Assembly (NCBI RefSeq): GCF_001907195.1
Contig: NZ_LVWA01000010.1
Span: 124,001 to 188,000 of the forward strand
Reading direction: 5' to 3'
From: Pontibacter flavimaris
Lineage (GTDB): Bacteria > Bacteroidota > Bacteroidia > Cytophagales > Hymenobacteraceae
Length of the DNA stretch: 64,000 bases
Each line of letters starts with the position of its first letter. The stretch's first letter is position 1. A model generated the notes under the pieces. That model saw nothing but the letters and a program-made list of their open reading frames with translations, made no database searches and was not told the origin of the DNA. Made by a program: the position numbers and the translations under genes. Of this stretch, positions 1 to 64,000 are shown one piece after another.

Positions 1-6
1 ACATAT

Positions 7-40
7 AGATTGCCCGCCGGTTTGGCCGTGCGGGCAATCT
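7..40 (+). terminator. Hairpin at the left edge, probable terminator of an upstream gene
   Basis: An 11-bp perfect stem (7-17 with 30-40) encloses a 12-base loop. The downstream T content is weak, so termination is inferred. It lies before the preferred start of the DUF368 gene, which argues against starting that gene at 10. Confidence 0.45.
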
Positions 41-84
41 GTGTCTTAGAGGAAGCTACACCAGGTATAGAAGTACCAGTTCTT

Positions 85-1038
85 ATGAGAAGAAGATCGC
101 TGAAAGAGTATTTACTGCTGTTCTCCAAGGGTATGAGCATGGGCGCCGCCGATGTGGTGCCTGGCGTGTCAGGAGGCACCATTGCCTTCATCACCGGCAT
201 CTACGAGGAACTGCTGGACTCCATTCGCTCTGTGAACGGGCAGGCCGTAAAGCTGCTGCTGCGTTTCGACCTGAAGGGGGTCTGGAAGCACATCAACGGG
301 AACTTCCTGGTGGTGCTGCTGGCGGGAATCGGCCTGTCTATCGTTTCCCTCTCGCGGTTGATCTTATACTTGCTGGAGTTTCACGCGGAGATGCTGTGGG
401 CCTTCTTCTTTGGGCTGATCGTGGCATCTGCCGTAGTGGTGGCCAAGAAGATCACCCGCTGGACCCCGGGCGTTATCTTGGCGGGATTGCTAGGGGCCGC
501 CATCGCCTTTTATATAACGGTGGCTACCCCCGCGCAGACTCCCGACGACTACTGGTTCATCTTTCTCTCCGGTGCCATTGCCATCTGTGCCATGATCCTG
601 CCGGGCATCTCCGGGAGCTTTATACTGGTGCTGCTGGCCAAGTATGAATTCATTATGCTGGCGCTTAAGGATCTGAAGCTAAGCATTATCCTCACGTTCG
701 GGGTTGGGTGCTTAACCGGTATCCTCGCCTTCTCGCATGTGCTTAACTGGATGCTCAAGAAATACCACAACGTTACGGTGGCGCTGCTCACGGGCTTCAT
801 GATTGGCTCTCTGAACAAAGTATGGCCCTGGAAACAAACGCTTGAGACCTACACCGACCGCCATGGCGAGGTGAAGCCGCTGGTGCAGGAGAACGTGCTG
901 CCGGGCAGTTACGAGGCCCTCACCGGCCATGACCCATACTTGTTCTATGGCACTTTGCTGGCCATCTTCGGCTTCCTGGTGGTATACTTGCTGGACCGCT
1001 ACTCCGACAACACCGCCACTCAGCAGGTGCGGGTATAA
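85..1038 (+). CDS. popT: DUF368 membrane protein, undecaprenyl-phosphate translocase (PopT-like)
   Basis: A 317-residue polytopic inner-membrane protein. I chose the ATG at 85 because the protein then begins MRRRSLKEYL and runs into the DUF368 signature GMSMGAADVVPGVSGGT near residues 16-32; the longer reading from 10 passes through a hairpin. A second related segment, ICAMILPGISGSFIL, lies near residue 172, giving the internal pseudo-repeat typical of the family. DUF368 proteins (PopT) are known to recycle undecaprenyl phosphate across the inner membrane for cell-wall and surface-glycan synthesis. I see hydrophobic helices throughout. The specific function is by family; substrate and direction are not visible in the sequence. 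aroE follows 18 bases later, so the two may be co-transcribed. Confidence 0.85.
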   Translation: MRRRSLKEYLLLFSKGMSMGAADVVPGVSGGTIAFITGIYEELLDSIRSVNGQAVKLLLRFDLKGVWKHINGNFLVVLLAGIGLSIVSLSRLILYLLEFHAEMLWAFFFGLIVASAVVVAKKITRWTPGVILAGLLGAAIAFYITVATPAQTPDDYWFIFLSGAIAICAMILPGISGSFILVLLAKYEFIMLALKDLKLSIILTFGVGCLTGILAFSHVLNWMLKKYHNVTVALLTGFMIGSLNKVWPWKQTLETYTDRHGEVKPLVQENVLPGSYEALTGHDPYLFYGTLLAIFGFLVVYLLDRYSDNTATQQVRV

Positions 1039-1056
1039 ATCACACCTATAAACGCT

Positions 1057-1791
1057 ATGCGCAAATTCGGGCTCATCGGTAAAAAGCTTGGCCACTCCTT
1101 CTCTAAAAAATTCTTTACAGAGAAGTATGAGCGCGAAGGCATCACCGACGCCGTTTACGGGCTCTACGAGCTGCCTGGGGTGGAGGAGCTCCCGGAACTG
1201 CTGCGGCAGGAGCCGGAGCTGGCGGGCCTGAACGTGACCGTGCCCTACAAGGAGCAGGTAATCCCCTTGCTGGATGAGCTGGACGAGGCGGCTGCCGCCA
1301 TCGGAGCCGTGAACACGATCAAGGTAAGCGACGGGCGCACCAAGGGGTATAATACAGACTATATCGGCTTCAGGAGCTCGCTGGAGGAGTTTTACCCGGA
1401 GCAGGAGCGGGGTCAGGCGCTGGTGCTGGGCACAGGCGGAGCAGCCAAGGCCGTATGGGCCGCGCTGGACGCGCTGCGCATCCCGTACCTGCGCGTTTCC
1501 AGGACAGAGGCGGAGGGGCAGCTGAGCTACGCGCAGCTAACGGCAGAGCTACTGGCTAAGTATAACCTCATCATCAACACCACGCCGCTAGGTATGTACC
1601 CCCATGTGCAGGAGCTGCCGCCGCTGCCGTACGAGCACATAACCGGCGGGCACTATTGCTACGATTTGGTGTACAATCCAATCCAAACGCTTTTTCTGCA
1701 GCGTTGCGCCGCACAGGGGGCCAAGACACTAAACGGCTTGCCCATGCTGCACTTACAGGCCGAAGCCGCCTGGGATATCTGGAATGCTTAA
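1057..1791 (+). CDS. aroE: Shikimate dehydrogenase
   Basis: A 244-residue cytosolic enzyme that reduces 3-dehydroshikimate to shikimate with NADPH, the fourth step of chorismate and aromatic amino-acid synthesis. The N-terminal substrate domain carries the GLIGKKLGHSFSKKF motif (serines that bind shikimate) and NVTVPYK, with the catalytic lysine near residue 64. An ALVLGTGGAAKAV loop near residues 122-134 is the nucleotide-binding motif, and NTTPLGM and GLPMLHLQ follow. The length is slightly short (E. coli AroE is about 272) but usual for Bacteroidota. It lies 18 bases after the DUF368 gene. Confidence 0.95.
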   Translation: MRKFGLIGKKLGHSFSKKFFTEKYEREGITDAVYGLYELPGVEELPELLRQEPELAGLNVTVPYKEQVIPLLDELDEAAAAIGAVNTIKVSDGRTKGYNTDYIGFRSSLEEFYPEQERGQALVLGTGGAAKAVWAALDALRIPYLRVSRTEAEGQLSYAQLTAELLAKYNLIINTTPLGMYPHVQELPPLPYEHITGGHYCYDLVYNPIQTLFLQRCAAQGAKTLNGLPMLHLQAEAAWDIWNA

Positions 1792-1894
1792 TATTTGATA
1801 TTGCAATCGACGGAGGTATAAAAAAGGTCGGAACAGTGCAACTTTACCCGGTGTTATATGCGTTTAAGTACTACGAGCACTTAAACCCTACTGC

Positions 1895-2281
1895 ATGACG
1901 CAACTATACACCCTAAAACAAAAAGCACATTCGTTCCACACTGATATCTACGCCCTGTACCTGGCCTACCGCGACAGCCGCGTGAGGTGGTATGTACGGG
2001 TGCTGCTGGCGGTTTCCATCGCCTACGCCGTTAGCCCGATTGACCTGCTGCCCGACCTGGTTCCGGTTTTCGGGTACCTGGATGATGTGGTGATCGTGGC
2101 GCTGGGCTTGTCGGTTTCGTACAGGCTGCTGCCCAGGGCGGTGCTGCAGGAGGCAAGGCTGCAGGCGTATGAGGAAATGGGACAGTCCGTTTTGGCCATC
2201 AAGGCCATTAGCTATGCCTGGGTATTGCTGCTGACATTGTTCGGCATACTTTTTTACAAGTTCCTGCATCTGCCCTACTAA
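1895..2281 (+). CDS. YkvA/DUF1232 family small membrane protein
   Basis: A 128-residue protein. The central segment RVRWYVRVLLAVSIAYAVSPIDLLPDLVPVFGYLDDV, seen at about residues 29-65, is the DUF1232 signature (SPIDLLPDxxPxxGxxDD). The C-terminal 20 residues form a second hydrophobic helix. DUF1232 proteins have no established reaction. It is about 100 bases after aroE on the same strand and is followed by a strong terminator, so it may be the last gene of the transcript. Confidence 0.8.
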   Translation: MTQLYTLKQKAHSFHTDIYALYLAYRDSRVRWYVRVLLAVSIAYAVSPIDLLPDLVPVFGYLDDVVIVALGLSVSYRLLPRAVLQEARLQAYEEMGQSVLAIKAISYAWVLLLTLFGILFYKFLHLPY

Positions 2282-2350
2282 GGTATATAAGATCTTTTGA
2301 GCGAGGTTTAAGATGATTTACAACTACTGAAAAGCTTGCTGCGAAAGAAG

Positions 2351-2374
2351 AAAGCCTCCTGCCCGGGAGGCTTT
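2351..2374 (+). terminator. Rho-independent terminator after the YkvA-like gene
   Basis: A 9-bp perfect stem (AAAGCCTCC with GGAGGCTTT) and a 6-base loop are followed by ACTTTTTT. It ends the aroE-side transcript. The rest of the 427-base gap (2282-2708) holds no convincing gene; it carries several ATACTT/AAGTAT words (for example near 2392, 2414, 2448 and 2485) and presumably the sigma-factor promoter, which I could not place. Confidence 0.85.
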
Positions 2375-2708
2375 ACTTTTTTAGAGGGTTCATACTTTGT
2401 GTGAGTCGTGAGGCCCTCATACTTTCTGCTTCCGGCAACTGTCGTTTATACTTCTCTTCGTATACCTGCGGATATTCCCCTCCCAAAGTATAAATCTATC
2501 TCTGCATTAGCTGGTACTTAAATCAGTAAACTTTAAAATAATCATAGCAGGGGCAGCTGTTGCGGCACTGTTATTTTCCTATCTTTAACCCACAGAAGCG
2601 GGTCTTTCCCAGAGGCTTGCCCCATCCCTGAAAATAATTTTCACCTGCTTGCAACCTTACGCGCCTGGCAGGAATCATAGTATAAAACAAACGTAAAGCA
2701 GGCTGCAT

Positions 2709-3287
2709 TTGAAGCTTTTTACCAAACCAAAGTCAGACGAGGAGAGGCTCATAGAAGGGTGCATCGCGGGCAAGCGCGACATGCAGCGCCTGCTCTATGA
2801 CCTGTACTCTAAAAAGATGATGGTAGTCTGCCTGCGTTACGCCCCCACAACCTTCGAAGCCGAGGATATCATGCAGGATGCCTTCATCAAGGTGTTCAAC
2901 CATATCCAAAACTTCAAAAAGGATTGCCCGCTGGAGTTCTGGATCCGCCGCATTATGGTGAACACCGCCCTGAAGCACCTGCGCAGCAAGCAACTGCTCA
3001 CCGTGTCGCACGAGGCGGAGGAGGTGGCCAACATCAGTTCCGGGGATATGAACCTGAGCGGCTATACCATGGACGAGCTCCTGGGCATGATCCAGAGCCT
3101 GGCGCCCCGCTACCGGATGGTGTTCAACCTCTACGCCATAGAGGGCTACAACCACAAGGAGATCGGCGAGATGCTGGGCATATCGGAGGGGACCTCAAAA
3201 TCGCAATATTCACGCGCCAGGGCCATACTGCAAAGTATGCTGCTGCGCCAGGAAGAAAAACTAAAGGAACATGTCATCAGCAACTAA
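2709..3287 (+). CDS. ECF-type RNA polymerase sigma factor
   Basis: A 192-residue sigma factor. Region 2 (about residues 25-90) includes EDIMQDAFIKVFNHIQNF and the WIRRIMVNTAL segment. Region 4 (about 125-185) includes RMVFNLYAIEGYNHKEIGEMLGISEGTSKSQYSRAR, a helix-turn-helix that reads the -35 element. The start is the TTG at 2709, giving MKLFTKPKSDEERL; no upstream in-frame ATG fits. Its 3' end overlaps by 17 bases a gene for a membrane-anchored protein with an N-terminal anti-sigma-like segment, so the sigma factor is probably held at the membrane by that partner. It resembles the Bacteroidota sigma factors paired with envelope-spanning regulators. Target genes are unknown. Confidence 0.88.
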   Translation: MKLFTKPKSDEERLIEGCIAGKRDMQRLLYDLYSKKMMVVCLRYAPTTFEAEDIMQDAFIKVFNHIQNFKKDCPLEFWIRRIMVNTALKHLRSKQLLTVSHEAEEVANISSGDMNLSGYTMDELLGMIQSLAPRYRMVFNLYAIEGYNHKEIGEMLGISEGTSKSQYSRARAILQSMLLRQEEKLKEHVISN

Positions 3288-4953
3288 CCATAATCGCGGA
3301 GGGTTGGAGGAAGAGTTCCGCCACCGCATGCAGGACGCTGAGGCTTCTCCGTCCGCAGACCTTTGGGCCCGCATAGACCACAGCCTGACCGTGCAGGAAA
3401 ACGGGCAGTATAAGCGGGGCATGCTGTTTTACCGGCAGCTGGCGGCCGCCTGTATCACGCTGCTGCTGGTAGCGGGCGGTTTTGCCGCTTACTATTTCGG
3501 TGGGCCTGCCGTGGCGCCCGTGGCCCGGGTAGGGCAGCCAAGCGAAACCATCGCCGCCGTACAACCCGCCGCGGAAGAAGCCGCTGTGTCCGAGGAGGCC
3601 ATTGCCGCCGCCATGCAGCAGGCAGTGCAGGAGCCAGCACCACTAGAACCCGGAGCATCCCGCCAAAGTATGGCTAAGGTCGCAAAAGCGGGCAAAGAGC
3701 CGGTGGCTGCAAGTATAAAACCAGCGGCCGCTACCAACCCTACTGCCGTTGCCGCCACTACAGCCGCCACCCCTGACCCCAGTGCCTGGCATAGCGTGCC
3801 GGCCGGCAAGTATCATGCTGCTGCACAAAGCTACACCGGCGGCCGTGAAAGTATAAATGCCCGGAGCATGTTCTCCAGGCTGGAAAGTATGAGCCGGGCG
3901 TTTACAGAACGCCCCACCGGTACTTCCGGTTTTGCTGCTGCCGGCGCGCCTGCCCTTGCCGGGGCGTCACAGGAGGTTCCGGAGGATTTCAGGACATTGA
4001 ACGAAATTGTGATGAGCCGCATGAAGCAGCTGAAGGCAGAGCAGGAGGCGGTGCAGCAGAAGTATAAAGCAGAGAAAAAAGCACTGGCTGCCGCTACCAC
4101 TGCCGACACGGAACAAGAGAATACCTCCGCCGGAAGGTGGTCTTTGGGTATGGCCTACGCGCCAAGCTACTTCGAGCAAAACATCGGCATCCCATCCCAG
4201 ATGATGGGGCCCATGAACAGCTTCGCTTCGTTCGCCCCCGCCACCGCCATGCAGCAGTCGGCCCGCATGATGGACGAAGCCCGCGAGGAGCATGAGGAGG
4301 AGGTAGAGCCGGGCTTCTCATTCGGGATAGAGGCCAAGGCGGGCTTCAGGCTGGGCAGAAAATGGAAATTACTGAGTGGCCTGGGCTTTACGCAGAACAC
4401 CGCCCGCTCCAAATCCAGCTACGTGATACAGCAATTCTGGCGCAAGCCAGGCACAGGGAAAACGGAATCGCCGGGAGCCTCCACGATCTTCGTGCCGTCG
4501 CTCAGCAGCAACTTCGCCTCCGACTCGCTCAGCGTAGCCAAAACCAATGAGTTTAACGTGCTGTACCGCTACCGCCACCTCACCGTACCGGTGGGCGTGC
4601 AGTACGAGGGCAACCTGGGCAAAGACTGGTTCTGGTTTGCCGGTGGTGGCGTGGCAGCCAACATCCTGCTCCAGACGTCCATACTTGCCTCCTCGGCCGA
4701 GGTGCGCGACACGGACTACGAGCTCAGCGACGACAACTCCCCGTTCCGTAAGCTGCAGTGGTCTGGCAACGTGACTGCCGGTGTGGGCAAGCGCCTTTCC
4801 AACAACCTGTCCATCGCCATTGGGCCGGAGTACAGGGGCTACTTCGATACCATGCTTTCCTCGCCGGAGAAGGCGCAGGCGCCGCAGGGCAAGCCCTACA
4901 CCATGGGCATCAACATGGCCCTGAACTACGACCTGGGGCCGGGCCGCAGATAG
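3271..4953 (+). CDS. Putative dual-membrane-spanning anti-sigma factor with outer-membrane beta-barrel
   Basis: A 560-residue protein. Residues 1-53 are polar and contain an EEEFRHRMQDAEASPSADLW segment like the short cytosolic anti-sigma region of Bacteroidota sigma partners. A hydrophobic helix follows at about 54-77. Residues 78 to about 285 are Ala/Pro/Gln-rich and look disordered. From about 288 to the end come alternating aromatic/polar strands (WSLGMAYAPSYFEQN, GFSFGIEAKAGFRLG, LTVPVGVQYEGNLG, LSIAIGPEYRGYFD) typical of an outer-membrane barrel of the OMP_b-brl type. The layout fits the Dma class known from Bacteroides, which link the two membranes and control an ECF sigma factor. The 17-base overlap with the sigma gene supports coupling. 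That it binds this sigma factor is inferred. Confidence 0.75.
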   Translation: MSSATNHNRGGLEEEFRHRMQDAEASPSADLWARIDHSLTVQENGQYKRGMLFYRQLAAACITLLLVAGGFAAYYFGGPAVAPVARVGQPSETIAAVQPAAEEAAVSEEAIAAAMQQAVQEPAPLEPGASRQSMAKVAKAGKEPVAASIKPAAATNPTAVAATTAATPDPSAWHSVPAGKYHAAAQSYTGGRESINARSMFSRLESMSRAFTERPTGTSGFAAAGAPALAGASQEVPEDFRTLNEIVMSRMKQLKAEQEAVQQKYKAEKKALAAATTADTEQENTSAGRWSLGMAYAPSYFEQNIGIPSQMMGPMNSFASFAPATAMQQSARMMDEAREEHEEEVEPGFSFGIEAKAGFRLGRKWKLLSGLGFTQNTARSKSSYVIQQFWRKPGTGKTESPGASTIFVPSLSSNFASDSLSVAKTNEFNVLYRYRHLTVPVGVQYEGNLGKDWFWFAGGGVAANILLQTSILASSAEVRDTDYELSDDNSPFRKLQWSGNVTAGVGKRLSNNLSIAIGPEYRGYFDTMLSSPEKAQAPQGKPYTMGINMALNYDLGPGRR

Positions 4954-5033
4954 ACGATTATTTTTCGGGGAGCTTGCAACGCGCAGGTATACGTTGGGGT
5001 CATAAAGGTGTAGAAGACAAAAGCCTGCTGCCT

Positions 5034-5138
5034 ATGAAACCACTGCTGAACCTGATGGAGCTTTGCGCCTTCGCGGCGCGCGAAAACCTGTACGGGTGGT
5101 ACCTGCTGCTGGCGCTGCTGCTCTTCGCCATACTTTAA
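5034..5138 (+). CDS. Possible 34-residue membrane peptide
   Basis: A short reading frame starting MKPLLNLMELC and ending in one hydrophobic helix (WYLLLALLLFAIL) immediately before the stop. It lies 80 bases after the barrel gene on the same strand. A single helix after a short amphipathic start is plausible for a small membrane protein, but there is no family match I recognise and it could be chance. Confidence 0.25.
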   Translation: MKPLLNLMELCAFAARENLYGWYLLLALLLFAIL

Positions 5139-5226
5139 TTCGGTGCTATCTTCTAAGCTATGAACAGAGCCTGCCGCTGCCAGGCAGTCCAGTATACGTT
5201 TGTCCATTCCCATTCCTAAGCTAACT

Positions 5227-5607
5227 ATGAAAACCCTGGGCTGCATCACCATACTCTACCTCTGCCTTGCCCTGCTGGCTTCGGGCTGTGCCAAAACGGC
5301 ACCCGTGCCAGCCTGTACCACGGCAGAGGTAGTAGCCCAGGACTGCCAACCCGGCTGGTTTATACTTAAGCTGGAGGATGACTCGGAGGAGATAGCCGGC
5401 AAGAGCGGTGCTTATGTGGGGCAGTTGCACGGTGGCTTCGTTACCACCCATAACCTGCCTGAACAGTACCGGGAGGCAGGCGCAAAGGTAAGCCTTCGGA
5501 TGGTCCTGGACGGCTCAAACGGCCCCCGTTGCACCGCCAACTACATGATGTATCCCGCCGTGAAGGTGGTGGAGGTATGCACGGAGCCGGAGCGCACACA
5601 TCGATAA
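5227..5607 (+). CDS. Small hypothetical lipoprotein
   Basis: A 126-residue protein from the ATG at 5227, preferred over an upstream in-frame ATG at 5200 because it gives a clean lipoprotein signal: MKTLG, a hydrophobic core and the lipobox LLASGC, with the cysteine at residue 20. Four further cysteines (in PACTT, QDCQP, PRCTA, EVCTE) suggest disulfides in the mature protein. It has a beta-rich pattern but no family that I recognise. It is followed by a terminator at 5660, and nothing in the context reveals its role. Confidence 0.7.
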   Translation: MKTLGCITILYLCLALLASGCAKTAPVPACTTAEVVAQDCQPGWFILKLEDDSEEIAGKSGAYVGQLHGGFVTTHNLPEQYREAGAKVSLRMVLDGSNGPRCTANYMMYPAVKVVEVCTEPERTHR

Positions 5608-5659
5608 AAGTGAATTGTTAAGTGTAATGTGATTGATTAACTAAGGTGAGCGAATACAG

Positions 5660-5680
5660 AAGGCCTGCATGGCGGGTCTT
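5660..5680 (+). terminator. Terminator after the small lipoprotein gene
   Basis: A 9-bp stem with two G-T pairs (5660-5668 with 5672-5680) and a 3-base loop, followed by TTGTTTG. The remainder of the gap to 5940 shows only a candidate -7 element. Confidence 0.6.
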
Positions 5681-5794
5681 TTGTTTGCCTCACGTACTGG
5701 TGCAGGCTATACTCCATGCCCTGCACGGTGCAATAATCTGAAGTGTTTGCAGTTTACAGAAGGTAATATCTTTCTGTTGAAGAAAATATAGTGT

Positions 5795-5802
5795 TATATT
5801 TG
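5795..5802 (+). promoter_or_regulatory. Candidate -7 element for the DUF4270/Kelch pair
   Basis: TATATTTG matches the Bacteroidota TAnnTTTG consensus and lies about 140 bases before the DUF4270 start. The -33 match is poor (TTG at 5777 gives a spacer of only 15), so the call rests on one element. Confidence 0.4.
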
Positions 5803-5940
5803 AGGCTGAATAAATTGTGGCTTTGTGGCTATAATTTAGTAAGGAATCTATACACGATGTTTCTCTTCAAATCCGGGTGAGGCAAGCTTGTAAGCGCCAC
5901 TGCGGTAGATTGAGGAAAACCTGTTTTTCACGGCCATTAT

Positions 5941-7335
5941 ATGTTATTTCCCGCAACGAAATCCCTCTTGAAGAAAAAGTTTAATTACCTGTTTTACTGC
6001 CTGGGTGCAGTCCTGCTGCTGTCCTCCTGCGAGGACCCGAACGAACTGGGCCTGGCGCTGGTAGAGGACAACGTGTCCGGCACCTTTACGGATACGCTGA
6101 CCATCAACCTGTCCACGGTGATGGTGGACTCCATTGCCACCTCCGGAACTGGAAACATGGTGGCGGGGCAGTACACCACGCCGCAATCCGGCACCCTGCA
6201 TGCCGCTTCCTACTTCCAGGTAGGTCCCGGAGGTTCGCTGGCCGCGCCGGCAGCCGAAGCCACCTACGACTCTCTGAAGCTGTTCTTGCCTACATCAGGA
6301 TATTATTATGGTGATACCACGCAGGCTGTAACGCTCAGCATACACGAGGTTACCTCTACGCTTTCGACACGTGCGTTGCCGCCAACCATCCCGAACGAGG
6401 ATCCGAACTCATACTTTTACCAGAACCCCGCGCTTTACAACAAAACCAACGTAGCGGTGAAACCGGAGCCGATTGGAACGCATACTTTTGCGCCAAGACC
6501 GGTAAGAAAAGACACGCTGGCCATAGACCTGAGCGATGAGTTGGGCCAGCAGTGGTTCGACCTGCAAAAGGCCGGTGATGAAAAGCTGAAGGACAATGCC
6601 AACTTTGCCGCCTACTTTAAGGGCCTGGGCCTTACGGCCACCAGCGGAAACGCCGTGCTCGGCTTTCCGGCCGCGGGTGCTGTGGTAACCCTGTACTACT
6701 CCGAGCCATCTGCCTCGGGCGGAGCCAGAACAGTTAAAATGTATACTTTCCCGCTGATCAACCCAAGCCTGCAGTTCAACAAGTTTGAGGGCGATTTCAC
6801 GGGCTCCCCGCTGGATGGCCTGCAGGAAAGCGGTGAGCTGCCCACCAGCATCACCAACGACATCAGCGTGGCGCAGGCAGGCACTGGCCTGATGATCAAA
6901 CTGGAGATTCCATACCTGGAGAAACTGAAAGAGAAAGTGAAGCCGGAGTTCATCAACAAGGTGACGCTGGTGGTGGAGCCATTCAGAGGCGCTACAACGG
7001 TATATCCTTTCCCGGCGCCGCCTATCGGGCTGTACGAAACCGGCATGAGTGGTTTGCTCTACTCGCCGCTGGTGACGGAGTATAACCCGGACGGCCTTCC
7101 GCTTGCTTCGAACTTCATCAAGTCCAGCGAGACGGCGACAGACGGCCGCTACGAGTTTTCCATCACGGAGTTCCTGATCAACAAACTGAAGAACGATTAC
7201 CGCACCAACCTGCCGCTCTACCTGGCACCAACTGCATCGGAATTCAAGAATGGGGCCAGCCGCCTGGTGGTAGGCGCTCAGAACAAGGATATCAAGAATG
7301 TACGCCTCCGCATCTACTATACTACTATCCAATAA
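5941..7335 (+). CDS. DUF4270 lipoprotein
   Basis: A 464-residue exported protein. The N-terminus is basic (KSLLKKKFN), then a hydrophobic core and lipobox LLSSC with the cysteine at about residue 30, followed by the acidic EDPNELG typical of DUF4270. The opening segment LALVEDNVSGTFTDTLTINLSTVMVDSIATSGTGNMVAGQY is diagnostic for this Bacteroidota family (quoted here only by its position, residues 38-80). The family has no assigned biochemical function; members are envelope beta-rich proteins often found near Kelch-repeat genes, as here: the next gene starts 9 bases later. The acidic residue after the cysteine suggests surface export. Confidence 0.85.
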   Translation: MLFPATKSLLKKKFNYLFYCLGAVLLLSSCEDPNELGLALVEDNVSGTFTDTLTINLSTVMVDSIATSGTGNMVAGQYTTPQSGTLHAASYFQVGPGGSLAAPAAEATYDSLKLFLPTSGYYYGDTTQAVTLSIHEVTSTLSTRALPPTIPNEDPNSYFYQNPALYNKTNVAVKPEPIGTHTFAPRPVRKDTLAIDLSDELGQQWFDLQKAGDEKLKDNANFAAYFKGLGLTATSGNAVLGFPAAGAVVTLYYSEPSASGGARTVKMYTFPLINPSLQFNKFEGDFTGSPLDGLQESGELPTSITNDISVAQAGTGLMIKLEIPYLEKLKEKVKPEFINKVTLVVEPFRGATTVYPFPAPPIGLYETGMSGLLYSPLVTEYNPDGLPLASNFIKSSETATDGRYEFSITEFLINKLKNDYRTNLPLYLAPTASEFKNGASRLVVGAQNKDIKNVRLRIYYTTIQ

Positions 7336-7344
7336 CCTACTACT

Positions 7345-8349
7345 ATGAAAAATCCCTTTAAAAACACACGCCTGTTTATGATGGTGGCCTTGCTGCTGTC
7401 GGTGGGCATGCTTTCCTCCTGCGATAGCGACAGTGACGACGAAGTGCTGCTGGGAGAATGGCAGAAGCAGTCTGATTTTGCCGGTGTGGCCCGCAGTGGC
7501 GCAGTAAACTTCGTGATAGACGGTAAAGCCTATGTTGGCACCGGCCACGATGGCTCCAGGCGCCTGAGTGACTTCTGGATGTTTGACCCTGCCATGAATA
7601 ATTGGGTAAGAAAGGCGGACTTCCCGGGGGCAGCTCGCAGCGCTGCGGTCGGCTTTACGGCCAATGGCAAGGGCTACATCGGCACCGGTTACGACGGCAC
7701 CGATTACCTGAAGGATTTCTATGAGTATGACCCTGCCGCGAATACCTGGACACAGATCGAGGATTTTCCGGCCACGGCGCGTTACGGGGCTATTTCGATG
7801 TCTTTCGACAACGCGGGTTACATAGGCGCGGGCTTTGACGGCAACTACCAGAAAGACTTCTGGAAGTATGACCCGGCATCCGCCACCTGGTCGGAGCAGA
7901 TTGGCCTGATCGGAGCCAAGCGCGTGAATGGTTTTACGTTCATGGTGAACGGCAAGGGCTATGTAGGAGGCGGCCAGAACAACAACGTGTACCAGACCGA
8001 CCTGCTGGAGTTTGACCCGGCCACCGGCCAGTGGAAAGAGCTGAAGACCCTAGCGGAAGAGCAGCGCCCGGATAAGGTTTTCCCGGGGCCGCGCTCCTAT
8101 GCCACTACCTTCACCATCCACAACAATGCGTACCTGGTGGGAGGCACCAACGGCGCTCCGCTGAATGACGTCTGGAAATTTGACCCGGCCACCGACACCT
8201 GGACGAAGCTTGGTGATTTTAAGGGAGGAATGCGACAGGCAGCCATTGGGTTTGGCGTAGGCGAGTTCGGTTACATCGGCCTCGGCAACAGCGGCGCCCA
8301 GCGTTTCGACGACCTGTGGCAGCTGAACCCAACGGTGGCAAACGAATAG
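7345..8349 (+). CDS. Kelch-repeat beta-propeller lipoprotein
   Basis: A 334-residue protein with a lipobox (MLSSC, cysteine at about residue 26) followed by an acidic run DSDSDDEV. At least five Kelch blades are visible by the recurring pattern of a Gly-rich turn (VNFVIDGKAYVGTGHDG, FTANGKGYIGTGYDG, MSFDNAGYIGAGFDG, FMVNGKGYVGGGQNN, FTIHNNAYLVGGTNG) followed by DFWxFDPATxxW. Such propellers bind partner proteins or glycans; no catalytic residues are visible. It lies 9 bases after the DUF4270 gene and is closed by a strong terminator, so the two form one transcript and may form one surface complex (inferred). Confidence 0.88.
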   Translation: MKNPFKNTRLFMMVALLLSVGMLSSCDSDSDDEVLLGEWQKQSDFAGVARSGAVNFVIDGKAYVGTGHDGSRRLSDFWMFDPAMNNWVRKADFPGAARSAAVGFTANGKGYIGTGYDGTDYLKDFYEYDPAANTWTQIEDFPATARYGAISMSFDNAGYIGAGFDGNYQKDFWKYDPASATWSEQIGLIGAKRVNGFTFMVNGKGYVGGGQNNNVYQTDLLEFDPATGQWKELKTLAEEQRPDKVFPGPRSYATTFTIHNNAYLVGGTNGAPLNDVWKFDPATDTWTKLGDFKGGMRQAAIGFGVGEFGYIGLGNSGAQRFDDLWQLNPTVANE

Positions 8350-8373
8350 CAGCTAACGCACACAAGAAGCAGA

Positions 8374-8400
8374 ACAGCCCGGCCAGCAAAGCCGGGCTGT
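8374..8400 (+). terminator. Terminator of the DUF4270-Kelch operon
   Basis: A perfect 10-bp stem ACAGCCCGGC/GCCGGGCTGT with a 7-base loop, followed by TTTTTT. Confidence 0.93.
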
Positions 8401-8405
8401 TTTTT

Positions 8406-8555
8406 TATACTTGTCTGTAACCTAACTGAGCAGTAGCCGGTTATGCCTATAGAGGCGCCCGCCTTGGAGTGCTTGCCGCCCGTCATCAGGGCGCCCATCT
8501 TAAGTATGATTTTCTGTAATAGAGTGCACTAAGCCTGTTGTTCTGCAGCAGGCTT
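8406..8555 (+). ncRNA. Possible small RNA between two terminators
   Basis: The stretch after the Kelch terminator ends in a second independent terminator (8531-8555) and holds no credible reading frame. It contains a GC-rich inverted pair, GGCGCCC at 8454-8460 and GGGCGCC at 8489-8495, that would fold into a stem-loop. A structured stretch with its own terminator and no gene suggests a small RNA. I see no clear promoter, so confidence is low. Confidence 0.3.
8531..8555 (+). terminator. Second terminator upstream of uvrB
   Basis: A 10-bp stem with one G-T pair (8531-8540 with 8546-8555), 5-base loop, followed by TTTCTTTG. There is no annotated gene between it and the Kelch terminator. Confidence 0.75.
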
Positions 8556-8676
8556 TTTCTTTGCCCCTGGCCTTTTGCAGACGCCCTCGTAGCGCTAGTA
8601 TAATTTGGCGCCAAGGTAAACTTACGGCATCTTTTAACTGTTATAGTTTATCTTTACTATTCTGTAAAACAAGCGA

Positions 8677-10704
<2,028 letters not shown>

Positions 10705-10705
10705 G

Positions 10706-10850
10706 GCAAGTTAGAGAGTTTGGGAGTTAGAGAGTTGGAGAGACGCGATTGCGTCTTGAGTTAGAAAGTTAGAAAGTTAAAAAGTTAGAAGGTTAGAAAG
10801 TATAAAAAGTAAGTATTAAGTATAAAATATAAACTGAAGTATAAAAAGTA
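10706..10850. repeat. Low-complexity GTTAGAAA-like intergenic repeat
   Basis: Degenerate direct repeats of GTTAGAGAGTT/GTTAGAAA pass into repeated AAGTATAAAA words (copies near 10799, 10811, 10819 and 10838). There is no coding potential. It is probably replication slippage or an extragenic repeat. Confidence 0.6.
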
Positions 10851-10852
10851 GA

Positions 10853-10884
10853 AAAGCACCTGCGGCCTGGGCTGTAGGTGCTTT
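10853..10884 (+). terminator. uvrB terminator
   Basis: A 9-bp stem AAAGCACCT/AGGTGCTTT closed by a 14-base loop, followed by CCGTTT. The T-run is modest and the stem starts about 150 bases after the uvrB stop. Confidence 0.65.
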
Positions 10885-10920
10885 CCGTTTATATAGAGTA
10901 GGGGTAGGCGCTGCGGAAGG

Positions 10921-10967
10921 CCTGGTTTTCCTGCTCCTGTCTCACACGGAGCAGGAGCAGGGCCAGG
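10921..10967. terminator. Long two-part inverted repeat, possible bidirectional terminator
   Basis: CCTGG (10921-10925) pairs with CCAGG (10963-10967), and CCTGCTCCTG (10930-10939) pairs with CAGGAGCAGG (10952-10961). TTTT follows the outer arm. The rest of 10968-11102 shows nothing I can assign. Confidence 0.5.
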
Positions 10968-11102
10968 TTTTCATCATAGTTTTATTTGGTAGCAGAAAAA
11001 GGTAGTAGTCTGAAAGCTGGCAGCTTTAGTGCCGGCTTCCGATAGTAAGATGCCAAAACCGGGGCGGGGGTTGCAAGGGGTATTAAAATTTTTCAAATAA
11101 AA

Positions 11103-11151
11103 ACAGAAGGGGCACCCGCAGCTACATGCCAGCCGCGGGCGCCCCTTCTGT
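11103..11151 (-). terminator. Terminator of the fasciclin gene
   Basis: An 11-bp stem (11103-11113 with 11141-11151), extended by an inner CCCGC/GCGGG pair. Read on the minus strand it is followed by TTTTTATTTG. It lies about 25 bases past the stop of the fasciclin gene. Confidence 0.85.
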
Positions 11152-11174
11152 CAGCCTTATACTTATACTTATAC

Positions 11175-11732
11175 TTATTGCGGCAGCAGCACTTTGTCGA
11201 TTACGTGGATCACGCCGTTTGACGTTGGGATGGATGCCACGATGTTGGCACCGTTCACAGTCACCTTACCGTCCTTCACGCCCATGGTCACGCGGCCGCC
11301 GTTTACCTGGCCCAGGCTCTGGCCATCTTCAAACCTGTCTGCGTTCAGCACGCCCACATACACGTGGTACTGCAGGATGTTGCGGAGATCGCTGCGTTTT
11401 TCGGGCTTCAGCAGGCCGTCTACCGTACCGGCAGGCAGTTGCTCAAAGGCCTCATCGGTGGGCGCGAACACGGTGAATGGCCCGGCGTTGGTGAGCACAT
11501 CTACCAGCCCGGCTGTTTTAACGGCTGTTACCAGCGTGGTGTGGTCGGGAGAGGAGGCGGCCACCTGCACCACGTTCTTCTGCGACTCATCGTCCTGCAC
11601 GCCGGACTGGCCTGCGGCGGCTGTAGCTTCCTGCTGCACCTCCTGGGCAGTAGTCTGTTCTTCCGTAGAATTGCAAGCGGCCAGCGCAGCACCTGTTGCT
11701 ATCATAAAGGCCATTGGTAAAATCCTTTTCAT
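11175..11732 (-). CDS. Fasciclin (FAS1) domain lipoprotein
   Basis: A 185-residue protein from the ATG at 11732, preferred to the ATG 45 bases upstream because it gives a proper signal (MKRILPMAFMIATG, lipobox ALAAC, cysteine at residue 19) and has GAAAGGAT just ahead of it. A Gln/Glu/Ala-rich linker follows, then a FAS1 domain from about residue 57: DHTTLVTAVKTAGLVDVL, GPFTVFAPTDEAFEQLP and the C-terminal H2 motif NGVIHVIDKVLLPQ. FAS1 domains mediate adhesion or protein contact at the cell surface. Three tandem ATACTT words (11159-11176) overlap the stop codon. Confidence 0.92.
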   Translation of the reverse strand: MKRILPMAFMIATGAALAACNSTEEQTTAQEVQQEATAAAGQSGVQDDESQKNVVQVAASSPDHTTLVTAVKTAGLVDVLTNAGPFTVFAPTDEAFEQLPAGTVDGLLKPEKRSDLRNILQYHVYVGVLNADRFEDGQSLGQVNGGRVTMGVKDGKVTVNGANIVASIPTSNGVIHVIDKVLLPQ

Positions 11733-11943
11733 ATCCTTTCGTTTGAAGTGTTTTGTAAGTACAATATTGCTACACAAACACTTCAGGAAATATGATTTTG
11801 GTTATCCTGAAAAATGACTTTGGTTAGATTTTATAGGAGTATGAAGGAGTAGGTTTACCATATAGTTTATATCTTGATGTGGCTATACTTTGGAGATTGC
11901 ACTGGGTTTACATAGCTCACTCATAAGGTGACTATATGTCACA

Positions 11944-12687
11944 ATGATGTATTTATCGAGTCAAGGTTCATCGGATAATAAATTAGGGATGATAGGTAGG
12001 TTACTAATTTGGTTTAAAGACGGAGAAGAGAGTCTTCATGAGTATTCCAAACAATTTGGCCCTTTGGCAATGCTCTTAAATCGGTTGCTAAATGAGACAT
12101 ATGAAGGAAAGAAAATAAAGTTTCTCAACCTTTATTTCTACACACAAAAGTCATTCGAAGTATACAAACAGACGGAGTTAAACTACACCCACAGCTATGG
12201 GGGACACGTCCACTATAACGCCTTATTCAACAGGAGAGAATTCGATGTTTTAGCTCTTTCAGAACAAAAGAAATTACTTTGGAAGATATCGTGTGAAATA
12301 TTACAGATAATTGCACGAGACACAAGAAATTCCACCTTGGAGATTAGTGCAGCTACAGCTTATAATAAAGGCATAGAAATGGGCCTAAATGAAGACTTTG
12401 TTATGAGAAGCGCAAACTTCCAGATTCATGATCACTCTGTTAAAGTAAGTATTTTGGCCCGGTTTGTTGGAGAAAGGGTTCTTTCAGTACTAAGCGTGCA
12501 GTCAGATAATAAGCTGATTCTTGAAGAAGAGATAGATAGTACTGATTCTGATAATGAATTCTTCTACACCATCTACAAGAAAATTGAGCTTGACAAGAAT
12601 AATAACATCGTCATTAAGGGGCATTATAGTATTAACTATCTGCCAATGACTGTACCCTTTGCAGACAAATTAAAACAAAGTAGGTAG
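11944..12687 (+). CDS. AT-rich orphan protein of unknown function
   Basis: A 247-residue predicted cytosolic protein without signal peptide or membrane helix. I do not recognise a family. The sequence is rich in Lys, Asn, Glu and aromatic residues, with a helical N-terminal half (LLIWFKDGEESLHEYSKQFG, LSEQKKLLWKISCEILQIIA) and a beta-rich C-terminal half. Its DNA is clearly richer in A and T than the neighbouring genes and its codon choice (TTA, AAT, ATA) differs, which suggests recent acquisition. It faces the radical SAM gene tail to tail with 54 bases between and has no mobile-element genes beside it. Confidence 0.7.
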   Translation: MMYLSSQGSSDNKLGMIGRLLIWFKDGEESLHEYSKQFGPLAMLLNRLLNETYEGKKIKFLNLYFYTQKSFEVYKQTELNYTHSYGGHVHYNALFNRREFDVLALSEQKKLLWKISCEILQIIARDTRNSTLEISAATAYNKGIEMGLNEDFVMRSANFQIHDHSVKVSILARFVGERVLSVLSVQSDNKLILEEEIDSTDSDNEFFYTIYKKIELDKNNNIVIKGHYSINYLPMTVPFADKLKQSR

Positions 12688-12741
12688 CTTAACCACACCT
12701 TTACGGTAGCTGCGCCACCACAAAGTCCAGTCCGCTATCCC

Positions 12742-15000
12742 CTACAGTAACAACAACCCCTTCTCCCGCAAATCAAACCAGCTGGGCGAGTTCAGGAACT
12801 CATCAAAACTCAGGTGCGCCTCGGCCGGGAAGCTTGCCTCCAGTTGCTTTAGCGTTATGGCCTCCGGGTTGTCCGGCGTTACTTTTTGCAGCACCTCGAA
12901 CAGCCACTGGCCAATGGTGGCGGTGGTCTTCACTTCAAAGTCCTCGCCTTTCTCGAAGAAGGTGAGCAGGCAGCGCTCAAGAGTTTGGCCTTTCTGCGCG
13001 ATCATAGTAAAGTCGATGGTCGGTGTGTTGCCGAGCCAGAGTACGCGCGCGTTGGGGCGGGTGCTGTCGGGGCGGTGCGGGGCGGAGATCGCCTCGGCAA
13101 TCAGGTTGGGGCTCTCGGTGGTGCGGGGTACCTTAAAGTCGAACCAGAACGAGGGCTTTTCCTCCAGGCCCACACCGTGCATGTAGTTATAGAGGGCCTT
13201 GCTCAGGCCCTCGCCAAATAAAGTATGGTCGGTGCCTTTCGGGTCATCGTGCCACAGGTCGTTGTTGGCGAAATCGCCTTCCGGAGGGCCCACCTTCACC
13301 ACGCCATACTTCTCGGGGCTCTTGCCGATGGGGCTGTGTGCGGTCATGCTGAAGCGGTGCCAGTAACCTGACTGGATCACGCCGGTTTCGAAGAGCTGCC
13401 GCACCACCTCCAGCGAGTCTATCGTTTCCTGGGCCGTTTGCGTCGGGAAGCCATACATGAGGTAAGCATGCACCATAATGCCCGCCTGTGTGAAGCTATC
13501 CGTTACGCGGGCCACCTGCTCTATACTGACGCCCTTGGCCATGAGCTGCAGCAGTCTATCGGAAGCAACCTCCAGACCACCCGACACGGCAATACAGCCC
13601 GAAGCAGCCAGCAGGCGGCACAGGTCCGGCGTAAAGGTTTTTTCGAAGCGGATGTTCCCCCACCAGCTGATTTTTACGCCCCGGCGGATGAGCTCTATGG
13701 CCATGTCGCGGAGGGGGGCGGGAGGGGCCGCCTCGTCTACAAAATGAAAGCCGGTTTGCCCGGTCTGGGCGATAATCTGCTCGATGCGGTCTGCCAGCAG
13801 GGTGGCCGGAGCCACATCGTAGCGGTTGATGTAATCCAGCGTCACGTCGCAGAAGGAGCAGCGCTTCCAGTAGCAGCCGTGGGCAATGGTGAGCTTGTTC
13901 CAGCGGCCGTCGCCCCAGAGGCGGTGCATCGGGTTGATCACGTCGATTACCGACAGGTAATCCCGCAAAGGCAGGTCGCTGTAATCGGGCGTACCTACTT
14001 CGTTGTGCGGAATGTCCGGGTCGGTGCAGTTGTTCATGTACGTTACCTCGCCATCAGCAAGTATAAACGCGCGTTGCAGTTGTGCCGCCTCGCGCTGCCC
14101 CTGCAGGTGCTCCAGCAGTTTCAGCCACGGGCCCTCGCCGTCGTCCAGGGTCACGAAATCGATGTACTTGAACAGGCGCGGCTCGCGCAGGCTGCGCAGC
14201 TCGGTATTCGGATAGCCGCCACCCATGGCCGTTTTTATACTTGGGTGTGTTTCTTTAATGTGCTTTGCCATGCGCAGGCCGCCGTACAGGTTGCCCGGGA
14301 AAGGGATGGAAAGGCCCACCACATCGGGTTGTACCTGCTGCAGATGCTCCTCCAGCAGCTCCAGTAACATAAGGTCCACGAGGCTCGGAGCCTGCTGCAG
14401 CGCCTCCTCCAACGGGTCGAAAGAGGTGGCCGACAGTGCCAGTTTTTCGGCGTAGCGGCTAAAGGCAAAGTAGGGCGAAATGGTTTCCTTGATCAGATCA
14501 CCCAGATCCTCTAAGTATAACGTGGCCAGGTAGCGCGCCCGGTCGGTGATGCCCATACTTCCGAAAGCCCAGTCGATGTCCTCCACCTGGTCAAAGCGCG
14601 AGGCCTCGGGCAGGAAGCGGCTGTAGCTGATCTGCTGCGCCAGCGTCAGGTCCTTGTTCTGCAGGAACCGGATAACCGGCTCCACCGTGTTCAGGTACTC
14701 CCGCTTGAGGTGCAGGATGCGCAGGCTGTTGTCCGACAGCTCATAACCGCCCTGCTCCACGGCCTCAAAAATGCGCTGCAGCCCCTGGCGGGAGAACATG
14801 CGCAGCACCAACTCAATGCCCATGTCGGCCTGTACCACCTCATAGCCGCGGCCTGTTAAAAAGCCCTTGAGGTAGGCGGTGGCGGGGTAGGGCGTGTTCA
14901 GTTGCGTGAGCGGCGGGGTAATGAGCAGGATAATTGGCTTCTTCTCCAAAGTATAAATCAGCTTTAAAAGTATAAGTATGGCGGCGGGGCCAAAGCACAA
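12742..15000 (-). CDS. B12-binding radical SAM protein
   Basis: A 752-residue protein. The N-terminal part has a cobalamin-binding-type fold region, with PDVVGLSIPFPGNLYGGLRMA and AMGGGYPN near residues 230-285. The radical SAM core follows. The cluster motif is GCYWKRCSFC (cysteines at about 375, 380 and 383), so the spacing is C-x4-C-x2-C rather than the classical C-x3-C-x2-C. Then come FHFVDEAAPP, ISWWGNIRFE and SGGLEVASDRLL, typical SAM-binding strands. Such enzymes methylate or rearrange unreactive carbons, but the substrate cannot be read here. The start is uncertain: the ATG at 15000 precedes a hydrophobic stretch, and a TTG giving LEKKPIILLITPP about 17 codons in is equally good. Confidence 0.85.
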   Translation of the reverse strand: MCFGPAAILILLKLIYTLEKKPIILLITPPLTQLNTPYPATAYLKGFLTGRGYEVVQADMGIELVLRMFSRQGLQRIFEAVEQGGYELSDNSLRILHLKREYLNTVEPVIRFLQNKDLTLAQQISYSRFLPEASRFDQVEDIDWAFGSMGITDRARYLATLYLEDLGDLIKETISPYFAFSRYAEKLALSATSFDPLEEALQQAPSLVDLMLLELLEEHLQQVQPDVVGLSIPFPGNLYGGLRMAKHIKETHPSIKTAMGGGYPNTELRSLREPRLFKYIDFVTLDDGEGPWLKLLEHLQGQREAAQLQRAFILADGEVTYMNNCTDPDIPHNEVGTPDYSDLPLRDYLSVIDVINPMHRLWGDGRWNKLTIAHGCYWKRCSFCDVTLDYINRYDVAPATLLADRIEQIIAQTGQTGFHFVDEAAPPAPLRDMAIELIRRGVKISWWGNIRFEKTFTPDLCRLLAASGCIAVSGGLEVASDRLLQLMAKGVSIEQVARVTDSFTQAGIMVHAYLMYGFPTQTAQETIDSLEVVRQLFETGVIQSGYWHRFSMTAHSPIGKSPEKYGVVKVGPPEGDFANNDLWHDDPKGTDHTLFGEGLSKALYNYMHGVGLEEKPSFWFDFKVPRTTESPNLIAEAISAPHRPDSTRPNARVLWLGNTPTIDFTMIAQKGQTLERCLLTFFEKGEDFEVKTTATIGQWLFEVLQKVTPDNPEAITLKQLEASFPAEAHLSFDEFLNSPSWFDLREKGLLLL

Positions 15001-15231
15001 AAGTACGGATAATGGCGCACAATTAAGAGCCGCTGCCTATGCAACAGCCCAGGCAGGGCTAGAGGTTCACCACGGCCCCGACACAAACACCACGCATCGC
15101 TGAATCCAGTATGTAAATCTGTGTTATACTTAAAATATATTTTATATAAAATATTTGGTATTATTGATTTAGGTGATTACATTTGTTTAGTGAAAGACAA
15201 TTGTTGCTGAGGAAGTTAACCTGCTACGCCC

Positions 15232-15543
15232 ATGCAAACGCCTACTACCATAAACACCCTGAAAACCCTGCAGATGGTGCTGACCACCCTGCTGTTGGTG
15301 CTTGCCGTACTTGCCCAGGATTGGCAGGAAGGCGTCGGTCAGAAAAGCAAGGTGGCGGCTGCGCCTGTTAAAGAGCCCGTGTATGCAGGTTGCTGTCTGC
15401 AGCATGCCTTGCAGGCAGCGGAGGGCGGCAATACCCGCACCGGCCAGATCCACCCAAGACATGTGGGGCAGGTGCTGCAGTTCGGGCCACTCCTGCTGCT
15501 GCAGGCAGACTCCGCCAGGCAGATGGCGGCCTCCCTCTACTAA
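15232..15543 (+). CDS. Small hypothetical protein with N-terminal hydrophobic helix
   Basis: A 103-residue frame starting MQTPTTINTLKTLQMV, with one hydrophobic helix (about residues 15-28) that could be a signal peptide or anchor, followed by a polar segment with a CC pair and a hydrophobic LLLLQ patch. No family recognised. Support for translation: a strong terminator begins 34 bases after the stop, and the frame starts within a short intergenic space. It could still be chance. Confidence 0.4.
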   Translation: MQTPTTINTLKTLQMVLTTLLLVLAVLAQDWQEGVGQKSKVAAAPVKEPVYAGCCLQHALQAAEGGNTRTGQIHPRHVGQVLQFGPLLLLQADSARQMAASLY

Positions 15544-15576
15544 AGGATACCCTTACCAACTATAACCCTGTAAAAC

Positions 15577-15606
15577 AAAAGCCTGCGTTGTTATACGCAG
15601 GCTTTT
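15577..15606 (+). terminator. Terminator after the small gene at 15232
   Basis: An 11-bp stem (15577-15587 with 15596-15606), 8-base loop, followed by TTATTTC; the A-rich 5' arm would also let it act on the minus-strand gene at 15638. Confidence 0.88.
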
Positions 15607-15637
15607 TTATTTCTCCAAAGTATAGGTCGTTTCGCGT

Positions 15638-15862
15638 TTACTTCATCACTTTATCCACCGCCCTGCTCACGCCCGGCACAATGGCCAGCACCGTAAGCGC
15701 GATCATCAGAAACAGCACCAGGAAGCTGCGCAGCAAGCGCCCCGGAAAATCGGCGTGCAGGCCGAAGGTGTAGAGTTCCAATGCCATGGCCAGCAGCAGG
15801 CTGATGAGGGCAATGAGCAGCAGCTTGCGGCGCAGGTGCGATTTGAAGAGGGGCTTTGCCAT
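15638..15862 (-). CDS. Small two-helix membrane protein, DUF2798-like
   Basis: A 74-residue protein with a basic start (MAKPLFKSHLRRK) and two hydrophobic helices (about 13-33 and 44-64) joined by FGLHADFPGRLLRSF. The second helix ends in IVPGVSRAVDKV. The arrangement resembles DUF2798 proteins, small inner-membrane proteins of unknown function; that match is from pattern memory only. Confidence 0.6.
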   Translation of the reverse strand: MAKPLFKSHLRRKLLLIALISLLLAMALELYTFGLHADFPGRLLRSFLVLFLMIALTVLAIVPGVSRAVDKVMK

Positions 15863-15915
15863 AGTTATACTTGCTGTAAGCCCAAAGATAGGCGGCAGAC
15901 CGGCACATTAAAAAA

Positions 15916-16083
15916 TCAGGAGTGGCCTTTTTCTGCTTCGCTCTCCTCTTCGGACTGCTCGTCAGCGGATTCTGGCGCGGGCTCCGGTGGCGGGGCCTGC
16001 TTGTCCTGTCGTACTTTCTCCACGTCGGAGGAGTCGTCTTTGGTGGATTCCTGGGGTGGCTGCTTCGGCTTTTGCTCTTCCAT
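15916..16083 (-). CDS. Short acidic, probably disordered protein
   Basis: A 55-residue frame from the ATG at 16083 (an upstream in-frame ATG at 16122 adds an unlikely extension). The product begins MEEQKPKQPPQES and is almost wholly Glu, Asp, Gln, Pro and Ser, with no hydrophobic core. It lies 53 bases upstream of the DUF2798-like gene on the same strand. Function unknown. Confidence 0.5.
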   Translation of the reverse strand: MEEQKPKQPPQESTKDDSSDVEKVRQDKQAPPPEPAPESADEQSEEESEAEKGHS

Positions 16084-16235
16084 GGCAGGTAGAAGTATGG
16101 TTATGTGCTCATGTACGGGCAAAGCTGCCTGCCGGTGCGGATTTCAACAATTAATTGAGCCGCAACGTACATGCTTAAGGTCGGGGTAAAGTATACATGG
16201 CCCTGGCAAGTATGTTTAACCGGAAAGAAATCAGG

Positions 16236-16529
16236 ATGATGAACACGCCAACTATAAGAACCGTATTTTTTGCATTCACGCTAACCGCCGTGGCTGCCTT
16301 TGGCCTCTCGGCCTGCGACACAGGCACCCAGCCCGGCGATACCAACGTGGAACGCAGCGACCATCACGAAGAAGGAAGTATGGTAGGGGACGATACCAAG
16401 GACCAAACGGAGGCGGAGCGCGACACCATGGAGCAGTATTATGAGCGCACCGAGGAAGGCTCCGCTGTGCATGCCGGCGACGGTAAAAGCGATGGCACCG
16501 ACCGCGATGACGTGAAGGAGCAGCAATAG
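16236..16529 (+). CDS. Small acidic lipoprotein
   Basis: A 97-residue protein. I start it at the ATG at 16236, giving MMNTPTIRTVFFAFTLTAVA and lipobox GLSAC (cysteine near residue 25). Longer in-frame starts exist at 16197 and 16212. The mature part is highly hydrophilic, rich in Asp, Glu, Thr and Gly, with no fold visible and no family that I recognise. Such small charged lipoproteins are common in Bacteroidota and their roles are mostly unknown. Confidence 0.6.
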   Translation: MMNTPTIRTVFFAFTLTAVAAFGLSACDTGTQPGDTNVERSDHHEEGSMVGDDTKDQTEAERDTMEQYYERTEEGSAVHAGDGKSDGTDRDDVKEQQ

Positions 16530-16555
16530 CCGCGATTTTTAAGTATAAAAAGTAT

Positions 16556-16592
16556 AAAGCCAGCCTTTCCCATACCGGGGCAGGCTGGCTTT
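16556..16592. terminator. Bidirectional terminator between the small lipoprotein and the btuG-like gene
   Basis: An 11-bp perfect stem (16556-16566 with 16582-16592) with a 15-base loop lies between convergent genes. The minus-strand side is followed by TATACTTTTTATACTTAAAAA. Confidence 0.8.
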
Positions 16593-16614
16593 ATACATTG
16601 CAGGCTTGGTGATT

Positions 16615-17724
16615 TTAGTTAAACACGAAGCCGCGCGGCCCGATGCCCACTTTAAAGTTGCTCACCTGCTGGCCATCCGGGCTGTACACGCGCACTGTGC
16701 CGTCGCCGGTCCAGTTATTATGATCACCCGCGTAGATGTTGCCAGTCTCCGGGTCTACGCCCAGGCCATGGAAGCCACTGTTGATGAACACGGTGCTGCT
16801 CAGGCCGGAAGCATTAATGTCCTGCACAAAGGTTTTGCCGTCATAGATAAAGTATAGCTTGTCGCCGCTTCCGTTGATAACCAAGTTAGTAGGTATGGTT
16901 CTGTTGCTGTCAAAGGTATAGGTTTCCACGTTCTGCGTGGCTGGGGTTACCTTGCTAAGGGCGCCCGCAGTGGTCAGCGTGTAGTCGATCGCCGACCAGT
17001 CGGAAGTATACACAATTTTCCCCGCGCTCAGCACCCACAGGTTGTTGTTGCGGTCCAGGGCCAGGTTCATTGGGGAATCAGACACGGTGATGGTATTCTC
17101 CACCGCGTCGGTGGCCGTGTTGATAACCGTAATCGTGTTCGCCCCGCTGTTGGCTACGTAGAGTTTGCCGCCGGCAAGTAGAAGCTCCTCCGGCTGAATG
17201 CCCACCGGTATGCTTTTCGTTATTTTCATCGTTTTCAGGTCGATAACTGATACCTGGCCCGGCGCGCCATACGTGATCCACTCGGTAACATAGGCCTTGT
17301 CGGCATCCAGGGCTGTGAAGTAGCGCGGCTGCTTCAGGTTTTCCAGCACCGCCTCGGTCTTGAAGGTATAAGCGTTCACCACCTCAATCTTGTTGCTGTT
17401 GTTTACCGTCAGGTAGGCGCGGTCCTCTACTAAATCCAGGTCGGTCAGCACATCGCCCAGTGGCCTGTCTGCGTTGGCTTTGCTGAAAATATGATTGGCA
17501 ACCGCGTGGCCGGTACTGTCGCTCATAAAGGAAACGGAGGAGTTGGTGTGCGTGTAGTTTCCCTCGTTCAGTATAAACACCCCCTTCTGGTCAAACGGCC
17601 CCCGCACCTCTGCAGGCAGCTCCGGTTCTATATTATCCTTGTCATCGCAACTGGTAAAGCCAAGGGAGGTAACGGCAAGCGTGGCAGCCAGGAAAAAGCT
17701 GCGGAAGTAGTTCAATTTTTTCAT
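16615..17724 (-). CDS. BtuG-like surface beta-propeller lipoprotein (DUF5074/YncE type)
   Basis: A 369-residue protein with a signal peptide, lipobox TSC (cysteine at about 26) and acidic DDKDN. The rest is a seven-bladed YncE-like propeller: repeats such as KIEVVNAYTFKTEAVL, QVSVIDLKTMKITKSI and TITVINTATDAVENTI, the phrase GVFILNEGNY near residue 48 and a final VYSPDGQQVSNFKVG blade. In Bacteroides the BtuG proteins of this kind bind cobalamin with very high affinity on the cell surface and sit on BtuB. Here the gene lies 23 bases downstream of a BtuB-like receptor under a cobalamin riboswitch, which strongly supports a vitamin B12 capture role. Confidence 0.85.
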   Translation of the reverse strand: MKKLNYFRSFFLAATLAVTSLGFTSCDDKDNIEPELPAEVRGPFDQKGVFILNEGNYTHTNSSVSFMSDSTGHAVANHIFSKANADRPLGDVLTDLDLVEDRAYLTVNNSNKIEVVNAYTFKTEAVLENLKQPRYFTALDADKAYVTEWITYGAPGQVSVIDLKTMKITKSIPVGIQPEELLLAGGKLYVANSGANTITVINTATDAVENTITVSDSPMNLALDRNNNLWVLSAGKIVYTSDWSAIDYTLTTAGALSKVTPATQNVETYTFDSNRTIPTNLVINGSGDKLYFIYDGKTFVQDINASGLSSTVFINSGFHGLGVDPETGNIYAGDHNNWTGDGTVRVYSPDGQQVSNFKVGIGPRGFVFN

Positions 17725-17747
17725 TATGGTTTAGGTATGAGTATGAT

Positions 17748-19667
17748 TTATGGGAGGATAAAGCGCAGACTAAACGTATAACCACGTGGTGGCATGGCGC
17801 GGTAGGCCATGGTTTGGTAAGCGGCATTGGTCAGGTTATCGGAGCGGAGCGTGAGCAGCAGCGTGTTTGGCCCCAATTGCAGCCTCCGGCTCAGGGCCAG
17901 GTTCAAAAGTATAAAATCATCCAGGTGGCTGGTTTCGGAGTTGGACGTATAGCGCAGGCCGGTGTAGTTCAGGTTGCCCAGCAGGCTCCAGCTTTTATAC
18001 TTTGCCTCCGTAGCCAGTATGGCTTTGTGGCGCGGCACGTACATGAGCTGCCTGCCCTTATCGCTTCCGCTGCCCTCGTATACTGCTGCCTGCACCGACG
18101 ATGTATAGGTATAGCCTGCCGTGGAGCTGAGCTTGACCTCGCCAAGCGTAGCGGTCGCCGTTGTGCTCAGTTCGATGCCCTTGCTCTCCACCTTCTGCAG
18201 GTTGGTCGGTCGCCAGAGGCCGGTGTAGTTCGGGGTCCACTGAATCCAGTCGTCGATGAGCATGTAGTAGCCGGTCGCCTCCGTTTCCAGTAGGAAGGCG
18301 TTGCCTTGCACGAGCACGTGGCGCAGGCCCAGTTCGTAGTTCCAGCCCTGCTCCGGCTTGAGGTCGGGGTTGCCGGCACCTGCCCAGAAGCGGTCGTTGA
18401 GGGTGGGCACGCGGTAGCTGCCGCTGGCATTGCCTTTCAGCGATACCTGGTGCTGGTTGCTGTTCAAAAACTTCCAGTTAAAGCCCAGTGCCGGGGTGAG
18501 CGGCGGATTGTAGTTTTCGACCAGCGCCTGGCGCAAATTCAGGGTGAGCTGCAGGGGCTGCACCGGGTCGTAGCGGAAAAGGGCGAACAGAGAGGCGCGG
18601 CTTTCCTCTTGCTCACGGGCGTAGCCATCATTCCTTGCCACAAAGTGCTGTAGGTTGACGCCGCCGCGCAGGCTCCAGCGCGTGCCGTAAGTATAGGTCT
18701 GCTCCGCCTGCAACTGATAAGTATCCACATCCGCCTCAGAGTCATTGCTATTATCGGTGTAGTGCAGGAAGTCGTTAAAGTAAGCCAGCTTCACGTCTGT
18801 TTGGCCCAGTTGGCTTTGGTGCTGCAGCCCTGCCATCAGGCGCAGGCTTTCGTCCAGCTGCCGGGCATTGGTATTCACAGCGCCCATGGCTGGCTGCAGT
18901 TCCCGGTCCGAGAAGGTATACCAGCCGTGCAGGCTCAGCTCGGTAGCGGGGGAGATGTGCCAGTTCAAATCCTGTGTAAGCCCGTGCTGCTGCACCTGTG
19001 CGTGTTCCTGCTGTACTTCGGGCGTGCCAAAGCGGCTCAGGTCTTTATACTTGAAGGTGTTTTCGGCCAGGTGGCCGTAGGCGCTGAGGGCATAGCTGAA
19101 CTTTTTGCTGCCGTAGCCCAGGTTGCCGCTGCCAAAGTAGCGGTCAAAGCTGCCTGTCTCCAGTTTCACGTCGCCGCCAATGCCTTCTGTTTTATACTTG
19201 GGGGAGTTGAGTAAAACAGCCCCGCCTATGGCTCCGCTGCCGTAGCTTGCCGCTGCCGCGCCATGCTGCACCGCCACCTCCCCAATACCGCTCAAGGGCA
19301 GGACAGAGAAATCGGACTGGCCCAGGGTAGGAGAGGCGATGTGGAGCCCGTTCCAGAGCACAGCGGTTTGAGAGGCGTTGGTGCCCCGGAAAGCTACCGA
19401 GGAGCTGCCGCTTACGCCATAGCTTTTAAAGTAAATAGGCGTGCGGGCCTGCAATGCCTCGGCCAGAGAGCCGGAGCTGTAGGTGCTCAGAAAGGCGCTA
19501 TCCAGCTGCACCACGCGGCTGCCGGTGGCGTATACTTCGGCGGGTTTGCCGAACACCTCCACGGTGCGCAACTGGTGCTGCGTGGTGTCCTGCTGCGCCA
19601 TCGCCGCGACAGGCACGCTGCCCAGGCAGGCACAGAGCCATACTTTTAAAAAGGAGAATTTAGCCAA
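17748..19667 (-). CDS. btuB: BtuB-like TonB-dependent cobalamin receptor
   Basis: A 639-residue outer-membrane receptor. A signal peptide ends at about residue 25 (VAAMAQ). The plug domain follows (about 35-150): LRTVEVFGKPAE, SLAEALQARTPIYFKSYG, SSVAFRGTNASQTAVLWNG and SYGSGAIGGAVLLNS. The remainder is a 22-strand type barrel with alternating aromatic strands (FSYALSAYGHLAEN, NYELGLRHVL, GLRYTSNSETSHLDDFILLNL). It imports corrinoids across the outer membrane with energy from TonB-ExbBD. The substrate is assigned from the cobalamin riboswitch about 120 bases upstream and the adjacent BtuG-like gene. Confidence 0.9.
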   Translation of the reverse strand: MAKFSFLKVWLCACLGSVPVAAMAQQDTTQHQLRTVEVFGKPAEVYATGSRVVQLDSAFLSTYSSGSLAEALQARTPIYFKSYGVSGSSSVAFRGTNASQTAVLWNGLHIASPTLGQSDFSVLPLSGIGEVAVQHGAAAASYGSGAIGGAVLLNSPKYKTEGIGGDVKLETGSFDRYFGSGNLGYGSKKFSYALSAYGHLAENTFKYKDLSRFGTPEVQQEHAQVQQHGLTQDLNWHISPATELSLHGWYTFSDRELQPAMGAVNTNARQLDESLRLMAGLQHQSQLGQTDVKLAYFNDFLHYTDNSNDSEADVDTYQLQAEQTYTYGTRWSLRGGVNLQHFVARNDGYAREQEESRASLFALFRYDPVQPLQLTLNLRQALVENYNPPLTPALGFNWKFLNSNQHQVSLKGNASGSYRVPTLNDRFWAGAGNPDLKPEQGWNYELGLRHVLVQGNAFLLETEATGYYMLIDDWIQWTPNYTGLWRPTNLQKVESKGIELSTTATATLGEVKLSSTAGYTYTSSVQAAVYEGSGSDKGRQLMYVPRHKAILATEAKYKSWSLLGNLNYTGLRYTSNSETSHLDDFILLNLALSRRLQLGPNTLLLTLRSDNLTNAAYQTMAYRAMPPRGYTFSLRFILP

Positions 19668-19787
19668 AACAAACGTTGCTTACATCCCGAAGCATGCTAC
19701 AGGGCAAAGGGGCAGGAACAGCAAACGCGCTAAAGTATGGCGGTGGCCGTGCAGCTTTTTTACCCGAAAGCATACGACAAATCTGGT

Positions 19788-19972
19788 GTCGGACTGGCAG
19801 GTCTCCTGGCTCTCTTCAGTTAGCGCGCCTTCCCATGCAGCGTGCGCGGCACAGTGGCTAAGGTGTTGGCTAACCCTTTTTAAGAAGATGACAGTTGCGG
19901 GAACAGCGCAGGACTCACACCTGCTTCCCTTTTAAGGCCATACAACGATAGTTCTACAGCCACCAATCTGGT
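19788..19972 (-). promoter_or_regulatory. Cobalamin riboswitch upstream of btuB
   Basis: Read on the minus strand the region holds the adenosylcobalamin aptamer hallmarks in order: AAAAGGGAAGC and AGGTGTGAGTCCTGC, then GTTCCCGCAACTGT, a GCCACTG segment, TGGGAAGG with GCGC, and the closing B12 box GCCAGGAGACCTGCC at 19796-19810. When cobalamin binds, expression of the downstream receptor and BtuG-like genes should fall. I cannot tell whether the expression platform works by termination or by hiding the start region; the aptamer ends about 120 bases from the btuB start. Confidence 0.95.
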
Positions 19973-19985
19973 GCGAAGTTAATGA

Positions 19986-20139
19986 ATAATTATTAATGAG
20001 TAATGACTAATGTGTAGTGAGTGATGAGGAATAAGTAATGAGTATCAAATAAAGCAAGGATAGGAGAGTAAAAGATTTTAGTATAATCTTCGTAGAGATG
20101 TTAAACATTATTCGTTCATCATTACTCATTAATAATTAT
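19986..20139. repeat. 21-bp perfect inverted repeat ahead of the glycosylase gene
   Basis: The arm at 19986-20006 (begins ATAATTATTAATGAG) is the exact reverse complement of 20119-20139. The loop is 112 bases and contains degenerate TAATGAGTAATG repeats. The right arm ends 4 bases before the TTG start of the next gene. It might be a decayed miniature element or an AT-rich extragenic repeat. Confidence 0.7.
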
Positions 20140-20143
20140 CAAC

Positions 20144-20743
20144 TTGAAGCTTCCGAAGGAATTCTATACCCGGCCCGACGTGGTGCAACTGGCGCAGGAG
20201 CTGCTGGGCAAGCACCTTTATACTTGTGTGGACGGCATTTTAACTGGCGGGATGATTGTGGAGACAGAGGCTTACTCGGGCCAGAACGACCGCGCCTGCC
20301 ACGCCCACCTCAACCGCCGCACGTCCCGCACCGAGATCATGTACAGCGAAGGCGGCGTAGCCTACGTGTACCTCATCTACGGCATCTACCACCTATTCAA
20401 CATCATCACCAATGAGCAAGACAAAGCCGATGCCGTGCTGATACGGGCTATTGCCCCGGAGGGAGGAATAGAAGAGATGCTGCTGCGCCGCGGCTTTCAA
20501 AGTATAAAACCCAACCTCACGGCCGGTCCGGGTGTGCTAAGTATAGCCCTTGGCATAGACAGGAAACTCTACGGCGCCGACCTGACGGGTGACACCATCT
20601 GGCTGGAGGATAAAGGCCTGGTGCTGCCAGAAGAAAGTATAGCCGCCGGCCCCCGCATCGGGGTAGACTATGCCGGGGAAGACGCCCTGCTGCCCTGGCG
20701 GTTTTGGGTAAAGGGGAATAAGTGGGTGAGTAGGAAGAAGTGA
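20144..20743 (+). CDS. DNA-3-methyladenine glycosylase (AAG/Mpg family)
   Basis: A 199-residue base-excision repair enzyme that removes alkylated purines such as 3-methyladenine and deaminated purines. It starts with TTG at 20144, giving MKLPKEFYTRPDVVQLAQELLGKHL, which aligns with the family start. Motifs: GMIVETEAYSGQNDRACHAHLNRRTSRTE (catalytic glutamate in ETEAY, residues about 40-44), VYLIYGIYHLFNIIT and AVLIRAIAPEGG. The C-terminal GPRIGVDYAGEDALLPWRFW is the DNA-binding end of the family. It appears as a single-gene unit after the inverted repeat. Confidence 0.94.
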   Translation: MKLPKEFYTRPDVVQLAQELLGKHLYTCVDGILTGGMIVETEAYSGQNDRACHAHLNRRTSRTEIMYSEGGVAYVYLIYGIYHLFNIITNEQDKADAVLIRAIAPEGGIEEMLLRRGFQSIKPNLTAGPGVLSIALGIDRKLYGADLTGDTIWLEDKGLVLPEESIAAGPRIGVDYAGEDALLPWRFWVKGNKWVSRKK

Positions 20744-20775
20744 GGTCGAGGTTCTGGCTTGCAGAGATTTACTTT

Positions 20776-21060
20776 ATACTTCTCTTTCATGGCGCAAGTC
20801 TTCAGACTTGTGTCCTACAATGAGGTCAAGCTTGCAACTTGACTGGCTTGAAAAGCCATACTTATACTTGAGCTATACTTTTACTCTCCCGCTGGCGCAA
20901 GCGTCCGTTTGTGCCTTTTTATACTTGCTGTTCCGAACACCTTGTCCGGAACTACTGCTGCGGATTTCCGAATCCGCGTAAGCTATACTTATACTTGAGC
21001 AATACTTTCCATAGCCACTGCTTCCCGCAAGCGGACACAAGCTATACTTATTAGCCACTG
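20776..21060. repeat. Extragenic palindrome cluster with nine ATACTT words
   Basis: No gene is visible. Short hairpins follow one another: CAAGTC/GACTTG (20795-20810, loop TTCA), GTCAAG/CTTGAC (20825-20843), TGGCTT/AAGCCA (20844-20858), GGCGCAA/TTGTGCC (20894-20915), GTTCCG/CGGAAC (20930-20952) and GCGGATT/AATCCGC (20960-20977, loop TCCG). ATACTT occurs at 20776, 20858, 20864, 20875, 20921, 20985, 20991, 21002 and 21044, all in one orientation. This looks like a REP-type mosaic. Confidence 0.65.
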
Positions 21061-21110
21061 CTGATCCACAGCCTTACTACCTTAGTTGTTTCATTTCCGG
21101 CTTTGGTGCT

Positions 21111-21410
21111 CTCAAGCCCGAGAGGGCTCCCCGATATGCATCGGGGTAAACTCTCTTTGGCATCGCGCTGTGTTCCCTTCCTTTGCTACCCTCCGGTCGC
21201 AATGCCCTTACGGGCACCGGAATCTCACAAGGCGCTCAACCCAAAGGCTGGGATCTAATTCGATAGCTGCTGCTTATGCAACTTGAACCGAGCTCCCTCC
21301 CCTGTTTTTAGGGGAGGGTTGGGGTGGGGTGAAAGATTCCCCTCCTTGGCTAAGGAGGGGCAGGGGTGGTTTGACCCGGTGCTGCATCAAGCTCTACCCT
21401 ATTTTTAGGG
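21111..21410. repeat. Second palindromic repeat block, REP-like
   Basis: Consecutive hairpins: AGCCC/GGGCT (21115-21128), CCCCGAT/ATCGGGG (21129-21146, loop ATGC), CCCTCCCC/GGGGAGGG (21295-21318) and CCCCTCCTT/AAGGAGGGG (21339-21360, loop GGCT), then a partial CCCT/AGGG copy near 21397-21410. The G-rich phrases GGGTTGGGGTGGGG and GGGGCAGGGGTGG resemble dispersed repeats found between genes of many Bacteroidota. A 66-codon frame across it (21086-21286) is not credible as a protein. Confidence 0.6.
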
Positions 21411-21422
21411 CCGGGGTGGGGG

Positions 21423-22550
21423 CTACACCAGCGTCAGCAAATACCCCAGTACAGCCCCGCCAACCACAATAAAGGCGCTGTTCAGCTTTTTAAAAAGGAA
21501 CACAGCTGCAAAGCTGACCACGGCAATAAGCACAGTGCGCCAGTCGGTAAGGGTGTCGCGGCTCATTTCGACGGCAACGGCAAATATAACGGCGACAGCG
21601 GCCACGTTGATGGCATCCAGAAAGGCAGATATGGCCTTGCTCTTCCGCAGTTTGGGGATGATCGGGTTGAGGAGGGCTACAAAAACAAAGGAAGGAATGA
21701 AAATACCTACGGTGGCGGCCACCGCACCCCAGAAACCATTCAGCTGCCAGCCTACAAAGGTGGCGGTGGAGAGCACCGGCCCTGGCGTAAACTGCCCCAC
21801 GGCTACAGCATCGATCAGTTCCTGCCGCGTCAGCAGACCTTTAGCCACCAGCTCCGCATCCAGAAAAGCGAACAGCACATAGCCGCTGCCATAGAGCAGG
21901 GCGCCCACTTTCAGGAAGATCAGCCAGATTTTGAGGTTACTGCTCTGGACTGCCAGCAGCGGTGCCTGCAAGAGGAGGAGCGGGGCAAAGCCGTTGGCTG
22001 TTGTAGCGCGATTCCGGATAAAGTATAGCAGCAACCCGGCAAAGCCGCAGCCGAAGAGCGCCAGAATCTCATTCACCCCAAGCAAGGCGGCGGCCGTAGT
22101 TAAAATGCCCAGAATCCAGAGCGCTATACTTTTCAGCGCTTTCTGGCCGAGGCTGATCAGGGCGGAAAGTATGATGGCGATAACAGCAGGCTTGATGCCG
22201 TAGATATAAGGCTCCACCTGTGGCAGTTGCCCGTATTTTCTGTAGAGCCAGGCAAACACCATTGTAATCAGCACCGCCGGAAGTATAAAAGCGGCTCCTG
22301 CCACCACCAGGCCCTTCCAGCCCGCCCGCTCATGGCCGCAGTGCATGGTCATTTCGGTGGAGTTGGGGCCGGGAATGAGGTTGGTAGCGCCTACCAGGTC
22401 CAGGAAGTGCTCGTGCGTCATCCATTTCCGCTTCTTCACCACTTCGTCCTCCATCATGGCAATGTGCGCGGCCGGGCCACCGAAGGCTATCGCGCCGAGC
22501 TTCAGGAAAAGTTTGCCAACTTCTTTTAGCTCTCCGTTTCTAGGCTCCAT
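21423..22550 (-). CDS. chrA: Chromate transporter family protein, two CHR domains
   Basis: A 375-residue inner-membrane transporter with two homologous halves. Half one shows FLKLGAIAFGGPAAHIAMMEDEVV and the signature LVGATNLIPGPNSTEMTMHCGH (residues about 48-70). Half two shows FLKVGALLYGSGYVLFAFLDAELV and IDAVAVGQFTPGPVLSTATFVGW. The family exports chromate in tested bacteria, but many members are uncharacterised and the native substrate here is unknown. The gene starts inside the end of the doxX-like gene (11-base overlap), so the two are translated together. Confidence 0.9.
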   Translation of the reverse strand: MEPRNGELKEVGKLFLKLGAIAFGGPAAHIAMMEDEVVKKRKWMTHEHFLDLVGATNLIPGPNSTEMTMHCGHERAGWKGLVVAGAAFILPAVLITMVFAWLYRKYGQLPQVEPYIYGIKPAVIAIILSALISLGQKALKSIALWILGILTTAAALLGVNEILALFGCGFAGLLLYFIRNRATTANGFAPLLLLQAPLLAVQSSNLKIWLIFLKVGALLYGSGYVLFAFLDAELVAKGLLTRQELIDAVAVGQFTPGPVLSTATFVGWQLNGFWGAVAATVGIFIPSFVFVALLNPIIPKLRKSKAISAFLDAINVAAVAVIFAVAVEMSRDTLTDWRTVLIAVVSFAAVFLFKKLNSAFIVVGGAVLGYLLTLV

Positions 22551-22968
22551 GCGTCAGTATTTTATCAGCGGACCAATTACCGCCGCCTTTTAGCAGCAGA
22601 AAAATGCTGCCCAGCAACATCGCCCAATCCGTACGAAAGGCATGTAGCATCTCCCACAGCCCATCGTTTGCCAGGATCTCCAGCTTGGTGGTGGCCAGCG
22701 CAACTAACATGATGATGATAAGCGGGATGCTGGCCAAGCGGGTGAACAGCCCAAGTATAATTAAAGCGCCGCAGTTGGCCTCGAAGAAGCCTACGAAAGT
22801 ACCCAGGAACTCGGGCGAGGGAAGGCCGATCTTCTCAAAGCGACCCGCGCCACGGATGTCCGGAAACAGGAATTTTTGTATTCCCTCCGACAGGAACACC
22901 ACGCCTACCATCAGCCGGATCAGAATGGTTGTCCGGGCATCATCAGTGCGTAAGATTTTTTGCAGCAT
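22540..22968 (-). CDS. DoxX family membrane protein
   Basis: A 142-residue inner-membrane protein with four hydrophobic helices. Family marks: IRLMVGVVFLSEGIQKFLFP near residues 18-37, the RFEKIGLPSPEFLGTFVGFFEANCGALIILGLFTRLASIPL segment at about 43-83, and a C-terminal WAMLLGSIFLLLKGGGNWSADK. DoxX proteins take part in membrane redox or sulfur stress responses in some bacteria; here no function can be given. Coupled to chrA by an 11-base overlap. Confidence 0.87.
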   Translation of the reverse strand: MLQKILRTDDARTTILIRLMVGVVFLSEGIQKFLFPDIRGAGRFEKIGLPSPEFLGTFVGFFEANCGALIILGLFTRLASIPLIIIMLVALATTKLEILANDGLWEMLHAFRTDWAMLLGSIFLLLKGGGNWSADKILTHGA

Positions 22969-23066
22969 AGACCAGTAGAAAGAAAGTATGGCAGAATTTT
23001 TAAAACGAGGTATTCCCTACAAACTATATTTCAGCACAAACGACTATTTTATACTTCCCGTTGGAG

Positions 23067-23585
23067 TTAGGCTGAGGCGGCAGGGGCTGCGGCCATACTT
23101 TTGTGCATAATGGTGATGCCGTTTTTGCCCACCAGCTTGGTGTACACGCGCCAGCCCAGCTCGTAGTAAAAGCTTACCCTGTCGGTTGCCACCAGGTACA
23201 GGTCCGTAAAACCCTCCTGCCAGGCGTGCTGCTCCAGCGCCTGCACCAGTTGCTTGCCCACGCCCTGGCCCCGGTACGCGGGCAGCACGTAGAGCGCAGC
23301 CAGCCACGGCTTCAGGTCGGGCAGGGCGTCTATACCATCACTCTCGATCAGCAACACCGACCCAACCGGCATCTCACCATCCAGCGCCACAAACGCAGCA
23401 GGCAAAGGCTGCGGCTGCAGGTGCCCGCGCAGGGGCGTTCTTACCACCTCGGCGGTGTTGCCGGGCTTCTGCCACCACTGCCGGTAAATCCAGTCGGCCA
23501 CGGTGTCGAAGTGCTGGGGGGCCTCGTACAAGTATCGGATCTCAAACATTGCCTTCGGATTAATTTCTTCCCACAGCTTTTTCAA
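23067..23585 (-). CDS. GNAT family N-acetyltransferase
   Basis: A 172-residue enzyme of the Gcn5-related fold, transferring an acyl group from CoA. The acetyl-CoA loop is clear: PWLAALYVLPAYRGQGVGKQLVQALEQ, with R-G-Q-G-V-G-K near residues 109-115. A following FTDLYLVATDRVSFYYELGWRVYTK segment is motif B. An internal ATG giving MFEIRYLYEA (residue 13) is an alternative start. Substrate unknown. It stands alone on the minus strand about 100 bases upstream of the DoxX-like gene. Confidence 0.88.
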   Translation of the reverse strand: MKKLWEEINPKAMFEIRYLYEAPQHFDTVADWIYRQWWQKPGNTAEVVRTPLRGHLQPQPLPAAFVALDGEMPVGSVLLIESDGIDALPDLKPWLAALYVLPAYRGQGVGKQLVQALEQHAWQEGFTDLYLVATDRVSFYYELGWRVYTKLVGKNGITIMHKSMAAAPAASA

Positions 23586-23673
23586 CTAGGGGGAGAAGCA
23601 ATTTAACTATAAACGGGCAACCGTAAAAGCTGCCGGTGTTAAGAGAGTGCTAATTTTGGAGCCGGCAGAAAGC

Positions 23674-24828
23674 CTATTTCGCCTGGAACAGCAGCTTCAG
23701 CGCCTGCGGCATGCGCTTGCCCCACGCCGACTCGAAATGCTTGGCGTTCTCCTCCTTCACCCAGGTATACTCTTTCCCCTCGCGGTAGCCTTTCTGTTTC
23801 AGGGTTTGCAGCATCTCGTCGATGCCCGGCTGCAGCTGCTCCTCCAGTTCCACACCCCCGTTATCGATGTAAAAATATAGTGGCTTTTTCCGGCCCTTAT
23901 ACGCCTGCACATCGTCCACGTAATCGATCTGCTGTATCTTGAAGGCCGGCGACATGCAGATGGCCTTGGAGAAAACATCCGGGTGCTCCCAGGCCAGCAT
24001 AAAGGCCATGGTGCCTCCCGCCGAGGAGCCGCCGGTGGCTGTATACTTTGCGCCGGGCCGGGTGCGGTAGGTGCTGTCGATAAAGGGTTTCACGGTATTC
24101 ACCACATACGCCATGTAGGCAGTTCCCTTTTCGCCGGGCGTGTATTCCTGCATGCGGTCTTCGGTGTTGTTGATGCCTACAATGATGATCGGCTCCATCT
24201 CTCCGGCCCGTATCAGGCTGTCGGCCGTCTCATCCAGGCGCCAGTCCACGCCAAAGGAGCTGGTGTTGGGGTCGAAGAGGTTCTGGCCGTCGTGCATGTA
24301 GAGCACCGGGTAGCGTTTCTTCCTGTCCTGCCCGTAGTTTGGAGGGAGCCACACCACCAGATCGCGGGCAGGGATGGCAGTGTCTTTGCCCACCTCCGCA
24401 TGATACGCCAGCTCCCCTGTGACGCCTCCGGTAACAGGAGCCTTGCCTTTGCTGCCGTTGCGCCAGTGCGTCACCTGGTTCTTCACCTGCAGGCTGCTCT
24501 CCACTTTCACGGTAAAGTTGGGGAGCGGACTTCCGGTGCTGTCGGTTGCCTCCTGCTCCCAGCTGCCCAAAGTATACTTGTACTCCAGCAGCATCGGGTC
24601 GCGCAGCACGATCTCTTTCTCCCAGGTATCGTCGCCCGAGCGTTCCATCTCTATTTTGGCGGGGTTCCAGTTGCCCAGCTCGGGGGCGTTGCCGGTGATG
24701 TACACTTTTGCCGTGTCGGGCAGGCCGGGCGTGTGCAGCATAAACGTCACTACTTTCTCGGTAGGGGTTTGGGCCGGGGCAGCCACTGCGAAGAGCAGCA
24801 AAAGCAGGAGCAGGATGGCGTTTCTCAT
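23674..24828 (-). CDS. Secreted esterase with N-terminal starch-binding-type domain
   Basis: A 384-residue protein from the ATG at 24828, chosen because it gives a standard signal peptide (MRNAILLLLLLLFAVAAPAQ); the longer frame adds an implausible leader. Residues about 25-125 resemble a CBM20 starch-binding fold (VTFMLHTPGLPDTAKVYITGN, LGNWNPAKIEM, DTWEKEIVLRD, LEYKYTLGSWEQEA). Residues about 145-384 are an Esterase D-type alpha/beta hydrolase: RYPVLYMHDGQNLFDPNTSS, IIIVGINNTEDRMQEYTPG, the nucleophile serine in GGSSAGG and a late histidine in KHFESAW. The likely role is deacylation of a carbohydrate ester or siderophore; the substrate is not evident. Confidence 0.87.
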   Translation of the reverse strand: MRNAILLLLLLLFAVAAPAQTPTEKVVTFMLHTPGLPDTAKVYITGNAPELGNWNPAKIEMERSGDDTWEKEIVLRDPMLLEYKYTLGSWEQEATDSTGSPLPNFTVKVESSLQVKNQVTHWRNGSKGKAPVTGGVTGELAYHAEVGKDTAIPARDLVVWLPPNYGQDRKKRYPVLYMHDGQNLFDPNTSSFGVDWRLDETADSLIRAGEMEPIIIVGINNTEDRMQEYTPGEKGTAYMAYVVNTVKPFIDSTYRTRPGAKYTATGGSSAGGTMAFMLAWEHPDVFSKAICMSPAFKIQQIDYVDDVQAYKGRKKPLYFYIDNGGVELEEQLQPGIDEMLQTLKQKGYREGKEYTWVKEENAKHFESAWGKRMPQALKLLFQAK

Positions 24829-24891
24829 AGTTGTAAGCGCTAAAGTATGGGTACAGGAAAGATACGCATAATCGCAGAAATGGCTAAAGCA

Positions 24892-24924
24892 AAACAGCCA
24901 CAGCATGGGGTGCTGTGGCTGTTT
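24892..24924 (-). terminator. Terminator downstream of the small-protein pair
   Basis: A 14-bp perfect stem (24892-24905 with 24911-24924) with loop TGGGG; read on the minus strand it is followed by TGCTTTAGCC with a TTTT at the stem base. It separates the two small genes from the esterase. Confidence 0.85.
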
Positions 24925-24945
24925 AGGGGAGTATAGTGTCAGCGT

Positions 24946-25122
24946 CTAGCTTTTACGCTTTTTCACTTCACGGTCCTGCTCGTTGTCGGTACGGGCCTGC
25001 GGGGTCTTTCCGGTTTGCTTGGAGCTCGTTACGTCGCGCTCCAGGCTGTTGCCGATGTCCTTCTTGTCGCTTTTGCTCGTATCGGTCAGGTCGTGCTTTT
25101 TATTTTTATCTTGATTTTTCAT
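24946..25122 (-). CDS. Small highly charged protein, unknown function
   Basis: A 58-residue protein starting MKNQDKNKKHDLTDTSKSDK and ending EQDREVKKRKS. It is nearly all Lys, Asp, Glu, Ser, Thr, Gln and Asn, with no hydrophobic core, so it is probably disordered. It is on the same strand and 27 bases downstream of another small hydrophilic protein and is closed by a strong terminator, which supports a real two-gene transcript. No family recognised. Confidence 0.55.
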   Translation of the reverse strand: MKNQDKNKKHDLTDTSKSDKKDIGNSLERDVTSSKQTGKTPQARTDNEQDREVKKRKS

Positions 25123-25149
25123 GATGCGTGTGTGTTAGGTTCAAACGGC

Positions 25150-25419
25150 TTACTCCTCAGAAGAGCTCTGGTCTTTTTTGCCCGCCTCCTTCGATGCTGC
25201 TTTCATATTTTGCCAGCCCTTGCCCTGCGATGGCTTGTTCTGGTTGCTGGTTTTGGAAGCGGTGCGGTCCTGGGCCACGGGGTTATTGGGGGTGTTGTTG
25301 CTGTTTCGCAGAGAGTTCTCCACGGCCAGTCGGTTCCCTTTTTTGCCCGCCTCAAAAGATTTCTCAGGGTTACTAGCGAAGCCGTGAAATTCCCAGCTTC
25401 TGTTTTTCTGATCCTTCAT
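25150..25419 (-). CDS. Small hydrophilic protein with KGG-like motif
   Basis: An 89-residue protein, rich in Asn, Gln, Ser and Lys. The segment GFASNPEKSFEAGKKGN (about residues 13-29) resembles the KGG stress-induced repeat (consensus like GFASMDPEKQREIASKGG), and a weaker second copy, MKAASKEAGKKD, lies near the end. KGG proteins are small hydrophilic stress proteins in several phyla. The match is partial. It pairs with the charged protein that follows on the same strand. Confidence 0.55.
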   Translation of the reverse strand: MKDQKNRSWEFHGFASNPEKSFEAGKKGNRLAVENSLRNSNNTPNNPVAQDRTASKTSNQNKPSQGKGWQNMKAASKEAGKKDQSSSEE

Positions 25420-25660
25420 CCGTTTTCAATTATTTAGTGGTGAAACATAAAATCTTACAGCCATAGCCGTCCTAGAGGTGTACGGCGGTTGGCTGTGTAT
25501 GTTATGTTACAACGCCTGAGCGAGCCTTTTGTTATCGGTGGCTGTTTCGGTGCGGAAGTTGGGTCTGTCGCTGACAGTATGGGAATTGTTTTCGGCGGGT
25601 ACCATGTCACCTGGATGCTGTGAGTGTTTCCTGCTCGATGGCGGATGCGGGAAGCGCGTG

Positions 25661-25683
25661 CAAAGTATAAATGCCATACTTTG
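25661..25683. repeat. Inverted pair of the AAGTAT word
   Basis: CAAAGTAT (25661-25668) and ATACTTTG (25676-25683) form an 8-bp inverted repeat with a 7-base loop; two more ATACTT words follow within 30 bases. They sit in the 311-base gap 25420-25730, in which I see no convincing gene on either strand. Confidence 0.6.
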
Positions 25684-25730
25684 GGCACGGCTGTTATACT
25701 TTTATACTTTGTTTTGGCTTGCGGTGTGGG

Positions 25731-26918
25731 TTATGCTTTCTCGCAGAGGAGCACGACGGGTTTCTGGTGCCTGTCGGTGGTGAAGAACAGGTACGTATGG
25801 CCACCCTCCTTTATCCCTGTTTTGCGGCGGATCTCAGCCACCGACTCGGGGAAGTTGCGCACGGTGATGTTGGCCTTGTTCTGCGGCAGGTGTTTCAGCA
25901 GTTCCTTCTTGTTGTAGCGGCTCACGCCCAGGCACCGAAAGCTGCGGCCCGGGAAGTGGGGCAGGAGCTGGGCGGAAGTATAAATGTGGCTGTTGGGGTG
26001 CAGTTTGCTGAGCTGCAGGTGCTGGCCCAGGAAGCGGTAAGCGCCCGCTTTCAATATCGCTGCATTCGGCTCATACACAAACTCCAGCGGGTCGGTATAA
26101 ACGGGAATGGCAGCGTCTTCCTGGGTGCGGGTAAAGGAAAGCAGTTGCGGCTCTGCGTTGGGCAGCAGGTTTACGGCGGTGCGTGGCACATCGGCCGGGG
26201 CGGGAGCGGTGGGCCTGAGCAAGTATAACACCTCCTTCACCTCGTTCTGCAGCGCCACCACCCACACCTGCACCACGTGTCCTAACTCCTGCAGCGCCTG
26301 CTCAATGTCCAGCATCGGCGAGGTTTTCAAAAGTATGGCGTCGGCCTTCTGGAAGAGCAGCGGCAGCAGGTGCAGCACGTCCGGCTCGCAGTCCTGCAGC
26401 AGGTGCAGCTTCTGCTCGTGGTGGCCGCGGCGGGCGGGGTCTAAGTATAAAACATCGGCCCTGCCCTCAAAAGTATGAAGAAAGTCCTCGGCGGTGGAGT
26501 TTATACTTTGGATGTTGGCAGCGCCCAGCAAGCCAAAGTTATACTCGGCTACTTCCTGCAGCTCCGGGTTTTGTTCCACGTGTACCACCTCGTCAAAGCG
26601 GCGGGCAAAGTATAAACTGTCCACCCCAAAGCCGCCCGTCAGGTCAACTAATAGCCTGCCGCTTACCAGGCTGGCCTTAAAAGCCGCCGTTTCCTCCGAC
26701 GAGCTCTGCTCCACCGACAGCGCCGCCGGAAACACGGCCTGCGGGTGCTGCACCCAGGTCGGCAGCTTCTGGGCCGCCTTCTGCCGCGCCTTTATCTGCT
26801 GCACCAGCTCCTGCACCGGCAGCTGCGGGTAGCGGCTGGCCTGCAGCATCAGCTGGGCCACATCGTGCTGCTGGTGGCGAAGTATAAACTCCTGCTCCTT
26901 GGGGGTAAAAGTGCGCAT
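25731..26918 (-). CDS. Class I SAM methyltransferase with THUMP-like domain
   Basis: A 395-residue protein. After an all-helical N-terminus (about 1-90) comes a Rossmann methyltransferase: VDLTGGFGVDSLYFARRF (motif I, about residues 90-107), VVHVEQNPELQEVAEYN, and the catalytic-type loop VLYLDPARR (DPAR). The C-terminal part (about 300-395) fits the THUMP-like domain of this Bacteroidota family, with GRSFRCLGVSRYNKKELLKHLPQNKANITVRNFP. It probably modifies RNA, by analogy with RNA methyltransferases that carry related domains; the target is unknown. Confidence 0.85.
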   Translation of the reverse strand: MRTFTPKEQEFILRHQQHDVAQLMLQASRYPQLPVQELVQQIKARQKAAQKLPTWVQHPQAVFPAALSVEQSSSEETAAFKASLVSGRLLVDLTGGFGVDSLYFARRFDEVVHVEQNPELQEVAEYNFGLLGAANIQSINSTAEDFLHTFEGRADVLYLDPARRGHHEQKLHLLQDCEPDVLHLLPLLFQKADAILLKTSPMLDIEQALQELGHVVQVWVVALQNEVKEVLYLLRPTAPAPADVPRTAVNLLPNAEPQLLSFTRTQEDAAIPVYTDPLEFVYEPNAAILKAGAYRFLGQHLQLSKLHPNSHIYTSAQLLPHFPGRSFRCLGVSRYNKKELLKHLPQNKANITVRNFPESVAEIRRKTGIKEGGHTYLFFTTDRHQKPVVLLCEKA

Positions 26919-27073
26919 GGCTGCTTTGTTTCTGTGCTTCCGGCAAAGATACTTAAATCAAAAAGAGACCTCCGTAAAATATTTTGTTTAATAATTTTTC
27001 ATAAATGTTAAACAAAATATCCCAGGAGCAGTTAAAGCAATAGAACGAATTTTAAACTTTAAATTTTGAGGCT

Positions 27074-27769
27074 ATGAAGTATTGGATGAAAATGACAGTG
27101 CTGGCGGTAGTACCCATGCTGTTCCTGGCAAGCTGCGATGACGACGATGACGATGTGGTGCTGGAGGTGGACAACGCCGAGGTGATGGTGGTGCATGCCT
27201 CCCCCGACGCCCCCGGCGTTGACCTGCTGATCAATGATGTGAAGGTGAATTCCTCCGCCCTTACCTATCCTAACAACACCGGCTACCTGGAGGTGCCTGC
27301 GGGTATGCAAAACGTGAAGGTGAACGCCGCCGGAACCGCTACCACCGTGATAGAGGCGGACCTGGACCTGAAGCAGGACAAGGATTACACAGTGTTCGCC
27401 ATCAATACCCTGGATAACATAGAGGCGTTGGTGCTGGAGGATAACCTGACCGACCCGGCCGCCGGTATGGCGCACGTGCGCTTTGTGCACCTGTCGCCGG
27501 ATGCCCCGGCAGTGGATATTGCCGTGGCGGGTGGTCCGGTGCTGTTCAGCAACAGGGCCTTTAAGTCAGCCACCGACTTTACCCCGGTAGCGGCCGGAAC
27601 TTATACGCTGGAGGTTCGCCCCGCCGGCACCATGACCGTGGCGCTCACCATTCCCGACGTGGAGCTGCGTGACGATATGATTTACACCGTATTTGCCAAA
27701 GGCTTCCTGCAGGCGCCGGAGGGCAACACCAACACACTAGGAGCACAGATAATCGTGAACGAAGAGTAA
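27074..27769 (+). CDS. DUF4397 lipoprotein
   Basis: A 231-residue exported protein. The signal ends in lipobox FLASC (cysteine at about 21) followed by six consecutive aspartates, a strong surface-export type signal. Two DUF4397 beta-sandwich repeats are visible: AEVMVVHASPDAPGVDLLIND (about 37-57) and MAHVRFVHLSPDAPAVDIAV (about 135-154), each with the diagnostic H-x-S-P-D-A-P. Each repeat ends in a TVFAIN/TVFAKG strand. Function unknown. A strong terminator follows, so it is a single-gene unit. Confidence 0.9.
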   Translation: MKYWMKMTVLAVVPMLFLASCDDDDDDVVLEVDNAEVMVVHASPDAPGVDLLINDVKVNSSALTYPNNTGYLEVPAGMQNVKVNAAGTATTVIEADLDLKQDKDYTVFAINTLDNIEALVLEDNLTDPAAGMAHVRFVHLSPDAPAVDIAVAGGPVLFSNRAFKSATDFTPVAAGTYTLEVRPAGTMTVALTIPDVELRDDMIYTVFAKGFLQAPEGNTNTLGAQIIVNEE

Positions 27770-27794
27770 GAGACTCCTTTACTACCTATAGCTG

Positions 27795-27823
27795 CAGCGC
27801 CCGCCAAAGTATGGCGGGCGCTG
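27795..27823 (+). terminator. Terminator of the DUF4397 gene
   Basis: A 12-bp perfect stem (27795-27806 with 27812-27823) and 5-base loop, followed by TTTTTTTG. The loop contains part of an AAGTATGG word. Confidence 0.94.
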
Positions 27824-27869
27824 TTTTTTTGTTGCCGGCCACCCGGCACAGGCTATAAACTAGTTAGTA

Positions 27870-27900
27870 TTGATGAAGTGCAACAAATTGCGTAAATTTG
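27870..27900 (+). promoter_or_regulatory. Promoter of ahcY
   Basis: TTG at 27870-27872, a 20-base spacer and TAAATTTG at 27893-27900 match the Bacteroidota housekeeping consensus. The ahcY start lies 26 bases beyond. Confidence 0.7.
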
Positions 27901-27925
27901 TGTTTTAATTGAAAAAACGAGAAAG

Positions 27926-29233
27926 ATGGTAGAGACATATCTGAAGTATAAAGTAAAGGATATAGCGCTGGCTGAGTGGGGCCGCAAGGAGATTAGGTTG
28001 GCTGAGGCGGAGATGCCCGGTTTGATGGCGATCCGGGAGGAGTTTGGCGCAAGCAAGCCGCTGGCAGGCGCCCGCATTGCCGGCTGTCTGCACATGACGA
28101 TCCAAACCGCTGTGCTGATTGAGACGCTGGTGGAACTGGGTGCCGAGGTTACCTGGTCGTCCTGCAACATTTTCTCCACCCAGGACCACGCCGCGGCTGC
28201 CATTGCTGCTGCCGGCATCTCGGTTTACGCCTGGAAAGGCATGAACGCCGAGGAATTTGACTGGTGCATCGAGCAGACGCTGTTCTTTGGCGAAGACCGC
28301 CAGCCGCTGAACATGATCCTGGACGACGGTGGCGACCTGACCAACATGGTGCTGGACAAGTACCCGGAGCTGGCTGCCGGCATTAAAGGCCTCTCAGAGG
28401 AAACTACTACCGGTGTGCACCGCCTGTATGAGCGCATGAAGAACGGCACATTGCCTATGCCTGCCATCAACGTAAACGACTCAGTTACCAAGTCTAAGTT
28501 CGATAACAAGTATGGCTGTAAGGAGTCGTTGGTTGACGCGATCCGTCGTGCCACGGACGTGATGATGGCCGGTAAAGTGGCTGTAGTGGCTGGTTACGGC
28601 GACGTAGGTAAAGGCTCTGCCGCTTCGCTTAGAGGCGCTGGTGCCCGTGTGATCGTGACCGAGATCGACCCGATCTGTGCGCTGCAGGCTGCTATGGATG
28701 GCTTCGCTGTGAAGAAGATGGTGGACGCCGTAAAAGAGGCTGACATTGTGGTAACCGCCACCGGAAACAAAGACATCATCGGGGAGCGTGAGTTCCGCCT
28801 GATGAAGGACAAGGCCATCGTGTGTAACATCGGCCACTTCGACAACGAGATCGACATGGCCTGGCTGAACAAGGCCTACGGCAACACCAAGGATGAGATC
28901 AAGCCGCAGGTAGACCTGTATAACATCGACGGCAAGGATATCATCCTGCTGGCAGAAGGCCGCCTGGTGAACCTGGGCTGCGCCACCGGCCACCCATCGT
29001 TTGTGATGTCTAACTCCTTCTCGAACCAGACACTGGCCCAACTGGAGCTATGGACAAACACCGATGCCTACGAGAACAAGGTGTATACTTTGCCCAAGCA
29101 CCTGGACGAGAAAGTTGCCCGCCTGCACCTGGGTAAGATCGGGGTGGAGCTGGATGAGTTGACGCCAGACCAGGCAAGCTACATCGGCGTGGAGGTAGAG
29201 GGCCCCTACAAGCCGGAGTACTACCGCTACTAA
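27926..29233 (+). CDS. ahcY: Adenosylhomocysteinase
   Basis: A 435-residue cytosolic NAD-dependent enzyme that splits S-adenosylhomocysteine into adenosine and homocysteine, clearing the by-product of methylation. Motifs: [43 protein letters not shown], and the NAD-binding [18 protein letters not shown] (about residues 218-235). The C-terminus ends YKPEYYRY, with the family's conserved lysine and tyrosine that bind NAD across the dimer. Length is typical. Confidence 0.97.
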
Positions 29234-29258
29234 GTATACCTGCTGTAAGTATAAAGAG

Positions 29259-29284
29259 AGGCCAGTGCTGCAAAGCCCTGGCCT
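29259..29284 (+). terminator. ahcY terminator
   Basis: A 7-bp stem AGGCCAG/CTGGCCT followed by TTTTCTTTTT. Two AAGTATA words lie between the stop codon and the stem. Confidence 0.75.
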
Positions 29285-29336
29285 TTTTCTTTTTAGTAGT
29301 AGCTGCTAACGCCTGCGGGGGAGGCAGTGTGTATAC

Positions 29337-30083
29337 TTAGATGATGTTAAACCGCGACATCAGCGCCTTCTTGTACGATTTGCCAATTGGGACCTCGCCT
29401 TTCGAGAACACCACGGAATTCTCCTCCAGCGCCTCGATCTTATCGAGGTTGGCAATGTAGGAGCGGTGCACCCGCACGAAGTTCTGCGAGGGCAGCTTCT
29501 GTTCCATATCCTTCAGGGTAGAGCTTACCAGGTATTTCTGGTCAGCGGTAACGATAAAGGAGTAGTTGTCATAAGCCTCCACCCAGAGAATGTCGCTGTA
29601 ATGCACTTTAATGATCCGGTGCTTCACCTTCACAAAGATGTAGTCAGTGGCCACGTCCTTGTCCTTTGCGTTATGGTTCGCCCCGTTCGAAGGCTTGCTG
29701 TCTTTCTGGTTGCTGTCGTGCTTGTACAGGGCGATCTCGATGGCGGAGCGCAGGCTCTTCTCATCGAAGGGCTTCACAAGGAAACCATCGGGCTCAGTCT
29801 TTTTGGCGCGGTCAATGGTGGCCGGGTCGGCATAGGCAGTGAGGTAGATAAACGGTATACCGAACTCCTCGCGGATGCGGGAGCCAATATCCACGCCGTC
29901 GGCATCGCCTCGCAGGTTGATATCCAGCAGTACCAGGTCGGGATGCGTCTCCCGTATCATGTCGATCGTGTCTTCCCCCGTATCTATGGCGCACGTCTCA
30001 TAACCTAATTCTTCCAGGCTTGCCGCAAGATCTTCCGCGATGATGACCTCATCTTCCGATATAAGGATTTTAGGTTTTGTCAT
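29337..30083 (-). CDS. LytTR-family response regulator
   Basis: A 248-residue two-component regulator. Residues 1-120 form a receiver domain with acidic pocket E10-D11, phosphoacceptor D54 in LVLLDINLRG and lysine K104 in FLVKPFDE. A polar linker (about 122-142) joins a LytTR DNA-binding domain (about 145-248; FVKVKHRIIKVHYSDILWVEAYDNYSF, NFVRVHRSYIANLDKI, VPIGKSYKKALMS). It lies 29 bases after the end of a sensor kinase on the same strand, so the two are a cognate pair (inferred from position). Targets unknown. Confidence 0.93.
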   Translation of the reverse strand: MTKPKILISEDEVIIAEDLAASLEELGYETCAIDTGEDTIDMIRETHPDLVLLDINLRGDADGVDIGSRIREEFGIPFIYLTAYADPATIDRAKKTEPDGFLVKPFDEKSLRSAIEIALYKHDSNQKDSKPSNGANHNAKDKDVATDYIFVKVKHRIIKVHYSDILWVEAYDNYSFIVTADQKYLVSSTLKDMEQKLPSQNFVRVHRSYIANLDKIEALEENSVVFSKGEVPIGKSYKKALMSRFNII

Positions 30084-30112
30084 AGCATTAGGTACATACG
30101 TATAAAAAAATA

Positions 30113-33088
30113 TTATGATGGCAAAACAAAATATAATATTGATTTTGTGCCATGTGTATTATAAAAACTAATGTTCCCGTCAAGCTTCCTGCTTAGCGAC
30201 TGCACCAGCTTGAGCCCAAACGACTGTCCGTTCTGTTGTTTCTCGAAAAAATCCTCTGGCAGACCACGCCCGTTGTCGCTGATAGTTAGTGTGTACTGCA
30301 CCTCGTCGTGTTTTACCAACTTGATGCACAGCACCCCGTGCTTCCCATCTGGGAAGGCATATTTCAAAGTATTGGATACCAGTTCGTTTACAATTAAGCC
30401 TAACGTAATAGCGGCGTCTAAGTCTACTTTTGTATAAGGAATATCTAATTCTAACTCAACTCTATCCATACTTACGCCATACGAGGCATAAAGGCTTTCG
30501 CAAATCTCCAGAAAGTACTCTTCTAGGCTGATCTGCTCCAGGTCGTCGTGGCGGTAAAGGCGCTCGTGCAGCAGCGACATGGAGCGCACCCGGCTGCGCA
30601 GCGCCTGCATCACGTCCTTGGCCTCGGGGTCCTGCACGTGGCGGGCCTGCAGGTTCAGCATGCTGATCACGATCTGCAAGTTGTTTTTCACCCGGTGGTG
30701 GATCTCCTGCAACAGGATCTCCTTCTCGCGGTTCTGGCGCTCCAGCAGGCGGGTGCGGTGGTCCACCTTCATCTCCAGCAGGGAGTTCATCTTTACCAGG
30801 CTTCGCTCGCGCAGCCGCACCACGCTTAGCACGGCACCGGCAAACACCAGCAGCAGCACCCCCACAAACCACTCGCGGCGCCAGATGGGGGGCACAATGG
30901 AGAAGGTATAGGTCAGGGGTTGGGGTGTCCAGTCGCCGTCGGTATTGCGGGCCAGCAGCTCAAAGGTATAGTCTCCCGGCGAGAGGTTGGCGTAGGTGGT
31001 AAAGGACCGCTCCGTCACCTGCGACCAGGTATCGTCGTAGCCCTTCAGCCTATACTTGTAAACCACCTGCTCGGGGTCTGAGAGGGAGATGCCGTGGAAG
31101 TTGAACGACAGGTGGTTTTGGGTGTGGCGCAGGCGCAGGTCTCGGGGCAGGCCGGTAAGGCTGTCCAGGCTGTAGCCAAGGGCCTGCCAGTTGGTGGGGC
31201 TGGAGTGGAGCAACACGTTGGTAAGCACCAGTTGGGGGTAGAGCGGGTGTTGGCGGTCCAGGTCTGGAAGGTAATGCGAGAGGCCCTTGGTCGTACCAAA
31301 CCACATGTGGCCGTCGGGTGTCTGCAGCATGGCGTTGTCGCATACTTCCTGGCCCCGGAAGCCGCTGGGGCTGGTATAGAGGCGGTAAGCGAACTTGCCC
31401 TGCCGGCGCAACAACGGCAGCTGCACCTTCAGCAGCTCGCGGTTGGTGGCTACCCACAGGTTGTCTTTGGCATCTGCATACACGCTCTTGATGGCCTCGT
31501 TCGGTAATCCTTCGGAGGAAGTATAAAGCGTTGGCTTGTTATCCCGGAGCAGCAGCAGCCCGCTATTGAAGGCGGCAAAGTATAGCACTCCTTCTTTGTC
31601 TTCCGTGATGGAGCGGATCTCGGTCAGGTGAAGATCCTGTAGCGCCGGCGGTTGCACCAGGCGCCCCTGCTCCACCAGGAAAGCCCCCTGGTCGGCGCCC
31701 ACCCACAGCCTGTCCTGGCTGTCGCGGAAGAGGGTGTTGGCCTTGATGCTGCCGTTGGCATAGGGAACAGGCTTGAGCGAGTCTTGCGCCAGCGTAACCA
31801 CGCCGCCTGCGGTGGCAAAGTATAGCTTGCCGTCGGGGCCGGTGGCGCCCTGGTATACGTCGGGGGAGGGGAGGCCCTGCTCGTCGGCGTAGCGTTTGGG
31901 AGCCCCGCGGCCCAGGCGCCAGATGCCGTTGCTGGTGCTCACCCACATTGCATCAGCCGTGGGCAGAAAACTGTAGATCGTGGCGCCGCGAGGCCATGGC
32001 GTGGAGGCGAGCCACTCGGGCCCCTGCGGCAGCATCCGGGCCAGTTCCCCTTCGTCGGTGCCAAACCAAACGACGCCGTTATTGTCCTGGCCCACAGCCG
32101 TTACGCGCGGTTCCGAGATCGCCCCGAAATCAAAGTAATGCACAAACCAGGGCGCCCTGTACTGCTGCAGACCGTAGCCGTTCGTGCCAATCCATACATT
32201 GCCTTCCGTGTCGGCGGCCAGCGCCGTGATGCGGCTGGTGCGCAGGCCGCTGCGGCGGGTGATGTACGTGAAGCTGCTGCCGTCATACTTCAGCAGGCCG
32301 TCGCGCTGCATCCCTATCCAGAGGTTGTCGTAGCGGTCGTGGGTGAAGCTGGTGATGTGGCTGTTGTCGAGTTGCCCGGGCAGCTGTGCCTGGCTGAGCG
32401 TGTCGCCGCTGACCTTTGCCAGGCCCGCTGCCGTGCCTACCCAAACGGTGCCGCCCCTGGCATAGGTGAGGGCCGTAACCTGGTTGTGCGGCAGCGCGCT
32501 CTCCTCAGAAGTATAATGCGAGATACTGTTTCCCGACACCTTGTAAAGTCCGTCCTGCTGGCTGCCGGCCCACATATCGCCGGAGGGGGTATGCAGGATG
32601 GACGTATAGCTGATGGCAGGCAGGGCATCATACTTCTGTACGCGGGTGTCGGTGAGGTAGTAAACGCCCTTGTCGGTGGCCAGCCATACTTTGCCATCCT
32701 TGCCCTCGGCGATGCCGGCGATGTTCTGGGCGTCCAGCCCCTGGTCCGGGCCATACTGCTCAAACGAGGAGCCATCGAAAAGCTGCAGCCCGGCGTCGGA
32801 GGTGCCGATCCAGAGGCGACGGCGGCTATCTATGTATAAGGTGGCGATGTTGTGGCTGCTCAGGCCATCGTCTTTGGTGTAGGTATGGAAGTTGATGCCG
32901 TTAAAACGGCTGAGGCCCGCCCGGGTGGCCAGCCAGAGAAACCCGCTGTGGTCCTGCTGTATGGCCATCACCTGCGACTGCGGCAAGCCCTGCTCCAGTG
33001 TCCAGCTGCGGATGTTGTACTGCTGCCCATGCGCGGCGGCAGTGGCCAGCAGCAGGCACAGGATTAGGAAAATACGCGGTAGGTACAT
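30113..33088 (-). CDS. Sensor histidine kinase with Reg_prop propellers, Y_Y_Y and HisKA_2 domains
   Basis: A 991-residue membrane sensor. A signal sequence (ILCLLLATAAAHG) leads to two periplasmic beta-propellers (about residues 22-640) made of Reg_prop repeats such as GLSSHNIATLYIDSRRRLWIGTSDAGL. A Y_Y_Y domain follows (about 655-735; YKYRLKGYDDTWSQV, YTFELLARNTDGDW) and one membrane helix (about 743-762). The cytoplasmic kinase is of the HisKA_2 type: LQEIHHRVKNNLQIVISMLNLQAR with the phosphorylated histidine near 797, and an ATPase domain with NELVSNTLKYAF and ISDNGRGLPEDF. It is like the Bacteroidota sensors of carbohydrates, but with HisKA_2 instead of HisKA and a separate response regulator. 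Confidence 0.93.
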   Translation of the reverse strand: MYLPRIFLILCLLLATAAAHGQQYNIRSWTLEQGLPQSQVMAIQQDHSGFLWLATRAGLSRFNGINFHTYTKDDGLSSHNIATLYIDSRRRLWIGTSDAGLQLFDGSSFEQYGPDQGLDAQNIAGIAEGKDGKVWLATDKGVYYLTDTRVQKYDALPAISYTSILHTPSGDMWAGSQQDGLYKVSGNSISHYTSEESALPHNQVTALTYARGGTVWVGTAAGLAKVSGDTLSQAQLPGQLDNSHITSFTHDRYDNLWIGMQRDGLLKYDGSSFTYITRRSGLRTSRITALAADTEGNVWIGTNGYGLQQYRAPWFVHYFDFGAISEPRVTAVGQDNNGVVWFGTDEGELARMLPQGPEWLASTPWPRGATIYSFLPTADAMWVSTSNGIWRLGRGAPKRYADEQGLPSPDVYQGATGPDGKLYFATAGGVVTLAQDSLKPVPYANGSIKANTLFRDSQDRLWVGADQGAFLVEQGRLVQPPALQDLHLTEIRSITEDKEGVLYFAAFNSGLLLLRDNKPTLYTSSEGLPNEAIKSVYADAKDNLWVATNRELLKVQLPLLRRQGKFAYRLYTSPSGFRGQEVCDNAMLQTPDGHMWFGTTKGLSHYLPDLDRQHPLYPQLVLTNVLLHSSPTNWQALGYSLDSLTGLPRDLRLRHTQNHLSFNFHGISLSDPEQVVYKYRLKGYDDTWSQVTERSFTTYANLSPGDYTFELLARNTDGDWTPQPLTYTFSIVPPIWRREWFVGVLLLVFAGAVLSVVRLRERSLVKMNSLLEMKVDHRTRLLERQNREKEILLQEIHHRVKNNLQIVISMLNLQARHVQDPEAKDVMQALRSRVRSMSLLHERLYRHDDLEQISLEEYFLEICESLYASYGVSMDRVELELDIPYTKVDLDAAITLGLIVNELVSNTLKYAFPDGKHGVLCIKLVKHDEVQYTLTISDNGRGLPEDFFEKQQNGQSFGLKLVQSLSRKLDGNISFYNTHGTKSILYFVLPS

Positions 33089-33371
33089 CGTCAGTCTCCG
33101 TACAAAAGCCTGGGTGGCAGGTGTTTCTTTCCAATATCCAACACAGGAGCAGTTAAAGTATAAATGCTTACGCAGGAAAGGCTAAAAAGTATGGCGGCAA
33201 GGGTTACATTTTAATGGCGATGAGGAACAACTATCGTGTAAAAGGTATAGTTTTAGCCGGTGAGGGGAACTAGTCCCGATTTTATATAGCTTTGAAGTAT
33301 GAAGGTGCCGGCGCTGCCTGGCATCAGAAAAAGACGAACTATACTTGCTTCCCTTGCCGGAGCCCCCTGTT

Positions 33372-34148
33372 ATGCCTGTAAAACTTTCTGTCGTTGTCAT
33401 CACCTTTAACGAGGAACGCAACATTGCCCGCTGCCTGGAGTCCGTTAAAAACGTGGCGGATGAGATCGTGGTGGTGGACTCCTTCTCCACAGACCGCACC
33501 AGGGAGATCTGTCTGAGTTACGGCGCCAGGTTTGTGGAGCATTCCTTTGAGGGGCACATTGAGCAGAAGAATTACGCCCTTACGCAGGCGGCGTACCCGC
33601 ATGTGCTGTCGCTGGATGCGGATGAGGCGCTGACACCCGAGCTGGAGCAGGCGGTGCTGGCGGCTAAAAATAACTGGCAGGCTGATGCCTATAGTATGAA
33701 CCGCCTCACTAACTACTGCGGCAAATGGATCCGCCACTCCGGCTGGTACCCCGACACCAAGGTGCGCCTGTTCGACCGCAGCAAGGCCGTTTGGGGCGGC
33801 GAGAACCCGCACGACAAGATTATCCTGAGCCAGGGAGCCACGCTGCAGCACCTTCCCGGCGATCTGCTGCACTACTCCTACTATAGCGTGTCGCAGCACC
33901 TGGGGCAGATCAACAAGTTTACGGATGCCTCGTCTAAGGCTATGGCCCAAAAGGGGAAGAAAGCAACGTGGGCTGCACTGCTCATAAAAGCGCCATTCCG
34001 CTTTTTTAAATCCTACATCCTAAAGCTGGGTTTCCTGGATGGGAAGGAAGGCTTTTACATTGCCGTCAGCTCCGCCTTTGTGGTGTACACCAAGTATATG
34101 AAGCTGCACATGCTGCAGAAAGATCAGGAAGACAAAACATCTTTGTAA
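33372..34148 (+). CDS. Family 2 glycosyltransferase (WaaE/KdtX-like)
   Basis: A 258-residue enzyme from the ATG at 33372 (an in-frame ATG at 33345 adds a Pro-rich leader and is less likely). GT-A fold: KLSVVVITFNEERNIARCLESVKNVADEIVVVDSFSTDRT at residues 3-42, the DxD-type motif LSLDADEAL near 80, and W-x-RHSGWYPDTKVRLFDR. The pattern is that of LPS-core type transferases of the WaaE/KdtX group that add sugars to lipid-linked acceptors at the inner membrane. Acceptor and sugar are not evident. Its end overlaps by 25 bases the end of a family 4 glycosyltransferase on the other strand. Confidence 0.87.
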   Translation: MPVKLSVVVITFNEERNIARCLESVKNVADEIVVVDSFSTDRTREICLSYGARFVEHSFEGHIEQKNYALTQAAYPHVLSLDADEALTPELEQAVLAAKNNWQADAYSMNRLTNYCGKWIRHSGWYPDTKVRLFDRSKAVWGGENPHDKIILSQGATLQHLPGDLLHYSYYSVSQHLGQINKFTDASSKAMAQKGKKATWAALLIKAPFRFFKSYILKLGFLDGKEGFYIAVSSAFVVYTKYMKLHMLQKDQEDKTSL

Positions 34149-35221
34149 ACGGCCAGTGTCTTAATAGCAGTTTGCTGCTTGGTGAACTCTAGTACCTTCA
34201 GAGAGGCATTTTCAATGAGTTGCTCGCGCAAGCGCGGGTTTTGTAACACCTGCAGGCATTTATGTGCCAGAACCTCAGGCGACTTTATGGGGGCTAGCAT
34301 GCCTGTCACACCGTCAATCACCATTTCCGGTATGCCCCCGGCGCTGGTGGCCACAACAGGGGTTCGGCAGGCGAAGGCGTTCAATACACTGTTCATCAAG
34401 CCCTCCTTAAGCGTGGTGGTAAGGAAAAGGTCTAGCTCTGGGAGCACCTCACTTACATTGTTTAGAAAGCCAGTGAATATAACATCGTCCTGTAGGCCGC
34501 GCTTGCTGGCGTATGCCTTTATCTCCTGTTCCAGCGATCCGCTCCCGATGGCAAAGTATTTCGCCTTTAATCCGTTCTGCTTTAACAAGTATACTGTGTC
34601 CAGGAAGGTAAAGTAATCTTTGTGCTTGTCCAGAGCCGAAACATTCCCAATCAAAGTATAGCCTTCCTCAATGTTGTAAGTGATTCGCAGGAAGGAGGCA
34701 TTCTGTCTGTTATAGCGGCTGAATATGTTCAGGTCAATGCCGCTGTGCACCGTCACACACTTGCTCCCGTCCGCTATGCTAGCTACCATTGCCCTGCGAA
34801 CATTATCGGCTACACAGAGGATGCGCTTCACGCCGCTGTAATTATACTTGAAGGTTGAAAATGGATTCGTGCCGATACTGAACTCTACCCGGCGGCTGAG
34901 GATAAGTCCGGCCCGGGCACCCGCCAGGTGAGCCAGCACGCCCAGCGTGTGAGCCAGGCTGGAGTGCATGTGTACGAGCTGTACGCCGTTAGTCTTTATA
35001 TATTGCTTTAGCCGTAGGGCGCTCAGGGGCAGGAGGGGCTTGGCAAAAGAAAGTGATATGTGAGGTATGCCATGTTGTTTGCAGTAAGCCTCAAAAGCGG
35101 AGCCGGAACGGCAGGCGACGTAGTTGTATACCTGTTGCTGCTGCAGTTCCTCTATCAGATAGGCTATCTGCTGCTCACCCCCTCTCCATGTTTTCTCGGA
35201 AGCTATGTGTAATATGCGCAT
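34124..35221 (-). CDS. Family 4 glycosyltransferase
   Basis: A 365-residue GT-B enzyme. The N-terminal acceptor domain starts MRILHIASEKTWRGGEQQIAYLIEEL. The C-terminal nucleotide-sugar domain has a FIGNVSALDKHKDYFTFLDTV-like segment (residues about 193-215), AIGSGSLEQEIKAYASKRGLQDDVIFTGF and the EGLMNSVLNAFACRTPVVATSAGGIPEMV motif with the E-x7-E-like sugar-binding residues (about 277-305). Typical of lipopolysaccharide or capsule assembly. It overlaps the GT2 gene tail to tail, so antisense effects are possible. Substrates unknown. Confidence 0.9.
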   Translation of the reverse strand: MRILHIASEKTWRGGEQQIAYLIEELQQQQVYNYVACRSGSAFEAYCKQHGIPHISLSFAKPLLPLSALRLKQYIKTNGVQLVHMHSSLAHTLGVLAHLAGARAGLILSRRVEFSIGTNPFSTFKYNYSGVKRILCVADNVRRAMVASIADGSKCVTVHSGIDLNIFSRYNRQNASFLRITYNIEEGYTLIGNVSALDKHKDYFTFLDTVYLLKQNGLKAKYFAIGSGSLEQEIKAYASKRGLQDDVIFTGFLNNVSEVLPELDLFLTTTLKEGLMNSVLNAFACRTPVVATSAGGIPEMVIDGVTGMLAPIKSPEVLAHKCLQVLQNPRLREQLIENASLKVLEFTKQQTAIKTLAVYKDVLSS

Positions 35222-35460
35222 GGGCTATCTTTTTGATGCAGGAACACTCAAGGGAGTTCCGGGATGTAAAAGTACCATAAATGTAGACGCATTGGCGAAG
35301 TTAGACGCATTTCGTGCATAAACTTCATCGAATAAACCGTATACACGTAAAAGCTTTAACAATATGCTCGTGCCTCGTGCAACAAGTCAGATGTGCCGTG
35401 CCGTTTCATTACCCGTAGTGCAACCCTAAAGCGCCAAGCGAGGTATGTAATTAAAATTCC

Positions 35461-35468
35461 TATATTTG
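35461..35468 (+). promoter_or_regulatory. Candidate -7 element of the second sigma-factor operon
   Basis: TATATTTG matches TAnnTTTG and lies 53 bases before the sigma-factor start. No good -33 TTG is seen at the expected distance. The rest of 35222-35520 shows nothing further. Confidence 0.5.
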
Positions 35469-35520
35469 CGTCTAACGCGCGATGGAGGGCTTCACCAAAG
35501 TACAAAATCCAGTTAAGTAG

Positions 35521-36114
35521 ATGAGCGATCAAACAGGTAAACAGCTGAGTAAGGAGGAAAAAGACGCACGGTTCGAGGCCGAGTTGCTGCCCGTGCTCGA
35601 CCCCCTGTACAATTTTGCCTACAGGCTTACCTTAGACGAGGACGACGCCAACGACCTGGTGCAGGAGACTTATCTCAAGGCGTATCGCTTTTTCGACTAC
35701 TTCGAGCAAGGAACTAATGCAAAAGCGTGGCTGTTCCGAATCCTGAAGAACTCCTTCATTAACGAGTTCCGGAAAAAGAGCAAGCAGCCCGCCAAAGTGG
35801 ACTACAGCGAGGTAGAGGGGTACTACAACACCGACGACGTAGAGGGTGAGGGCGGCGTGGCCACCACCACCGACATGCGCACCGAAAGTGTGCAGGACCT
35901 CATCGGCGACGAGGTGGCCAGTGCCCTGAACGCACTCCCTGTGGACTTCAGGACCGTGATCATACTTTGCGACCTGGAGGGCTTTACCTACGAGGAGATG
36001 GCCAAGATACTGGATATCCCGATCGGTACCGTTCGCTCAAGGCTGCATAGGGCCCGGAACTCTTTGAAAGAGAAGTTGGAGAAGTATGCGAAAAGCATGG
36101 GATATAACAGTTAG
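35521..36114 (+). CDS. ECF RNA polymerase sigma factor (SigH/RpoE-like)
   Basis: A 197-residue sigma factor. Region 2: YNFAYRLTLDEDDANDLVQETYLKAYRFFDYFEQGTNAKAWLFRILKNSFINEFRKK (positions about 30-88). An acidic linker (EVEGYYNTDDVEGEGG) separates it from region 4, DFRTVIILCDLEGFTYEEMAKILDIPIGTVRSRLHRARNSL (about 141-180). The next gene is a 93-residue protein with an H-x3-C-x2-C signature, the zinc-type anti-sigma factor, so the pair probably senses redox or thiol stress, by analogy with SigR/RsrA-type systems. gmk and nadD follow directly. Confidence 0.93.
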   Translation: MSDQTGKQLSKEEKDARFEAELLPVLDPLYNFAYRLTLDEDDANDLVQETYLKAYRFFDYFEQGTNAKAWLFRILKNSFINEFRKKSKQPAKVDYSEVEGYYNTDDVEGEGGVATTTDMRTESVQDLIGDEVASALNALPVDFRTVIILCDLEGFTYEEMAKILDIPIGTVRSRLHRARNSLKEKLEKYAKSMGYNS

Positions 36115-36141
36115 ACAAGAAATTTAAGAGTTTGAGCTAAG

Positions 36142-36423
36142 ATGGAAGCAAAATTTACAGAAGCGTATCCAAAGGCACCAGATGCGGCCAGGGAGGCTGA
36201 ATGCGGGAGAGTGTCCGACATGTTGGACCTGATGATTGACGGTGAAGCCTCCTCTGAGGAGCAAAGGTTCTTTAACGACCACATTGAGGAGTGTGTCAAC
36301 TGCTTTGAGAACCATCAGAAACAGAAGCTCTTGAAAGGGTTGGTCTCCGGCCACCTGAAGCGCGTGATTGTGCCACAAAGCCTGGTGCGGTCAATTAAAG
36401 CGAGGATTCAAGAAACGTTATAA
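36142..36423 (+). CDS. Zinc-binding (ZAS-type) anti-sigma factor
   Basis: A 93-residue soluble protein with no membrane helix. It has a cysteine at residue 21 and the pair H-x3-C-x2-C in HIEECVNC (about residues 47-54), the zinc/thiol switch of ZAS anti-sigma factors that release their sigma partner when oxidised. It is 27 bases downstream of the sigma gene and 6 bases upstream of gmk. Stress sensing is inferred from the motif. Confidence 0.85.
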   Translation: MEAKFTEAYPKAPDAAREAECGRVSDMLDLMIDGEASSEEQRFFNDHIEECVNCFENHQKQKLLKGLVSGHLKRVIVPQSLVRSIKARIQETL

Positions 36424-36429
36424 CCCCTA

Positions 36430-37014
36430 ATGCAAGGCAAGATTATCATCTTCTCGGCGCCGTCCGGCGCCGGCAAAACCACTATTGTAAAGCACCTGCT
36501 CAGCACAAACCCCCAGCTGAGCTTTTCAATTTCGGCCTGCACCCGCGACAAGCGCGGCCGCTCCGAGGAAAACGGCAAAGACTATTACTTCATAACACCG
36601 GAGGAATTCAAACAGAAGATCGCCAACGACGAGTTCGTGGAGTGGGAGGAAGTATACGAGGGTGCTTTTTACGGCACGCTTAAGTCGGAGATAGAGCGCA
36701 TCTGGAAAAGCGGCAGGCATGTGATACTGGACGTAGACGTAAAAGGAGGATTAAGTATAAAGCATTTTTACAGAGATAGAGCACTGGCCGTTTTCGTGAA
36801 GCCGCCAAGTATAGACGAACTGGCCAAGCGCCTGACCGCCCGCAACACCGACTCGGCCTCCAGCATCAGCAGCCGCGTTTTCAAGGCAAAGTTCGAGATG
36901 GGCTTCGAGGACCAGTTCGATGAGGTGATCGTGAACGATGACCTGGAGCGTGCCTGCGCCGAGGCCCAGAAGCTGGTCAACGATTTCCTGAAGTCAGAAC
37001 CTGCGATCGTATGA
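36430..37014 (+). CDS. gmk: Guanylate kinase
   Basis: A 194-residue enzyme that phosphorylates GMP to GDP with ATP. P-loop SAPSGAGKTT at residues 9-18; GMP-binding segment SISACTRDKRGRSEENGKDYYF (about 32-53); EWEEVYEGAFYGTLKSEIERIW and VILDVDVKGG follow as in the family. Standard length. It follows the anti-sigma gene by 6 bases and overlaps nadD by 4 bases (ATGA), so the sigma pair, gmk and nadD probably form one operon. Confidence 0.96.
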   Translation: MQGKIIIFSAPSGAGKTTIVKHLLSTNPQLSFSISACTRDKRGRSEENGKDYYFITPEEFKQKIANDEFVEWEEVYEGAFYGTLKSEIERIWKSGRHVILDVDVKGGLSIKHFYRDRALAVFVKPPSIDELAKRLTARNTDSASSISSRVFKAKFEMGFEDQFDEVIVNDDLERACAEAQKLVNDFLKSEPAIV

Positions 37015-37583
37015 AGGTAGGGCTGCTCTTTGGCTCCTTTAACCCCATCCACATCGGGCACCTTATACTTGCCAACTTCATGGCCACCAACACCGATCTG
37101 GACACGGTGTGGCTGGTGGTCTCGCCGCAGAATCCGTTCAAGCCCAGCAACACGCTGCAGCACGAGTTCGACCGGCTGCACATGGCACGCCTGGCAATAG
37201 CGGATAACCCGAACCTGGGCGTGTCGAACATCGAGTTCAGCATGCCCAAGCCCAGCTACACCATCGACACGCTTACGTACCTGCAGGAGAAGTACCCCAG
37301 TTATGAGTTTGTGCTGATCATGGGGGAGGACAACCTGCCGCTGTTTCCGAAGTGGAAGAACTACGAGCGCATCCTGGAGTACCATAAAGTATACGTGTAC
37401 CCGCGCACCGGCTCCATCACTACCGATTTGCCGGACATGCCCGGCATCACGTTCGTGAAAGCACCCATACTGGACATTTCGGCCACGTTTATCCGGCAGT
37501 GCATCCGCGAGGAGAAAAGTATAAAATACCTGCTGCCCGACGAGGTAGCCGAGTATATAAAGGTGCATCGGCTATACCTGTAG
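37011..37583 (+). CDS. nadD: Nicotinate-mononucleotide adenylyltransferase
   Basis: A 190-residue enzyme that joins nicotinic acid mononucleotide to AMP, the central step of NAD synthesis. It has GSFNPIHIGHL with the nucleotidyltransferase HxGH motif at residues 14-17, and the C-terminal ISATFIRQCIREEKSIKYLLPDEVAEYI containing the ISxTxIR signature. Start overlaps the gmk stop by 4 bases, indicating translational coupling. Convergent with frr, separated by a bidirectional terminator. Confidence 0.95.
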   Translation: MKVGLLFGSFNPIHIGHLILANFMATNTDLDTVWLVVSPQNPFKPSNTLQHEFDRLHMARLAIADNPNLGVSNIEFSMPKPSYTIDTLTYLQEKYPSYEFVLIMGEDNLPLFPKWKNYERILEYHKVYVYPRTGSITTDLPDMPGITFVKAPILDISATFIRQCIREEKSIKYLLPDEVAEYIKVHRLYL

Positions 37584-37647
37584 CTCTTCTGCGTATCATG
37601 TAGCACGACGCACGTAGCACGACCAGGTATAAAAGCTTGAGGGAAAA

Positions 37648-37687
37648 ATAGAAAAGCCCTTCGATCTTGATCGAAGGGCTTTTCTAT
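37648..37687. terminator. Bidirectional terminator between nadD and frr
   Basis: A 19-bp perfect inverted repeat (37648-37666 with 37669-37687) with an AGAAAAGCCC/GGGCTTTTCT base, so U-runs form on both strands. Confidence 0.93.
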
Positions 37688-37723
37688 TATCGTGTGTCTT
37701 GATACGTTCTACGAGATACGAGT

Positions 37724-38287
37724 TTAGATCGTCATGATCTCGGCCTCTTTCTTGGCCAGCAGCTCGTCGATCTTCACGATGTAGTTGTCTGTCAGCTTCT
37801 GCACCTTGCCCTCTGCGTCGCGAACGGCGTCCTCGGCGGTGCCTTCCTTCTGCAGTTTCCTGAGCGTGTCGTTCACATCCTTGCGGATGTTGCGGATGCT
37901 GACCTTGCCGCTCTCCGTTTCGCCCTTCACCTGTTTCACCAGGTCACGGCGGCGCTCCTCGGTCAGGGCCGGGATGCTCAGACGCACCGCGTCGGCCTCC
38001 TGCTGCGGGTTCAGGCCCAGGTCGCTGTTCTTAATGGCTTTGTTGATCTCGCCCAGCATGTTCTTCTCCCAAGGCTTGATGAGCAGGGTGCGCGCATCGG
38101 GTGCAACAATGTTCGCCACCTGAGAGATGGGGGTCGGGTTGCCGTAGTAATCCACGCGCAGGTGCTCGACCATGGCAGGCGAGGCCTTGCCCGCCCTGAT
38201 TTTAGACAGTTCGTTGCCGGTGTGCTGCACCGCCTTCTGCATAGACTCCTCTGCCTCGCTTAGGTAAAACTGAATTTCTTCCGTCAT
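37724..38287 (-). CDS. frr: Ribosome recycling factor
   Basis: A 187-residue protein that, with EF-G, splits the post-termination ribosome. Signatures: LSKIRAGKASPAMVEHLRVDYYGNPTPISQVANI (residues about 28-62), IRAG, and LTEERRRDLVKQVKGETESGKVSIRNIRKDVND (about 111-145). Length matches the family. It lies 49 bases downstream of pyrH on the same strand, the usual pyrH-frr order. Confidence 0.97.
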   Translation of the reverse strand: MTEEIQFYLSEAEESMQKAVQHTGNELSKIRAGKASPAMVEHLRVDYYGNPTPISQVANIVAPDARTLLIKPWEKNMLGEINKAIKNSDLGLNPQQEADAVRLSIPALTEERRRDLVKQVKGETESGKVSIRNIRKDVNDTLRKLQKEGTAEDAVRDAEGKVQKLTDNYIVKIDELLAKKEAEIMTI

Positions 38288-38336
38288 ATCGGTTTACTTA
38301 TTGAGTTCTGAAAAATTTAGGGTCAAAAATAGCAAA

Positions 38337-39113
38337 TTATATTTTGTCCGTCTTGGCACTTGGCTGCAGTTTGTCTACGGTTTCCTTCAGCGTGTCGCCC
38401 AGGTCATCCATACTTACCAGGGTGCCCACTTGCTCGCCCTCCACCAGTCGTTTCAGGTTGCCCGGTGTGTTCATGTCGAATACGATGATCGGCAGGCCGT
38501 TTTCCTTGCAAAGCGTAAAGGCGGTCATGTCCATCACGTTCAGGCCCTTCTCAAACACATCCTTAAAGGAGATGTTCCGGTAGAACACGGCGTCCGGGTC
38601 CTTCTCCGGGTCAGCGGAGTAGATGCCGTCCACGCGGGTGCCTTTCAGTACCACGTCCGCCTCAATCTCGATGGCCCGGAGCGAGGCGGCAGAGTCTGTG
38701 GTGAAGTATGGGTTGCCGGTGCCGGCGCCGAAGATCACCACGCGGCCTTTCTCCAGGTGGCGTACCGCACGGCGGCGGATGTAGGGCTCGCATACCTGCT
38801 GGATGTTGATGCCCGAGAGCAGGCGCGTGTAAACGCCCAGCTTTTCGAGGGCGCTCTGCAGCGCCATGCTGTTGATCACCGTGGCCAGCATGCCCATGTA
38901 GTCTCCCTGCACGCGGTCCAGGCCCACTTGCTCGGCCTGCACCCCCCTGAAGATGTTGCCTCCGCCTATCACCACGGCCACCTCCACACCCAGGGCGGCT
39001 ACTTCTTTAATCTCTTTGGCATACTGCAGCAGTCTGTTGGAGTCGATGCCATACTGCTGCTCGCCCATCAGCGCCTCGCCACTCAGCTTCAGCAAAATTC
39101 GTTTATACTTCAC
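38337..39113 (-). CDS. pyrH: UMP kinase
   Basis: A 258-residue enzyme phosphorylating UMP to UDP. It has [14 protein letters not shown] at the N-terminus, [11 protein letters not shown] (about residues 47-57), [16 protein letters not shown], and [33 protein letters not shown]. The core matches the hexameric bacterial UMP kinase. There is a C-terminal extension of about 15 residues ([14 protein letters not shown]) beyond the usual end. Confidence 0.97.
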
Positions 39114-39156
39114 GGTAAACTATCTGTATAGGTTATGAATTCTTTTTAACACAACA

Positions 39157-39180
39157 AAGCGGCTACCGTGGCAGCCGCTT
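39157..39180 (-). terminator. Terminator of the biotin carrier gene
   Basis: An 8-bp stem AAGCGGCT/AGCCGCTT just past the stop of the minus-strand carrier gene; the following minus-strand sequence TGTTGTGTTAAAAAG is only moderately U-rich. Confidence 0.6.
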
Positions 39181-39197
39181 ACGCGCGGGTATCTAAG

Positions 39198-39698
39198 TTA
39201 ATGGAAAAGGATCAGCACCTGGTTCTTCTCCACGTTCTGCCTTACCTGCACTTTTACTTCCTTTACCACGCCATCGCCCGGCGACTTGAGGATGTTCTCC
39301 ATCTTCATGGCCTCCAGGATCATGATCGGGTCGCCCTTCTGCACCTCCTGGCCCGGCTGCACCTTCACGTCAAGTATAAGTCCTGGCATGGGCGCTTTTA
39401 CGTCGTTTACCTTGTGGGCGTTGGCGTTGCTCATGCCCAGTTGGTCGAGCAGCAGGTCGAAGCGGTCTTTCACGCTAACGGTTTGTATGGCGCCGTTTAT
39501 CTTAAACGTAAAGGATTTTTCCTGGTAGTTGGCTGAAACCACCTCTGCGGTAAAGGAGCGCGCGCCTTTGATGATGTGAAACGTGTTAGGCCCGATAGGG
39601 GAGATGTCCCAGTCGAAAGGAGTATTGTTGAGAAGTATAGTATCTTTTTGGATATCAACCTGCCATGTTTTGCCGTTACCGGTTTTTACCTGGAGCAT
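39198..39698 (-). CDS. Biotin carboxyl carrier protein (biotin/lipoyl-attachment domain)
   Basis: A 166-residue protein. A beta-rich N-terminal part (1-95) precedes a biotinyl domain with GLILDVKVQPGQEVQKGDPIMILEAMKMENILKSP; the biotinylated lysine of AMKM is residue 132. This is the subunit type of Bacteroidota acyl-CoA carboxylases (acetyl- or propionyl-CoA), which carries CO2 between the carboxylase and carboxyltransferase sites. The partner subunits are not in this window, so the exact enzyme is unknown. Confidence 0.9.
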   Translation of the reverse strand: MLQVKTGNGKTWQVDIQKDTILLNNTPFDWDISPIGPNTFHIIKGARSFTAEVVSANYQEKSFTFKINGAIQTVSVKDRFDLLLDQLGMSNANAHKVNDVKAPMPGLILDVKVQPGQEVQKGDPIMILEAMKMENILKSPGDGVVKEVKVQVRQNVEKNQVLILFH

Positions 39699-39785
39699 CT
39701 TCTTTTCGTGTGGTTTCGACCTTAAAGTTAGTGTTTTCTCAGAGTAATTTTAGAACTTCACCTCAAATTTTAAAACTTTCAGCGC

Positions 39786-42338
39786 ATGAATCATAGGTTT
39801 CTAAGTATAGTTGGGCTGGTTGCGGCCATGACTTTTACAGGTGGTTGTGGCGTGTTCAAACCGCGGGGCACTGGCGAGGCAGGTGCAGAGAAGGTAATTG
39901 TAGGTAAAACAGCACCTGCTTTAGCTGATGCTTTACCAGCTTGGGCGCCTAAGAAGCATGCCTTCAACCCCTCGCGCACCCGCGAGCACGACCTGCTGCA
40001 CACCACCCTGCGCGTCAGCTTCGACTGGGAGAAGCAGTATCTGCACGGCCTGGCCGAACTCACCCTGAAGCCATACTTCTATCCTCAGCGCCAGCTCACG
40101 CTCGATGCCAAGGGCATGGACATCCATAGTGTGCACCTGATGCAGGGCTTTGACGGGACCGCGCTGGAGTACAAGTATGACGGCCAGAAACTCACCATCG
40201 ACCTGGGCAAGGAATACACCCGCGATGAAAAGTATAAACTGGAGATAGACTACACGGCCAAGCCGAACGAACTGGCCTCTGGCGGCTCCGATGCCATCAC
40301 CGAAGATAAGGGACTATACTTTATCAACCCGCTGGGGGAGGAGCCGAACAAGCCGCAGCAGATCTGGACGCAGGGCGAAACGGAGGCCAGCTCCGCCTGG
40401 TTCCCGACCATCGATGCTCCGAACGAGCGCATGACCCAGGACATCTACATCAACATCGACCCAAAGTATACCACGCTCTCCAACGGCACCTTCGTTTACT
40501 CGCGCCAGAACGCCGACGGCACCAAGACCGACTACTGGAAGCAGGAGAAACCGCACGCGCCCTACCTGGCCATGCTGGCCATAGGCGAGTTTGCCGTGGT
40601 GGAGGATAAGTGGCGCGACCTGGAAGTGAATTACTATGTGGAGCCGGCGTATGAAAGCACCGCCAGAAAGGTGTTTGGCAACACCCCGGAAATGATGGAG
40701 TTCTTCTCGCAGAAGCTGGGTGTGGACTACCCCTGGGCCAAGTACGCGCAGGTGGTGGTGCGCGATTTCGTGTCCGGGGCGATGGAGAACACTTCGGCTT
40801 CTACCTTTATGGAGGACCTGCAGTTGAATGAGCGCGAAGTGCTGGACAAGAGCTGGGACGGCATCATTGCGCATGAGCTGTTCCACCAGTGGTTCGGCGA
40901 CCTGGTTACGACGGAGTCCTGGGCCAACCTGCCGCTGAACGAGGCCTTCGCCAACTACTCGGAGTACCTGTGGGCGGAGCACAAGTATGGCGCGGACGAG
41001 GCCGCTTACCTGCACCTGGAGGAACTGGGGCAGTACCTGGATGAAGCCCAGACGAAGCGTGAGCCGCTCATCCGCTATCACTACAAAGACCGCGAGGACA
41101 TGTTCGACAGCCACTCCTACGCCAAGGGCGGCCGCGTGCTGCACATGCTGCGCAAAATCGTAGGCGACGACGCCTGGTGGGCCTCCCTCAACTTATACTT
41201 AACGCGCAACAAGTATAGCGACGTGGAGGTGGCGGAGCTGCGCATGGCCTTTGAGGATGTGACGGGGCATGACCTGATGTGGTTTTTCGACCAATGGTTC
41301 ATGAAGCCCGGGCACCCCGAGTTGCTCGTAACGCAACGCTACAACAAAGGCCAACTGCAGCTAAACGTGCAGCAGCTGCAGGATACCACCTATTCACCTG
41401 TATACCGCCTGCCCCTGCAGATAGCCATCTGGGCAGAGGGGAAAAAGCAGCTGCACCCGGTTGTGGTCGAGAAGGCGAACCAAACCTTCACGTTTGATGT
41501 AGCCGCGCAGCCGCAGCTGGTGCTGTTCGACGCGGAGCAGCAATTGCTGGGAACGGTGGAGCACGAGAAGACAGAGGAGGAGTTGCTATTCCAGTTCCGC
41601 CATGCCGGGCACCTGGCTCCAAAGCTGGACGCGCTGTCGGAGCTGCAGGAGCAGGTGAGCCGACCGCAGGTGCAAAGCATTTACAAGGAGGCGCTGAAGG
41701 ACGATTACTGGGCAGTGCGCAGCACAGCGTTAAGTATATTGAGCAGGCTAAAAGAAGGGCAGGTGGCATCGCTGGAACCAACGATAAAGCAAATGGCGGT
41801 AAATGACGAGAAGGGTTCCGTGCGCGCCGAGGCCATACTTGCTCTGGCAGGATGGGGCGGAGGTAAGTATCAGGACCTGTTCCGGCAGGCCATGAACGAC
41901 AGCTCCTACCAGGTTGCGGCAGCAGCCATACTTGGCTACGCTAGCACGGGCGCCGCCGATGCAAAGCAGCGGATGGCCCAGTTTGAGGACGAGAGCAACG
42001 AGGAAGTGGTGCTGGCCCTGGCCACCATCTATGCCGTGCAGGCAGGGCCGGAGAAGTATGACTGGTTCCTGCAGAAACTGAAATCTGCCAGTAGCGGGGA
42101 GTTATACTACCTCTTGCAGAGCTTCGGCGCCTACCTGGCCAGCAACAGCGAGACCAACACGCCGGAGGTGATCGCCATACTGGGCGGTATTGCCAAGGAG
42201 CATCGTCTCTACTACGTGCGGGCCGCTGCCTATCAGGCACTTATGGTGATGTCGGAGAACCCGGAGGTAGAGCGGCTGATGCAGGAAATTAAGGCCCAGG
42301 AGAAGGATGAGCGGCTTCTGCAGATGTATGAAATGTAG
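39786..42338 (+). CDS. M1 family aminopeptidase with C-terminal HEAT-like repeats, lipoprotein
   Basis: An 850-residue zinc peptidase. Signal MNHRFLSIVGLVAAMTFTGGC has a lipobox cysteine at 21. The beta-saddle N-terminal domain is followed by the exopeptidase motif GAMEN (near 331), the zinc-binding HELFH at 363-367 and the third ligand E386 in NEAFAN, giving HExxH-x18-E. The C-terminal third (about 600-850) is helical with HEAT-like pairs (VRAEAILALAGWGGGKY, YQVAAAAILGYASTGA). It trims N-terminal residues from peptides, probably outside the cytoplasm. Many AAGTAT/ATACTT words occur inside the gene. Confidence 0.93.
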   Translation: MNHRFLSIVGLVAAMTFTGGCGVFKPRGTGEAGAEKVIVGKTAPALADALPAWAPKKHAFNPSRTREHDLLHTTLRVSFDWEKQYLHGLAELTLKPYFYPQRQLTLDAKGMDIHSVHLMQGFDGTALEYKYDGQKLTIDLGKEYTRDEKYKLEIDYTAKPNELASGGSDAITEDKGLYFINPLGEEPNKPQQIWTQGETEASSAWFPTIDAPNERMTQDIYINIDPKYTTLSNGTFVYSRQNADGTKTDYWKQEKPHAPYLAMLAIGEFAVVEDKWRDLEVNYYVEPAYESTARKVFGNTPEMMEFFSQKLGVDYPWAKYAQVVVRDFVSGAMENTSASTFMEDLQLNEREVLDKSWDGIIAHELFHQWFGDLVTTESWANLPLNEAFANYSEYLWAEHKYGADEAAYLHLEELGQYLDEAQTKREPLIRYHYKDREDMFDSHSYAKGGRVLHMLRKIVGDDAWWASLNLYLTRNKYSDVEVAELRMAFEDVTGHDLMWFFDQWFMKPGHPELLVTQRYNKGQLQLNVQQLQDTTYSPVYRLPLQIAIWAEGKKQLHPVVVEKANQTFTFDVAAQPQLVLFDAEQQLLGTVEHEKTEEELLFQFRHAGHLAPKLDALSELQEQVSRPQVQSIYKEALKDDYWAVRSTALSILSRLKEGQVASLEPTIKQMAVNDEKGSVRAEAILALAGWGGGKYQDLFRQAMNDSSYQVAAAAILGYASTGAADAKQRMAQFEDESNEEVVLALATIYAVQAGPEKYDWFLQKLKSASSGELYYLLQSFGAYLASNSETNTPEVIAILGGIAKEHRLYYVRAAAYQALMVMSENPEVERLMQEIKAQEKDERLLQMYEM

Positions 42339-42375
42339 GCGGCAGGAAATTTTTTCGCATTTTTTTGCACGAATA

Positions 42376-42406
42376 TTTGACTTGAAACAAAAAGGGCTTA
42401 ATTTTG
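42376..42406 (+). promoter_or_regulatory. Promoter of the tRNA-tuf transcript
   Basis: TTTG at 42376-42379, a 19-base spacer and TAATTTTG at 42399-42406. The match to the Bacteroidota consensus is exact and the first tRNA starts about 80 bases later. Confidence 0.85.
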
Positions 42407-42487
42407 CATCTCCTTAGAACAAAGAACATGGCGAAGGCGATGGGTCGCTAAGGAAAAGTTCTGCTGATTTGATGTAGAATTAGCTTC

Positions 42488-42570
42488 GGGGAGATTCCAG
42501 AGCGGCCAAATGGGACGGACTGTAACTCCGTTGTCTTACGACTTCGCAGGTTCGAATCCTGCTCTCCCCA
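42488..42570 (+). tRNA. tRNA-Tyr (GTA)
   Basis: An 83-base class II tRNA with a long variable arm. Acceptor GGGGAGA pairs with TCTCCCC, anticodon GTA at 42522-42524, T-loop GTTCGAATC. CCA is not encoded. Confidence 0.97.
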
Positions 42571-42641
42571 CAGTTTGATTTAGAGTAATTGAATGAGTGA
42601 GTTAAGTGAAGTTTATTCACCCATTCAGAATTGTAAAGTAA

Positions 42642-42714
42642 GCGGGAGTAGCTCAGTTGGTAGAGCGATAGCCTTCCAAGCTATAGGCCGCGAGTTCGAC
42701 CCTCGTCTCCCGCT
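42642..42714 (+). tRNA. tRNA-Gly (TCC)
   Basis: A 73-base cloverleaf: acceptor GCGGGAG/CTCCCGC, D-loop AGCTCAGTTGGTAGAGC, anticodon TCC at 42675-42677, T-loop GTTCGACCC. CCA is not encoded. Confidence 0.97.
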
Positions 42715-42821
42715 CTTTAAAGTCAGAAATGCTTGCTACTAAAGAACTGGAGAAGGAAATTCATGCAGATGAGCTTCCTTTTTAGTGTAAATAGAGGTGT
42801 AGTTTTCTGGCGGATTTAAAA

Positions 42822-42893
42822 GCCGACGTAGCTCAGGGGTAGAGTACTTCCTTGGTAAGGAAGGGGTCGTGGGTTCAATTCCCATCGTTGGCT
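42822..42893 (+). tRNA. tRNA-Thr (GGT)
   Basis: A 72-base cloverleaf: acceptor GCCGACG/CGTTGGC with one G-T pair, anticodon GGT at 42854-42856, T-loop GTTCAATTC. It lies about 70 bases before tuf and is probably co-transcribed with it. Confidence 0.96.
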
Positions 42894-42966
42894 CACAGTC
42901 CGTTACGTGTATATTTAAAAGCGCGACATAAACTTAAACGTTTTAACCTTAATTTAATATCATACA

Positions 42967-44154
42967 ATGGCTAAAGAAACATTTGACCGTTCCAAACCGC
43001 ACGTAAATATCGGTACTATCGGTCACGTTGACCACGGCAAAACAACTTTGACAGCTGCAATTTCTACTGTACTGGCAAAGAAAGGCCTTGCTCAAATGCG
43101 TGACTTCTCTTCAATCGACAACGCTCCTGAAGAAAAAGAAAGAGGTATTACTATCAATACATCACACGTTGAGTACGCTACAGAAAACCGTCACTATGCT
43201 CACGTTGACTGCCCAGGTCACGCTGACTACGTGAAGAACATGGTTACTGGTGCTGCCCAGATGGACGGCGCTATCCTGGTAGTTGCTGCAACTGATGGCC
43301 CAATGCCACAAACGCGTGAGCACATCCTGCTTGCCCGTCAGGTAGGTGTTCCTCAGCTTGTAGTGTTCATGAACAAAGTAGACATGGTGGACGATCCGGA
43401 GCTTCTTGAGCTTGTTGAGATGGAAATCCGTGAGCTTCTTTCCTTCTATGACTTCGACGGCGATAACATTCCGGTGATCCAGGGTTCTGCTCTTGGTGGC
43501 CTGAACGGCGACGAGAAGTGGGTGAAGACAATCGAGGAGCTGATGGCTGCCGTTGACTCTTGGATTCCACTTCCAGAGCGTCTGGTTGACCTTCCATTCC
43601 TGATGCCTGTAGAGGACGTGTTTTCTATCACTGGTCGTGGTACAGTTGCAACTGGCCGTATCGAGCGTGGTGTAATCAACTCAGGTGAAGCAGTAGAGAT
43701 ACTGGGTATGGGTGCTGAGAACCTGAAGTCAGTAGTTACTGGTGTGGAGATGTTCCGTAAGATCCTTGACAGAGGTGAAGCTGGTGACAACGTAGGTCTG
43801 TTGCTGCGTGGTATTGAGAAAACCGATATCCGTCGTGGTATGGTAATCTGTAAGCCAGGTTCAGTGAAGCCTCACACGAAATTCAAGGCGGAGGTTTACG
43901 TACTTTCTAAAGAAGAAGGTGGTCGTCACACGCCATTCTTCAACAAGTACCGTCCACAGTTCTATTTCAGAACGACAGACGTTACTGGTGAGATCATGCT
44001 GCCAGAAGGTGTAGAAATGGTTATGCCAGGTGATAACATCACCATCGAGGTAAACCTGATCAACGCTGTAGCCATGGAGAAAGGTCTGCGCTTCGCTATC
44101 CGTGAGGGTGGTAGAACTGTAGGTGCCGGCCAGGTAACAGAGATCCTTAGCTAA
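42967..44154 (+). CDS. tuf: Elongation factor Tu
   Basis: A 395-residue GTPase that delivers aminoacyl-tRNA to the ribosome. G1 GHVDHGKT at residues 19-26, switch region [19 protein letters not shown], and the C-terminal barrel with [24 protein letters not shown]. Codon usage is distinct from the first 42 kb (GTT, GGT, CGT preferred), as expected for very high expression. It follows tRNA-Thr in the same transcript, an order shared by many bacteria. Confidence 0.99.
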
Positions 44155-44167
44155 TACTATGTTTCAG

Positions 44168-44198
44168 ACCCGATCTTGAAAGTTTTTCGAGATCGGGT
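44168..44198 (+). terminator. tuf terminator
   Basis: A 9-bp stem ACCCGATCT/AGATCGGGT followed by TTGTTTTC. The T-rich tail doubles as the -33 region of the next promoter. Confidence 0.85.
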
Positions 44199-44228
44199 TT
44201 GTTTTCATAAAACTTATGAATAAATTTG
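44198..44228 (+). promoter_or_regulatory. Promoter of tRNA-Trp-secE-nusG-rplKAJL
   Basis: TTTG at 44198-44201, a 19-base spacer and TAAATTTG at 44221-44228. Just downstream (44228-44251) a hairpin with one mismatch is followed by ATTTTTTTA right before tRNA-Trp, which could be an attenuator or a processing site. Confidence 0.8.
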
Positions 44229-44259
44229 CACTCCAATTAAAATTGGCGTGCATTTTTTT

Positions 44260-44332
44260 ACGGGTGTAGCTCAATTGGTAGAGTAGTGGTCTCCAAAACC
44301 ATTGGCTGGGAGTTCGAGTCTCTCCACCCGTG
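44260..44332 (+). tRNA. tRNA-Trp (CCA)
   Basis: A 73-base cloverleaf: acceptor ACGGGTG/CACCCGT, anticodon CCA at 44293-44295, T-loop GTTCGAGTC, discriminator G. It is the leading element of the secE-nusG transcript. Confidence 0.97.
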
Positions 44333-44363
44333 CAATTATTTTCACTATCTGGTAAGCGAAGCG

Positions 44364-44555
44364 ATGAGCAATATTAGAACTTATATTAACGACACTGTAG
44401 AGGAGATGAAGAACAAGGTCTCCTGGCCTTCTTATGCAGAGTTGCAGAACAGCTCCGTGCTGGTGTTAATAGGTTCCTTGATTTTCGCTTTGGTTGTTGG
44501 CGCTATGGACTTTGGGTTCGATACCGTGCTGACTTGGTTTTACAACCAGTTTTAA
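44364..44555 (+). CDS. secE: Preprotein translocase subunit SecE
   Basis: A 63-residue single-helix subunit of the SecYEG channel. I start it at the ATG at 44364, since the longer frame runs through tRNA-Trp. It begins MSNIRTYINDTVEEMKNKVSWPSYAELQNSSV, the conserved cytosolic amphipathic region with KVSWP, followed by a membrane helix. It lies between tRNA-Trp and nusG, the usual order. Confidence 0.95.
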   Translation: MSNIRTYINDTVEEMKNKVSWPSYAELQNSSVLVLIGSLIFALVVGAMDFGFDTVLTWFYNQF

Positions 44556-44566
44556 ATTAGAGATAC

Positions 44567-45127
44567 ATGACTGATTTAAAGTGGTATGTAGTGCGCGCCG
44601 TTAGTGGCCAGGAGAAAAAAGCAAAAGCTTACCTGGAGAACGAAATCATGCGCCACAATCTCGGGGAGTACGTCCCGCAGGTGCTTATCCCTGCTGAGAA
44701 AGTATACGAGATGCGTGGCGGGAAGAAAAGGATCAGAGAGCGTAGCTTCTTTCCAGGGTATGTATTAGTTCATGCAGATCTATCACATGGAGAAGCAGAG
44801 CATATCATTATCAGTACACCAGGAGTCATAGGGTTTCTGGGGACAGATGAGAAGGGCTCACCTAGCAAGAAGCCGGTTCCATTGCGTCAATCGGAGGTGA
44901 ACAGGATACTGGGCACTGTGGATGAGGCAGAAGAGCAGGCAGAAGTGTTGGACACGCCTTTTGTAGTGGGAGAGATCGTGAAGGTAATGGACGGTCCGTT
45001 CAGCGGTTTTTCCGGTACAGTGGAGGAAGTGTTTGAAGAGCGTAAGAAGCTTAACGTGATGGTGAAAATTTTCGGAAGAAACACACCGGTTGAGCTGAAC
45101 TACATGCAAGTAGAAAAAGAATCGTAG
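44567..45127 (+). CDS. nusG: Transcription termination/antitermination factor NusG
   Basis: A 186-residue protein. The NGN domain is KWYVVRAVSGQEKKAKAYLENEI and RERSFFPGYVLVHADL (about residues 4-70). A KOW domain lies near the C-terminus (FVVGEIVKVMDGPFSGFSGTVEEV, about 127-150). It binds RNA polymerase and couples it to ribosomes. It starts 11 bases after secE. Confidence 0.97.
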   Translation: MTDLKWYVVRAVSGQEKKAKAYLENEIMRHNLGEYVPQVLIPAEKVYEMRGGKKRIRERSFFPGYVLVHADLSHGEAEHIIISTPGVIGFLGTDEKGSPSKKPVPLRQSEVNRILGTVDEAEEQAEVLDTPFVVGEIVKVMDGPFSGFSGTVEEVFEERKKLNVMVKIFGRNTPVELNYMQVEKES

Positions 45128-45139
45128 TAAATACATAGA

Positions 45140-45583
45140 ATGGCAAAGGAAATAAAAGGTTACCTGAAACTTCAGGTAAAGGGAGGTGCCGCGAACCCAT
45201 CGCCACCGATTGGACCTGCACTTGGCTCTAAAGGCCTTAACATCATGGAGTTCTGCAAGCAGTTCAACGCCAGAACACAGGATAAGCCCGGGCAAGTGTT
45301 ACCAGTGTTGATTACAATATATGCAGATAAGTCTTTCGACTTCGTTATTAAGACGCCCCCTGCTCCGGTATTGTTAATGGATGCTGCTAAGATTAAGGGT
45401 GGTTCGAAAGAGCCAAACCGTAACAAGGTGGGTTCAGTTACATGGGATCAGGTTCGTGAGATAGCGGAACTGAAGATGCCTGACTTGAACGCTTTCGAAC
45501 TGGACTCAGCTATGAAAATGGTTGCCGGTACAGCAAGAAGCATGGGCATCACAGTTTCTGGTACAGCTCCGTGGAACGCTTAA
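45140..45583 (+). CDS. rplK: 50S ribosomal protein L11
   Basis: A 147-residue protein of the GTPase-associated centre that binds 23S rRNA. It has [36 protein letters not shown] at residues 8-43, with the proline pair contacted by thiostrepton-type inhibitors, and the C-terminal rRNA-binding domain. It lies 12 bases after nusG and 16 bases before rplA. Confidence 0.98.
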
Positions 45584-45599
45584 TAACAGTTAAAGGATA

Positions 45600-46292
45600 A
45601 TGGCGAAGATTTCAAAAAATAGAAAAGCGGCTTTAGCCAAAGCCGATCTAGCAAAAGAGTATTCTTTAACAGATGCCGCTTCAGTTGTAAAGGACATTAC
45701 CTTCACAAAATTTGATGCCTCTGTTGATATTGATGTACGTTTGGGCGTAGATCCACGCAAGGCCGATCAAATGGTTCGTGGAATCGTAACGCTCCCGCAC
45801 GGAACTGGTAAAGAAATAAAGGTACTTGCGTTAGTTACCCCTGACAAAGAGCAGGAGGCAAAAGACGCCGGCGCTGACTACGTTGGCCTTGATGACTATA
45901 TCCAGAAGATCGAGAAAGGCTGGACAGATGTTGATGTGATCATCACCATGCCTGCCGTAATGGCCAAAGTTGGTCGTCTGGGAAGAATTCTGGGTCCTCG
46001 TAACCTGATGCCAAACCCTAAGTCGGGTACAGTAACTCAGGATGTAGCTAAAGCTGTGAGAGAGGTGAAAGCCGGTAAGATCGACTTTAAGGTTGATAAA
46101 TTCGGTATCATCCACACGAGTGTTGGTAAAGTTTCCTTCTCTGCAGAGCAGCTTGCTGCCAACGCACACGAGGTAATTCAGACACTTAACCGTCTGAAGC
46201 CTTCTTCCGCTAAAGGTACTTACATCAGGAGCATCACATTGTCCAGTACAATGAGCCCGGCCGTAATCGTTGACAAGAACGCAACTATCTAA
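45600..46292 (+). CDS. rplA: 50S ribosomal protein L1
   Basis: A 230-residue protein of the L1 stalk. It has [15 protein letters not shown]-like [18 protein letters not shown] (about 58-75), and the signature [27 protein letters not shown] is seen here as [20 protein letters not shown] (about 121-140). In many bacteria L1 also represses its own mRNA; no such site was identified here. Confidence 0.98.
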
Positions 46293-46296
46293 GAAC

Positions 46297-46821
46297 ATGA
46301 CCAGGGAAGAAAAAGAGATAATTGTTAAAGACCTGAGCGAGAAGTTAGCTAATACAAACTACTTCTATATTACTGATGCCTCTACTATGAGCGTAGCTGG
46401 TATCAACGCGTTCAGAAGAATGGCATTCGATCGTGGTATCGAATACAAAGTGTACAAAAATACACTTATTAAGAAAGCGCTAGATACTTTAGAAGCTGAT
46501 ACTTCTGCGCTTGATGATGTTTTAAAGGGCGCTTCCGGTATCCTGTTCTCAAAAGAGTCAGGCAATGCACCAGCGAAACTGATTCAGGATTTCAGAAAAA
46601 AAGGCAATCCGCTACCTCTCCTGAAAGGAGCTTTTATCGACAGCGGGATCTTCGTTGGCGATGAGCAACTGAAGACCCTCACGGAGATTAAGTCTAAGGA
46701 CGAGCTGATTGGCGAGATCATCGGTCTTCTTCAGTCGCCTGCTAAGAATGTGGTTTCCGCACTTCAGAGCAGCGGCGGTAAGCTAGCGGGCATCTTGAAA
46801 ACATTATCAGAAAAAGAATAA
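46297..46821 (+). CDS. rplJ: 50S ribosomal protein L10
   Basis: A 174-residue protein of the ribosomal stalk base, holding the L7/L12 dimers by its C-terminal helix. I start it at the ATG at 46297 (MTREEKEIIVKDLSEKL), 4 bases after rplA, rather than the in-frame ATG inside rplA. Motifs FRRMAFDRGIEYKVYKNTLIKKAL and GNPLPLLKGAFIDSGIF support the family. Confidence 0.97.
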   Translation: MTREEKEIIVKDLSEKLANTNYFYITDASTMSVAGINAFRRMAFDRGIEYKVYKNTLIKKALDTLEADTSALDDVLKGASGILFSKESGNAPAKLIQDFRKKGNPLPLLKGAFIDSGIFVGDEQLKTLTEIKSKDELIGEIIGLLQSPAKNVVSALQSSGGKLAGILKTLSEKE

Positions 46822-46865
46822 TTTAAAAAAACGTAATCAATAAGTAACTTTTAATTTCTATAAAA

Positions 46866-47246
46866 ATGGCAGATTTGAAAGCATTCGCTGAGCAGTTAGT
46901 AAACTTGACTGTTAAAGAAGTTAACGAACTAGCTACTATCCTTAAGGATGAGTATGGCATTGAGCCTGCTGCTGCTGCTCCAGTGATGGTTGCTGGTGGT
47001 GGTGCTGCTGAAGGAGGAGCTGCTGCAGAAGAGAAAACTTCTTTTGACGTAATCCTGAAGGCAGCTGGTGCTCAGAAACTAGCAGTAGTTAAGCTTGTAA
47101 AAGAACTGACTGGTCTTGGTCTGAAAGAGGCTAAAGAATTAGTTGACAGCGCCCCTAAAGCACTGAAAGAAGGTGTTGACAAGAACGAAGCTGAATCACT
47201 GAAGAAATCTTTGGAAGAAGCTGGTGCTGAAGTGGAGGTAAAATAA
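46866..47246 (+). CDS. rplL: 50S ribosomal protein L7/L12
   Basis: A 126-residue stalk protein. An N-terminal dimerisation part (1-35), an Ala/Gly-rich hinge ([21 protein letters not shown]) and the C-terminal factor-binding domain ([34 protein letters not shown]) are all visible. It recruits EF-Tu and EF-G. It begins 45 bases after rplJ. Confidence 0.98.
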
Positions 47247-47270
47247 TCCCGCTTTATCAACATACCGAAA

Positions 47271-47308
47271 ACAGGTAGACCTGGCATATTCGTCAGGTCT
47301 TTTCCTGT
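47271..47308 (+). terminator. Attenuator-like hairpin between rplL and rpoB
   Basis: Nested arms ACAGG (47271-47275)/CCTGT (47304-47308) and AGACCTG (47277-47283)/CAGGTCT (47294-47300), followed by TTGTATAC. Such hairpins set the ratio of ribosomal to polymerase transcripts in other bacteria; partial termination here is inferred. Confidence 0.6.
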
Positions 47309-47406
47309 TTGTATACAGATTCAAATTAATTGGATCTTTTTTTTGCCCACAGCTGTTTTGGACTCTGTGTGCTTGTAAATGATTATAAACGTAAAATTCC
47401 AAAGCT

Positions 47407-50400
47407 TTGGCTAAGAATAAAACGACAGATAGAATCAATTTTGCCTCTATAAAGTCGGTGATTGACTACCCTGACTTTCTGGATGTTCAGGTGCAGTCAT
47501 TCCAGGACTTCTTTCAGCTGGAGACACCGGCCGAGAATAGAGCGCAGGAAGGATTGTTCAAGGTGTTCGCCGAGAACTTTCCTATCTCAGATTCACGCGA
47601 GAACTTCGTACTGGAGTTTATCGACTATCATATAGATCCTCCAAAATACTCTGTGGATGAAAGCATCGACAGGGGCCTTACCTACTCTGTTCCGTTAAAA
47701 GCAAAGCTTCGCCTGATCTGCAACGATGAGGATAACGAGGATTTTGAGACGATTGAACAGGAGGTGTTCCTGGGCAACATTCCATACATGACCGAAAAAG
47801 GCTCCTTTGTGATCAATGGGGCTGAACGTGTTATTGTATCGCAGTTGCACCGCTCCCCGGGCGTGTTCTTTGCACAAAGCAAGCATACTAACGGAACAAA
47901 GCTTTATTCCGCCAGAATCATACCTTTCAAAGGCTCTTGGGTAGAATTCGCGACAGACGTGAATAACGTGATGTACGCGTATATCGACCGTAAGAAGAAG
48001 TTCCCGGTAACGACGCTGCTACGCGCCATCGGCTACGGTACAGACAAAGACATCCTTGACCTGTTTGGGCTGTCTGAGGAGGTGCCGGCAGATAAGAGCA
48101 CATTGAAGAACTCCATCGGACGCCGACTGGCTGCCCGTGTTCTGCGCACATGGACAGAGGACTTCGTGGATGAGGATACAGGAGAGGTAGTTTCTATCGA
48201 TCGTAACGAAGTACTTCTGGAGCGCGACTCTGAGATCAGTCCGGACGATATTGATGTTATACTTAACTCAGGGGTGCAGTCCATTATCCTGCACCGCGAG
48301 AACGTGAACATCGCTGATTACGCTATTATCTACAACACGCTTCAGAAGGATAACTCTAACTCTGAGAAAGAAGCCGTAGAGCAGATTTACCGCCAGCTTC
48401 GTAACACAGAGGCTCCGGATGAGGAAACGGCACGTGATATTATCCAGAAGCTGTTCTTCTCCGATAAGCGTTATGACCTGGGTGAAGTAGGCCGCTACAG
48501 AATTAACAAGAAGCTTGGTCTGGACAGCAACTGGGATGCCAAGGTTCTGACAAATGAGGATATCGTTCTGATCGTGAAATACCTGATCGGTCTGATCAAC
48601 TCCAGAGCTGTAGTGGATGATATCGACCACTTGAGTAACCGCCGTGTAAGAACGGTAGGCGAGCAGCTGTATGCACAGTTCGGCGTTGGTCTGGCACGTA
48701 TGGCCCGTACCATCAAGGAGCGTATGAACGTGCGTGATAACGAGGACTTCAAACCGGTTGACCTGATCAACGCGCGTACGCTGTCTTCGGTGATCAACTC
48801 GTTCTTTGGCACCAACCAGCTGTCTCAGTTCATGGACCAGACGAACCCGCTGGCCGAAGTGACGCACAAACGCCGTGTTTCTGCGCTGGGACCAGGCGGT
48901 CTTTCCAGAGAGCGGGCAGGCTTTGAGGTTCGTGACGTACACTACACGCACTATGGACGCCTTTGTACAATCGAGACACCAGAGGGACCAAACATCGGCC
49001 TGATCTCTTCGCTGTGTGTACACGCACGCGTGAACCACATGGGCTTTATAGAAACACCATACCGTAAGGTGGTGGAAGGAAAAGTACAGGTGGACGGTAC
49101 AGTGGAGTACCTGACAGCTGAGGAAGAGGATACACACCACATTGCCCAGGCAAATGCGCTGATCGACGATGAAGGCAACTTCATCAATGAAAGAGTGAAA
49201 GGTAGATTTGAGGGTGACTTCCCTGTAGAAGAACCGTCCACTTATACTTATATGGACATTGCTCCGAACCAGATCGTATCGGTGGCAGCCTCGCTTATCC
49301 CGTTCCTGGAGCATGACGACGCTAACCGTGCCCTGATGGGTTCGAACATGCAGCGCCAGGCGGTGCCACTTCTGAAGCCGGAAGCCCCGATTGTGGGTAC
49401 CGGACTGGAGAGAAGAGCCGCTATCGACTCAAGAGCACTGGTGATTGCAGAAGGAGAAGGCGTGATCGATTCTGTGGATGCGAACAGGATCATTGTAAAG
49501 TATGATCTGACAGAAGAGGAGAAGCTTGTTTCTTTTGATGCCGAATATGTAACCTATAAACTGGTTAAATTCAGAAGAACGAACCAGGATACCTGCATCA
49601 ACCTGACGCCGCTTGTTAAGAAAGGCCAGCGCGTAACCAAGGGAGAGCCACTTTGCGAAGGCTATGCTACCAACGAAGGGGAGCTGGCAATCGGTAGAAA
49701 CATGCAGGTGGCGTTCATGCCTTGGCAAGGGTATAACTTCGAGGATGCCATCGTGATCTCTGAGCGCGTGGTGCGTGATGACATCTTCACGTCCATCCAC
49801 ATCGAGGAATTTGAGCTGGAGGTACGTGAGACGAAGCGTGGCGAGGAAGAACTGACGTCGGAGATTCCGAACGTGAGCGAAGAGGCTGTTCGTAACCTGG
49901 ATGAAAACGGGATTATCCGCATTGGTGCAGAGGTTCGTGAGGGAGACATCCTGATCGGAAAGATCACACCGAAAGGAGAGACAGACCCGACTCCGGAGGA
50001 GAAACTGCTTCGTGCGATCTTCGGGGATAAAGCCGGCGATGTGAAGGATGCCTCGCTGAAGGCGCCGCCATCACTGAACGGTGTCGTAATAGAGACCAAG
50101 TTGTTCTCTCGTCCGAAGAAAGACAAGAACCTGCGCGCCAAGTCCAAGAAAGAGGTAGAAGAGCTGAAGGTAAAGTATGCCAAGGAGCTGATCGTTATCA
50201 AGAACGTGATGGTGGACAAGCTGGTGGCTTTACTGGAAGGCAAGACCTCGCAGGGTATCCGCCACAAGTTTGGCGACGAAATACTGAGCAAAGGCGTAAA
50301 GTTCTCCCGCAAGAACATCACAGAAGCGTTGTTCCCGGAGAAGAACCCTTACAAGGACGAAAGCAACTACGCTGTTCCGGAAGAGGTGAACATGTTCAAA

Positions 50401-51279
50401 GACCTGATCCTGGAAAACTGGAGCGCAGACGAGAAGGTGAACAGCATGCTGGTGGAGCTGGTGAAGAACTATAACAAGCGCCGCAACATCGTTTCAGCAC
50501 ACTTCAAGCGCGAGCGTTTCACGCTGGAGGTGGGAGACGAACTACCAGCAGGCATTGTGCAGCTTGCCAAAGTATACATCGCCAAGAAGCGTAAGCTGAA
50601 GGTGGGTGATAAGATGGCCGGACGCCACGGTAACAAGGGTATTGTAGCCCGTATCGTGCGCGACGAGGACATGCCGTTCCTGGAAGATGGAACGCCAATG
50701 GACATCGTGCTAAACCCACTGGGCGTACCTTCCAGGATGAACATCGGTCAGATCTACGAGACGGTGCTTGGATGGGCAGGACTGAAGTTGGGCCGCAAGT
50801 ATGCAACGCCAATCTTCGATGGCGCCACGGAAGATCAGGTGTCCGCAGAATTGGCGGAGGCCGGCCTGCCAAAGTTCGGTAGAACATACCTGTACGACGG
50901 CTTATCAGGCGACAGGTTCGACCAGCCAGTAACAGTAGGCGTGATTTACATGCTGAAGCTGGGTCACCTGGTGGATGATAAGATGCACGCCCGTTCTATC
51001 GGACCATACTCATTGATCACGCAGCAGCCACTGGGCGGTAAAGCCCAGTTCGGTGGACAGCGTTTCGGTGAGATGGAGGTGTGGGCACTGGAGGCCTTCG
51101 GTGCTTCAAACGTGCTGCAAGAGATACTTACAGTGAAGTCAGACGACGTGATAGGCCGTGCAAAAGCCTACGAGGCTATTGTAAAAGGCGACGTGCTGCC
51201 AAAGCCAAATATACCGGAATCATTCAACGTACTGATTCACGAGTTAAGAGGCCTGGCTCTGGAGATAACACTGGAGTAG
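47407..51279 (+). CDS. rpoB: RNA polymerase beta subunit
   Basis: A 1290-residue subunit of the core enzyme, forming with beta-prime the active-site cleft. It starts with TTG at 47407 ([16 protein letters not shown]), with no in-frame ATG nearby. Key regions: [19 protein letters not shown]-type [16 protein letters not shown], the rifampicin pocket [42 protein letters not shown] (about 468-510), [14 protein letters not shown] with the catalytic-side lysines, and the C-terminal [24 protein letters not shown]. The rifampicin pocket residues look like the sensitive form. Lies 160 bases after rplL. Confidence 0.98.
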
Positions 51280-51281
51280 TA

Positions 51282-51330
51282 AAGTATAAAGCAAAGCGCT
51301 GCGGCATTAGCCAAAGCGCTTTGCATACTT
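51282..51330 (+). terminator. Hairpin between rpoB and rpoC framed by AAGTAT/ATACTT
   Basis: GCAAAGCGCT (51291-51300) pairs with AGCGCTTTGC (51315-51324). Just outside are AAGTAT (51282-51287) and ATACTT (51325-51330), which extend the stem across a 3-base bulge. It sits in the 103-base rpoB-rpoC spacer and may be an RNase site or weak terminator. Confidence 0.55.
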
Positions 51331-51382
51331 ATACTGATTAAGCTGTAAGGCATATTCATTGTATCGACATTATTCTAATAAT

Positions 51383-54300
51383 ATGGCATTTGCGAAAAAC
51401 AAAAAGCTATCTCAGGACTTCTCGAAAGTAACCATCAGCTTGGCTTCACCGGAGTCAATCCTGGAGCGTTCCAACGGGGAGGTGGTAAAACCTGAGACCA
51501 TAAACTATAGAACCTACAAGCCTGAGATGGGCGGCCTGTTCTGCGAAAGAATATTCGGCCCCGTAAAGGACTGGGAATGCCACTGCGGAAAGTATAAAAG
51601 AATCAGATACAAGGGCATCATCTGCGACCGTTGCGGCGTGGAGGTGACTGAGAAAAAAGTGCGCCGCGAGCGTATGGGCCACATCGAACTGGTGGTTCCG
51701 GTAGCGCACATCTGGTACTTCAAATCCCTTCCGAACAAAATTGGATATCTGTTAGGCTTACCTACAAAGAAGCTTGACCAGATCATCTACTATGAAAGAT
51801 ATGTAGTTATCCAGCCAGGTATACTTGCAGAAGACGGCGTGAATACGCTGGACTTCCTGACTGAGGATGAGTACCTGGACATGGTGGATAAACTGCCGCG
51901 CGAGAACCAGATTCTGGATAACAACGATCCGAACAAGTTCATCGCGAAAATGGGTGCTGAAGCATTACAAATGCTGTTGGAGCGCACGAACCTCGATGAC
52001 TTGTCATACGAACTTCGTCATGCTGCCGCACATGAAACTTCGCAGCAGCGTAAAGCTGAGGCGTTGAAGCGCCTGCGCGTAGTAGAGGCGTTCCGTGACG
52101 CTGCTACCAGAATCGAAAATAGACCAGAGTGGATGATCATCCGCATGGTTCCTGTTATTCCGCCAGAGCTTCGTCCACTTGTTCCGTTAGATGGTGGTCG
52201 TTTTGCTACTTCTGACTTGAACGACTTGTACCGTCGTGTTATTATCCGTAACAACCGTCTGAAGCGTCTGATCGAGATCAAAGCTCCTGAAGTAATTCTC
52301 CGTAATGAGAAGCGTATGCTGCAGGAAGCGGTAGACTCTCTGTTCGACAACTCACGTAAAGTGAACGCTGTTCGTGCAGAAGGTAACCGTGCGCTGAAGT
52401 CACTTTCCGATATGCTGAAAGGCAAGCAGGGACGTTTCCGTCAGAACTTACTTGGTAAGCGTGTGGACTACTCCGGCCGTTCGGTAATTGTGGTTGGTCC
52501 TGAACTGAAGCTGCACGAGTGCGGTCTGCCAAAGAACATGGCAGCGGAACTTTTCAAGCCGTTCATCATCCGCAAGCTGATCGAAAGAGGTATCGTGAAG
52601 ACGGTAAAGTCAGCCAAGAAAATAGTAGATCGTAAGGACCCTGTTGTTTGGGATATCCTGGAGAACGTGCTGAAAGGCCATCCAGTGCTCCTTAACCGTG
52701 CCCCTACGCTCCACAGACTTGGTATCCAGGCCTTCCAGCCAAAACTGATCGAAGGTAAGGCGATCCAGCTGCACCCACTGGTGTGTACGGCCTTTAACGC
52801 CGACTTTGACGGTGACCAGATGGCGGTGCACGTTCCACTAGGGCCTGCTGCTGTACTGGAAGCCTCTATGCTGATGCTTGCCTCACACAACATCCTGAAC
52901 CCTGCGAACGGCGCCCCAATTGCAGTGCCTTCTCAGGACATGGTACTAGGTTTATACTATGTAACCAAAGGAAAGCGTAGCACAGAGAATGAGAACATTG
53001 CTGGCGAAGGGATGAGCTTTTACTCTGCGGAGGAAGTGATCATTGCCATCAACGAAGGAAGAATATCGAAGCACGCCTACATCAAGGTGAGAACCACGGT
53101 GAGGAACGAGAAAGGCGAACTGGAGTTCAAATTGATTGAGACAGTTGCCGGACGCGTAATCTTTAACCAGTTCGTGCCTGAACAGGTGGGCTACCTGGAT
53201 GAGCTTCTGACAAAGAAAAAACTGCAGCAGGTAATTTCCAGAGTATTCAAAGAAACAGGTATGGCACGTACCGCTCAGTTCCTGGATGATATCAAGACGC
53301 TTGGATTCCAGTCTGCCTACAAAGGCGGTCTGTCAATGGGACTGGGTGATATTAACATCCCGGCTGAGAAAGAGATTCTTGTTGAGCAGGCTAAAAAAGA
53401 TGTAGATGCTGTATGGCAGAACTACTCTATGGGTCTGATCACAGATAATGAGCGTTACAACCAGGTAATTGATATCTGGACGCGTATCAACAACCAGATT
53501 ACTGAAACGTTGATGCGGCGTCTGGAAAATGAAGATCAGGGCTTTAACTCAATCTTCATGATGATGCACTCCGGAGCCCGTGGTTCAAGAGAGCAGATTC
53601 GTCAGTTAGGTGGTATGCGAGGTCTGATGGCGAAGCCTCAGAAGTCTCTTCAAGGTTCAGTAGGTGAAATTATCGAAAACCCGATCCTTTCTAACTTTAA
53701 GGAAGGTCTGGATGTAATCGAGTACTTCATCTCCACACACGGTGCCCGTAAAGGTCTAGCCGATACGGCCCTTAAGACGGCGGATGCTGGTTACCTGACC
53801 CGTCGTCTGGTAGACGTGTCGCAGGACGTGATTGTGAACGAGGAAGACTGCGGTACACTGCGCGGCCTGGAAGTGAGCGCCCTGAAGGACAACGAAGATA
53901 TCGTGGAATCACTGTCCGAACGTATCCTTGGGCGAGTGGCTGTACACGATGTGTATGACCCGATCACAAATGAATTGATCGTTGAGTCTGGTGCCGAGAT
54001 AACAGAGGATGTTGCCCGAAATATTGAGAACACGGCAATCGAGGCTGTGGAAATACGCTCTGTGCTGACATGCGAGTCTAAGCGCGGTATCTGCGCCAAG
54101 TGCTACGGCCGTAACCTGGCGACAGGTTTTATGGTGCAGAAAGGCGAGGCTGTTGGTGTAATTGCCGCACAGTCTATCGGTGAGCCTGGTACACAGCTGA
54201 CACTCCGCACATTCCACGTAGGTGGTACGGCTTCAAACATTGCAGTAGAGGCAACTATCATGGCCAAGTTCGGCGGTAAGGTCGAGTTTGAAGATATCCG

Positions 54301-55699
54301 CTCACTGGATACGGTGAATAACGAAGGGGAGCCGGTAAAAGTAGTGATGGGACGTTCAGGCGAGGTAAAAGTCGTAGATCCCAACACTGGCAAGCTGTTG
54401 ATCAGCAACCACGTGCCTTATGGCTCCTTCCTGCATGTAAATGAAGGACAGGTTGTGGAGAAGGGAACAGTGCTGTGTAACTGGGATCCATATAACGCAG
54501 TTATACTTTCAGAGTTTGACGGTGAGATTACTTACGAGTCGATCATTGAAGGTGTAACCTACCGTGAGGAGTCTGATGAGCAGACAGGTTACCGGGAGAA
54601 AGTGATTGTCGATACAAAAGACAAGACACAGAACCCTGCCATTGTGGTTAATCCGAAAAATGGCGAGCCAAAAGGATATAACATTCCGGTGGGAGCTCAC
54701 TTAACGGTTGAAAATGGTGAGAAGATCAAAGCCGGTCAGATTCTGGTTAAGATCCCGCGTGCTATCGGTAAAACAAGAGACATCACAGGTGGTCTGCCAC
54801 GCGTGACAGAGTTGTTCGAGGCACGTAACCCTTCCAACCCAGCGGTGGTGTCTGAGATAGACGGTGTGGTGACTTATGGCAGCGTGAAGCGAGGTAACCG
54901 TGAAATCTATATTGAGTCCAAGGACGGTGTGAAGAAGAAGTACATGGTGCCACTCTCTAAGCACATCCTGGTGCAGGATAACGACTTCATACGGGCAGGT
55001 ATGCCATTGTCTGACGGTGCTATTACGCCAACAGACATCCTGAATATCCAGGGGCCAGGCGCCGTACAGGAGTACCTGGTGAATGAGATACAGGAAGTAT
55101 ACCGCTTGCAGGGTGTGAAGATCAACGACAAGCACATTGAGGTGGTAGTTCGCCAGATGATGCAGAAGGTCGTTGTTGTTGACCCAGGCGATACAAGTTT
55201 CCTGGAGCATCAGACCGTGGATAAGATTACCTTCATGGAGGAGAACGATCACATCATCGACATGAAAGTGGTAGAGGATGCCGGTGACTCCGCCAACCTG
55301 AAGCCAGGCCAGATCGTGACGCCGCGCAGGCTGCGTGACGAGAACTCAAGCCTGAAGCGCCGCGACATGAGACTGGTGACAGTGCGTGATGCACAACCAT
55401 CTGTTTCACGTCCAACACTGCAGGGTATTACGCAGGCCTCTTTGGGTACGCAAAGCTTTATCTCTGCAGCCTCGTTCCAGGAAACTACTAAAGTACTGAG
55501 CGAAGCAGCGATCAAAGGTAAGGCGGACGAACTGCTTGGACTAAAGGAGAACGTAATCGTTGGCCACCTGATTCCGGCTGGAACTGGTCTGAGAGAATAC
55601 CAAAACCTGATAGTGGGAAGCAAGGAGGAGTATGAGGCGCTTGTTGAGTCGAAAAAGACATCGGCGAAGCCAAGGCAGCAGGAACTACAAAACAAGTAA
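51383..55699 (+). CDS. rpoC: RNA polymerase beta-prime subunit
   Basis: A 1438-residue subunit from the ATG at 51383 ([13 protein letters not shown]); a longer frame begins at 51359 but its extra eight residues are not typical. The N-terminal zinc site [20 protein letters not shown] is near residue 63. The catalytic NADFDGDQM that binds Mg is at about 472-480. The C-terminal zinc site [13 protein letters not shown] is near 896. Trigger-loop and clamp segments such as [18 protein letters not shown] follow. It forms one transcript with rpoB. Confidence 0.98.
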
Positions 55700-55705
55700 G
55701 TAGCC

Positions 55706-56023
55706 ATGGCAGAAGATCTGCAGAAACAGAATCAAATCAACATCGAGCTATCAGAAGAGGTGGCCGAGGGCGAGTATGCAAATCTCGCTATGATCGCGCA
55801 TTCGAGCAGCGAGTTTGTGATTGATTTTATAAGGTTGATGCCAGGTATGCCAAAAGCGAAAGTCAAATCAAGAATTGTTATCACACCAGAGCATGCCAAG
55901 AGACTTTTGGCTGCTCTGGCTGATAACGTCAAGAAATTTGAGAGCAGCTTTGGCGAAATAAAGCAGTCTCAGGATGCTCCATCCTTCCCGATGAACTTCG
56001 GGGGAACAGTGGGGGAGGCCTAA
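55706..56023 (+). CDS. DUF3467 protein
   Basis: A 105-residue protein starting 6 bases after rpoC. It shows the DUF3467 pattern: INIELSEEVAEGEYANLAMIAHSSSEFVIDFIRLMPGMPKAKVKSRIVITPEHAKRLLAALADNVKKFE. Presence just downstream of rpoC is usual in Bacteroidota. Function unknown; the position suggests a link to transcription. Confidence 0.9.
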   Translation: MAEDLQKQNQINIELSEEVAEGEYANLAMIAHSSSEFVIDFIRLMPGMPKAKVKSRIVITPEHAKRLLAALADNVKKFESSFGEIKQSQDAPSFPMNFGGTVGEA

Positions 56024-56049
56024 GGTGCAGAGAATTAATGAATTAAAAT

Positions 56050-56081
56050 TTTGAATTTGCAAGGCGAATTTTATACCTTTG
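56050..56081 (+). promoter_or_regulatory. Promoter of rpsL-rpsG-fusA-rpsJ
   Basis: TTTG at 56050-56053, a 20-base spacer and TACCTTTG at 56074-56081, 46 bases before rpsL. This would give the str operon its own start separate from rpoBC. Confidence 0.8.
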
Positions 56082-56127
56082 CAGACCAAATTCAAAAGTG
56101 GAAAAATCTATAATTAACAAATTATAA

Positions 56128-56541
56128 ATGCCTACTATACAGCAATTAGTAAGAAAGGGAAGAGAAAAGTTAACTTATAACTCTAAATCTCCGGCCCTAG
56201 ATTCATGCCCGCAGCGCCGTGGGGTATGTACAAGAGTATATACCACTACGCCTAAGAAACCAAACTCAGCTATGCGTAAAGTAGCTAGGGTGAGGCTTAC
56301 GAACGGCAAAGAAGTGAACGCCTATATCCCAGGTGAAGGCCACAACCTTCAGGAGCACTCCATTGTGCTGATCAGAGGGGGTAGGGTAAAAGACCTGCCA
56401 GGTGTACGTTACCACATCGTACGTGGAGCGCTGGATACAGCCGGTGTAAATGGCCGTCTTCAGTCGCGCTCTAAGTATGGTGCGAAGAGACCAAAACCAG
56501 GACAGGCGGCTGCAGCTGCAGGAAAAGGTAAAAAGAAATAA
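56128..56541 (+). CDS. rpsL: 30S ribosomal protein S12
   Basis: A 137-residue protein of the decoding centre. It starts [15 protein letters not shown]. Both lysines linked to streptomycin response, in [11 protein letters not shown] and [13 protein letters not shown], are in the sensitive form. A basic C-terminal tail (GKGKKK) is longer than in E. coli. rpsG follows after 18 bases. Confidence 0.98.
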
Positions 56542-56559
56542 TCATAGCGTTTTAATACA

Positions 56560-57027
56560 ATGAGAAAAGCAAAGCCGAAAAGTAGAATACTCCTTCCTGA
56601 TCCTAAATACAAAGAGACCCTGGTAACACGTTTCGTTAACTACCTGATGGAAGACGGAAAGAAAAGTGTTGCCTACGGAATCTTCTACGATGCTGTAGAA
56701 CTAGTAGAGCAAAGAACAAAAGAAAACGGTCTTGAGACTTGGAAGAAGGCATTGAACAACATCATGCCTAGCGTCGAAGTTAAAAGCCGCAGGGTAGGGG
56801 GTGCTACTTTCCAAGTGCCGACTGAGGTTCGTCCGGACCGCAGAGTATCTCTTGGTATCAAGTGGATGATATCATACGCTCGCAAGAGAGGTGAGAAGAC
56901 AATGAAAGATAGATTAGCAGGTGAGATTATCGCAGCTGCTAAAGGTGAAGGTGCTGGCGTGAAGAAAAAAGACGACACGCACAGAATGGCAGAAGCGAAC
57001 AAAGCATTCTCACACTTTAGATTTTAA
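56560..57027 (+). CDS. rpsG: 30S ribosomal protein S7
   Basis: A 155-residue head protein that nucleates 30S assembly. Signature [34 protein letters not shown] (about residues 13-46) and [16 protein letters not shown] (about 79-94). Located between rpsL and fusA, 3 bases before fusA. Confidence 0.98.
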
Positions 57028-57030
57028 TCG

Positions 57031-59133
57031 ATGGCAAGAGATTTAAGATATACAAGGAATATCGGTATTGCCGCGCACATTGATGCCGGCAAGACCACGA
57101 CAACGGAGCGTATACTTTACTATACAGGTAAATCTCACAAGTTAGGTGAAACGCACGAGGGTTCTGCTACAACAGACTGGATGGAGCAGGAGCAGGAGCG
57201 TGGTATCACTATTACTTCTGCCGCTGTAACAGTAAGCTGGCCATACAGAAATAATAACTATCATATCAACATCATCGATACGCCAGGTCACGTGGACTTT
57301 ACCGTAGAGGTAAACCGCTCATTGCGCGTATTGGATGGTCTGGTATTCCTTTTCTCGGCTGTAGATGGTGTAGAGCCACAGTCTGAGACCAACTGGCGCC
57401 TGGCTGACAACTATAAGGTAGCACGTATCGGCTTCGTTAACAAGATGGACCGTTCAGGTGCAGACTTCCTGGGTGTTTGCAAGCAAGTAAAGGAAATGCT
57501 TGGTAGCAATGCAGTAGCCCTTCAGCTTCCAATCGGCTCTGAAGATAACTTCAAGGGTGTAGTGGATCTTGTTAATAACCGTGGTATCATCTGGAATGAA
57601 TCAGATAAAGGCATGACCTTTACTGAGGTTCCGATTCCGGATGACATGGTTGAGGAAGCAGAAGAATACAGAGAGAAACTCCTGGAAGCTGTAGCCGAGT
57701 ATGATGAGACGCTGATGGAGAAATACTTCGAAGATCCAAATTCGATCACAGAAGATGAGATCCTAGCTGCTCTGCGTGCTGCTACCATTGACATGGCTAT
57801 TGTGCCAATGCTCTGCGGTTCCTCATTCAAAAACAAAGGTGTACAGACGATGCTTGACTACGTTATGGCATTAATTCCATCGCCTTTGGACAGAGATAAC
57901 ATCAAGGGTATCAACCCGGACACGGAGCAGGAGATTTCCCGCAAGCCAAGTGTAGAAGAGCCTTTCGCTGGCCTGGCATTTAAAATTGCCACAGACCCAT
58001 ACGTAGGACGTCTTTGCTTTGTAAGAGCCTACTCCGGAGTACTCGAGTCAGGATCATATGTTTTCAACACACGTTCCAATAACAAGGAGCGTATCTCCCG
58101 CATCTTCCAGATGCATGCCAATAAGCAGAACCAGATCGAAAGACTGGAAGCAGGAGATATCGGTGCGGTAGTAGGATTTAAGGATATCAAGACCGGGGAC
58201 ACGCTGTGTGATCAGAATGCGAAGATCGTACTGGAGTCCATGGATTTCCCTGAGCCGGTAATTGGTTATGCTATTGAGCCTAAGTCTCAAGCTGACGCGG
58301 ATAAAATGGGTATGGCGATTGCCAAACTTATTGAAGAGGATCCAACATTGCAGGTGAACACAGACGAGGAAACTGGTCAGACGATCCTACGTGGTATGGG
58401 TGAGCTTCACCTGGAGATCATCATCGAACGCATGAAGCGTGAGTTCAAGGTAGAACTGAACCAGGGTGCACCGCAGGTGGCTTACAAAGAGACAATCACC
58501 AAAAGCGTTGAGCACCGTGAGGTATTCAAGAAGCAATCCGGTGGTCGTGGTAAGTTTGCCGATATCGTGTTTGAAATGGGACCACGTGAGGATGGCAAAC
58601 CAGGCCTCGAGTTTGTTAATGGCATCGTAGGTGGTGTGATTCCGAGAGAATTCATTCCAGCTGTTCAGAAAGGCTTTGAAGATGCTATGAAGAACGGTAT
58701 TCTGGCTGGCTTCCCTATTGACTCCATGAAGGTGCGTCTGTTCCATGGTTCATTCCACGATGTAGACTCTGATTCCTTGTCATTTGAATTGGCTGCTCGT
58801 CAGGGCTTTAAGGAGGCAGGTAAGCAGTGTGCTCCTAAACTTCTCGAGCCAATTATGGCCGTTGACGTGGTTACCCCTGATGAATACACAGGTCCTGTAA
58901 CTGGTGACTTGAACAGAAGAAGAGGTATCATGAAAGGTATGGATACAAAAGGAACTGCAACTGTAGTGAAAGCTGATGTTCCACTATCTGAACTTTTCGG
59001 TTACGTAACAGATCTGCGTACAATCACTTCAGGAAGAGCGACTGCCTCCCTTACTTTCGCCCATTATGAGCAAGTACCGCAAAACCTGGCCGAAGCCATC
59101 GTTGCTAAAATAAAAGGAACAGCAGCTAAATAG
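57031..59133 (+). CDS. fusA: Elongation factor G
   Basis: A 700-residue translocase GTPase. G1 AHIDAGKTT at 15-23, switch [36 protein letters not shown], and the domain IV/V segments [17 protein letters not shown] and [28 protein letters not shown] single EF-G copy is seen in this window. rpsJ follows after 9 bases. Confidence 0.98.
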
Positions 59134-59142
59134 TATTATAAG

Positions 59143-59448
59143 ATGAATCAGAAAATAAGAATAAAGCTTAAGTCTTATGATCATAACCTGGTGGATAAAT
59201 CATCAGAGAAGATCGTAAAAGCAGTAAAAGCGACTGGTGCTATCGTGAGTGGGCCAATTCCACTTCCAACCGAGAAGGATAAGTTTACAGTTCTTCGTTC
59301 ACCACACGTGAACAAGAAGTCTCGCGAGCAGTTTCAGCTTTGCACTTACAAGAGATTAGTAGATATTTACTCTACAAGCTCTAAAACTGTAGATGCACTG
59401 ATGAAACTTGAGTTGCCAAGTGGAGTTGATGTTGAAATCAAAGTTTGA
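59143..59448 (+). CDS. rpsJ: 30S ribosomal protein S10
   Basis: A 101-residue protein (also the NusE partner of NusB in antitermination). It has [56 protein letters not shown] and a C-terminal [11 protein letters not shown]. It closes the fusA transcript: a strong terminator follows and a new promoter precedes rplC, although in many bacteria S10 heads the next operon. Confidence 0.98.
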
Positions 59449-59464
59449 TAACATCATATATAAT

Positions 59465-59500
59465 AAAAAAAGAGGAGGGTCTAGGCTCTCCTCTTTTTTT
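59465..59500 (+). terminator. Terminator after rpsJ
   Basis: AGAGGAG (59471-59477) pairs with CTCCTCT (59488-59494), extended by A7/T7 pairing (59465-59470 with the T-run). It separates rpsJ from rplC. Confidence 0.92.
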
Positions 59501-59533
59501 ATACCTGCTTGAGAATAAATATTTTAGAGAAAG

Positions 59534-59566
59534 TTTGAAAAGAAGCCTAAAAAATTATTAACTTTG
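59534..59566 (+). promoter_or_regulatory. Promoter of the rplC ribosomal cluster
   Basis: TTTG at 59534-59537, a 21-base spacer and TAACTTTG at 59559-59566, about 60 bases before rplC. The leader between them and rplC holds no frame. Confidence 0.8.
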
Positions 59567-59627
59567 CACTCCCTTAGCGAAAATAGGGGGCAATGAATTA
59601 TTGTATCCATCTCTAAACAAAAGTTGA

Positions 59628-60245
59628 ATGCCTGGAATTATCGGTAAAAAAATCGGAATGACAAGCCTCTTCACAGCAGATGGTAAATACACACCAGTAA
59701 CGCTTATCCAAGCAGGTCCGTGTGTAGTTACTCAGGTGAAGACGGTTGAGAATGACGGCTACGCTGCAGTGCAGATTGGCTATGGTGACAAGAAACTCAA
59801 AAGAGTTACAAAGGCGGAAGCTGGTCACTACCAAAAGGCTAATACTGCTCCCAAGAAGAAGGTAGCTGAATTTGATGTAGAAGGCGTTTCTTACAGCCTG
59901 GGTGACACAGTAGATGCTACCCTGTTCGAAGAAGGCGAATTCGTGGATGTAGTAGGTACATCTAAAGGTAAAGGTTTTCAAGGTGTTGTAAAGCGCCACA
60001 ACTTTGCCGGTGTTGGCGGCCAGACCCACGGTCAGCACAACAGAGCAAGACACCCGGGTTCAATCGGTGCATGTTCTTGGCCATCAAGAGTATTCAAAGG
60101 TATGCGCATGGCAGGTAGAATGGGCGGCAACAGAGTTAAGATTCAAAATCTTACTGTTCTGCGCATCATCGCTGAAAGAAACCTTATTGTAGTTAGTGGC
60201 TCTGTTCCTGGTGCCAGAAATTCTTACGTGTTAATTGAGAAATAA
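59628..60245 (+). CDS. rplC: 50S ribosomal protein L3
   Basis: A 205-residue protein near the peptidyl-transferase centre. It has [54 protein letters not shown] and [15 protein letters not shown]. First gene after the promoter at 59534; one base separates it from rplD. Confidence 0.98.
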
Positions 60246-60246
60246 A

Positions 60247-60876
60247 ATGGAGCTCTCTGTATTAAATATTAAAGGTGAAGATACAGGCAGAAAGGTGACT
60301 CTTTCTGATGCTATTTTTGGACTTGAGCCAAATGAGCATGCCATGTATCTTGACGTGAAGCAGTACCTGGCTAACCAAAGACAGGGTACGCACAAGTCAA
60401 AAGAGCGTAACGAGGTTGCAGGCTCAACGAAGAAGATCAAAAAGCAGAAAGGTACAGGCGGTGCCCGTGCCGGTAGCATCAAGTCTCCAGTATTTGTTGG
60501 AGGTGGTCGCGTGTTCGGTCCAAAACCAAGAAACTACAGCTTCAAATTAAACAAGAAGCTAAAGCGTGTAGCGCGTCTTTCAGCTCTTTCTCTGTTAGCA
60601 CGTGACAATCGTGTGGCCCTGGTTGAGTCGTTCTCTATGGAGGCTCCTAAGGCAAAGGAATTCAGAGGTATTCTGGACAACCTGAAGTCAACTGGCAAAA
60701 CGCTGATAGTACTTCCTGCTGTTGATAAGAACATCGTTCTTTCAGGTAGAAACCTGCCAAAGGTAAAAGTAGCTACTGTAAAGGATGTGAATACTTATGA
60801 CCTGCTGAACACAGAGAAGCTTCTGCTTGTAGAGCAGTCAGTAAATGAATTAGAAAACCTCCTTAGCGCGAAATAA
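60247..60876 (+). CDS. rplD: 50S ribosomal protein L4
   Basis: A 209-residue protein with an extended loop ([51 protein letters not shown]) reaching the exit tunnel. I start it at 60247 ([16 protein letters not shown]), just after the rplC stop. Its last base overlaps the rplW start. Confidence 0.97.
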
Positions 60877-61163
60877 TGAACGTTCTGAAAAGACCAATTA
60901 TTACTGAAAAGTACGCTGCCTTGAACGAGGTTGGTAAATATGCTTTTGAGGTAGAGAAAAATGCCAATAAAGTAGAGATCAAAAAGGCAGTTGAAAAGAT
61001 GTATGGTGTAACGGTTGACAAAGTGTCGACAATGCGCTCTATCGGTAAGAAAAAGACCAAGTACACGAAGTCTGGAGCCGTAACTGGCCGTACCTCTCTG
61101 ATCAAGAAGGCAATTGTAACCCTGAAAGAGGGCGAAGTAATAGACTTTTACAGCGGCATATAA
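60876..61163 (+). CDS. rplW: 50S ribosomal protein L23
   Basis: A 95-residue protein at the tunnel exit, docking site for trigger factor and SRP. It begins [45 protein letters not shown]. Overlaps rplD by one base. Confidence 0.97.
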   Translation: MNVLKRPIITEKYAALNEVGKYAFEVEKNANKVEIKKAVEKMYGVTVDKVSTMRSIGKKKTKYTKSGAVTGRTSLIKKAIVTLKEGEVIDFYSGI

Positions 61164-61173
61164 TTAATTTAAA

Positions 61174-62001
61174 ATGGCTTTAAAAAAGTTAAGACCAATA
61201 ACACCAGGTCAAAGATTTAGAGTAGCCCCTGCTTTTGATGAAATCACAGCAACTACTCCTGAGAAATCTTTGTTGGCACCCCTATCAAAATCTGGTGGAC
61301 GTAACAACTCAGGTAAAATGACCATGCGCTATTTGGGCGGTGGTCATAAGAGAAAGTACAGAGTCATTGACTTCAAGCGCACCAAGCATGGTGTACCAGC
61401 TACAGTGAAGACAATCGAGTACGATCCGAACAGAACAGCCCGTATTGCGCTGCTTCACTACGCTGATGGAGAGAAAACCTATATCATTGCTCCTGCGGGA
61501 CTACAGGTAGGAACTGTAATAAACTCAGGACCTGGTATCGCTCCGGAGGTTGGTAATTGCTTACCACTTTCAGACATTCCTCTAGGTACTATCATTCACA
61601 ACATCGAGCTGCAGCCAGGCGCAGGTGCTACACTTGCAAGAAGTGCCGGCTCTTACGCGCAGCTAGTGGCTCGTGAAGGACGCTACGCAACAATTAAGCT
61701 TCCTTCAGGCGAATTGAGAATGGTTCTTGTTAACTGCTCTGCTACCGTAGGTACAGTATCCAATGGCGAACACATGAATGTGAAGCTTGGAAAGGCTGGC
61801 CGTAACAGATGGTTGGGCAGACGTCCAAGAGTACGTGGTGTTGCCATGAACCCTGTCGATCACCCAATGGGTGGTGGTGAAGGTAAGTCTTCAGGCGGTC
61901 ACCCACGCTCACGCAAAGGCCTGTATGCAAAAGGTCTTAAGACGAGAAACAAGAACAAATATTCTGAGAAGCTTATAGTTAATAGAGGAAAGAAAAAGTA
62001 A
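61174..62001 (+). CDS. rplB: 50S ribosomal protein L2
   Basis: A 275-residue protein needed for subunit joining. It has [55 protein letters not shown], and [34 protein letters not shown] with the conserved histidine. rpsS starts on the next base. Confidence 0.98.
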
Positions 62002-62280
62002 ATGGCTAGATCATTAAAAAAAGGGCCTTATATTGACTTTAGGCTCGAGAAGAAAGTAACTGTAATGAACGAGGCTGGCAAGAAGTCTGTTATCAAGACT
62101 TGGTCTCGCAGATCAATGATTTCTCCGGACTTCGTGGGTCATACTTTTGCAGTTCATAATGGAAATAAATTCATTCCTGTTTATGTTACCGAGAACATGG
62201 TCGGTCACAAACTGGGTGAGTTTGCTCCAACCAGAAACTTTAGAGGTCATATTGCTAAGAAAGATAAAGGCAAGCGTTAA
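62002..62280 (+). CDS. rpsS: 30S ribosomal protein S19
   Basis: A 92-residue head protein. It shows [71 protein letters not shown]. It abuts rplB directly and is 2 bases before rplV. Confidence 0.98.
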
Positions 62281-62282
62281 TA

Positions 62283-62678
62283 ATGGAAGCAGTAGCAAAA
62301 CTTAAAAATGTCCCTACCTCTCCTCGTAAGATGAGAATGGTAGCCGACTTGGTGCGTGGGAAAAGCGTATCGAAAGCTCTTGGCATTCTGAAATTTGAAG
62401 CCAATGCTGGTGCAGCCAAAGTTGAGAAGCTTGTTCTATCGGCACTATCAAACTGGCAGCAAAAGAATGAAGATGCTAGAATCGAGGATGCAAACCTTTA
62501 CATCAAGACAATCTTTGTTGATGAAGGTAAAATGCTGAAGCGCCTTCGTCCTGCTCCACAGGGCCGTGGTTACCGAATCAGAAAACGATCAAACCACGTG
62601 ACGCTGGTAATCGACAGCATGACAGAAGAGCAGCTAGACCAGCAGCAGTCTAAGAAATCTAAAAAAGCCAACAAGTAA
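62283..62678 (+). CDS. rplV: 50S ribosomal protein L22
   Basis: A 131-residue tunnel protein. It has [26 protein letters not shown] and the beta-hairpin region [28 protein letters not shown] short charged tail ([11 protein letters not shown]) follows. rpsC starts 5 bases later. Confidence 0.97.
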
Positions 62679-62683
62679 GAATT

Positions 62684-63439
62684 ATGGGACAGAAAGTTAA
62701 TCCGATAGGTTTTCGACTAGGTGTTATCAAAGGTTGGGATTCTAACTGGTATGGCGGCAAAGATTTCGCTGAGAAGCTGATCGAAGACGAGAAAATCAGA
62801 AAATATATACTAGCTCGTATTCCTAAAGGCGGCATTTCTAAAATTATAATTGAAAGAACGCTTAAGCGCATCACGATCACCATCAACACGGCTAGACCGG
62901 GTGTTGTGATCGGTAAGGGCGGACAGGAAGTAGATAAGATCAAAGAAGAGCTGAAGAAGCTTACGAACAAGGATATTCAAATTAATATCTTTGAGATTAA
63001 GCGTCCTGAGCTTGATGCAAAGCTGGTTGGTGAGTCCATCGCGCAGCAGTTGCAGGCTCGTATCTCTTTCCGCCGTGCTATGAAGCAAGCAATTGCTTCT
63101 GCGCTACGTGTAGGTGCCGAAGGTATAAAAGTACAGGTTTCCGGTCGTCTGGGTGGTGCTGAAATGGCAAGAACAGAGCACTACAAAGAAGGCAGAACCC
63201 CGCTTCATACTTTACGTGCAGATATTGACTACGCTTTATCTGAGGCACAGACAGTATATGGCAAACTGGGTATCAAAGTTTGGATCTTCAAAGGCGAGGT
63301 ATACGGTAAGAGAGATCTTACTCCTAATGCCGGCATGGAGAGCAAAGGACCTGGTTCAGCCTCTGGCGACAGACGTGGTGGAGGACCTCGCAACAAGAAA
63401 AGCGGTGAAGGTGCACCTAAGCGCAAGCGTCGTCAATAA
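62684..63439 (+). CDS. rpsC: 30S ribosomal protein S3
   Basis: A 251-residue protein at the mRNA entry. It has [28 protein letters not shown], the KH domain with [20 protein letters not shown], and [40 protein letters not shown] charged Gly/Lys-rich tail ends the protein. Confidence 0.98.
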
Positions 63440-63468
63440 TCAAGTGTTAACATTATAAGTTTTAGAAA

Positions 63469-63891
63469 ATGTTACAGCCTAGAAGGACTAAATATAGAAA
63501 AATGCAGAAAGGCCGCGTAAAGGGTCTGGCTCACAGAGGCAGCTCTATTGCGTTTGGTTCTTTCGCTATCAAGTCTCTTGAGTCAACTTGGATTACGTCG
63601 CGCCAGATTGAGGCAGCCCGTATTGCGATGACAAGAGCAATGAAACGTGAGGGTCAAGTTTGGATCCGTATTTTCCCTGATAAACCAATCACGAAGAAGC
63701 CTGCAGAGGTTCGTATGGGTAAGGGTAAAGGTTCTCCTGAATATTGGGTAGCAGTGGTTAAGCCAGGTACAATCATGTTCGAATCTGATGGTGTACCTCT
63801 GGAAGTAGCAAAAGAGTCACTGAGACTTGCTGCTCAGAAACTGCCTGTTAAATCAAAGTTTATAGTACGTAGAGATTACGTTGAGAAATAA
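63469..63891 (+). CDS. rplP: 50S ribosomal protein L16
   Basis: A 140-residue protein near the tRNA A and P sites. [38 protein letters not shown] and [42 protein letters not shown] are the family signatures. Starts 29 bases after rpsC, 1 base before rpmC. Confidence 0.98.
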
Positions 63892-63892
63892 G

Positions 63893-64000
63893 ATGAAAAA
63901 TTCAGAGATAACGGCTTTATCTGCGGAAGACCTGCAAGAGAAGCTTAACACTGAGAAAGCTAACCTGCAGACCATGCGTTTTGCACATGCTATATCTCCA
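63893..64000 (+). CDS. rpmC: 50S ribosomal protein L29, partial (cut by the window end)
   Basis: The first 36 codons, beginning MKNSEITALSAEDLQEKL and including the family segment LQTMRFAHA, run to the last base of the window without a stop. Position after rplP matches the S10-cluster order, so rpmC, rpsQ and the following genes are expected beyond the edge. Confidence 0.93.
   Translation, partial: MKNSEITALSAEDLQEKLNTEKANLQTMRFAHAISP

What the first reader, a model, noticed from the sequence alone, without database searches (positions are those of the whole stretch)
1..42338. A short word, AAGTAT/ATACTT, is strongly over-represented through genes and gaps of the first 42 kb
Seen directly: my approximate hand count gives about 165 copies of AAGTAT or ATACTT in 1-42338. 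Random sequence with equal base frequencies would give about 21, and the true base composition (GC-rich) should give fewer. Most copies extend to AAGTATA or AAGTATG. They occur in both orientations, in all three coding phases (Lys-Tyr; Ser-Ile or Ser-Met; Glu-Val-Tyr; Ile-Leu on the reverse) and in intergenic DNA. Inside genes they are often spelled with codons uncommon elsewhere, for example AGT-ATA at 3850-3855 and ATA-CTT at 41835-41840. That suggests the DNA word itself is maintained, as with HIP1 in cyanobacteria or uptake signals in other bacteria. Possible roles are a methyltransferase or nucleoid-protein site, DNA uptake, or a replication/repair signal; none is shown. I know of no description of this word in Bacteroidota.
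Basis: partly seen in the sequence, partly recalled or inferred. Interest (0 to 1): 0.87.

Follow-up and report, generated by a model that had tools for sequence, protein, structure and literature searches.

The report
Genome-wide DNA word with species dialects
Bacteria of the genus Pontibacter carry thousands of copies of one short DNA word, and different species use different spellings of it, which looks like a self-recognition mark for DNA exchange, though that has not been tested.

Summary
In detail: 165 AAGTAT/ATACTT in 1-42338 (order-2 expectation 19), 187 in the window (shuffles 21.9). It is not local: the genome (4.62 Mb, Pontibacter) has 10,628 AAGTATA against 276 of the reversed word. 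Codon-preserving shuffles give 85 against 676 coding copies. The drop after 42 kb marks tuf, rpoBC and ribosomal genes.

New: Pontibacter species have dialects. Of 50 genomes, 23 are rich in AAGTATA (3 of these also in AACTATA), 4 in AACTATA alone, 12 in AGGTATA, one in ATATATR, one weakly in GGTATR, and in 9 none was found. New words mostly arise at new places. In the window's lineage words are lost 2.6 times more slowly than control words; in its sister at or near the control rate.

This resembles DNA uptake sequence dialects of Neisseriaceae. But no full-length PilB-type ATPase was found in 50 genomes, while ComEC is in all 50. Three methyltransferase families do not track the words. Best reading: an uptake-type self-DNA word read by an unknown pilus-free receptor. 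Uptake is untested and no receptor was identified.

The parts
1..42338 (.). Word-rich stretch: 165 AAGTAT/ATACTT, 153 of them AAGTATR (3.6 per kb)
42339..64000 (.). Word-poor stretch: 22 AAGTAT (17 AAGTATR), 2-4 times expectation only, over tRNA-Tyr/Gly/Thr/Trp, tuf, nusG, L11, L1, L10, L7/L12, rpoB, rpoC, S12, EF-G and L3
20776..21049 (-). Intergenic cluster of 9 copies, several 6 or 11 bp apart
10798..10842 (+). Intergenic cluster of 4 copies downstream of uvrB
11159..11176 (-). Three head-to-tail copies at 6-bp spacing
25663..25709 (.). Four copies in both orientations within 47 bp
3849..3854 (+).
41835..41840 (-).
39786..42338 (+). M1 family peptidase gene, used to place the genome in Pontibacter and to find the gene in all 50 genomes of the genus

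Best explanation
Shown: AAGTATR is a highly iterated word of Pontibacter chromosomes; it is kept more often than its flanks in the window's lineage, in genes and between them; and the genus has dialects (AAGTATA, AACTATA, AGGTATA, ATATATR). Inferred: the word is a DNA-uptake-type self-recognition mark. Cells that take up DNA prefer fragments carrying their own word, so alleles with the word replace alleles without it during homologous recombination. That raises gain and lowers loss of words everywhere without any site having its own job. It would belong to a pilus-free route, for example of the outer-membrane kind proposed for Riemerella, with ComEC as inner-membrane channel. The receptor is not identified.
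For: Genome-wide, strand-symmetric excess. Codon shuffle 85 against 676. Sharp core with weak flanks. Dialects differing by one or two bases around TATR, three genomes with two strong dialects. Dialect words mostly at different homologous positions: 0-4 coincident of 18-27 in ten AAC- or AGG-against-AAG comparisons, 1 of 45 for ATA against AAG. Words kept in place within a dialect: 74 shared against 32 expected with G044; 22 shared of 28 and 30 AACTATR at 85% identity. Slower loss in the window's lineage, 37 of 384 against control 182 of 730, p 2e-10; sister G019 97 of 444 against 154 of 702, p 1.0. Against their own flanks in G000: coding 21 of 250 against 175 of 572, intergenic 11 of 91 against 46 of 151. 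One-step gains 20 in G000 and 10 in G019, control 167 and 188. Fewer words in conserved proteins. ComEC in 50 of 50.
Against: No uptake experiment for this genus turned up in the paper searches. No full-length PilB/T2SSE ATPase in 50 genomes, so the pilin type of uptake-word receptor is not available. ComEC is also present in the nine genomes without a word. DUF5689, a domain of a Riemerella transformation protein, does not track the words (17 of 41 word-bearing, 5 of 9 wordless; absent in the window's genome). Against composition-matched 7-mers between genes, G000 words are not lost more slowly (exact 15 of 96 against 144 of 1022). Word sharing with G001 is as expected without any holding, 30 against 29.6. 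Terminal branches of G025 and G011 show only weak slowing, 9.8% against 14.9% and 15.1% against 19.5% with outgroup G000, and none for G011 with outgroup G022. Head-to-tail copies 6-8 bp apart, 74 on one contig with at most 8 within genes, are not predicted by uptake alone. The few coincident dialect sites still exceed the 0.02 expected at random.
Confidence: 0.47

Rival explanations
1. Weak direct selection for binding sites of an abundant chromosome-binding protein, for example a nucleoid organiser or segregation factor, whose specificity drifts between species.
For: Within-gene spacing mostly close to random; conservation in place with three of five relatives and in the window's lineage; dialects could be a drifting DNA-binding protein.
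Against: More than ten thousand sites would each need selection; dialect change mostly abandons old positions instead of converting them; in nine sister species no word was found.
Confidence: 0.2
2. HIP-like: a solitary DNA methyltransferase modifies the word and methyl-directed repair biases mutations toward it; dialects are different methyltransferases.
For: HIP1 in cyanobacteria has alternate words tied to other methyltransferases (PMC4390886, abstract and first part of section 3.4 seen). Loss and gain are both biased in the window's lineage.
Against: PF01555 has no match in 19 of 50 genomes including the window's own, PF02086 none in 37 of 50 including its own. G010, with 9,120 AAGTATA, has neither, and its only two PF02384 matches are weak, in 290 and 394 aa frames. 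The word is not a palindrome. Dialects change one or two bases around a constant TATR. C5 and other methyltransferase families were not searched; the window's own genome has 5 PF02384 matches.
Confidence: 0.14
3. Chi-like signal that stops a RecBCD/AddAB-type nuclease and starts recombination, with species-specific recognition.
For: Seven-base asymmetric word; recombination-linked bias fits the gain and loss pattern.
Against: Polarity is weak: 793 against 666 on one 435-kb contig whose 50-kb GC skew is positive throughout; 420 against 400 on the G022 contig. Nuclease genes were not examined.
Confidence: 0.1
4. Codon usage, amino-acid composition, base composition or mutation bias produces the excess without any reader.
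For: Lys-Tyr spelled AAG-TAT is the phase with the highest shuffled expectation (47 of 85). Enrichment of the word correlates with GC of the stretch, r 0.68 over 79 partly overlapping pieces.
Against: Codon shuffle 85 against 676 and intergenic density 2.5 times coding; reversed word 38 times rarer; species of the same genus use other words; loss is suppressed too, which a mutation bias toward the word does not predict.
Confidence: 0.03

Closest known systems
DNA uptake sequence (DUS) dialects of Neisseriaceae
   Same: Thousands of copies of a short asymmetric word; dialects differing by a few bases around an invariant core; one genome with two dialects; relatives without an obvious one (PMC3630211, abstract and section 'DUS dialects' seen).
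   Different: 7-base instead of 10-base word; denser (3.35 AAGTATR per kb on one contig; the highest quoted there is 5,918 in 2.4 Mb); Bacteroidota; no full-length pilus-type ATPase found; uptake not shown.
HIP1 and alternate HIPs of cyanobacteria
   Same: Genome-wide over-represented word replaced by other words in some genomes (PMC4390886).
   Different: HIPs are GC-rich palindromes tied to methyltransferases; this word is asymmetric and AT-rich, and three methyltransferase families do not track it.
Uptake signal sequences of Pasteurellaceae
   Same: Over-representation explained by uptake bias as molecular drive (PMC1939737, abstract seen).
   Different: Different word, phylum and machinery.
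Pilus-free natural transformation of Riemerella
   Same: Same phylum, needs ComEC, no pilus homologs detected; R. columbina reported to prefer its own DNA (PMC8459023 sections 19 and 21 and passages, PMC7965970 section 16 and passages).
   Different: Their k-mer table lists only A/T-rich words and no clear uptake word; DUF5689 does not track the words here.
Chi sites
   Same: Short asymmetric species-specific words (recalled, no call).
   Different: Weak polarity here.

Membership tests
DNA uptake sequence (DUS/USS) | Short word far above expectation through the whole genome, both strands | tested here: met
   AAGTATA 5461 + 5167 against reversed word 134 + 142
DNA uptake sequence (DUS/USS) | Species dialects with an invariant core | tested here: met
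   AAG/AAC/AGG whole-genome counts; ATA in 300 kb of one genome; TATR common
DNA uptake sequence (DUS/USS) | Type IV pilus or related uptake apparatus (PilB-type ATPase) | tested here: not met
   PF00437: all listed matches in the 50 genomes are partial, the longest 66 of 370 positions, 3 genomes barely over the cut-off
DNA uptake sequence (DUS/USS) | ComEC inner-membrane channel | tested here: met
   50 of 50; in-frame stop in G020 and G040, shorter frame in G038
DNA uptake sequence (DUS/USS) | Word raises DNA uptake or transformation | not testable with these tools
   Needs an uptake assay
HIP1-type word | Palindromic word | tested here: not met
   AAGTATR is asymmetric; only overlapping pairs at 3-bp spacing give the palindrome AAGTATACTT
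HIP1-type word | Cognate solitary methyltransferase in word-bearing genomes | tested here: inconclusive
   PF01555 and PF02086 absent from the window's genome; G010 lacks both and has only two weak PF02384 matches; C5 and others not searched
Chi site | Strong orientation bias along the replication direction | tested here: not met
   793 against 666 (54%) on a 435-kb contig
Chi site | Word halts RecBCD/AddAB-type nuclease | not tested
   No genes searched

The most novel reading that the evidence does not exclude
Pontibacter has a self-DNA recognition system for natural transformation that works without any pilus: an outer-membrane or surface receptor reads a 7-base word, receptor changes make dialects that act as barriers to gene exchange between species, and the genus preserves genomes before, during and after dialect switches.
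Probability: 0.4. Interest if true: 0.92.

Novelty: new variant of a known kind. Interest (0 to 1): 0.86.

Why it matters
Genome-wide words with alternates are known from Neisseriaceae and Pasteurellaceae (uptake) and cyanobacteria (HIP), and how they are made and read is still argued. This is another kind of bacterium, in a phylum where pilus-free transformation exists but the outer-membrane step is unknown, with 41 word-bearing and 9 apparently wordless relatives in one genus. That could make the reader protein findable by gene presence alone, and lets drive against selection be tested on thousands of sites per genome.

Tried and rejected
Type IV pilus route: PF00437 search, 0 of 50 with a full-length match. 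ComEC as the switch: present in 50 of 50, so it does not separate word-bearing from wordless genomes. DUF5689, a domain of a Riemerella transformation protein: 22 of 50 (17 of 41 word-bearing, 5 of 9 wordless). Methyltransferases PF01555, PF02384, PF02086: none tracks the words. Insertion origin: of the window's word sites aligned to five relatives, those with an indel were 10 of 153 (G019), 9 of 149 (G022), 13 of 131 (G044), 15 of 125 (G001) and 10 of 100 (G035), so most changes are substitutions. In-place conversion as the main route of dialect change: rejected, though some sites coincide. My first reading that word-poor genomes had simply lost the word (after) was overturned. A plasmid search with a TonB receptor gave no Pontibacter record among those listed. 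Literature: searches found no report of this word or of an uptake word in this genus; for most papers I saw listings only, and the held library lacks most subscription journals.

Rows dropped or doubled: unaligned or gapped sites are left out; one search counts part of contig C10 twice (79 rows); one fetched stretch held withheld letters and its low count was disregarded. Genes were called by a home-made codon-score script. A first loss estimate (14 single-step losses in G000 and 38 in G019 against 95 and 91 expected from context rates) was set aside because its expectation ignores that the compared sites are conserved ones.
Full report
Observation. The window holds 187 AAGTAT on both strands against 21.9 +- 4.3 in 100 shuffles, largest 32. 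Predicting the 6-mer from its own 5-mers gives 123.7, because the word itself raises the 5-mers. In 402 kb of this genome the core AAGTAT is followed by A (66%) or G (28%), with A preferred before it and A/G after it. Single-base neighbours of AAGTATA are 3.0-fold (AACTATA, 80 against 26.5), about 2-fold (AATTATA, TAGTATA, AGGTATA) or within 0.6 to 1.8-fold of an order-2 model that itself includes the words.

Not codon usage. In 316 home-called genes of 424 kb there are 676 AAGTATR. Shuffling synonymous codons within genes gives 85.4 +- 7.5, maximum 99 of 50 shuffles. All six phases exceed their shuffled means, and density is 2.2 per kb in genes and 5.5 per kb between them. On a 435-kb contig the density is 11.8 per kb between converging genes, 6.1 between tandem and 4.4 between diverging genes. 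Within genes spacing is mostly close to random, with an excess at 0-3 bp (14 against 7.5) and a deficit at 9-14 bp (3 against 12.4). Across 178 genes the density falls as protein conservation rises (Spearman -0.24, p 0.001; 3.39 per kb in the least conserved quarter, 1.63 in the most).

Genome and genus. The genome has 4,623,791 bases in 13 contigs; AAGTATA occurs 5461 + 5167 times, the reversed word 134 + 142. The M1 peptidase 39786-42338 places it in Pontibacter: of 80 named loci returned, 36 are Pontibacter and one Botryobacter ruber at 68-85% protein identity; the other 43, mainly Hymenobacter, have 43-55%. Over all 50 genomes of the genus AAGTATA runs from 770 (G035, fewer than its reversed word, 982) to 11,818 (G025, P. 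mucosus). In 291 genomes drawn from the order, 6 of them of this genus, no genome outside the genus exceeds 2.5-fold over the reversed word (G224, 1361 against 542). Other words were not counted outside the genus.

Dialects. I first read the low counts as losses, since word-rich genomes are scattered over a tree of seven concatenated proteins. Searching word-poor genomes without a preset word showed other words instead. Whole-genome counts confirm two. AACTATA occurs 11,674-13,168 times in G009, G015, G017, G028 and G038 (reversed word 626-833), and 6,094 and 8,118 in G013 and G045. AGGTATA occurs 5,748-9,303 times in 12 genomes of the roseus/lucknowensis clade (reversed 226-357), and 3,132 in G041 (reversed 545). 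G035 has ATATATR, 628 against 33.5 in 300 kb, less sharply than the others: CTATATR, TTATATR and GTATATR are also 7- to 10-fold. G041 shows AGGTATR, GGGTATR and CGGTATR 4.5 to 5.6-fold in 82 kb. G013, G015 and G045 carry AAGTATA and AACTATA together at thousands each; G049 has 10,614 AAGTATA and 3,531 AACTATA. My tally over 50 genomes: 23 with AAGTATA (4,114 or more), 4 with AACTATA alone, 12 with AGGTATA, 1 with ATATATR, 1 weak (G041), 9 with none found (G008, G014, G016, G027, G029, G033, G036, G037, G047). The nine were scanned for other words only in 22-83 kb each, and five of them keep 2.1- to 4.0-fold AAGTATA. AGGTATA is raised two- to sevenfold over its reversed word in most other genomes of the genus too, so part of its excess may be cross-recognition or background.

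Dynamics. In gap-free alignments of about 15-19 kb, AACTATR sites coincide with AAGTATR of relatives in 0-3 of 18-27 cases (seven comparisons), and AGGTATR with AAGTATR in 3-4 of 18-21 (three comparisons); random expectation is 0.02, so some sites are shared or converted, but most are not. Within a dialect coincidence is higher: 22 of 28 and 30 at 85% identity, 26 of 28 and 30 at 92%, 12 of 19 and 25 at 85%, 12 of 26 and 23 at 82%. Of the window's words aligned gap-free to relatives, shared against expected from overall identity: G019 95 of 148 against 72, G022 69 of 144 against 45, G044 74 of 123 against 32, G001 30 of 117 against 30, G035 2 of 91 against 19. On a three-way alignment of 435 kb (G000, G019, G022) words shared by the other two are lost in 37 of 384 cases in G000 and 97 of 444 in G019; control 7-mers of the same composition in 182 of 730 and 154 of 702 (p 2e-10 and 1.0). 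Against their own flanks: G000 coding 21 of 250 against 175 of 572, intergenic 11 of 91 against 46 of 151 (p 0.001); G019 coding 63 of 297 against 178 of 627 (p 0.02), intergenic 23 of 103 against 28 of 140 (p 0.75); G022 coding 143 of 385 against 488 of 1061 (p 0.003), intergenic 55 of 138 against 143 of 292 (p 0.08) (an exchange of A and G at the last base is not counted as loss of a word, which favours words a little). Against composition-matched 7-mers between genes, however, G000 shows no slowing (15 of 96 against 144 of 1022). One-step gains number 20 in G000 and 10 in G019, control 167 and 188. For G025/G011 against G000 the stem or outgroup loss is 54 of 183 against 173 of 276, p 2e-12, but with outgroup G022 only 102 of 188 against 182 of 297. 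Terminal branches show little: with outgroup G000, G025 14 of 143 against 18 of 121 and G011 23 of 152 against 25 of 128; with outgroup G022, G025 7 of 93 against 18 of 133 and G011 13 of 99 against 15 of 130. So the bias is strong in some lineages and weak or absent in others. Low enrichment is seen in a phage-integrase segment beside mnmE (3.9-fold) and a urease operon (2.4-fold), against a median of 26-fold, but enrichment also rises with GC (r 0.68), so this is not clean evidence of recent arrival.

Mechanism. In the window's lineage loss is suppressed and gain raised, which a mutation hotspot does not give; a fixation bias does. Selection on each of ten thousand dispensable sites is hard to accept, and the mostly new positions of a new dialect speak for density rather than site function. 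Uptake-biased recombination gives such a bias, has been argued to make such words (PMC1939737, abstract) and is known to have dialects around a fixed core, a mixed genome and wordless relatives (PMC3630211, abstract and one section). These parallels are why I prefer it; it remains inference.

Machinery. No genome of 50 gave a full-length PilB/T2SSE ATPase; the longest match covers 66 of 370 positions. All 50 have ComEC, with an in-frame stop in G020 and G040 and a shorter frame in G038. Riemerella, of the same phylum, transforms without detected pilus homologs and needs ComEC, DprA, RecA, ComF, a helix-hairpin-helix protein, a DUF1343 protein and two proteins predicted at the surface and in the outer membrane (PMC8459023, sections 19 and 21); R. 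columbina is reported to prefer its own DNA, and the k-mer table there lists only A/T-rich words (PMC7965970, section 16). DUF5689, a domain of one of those proteins, is found in 22 of 50 and does not follow the words. For the HIP-like rival: PF01555 matches in 31 of 50 but not the window's genome, PF02086 in 13 of 50 but not it; PF02384 in 50 of 50, 5 matches in the window's genome, but in G010 (2 matches) and G032 (1 match) only at E of 7e-5 or worse. C5 and other families were not searched. Polarity is 54:46 on a contig with one-sided GC skew, too weak for a typical Chi (the comparison with Chi is recalled).

Limits. Statements about print rest on searches of the held open-access library.

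Noticed in passing
window 19779-19982 (-): Cobalamin riboswitch upstream of a TonB-dependent receptor gene 17748-19667.
   Followed up: no
L066 238-9057 (G000 contig C8): Tape-measure-like (below Pfam's cut-off), phage integrase and AlpA-like genes beside mnmE; the word is only 3.9-fold enriched in the first 10 kb.
   Followed up: partly
L076 3052-7577: Urease genes in a 46% GC stretch with few words (6 against 2.5 expected in 10 kb).
   Followed up: no
window 10741-10860: Degenerate run of AGTTAGAAAGTTAG-like units that grades into word copies downstream of uvrB.
   Followed up: no
G000 contig C10: Words overlap as the palindrome AAGTATACTT (28 neighbours at 3-bp spacing) and stand 7 bp apart (40 cases).
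   Followed up: partly
G020 and G040 ComEC genes: The ComEC match carries an in-frame stop although both genomes have many words.
   Followed up: no
G224 (another genus of the family): AAGTATA 1361 against 542 for the reversed word, a mild excess outside the genus.
   Followed up: partly
22 Pontibacter genomes: DUF5689 matches lie either in frames of 413-450 aa or in frames of 1,099-1,299 aa.
   Followed up: no
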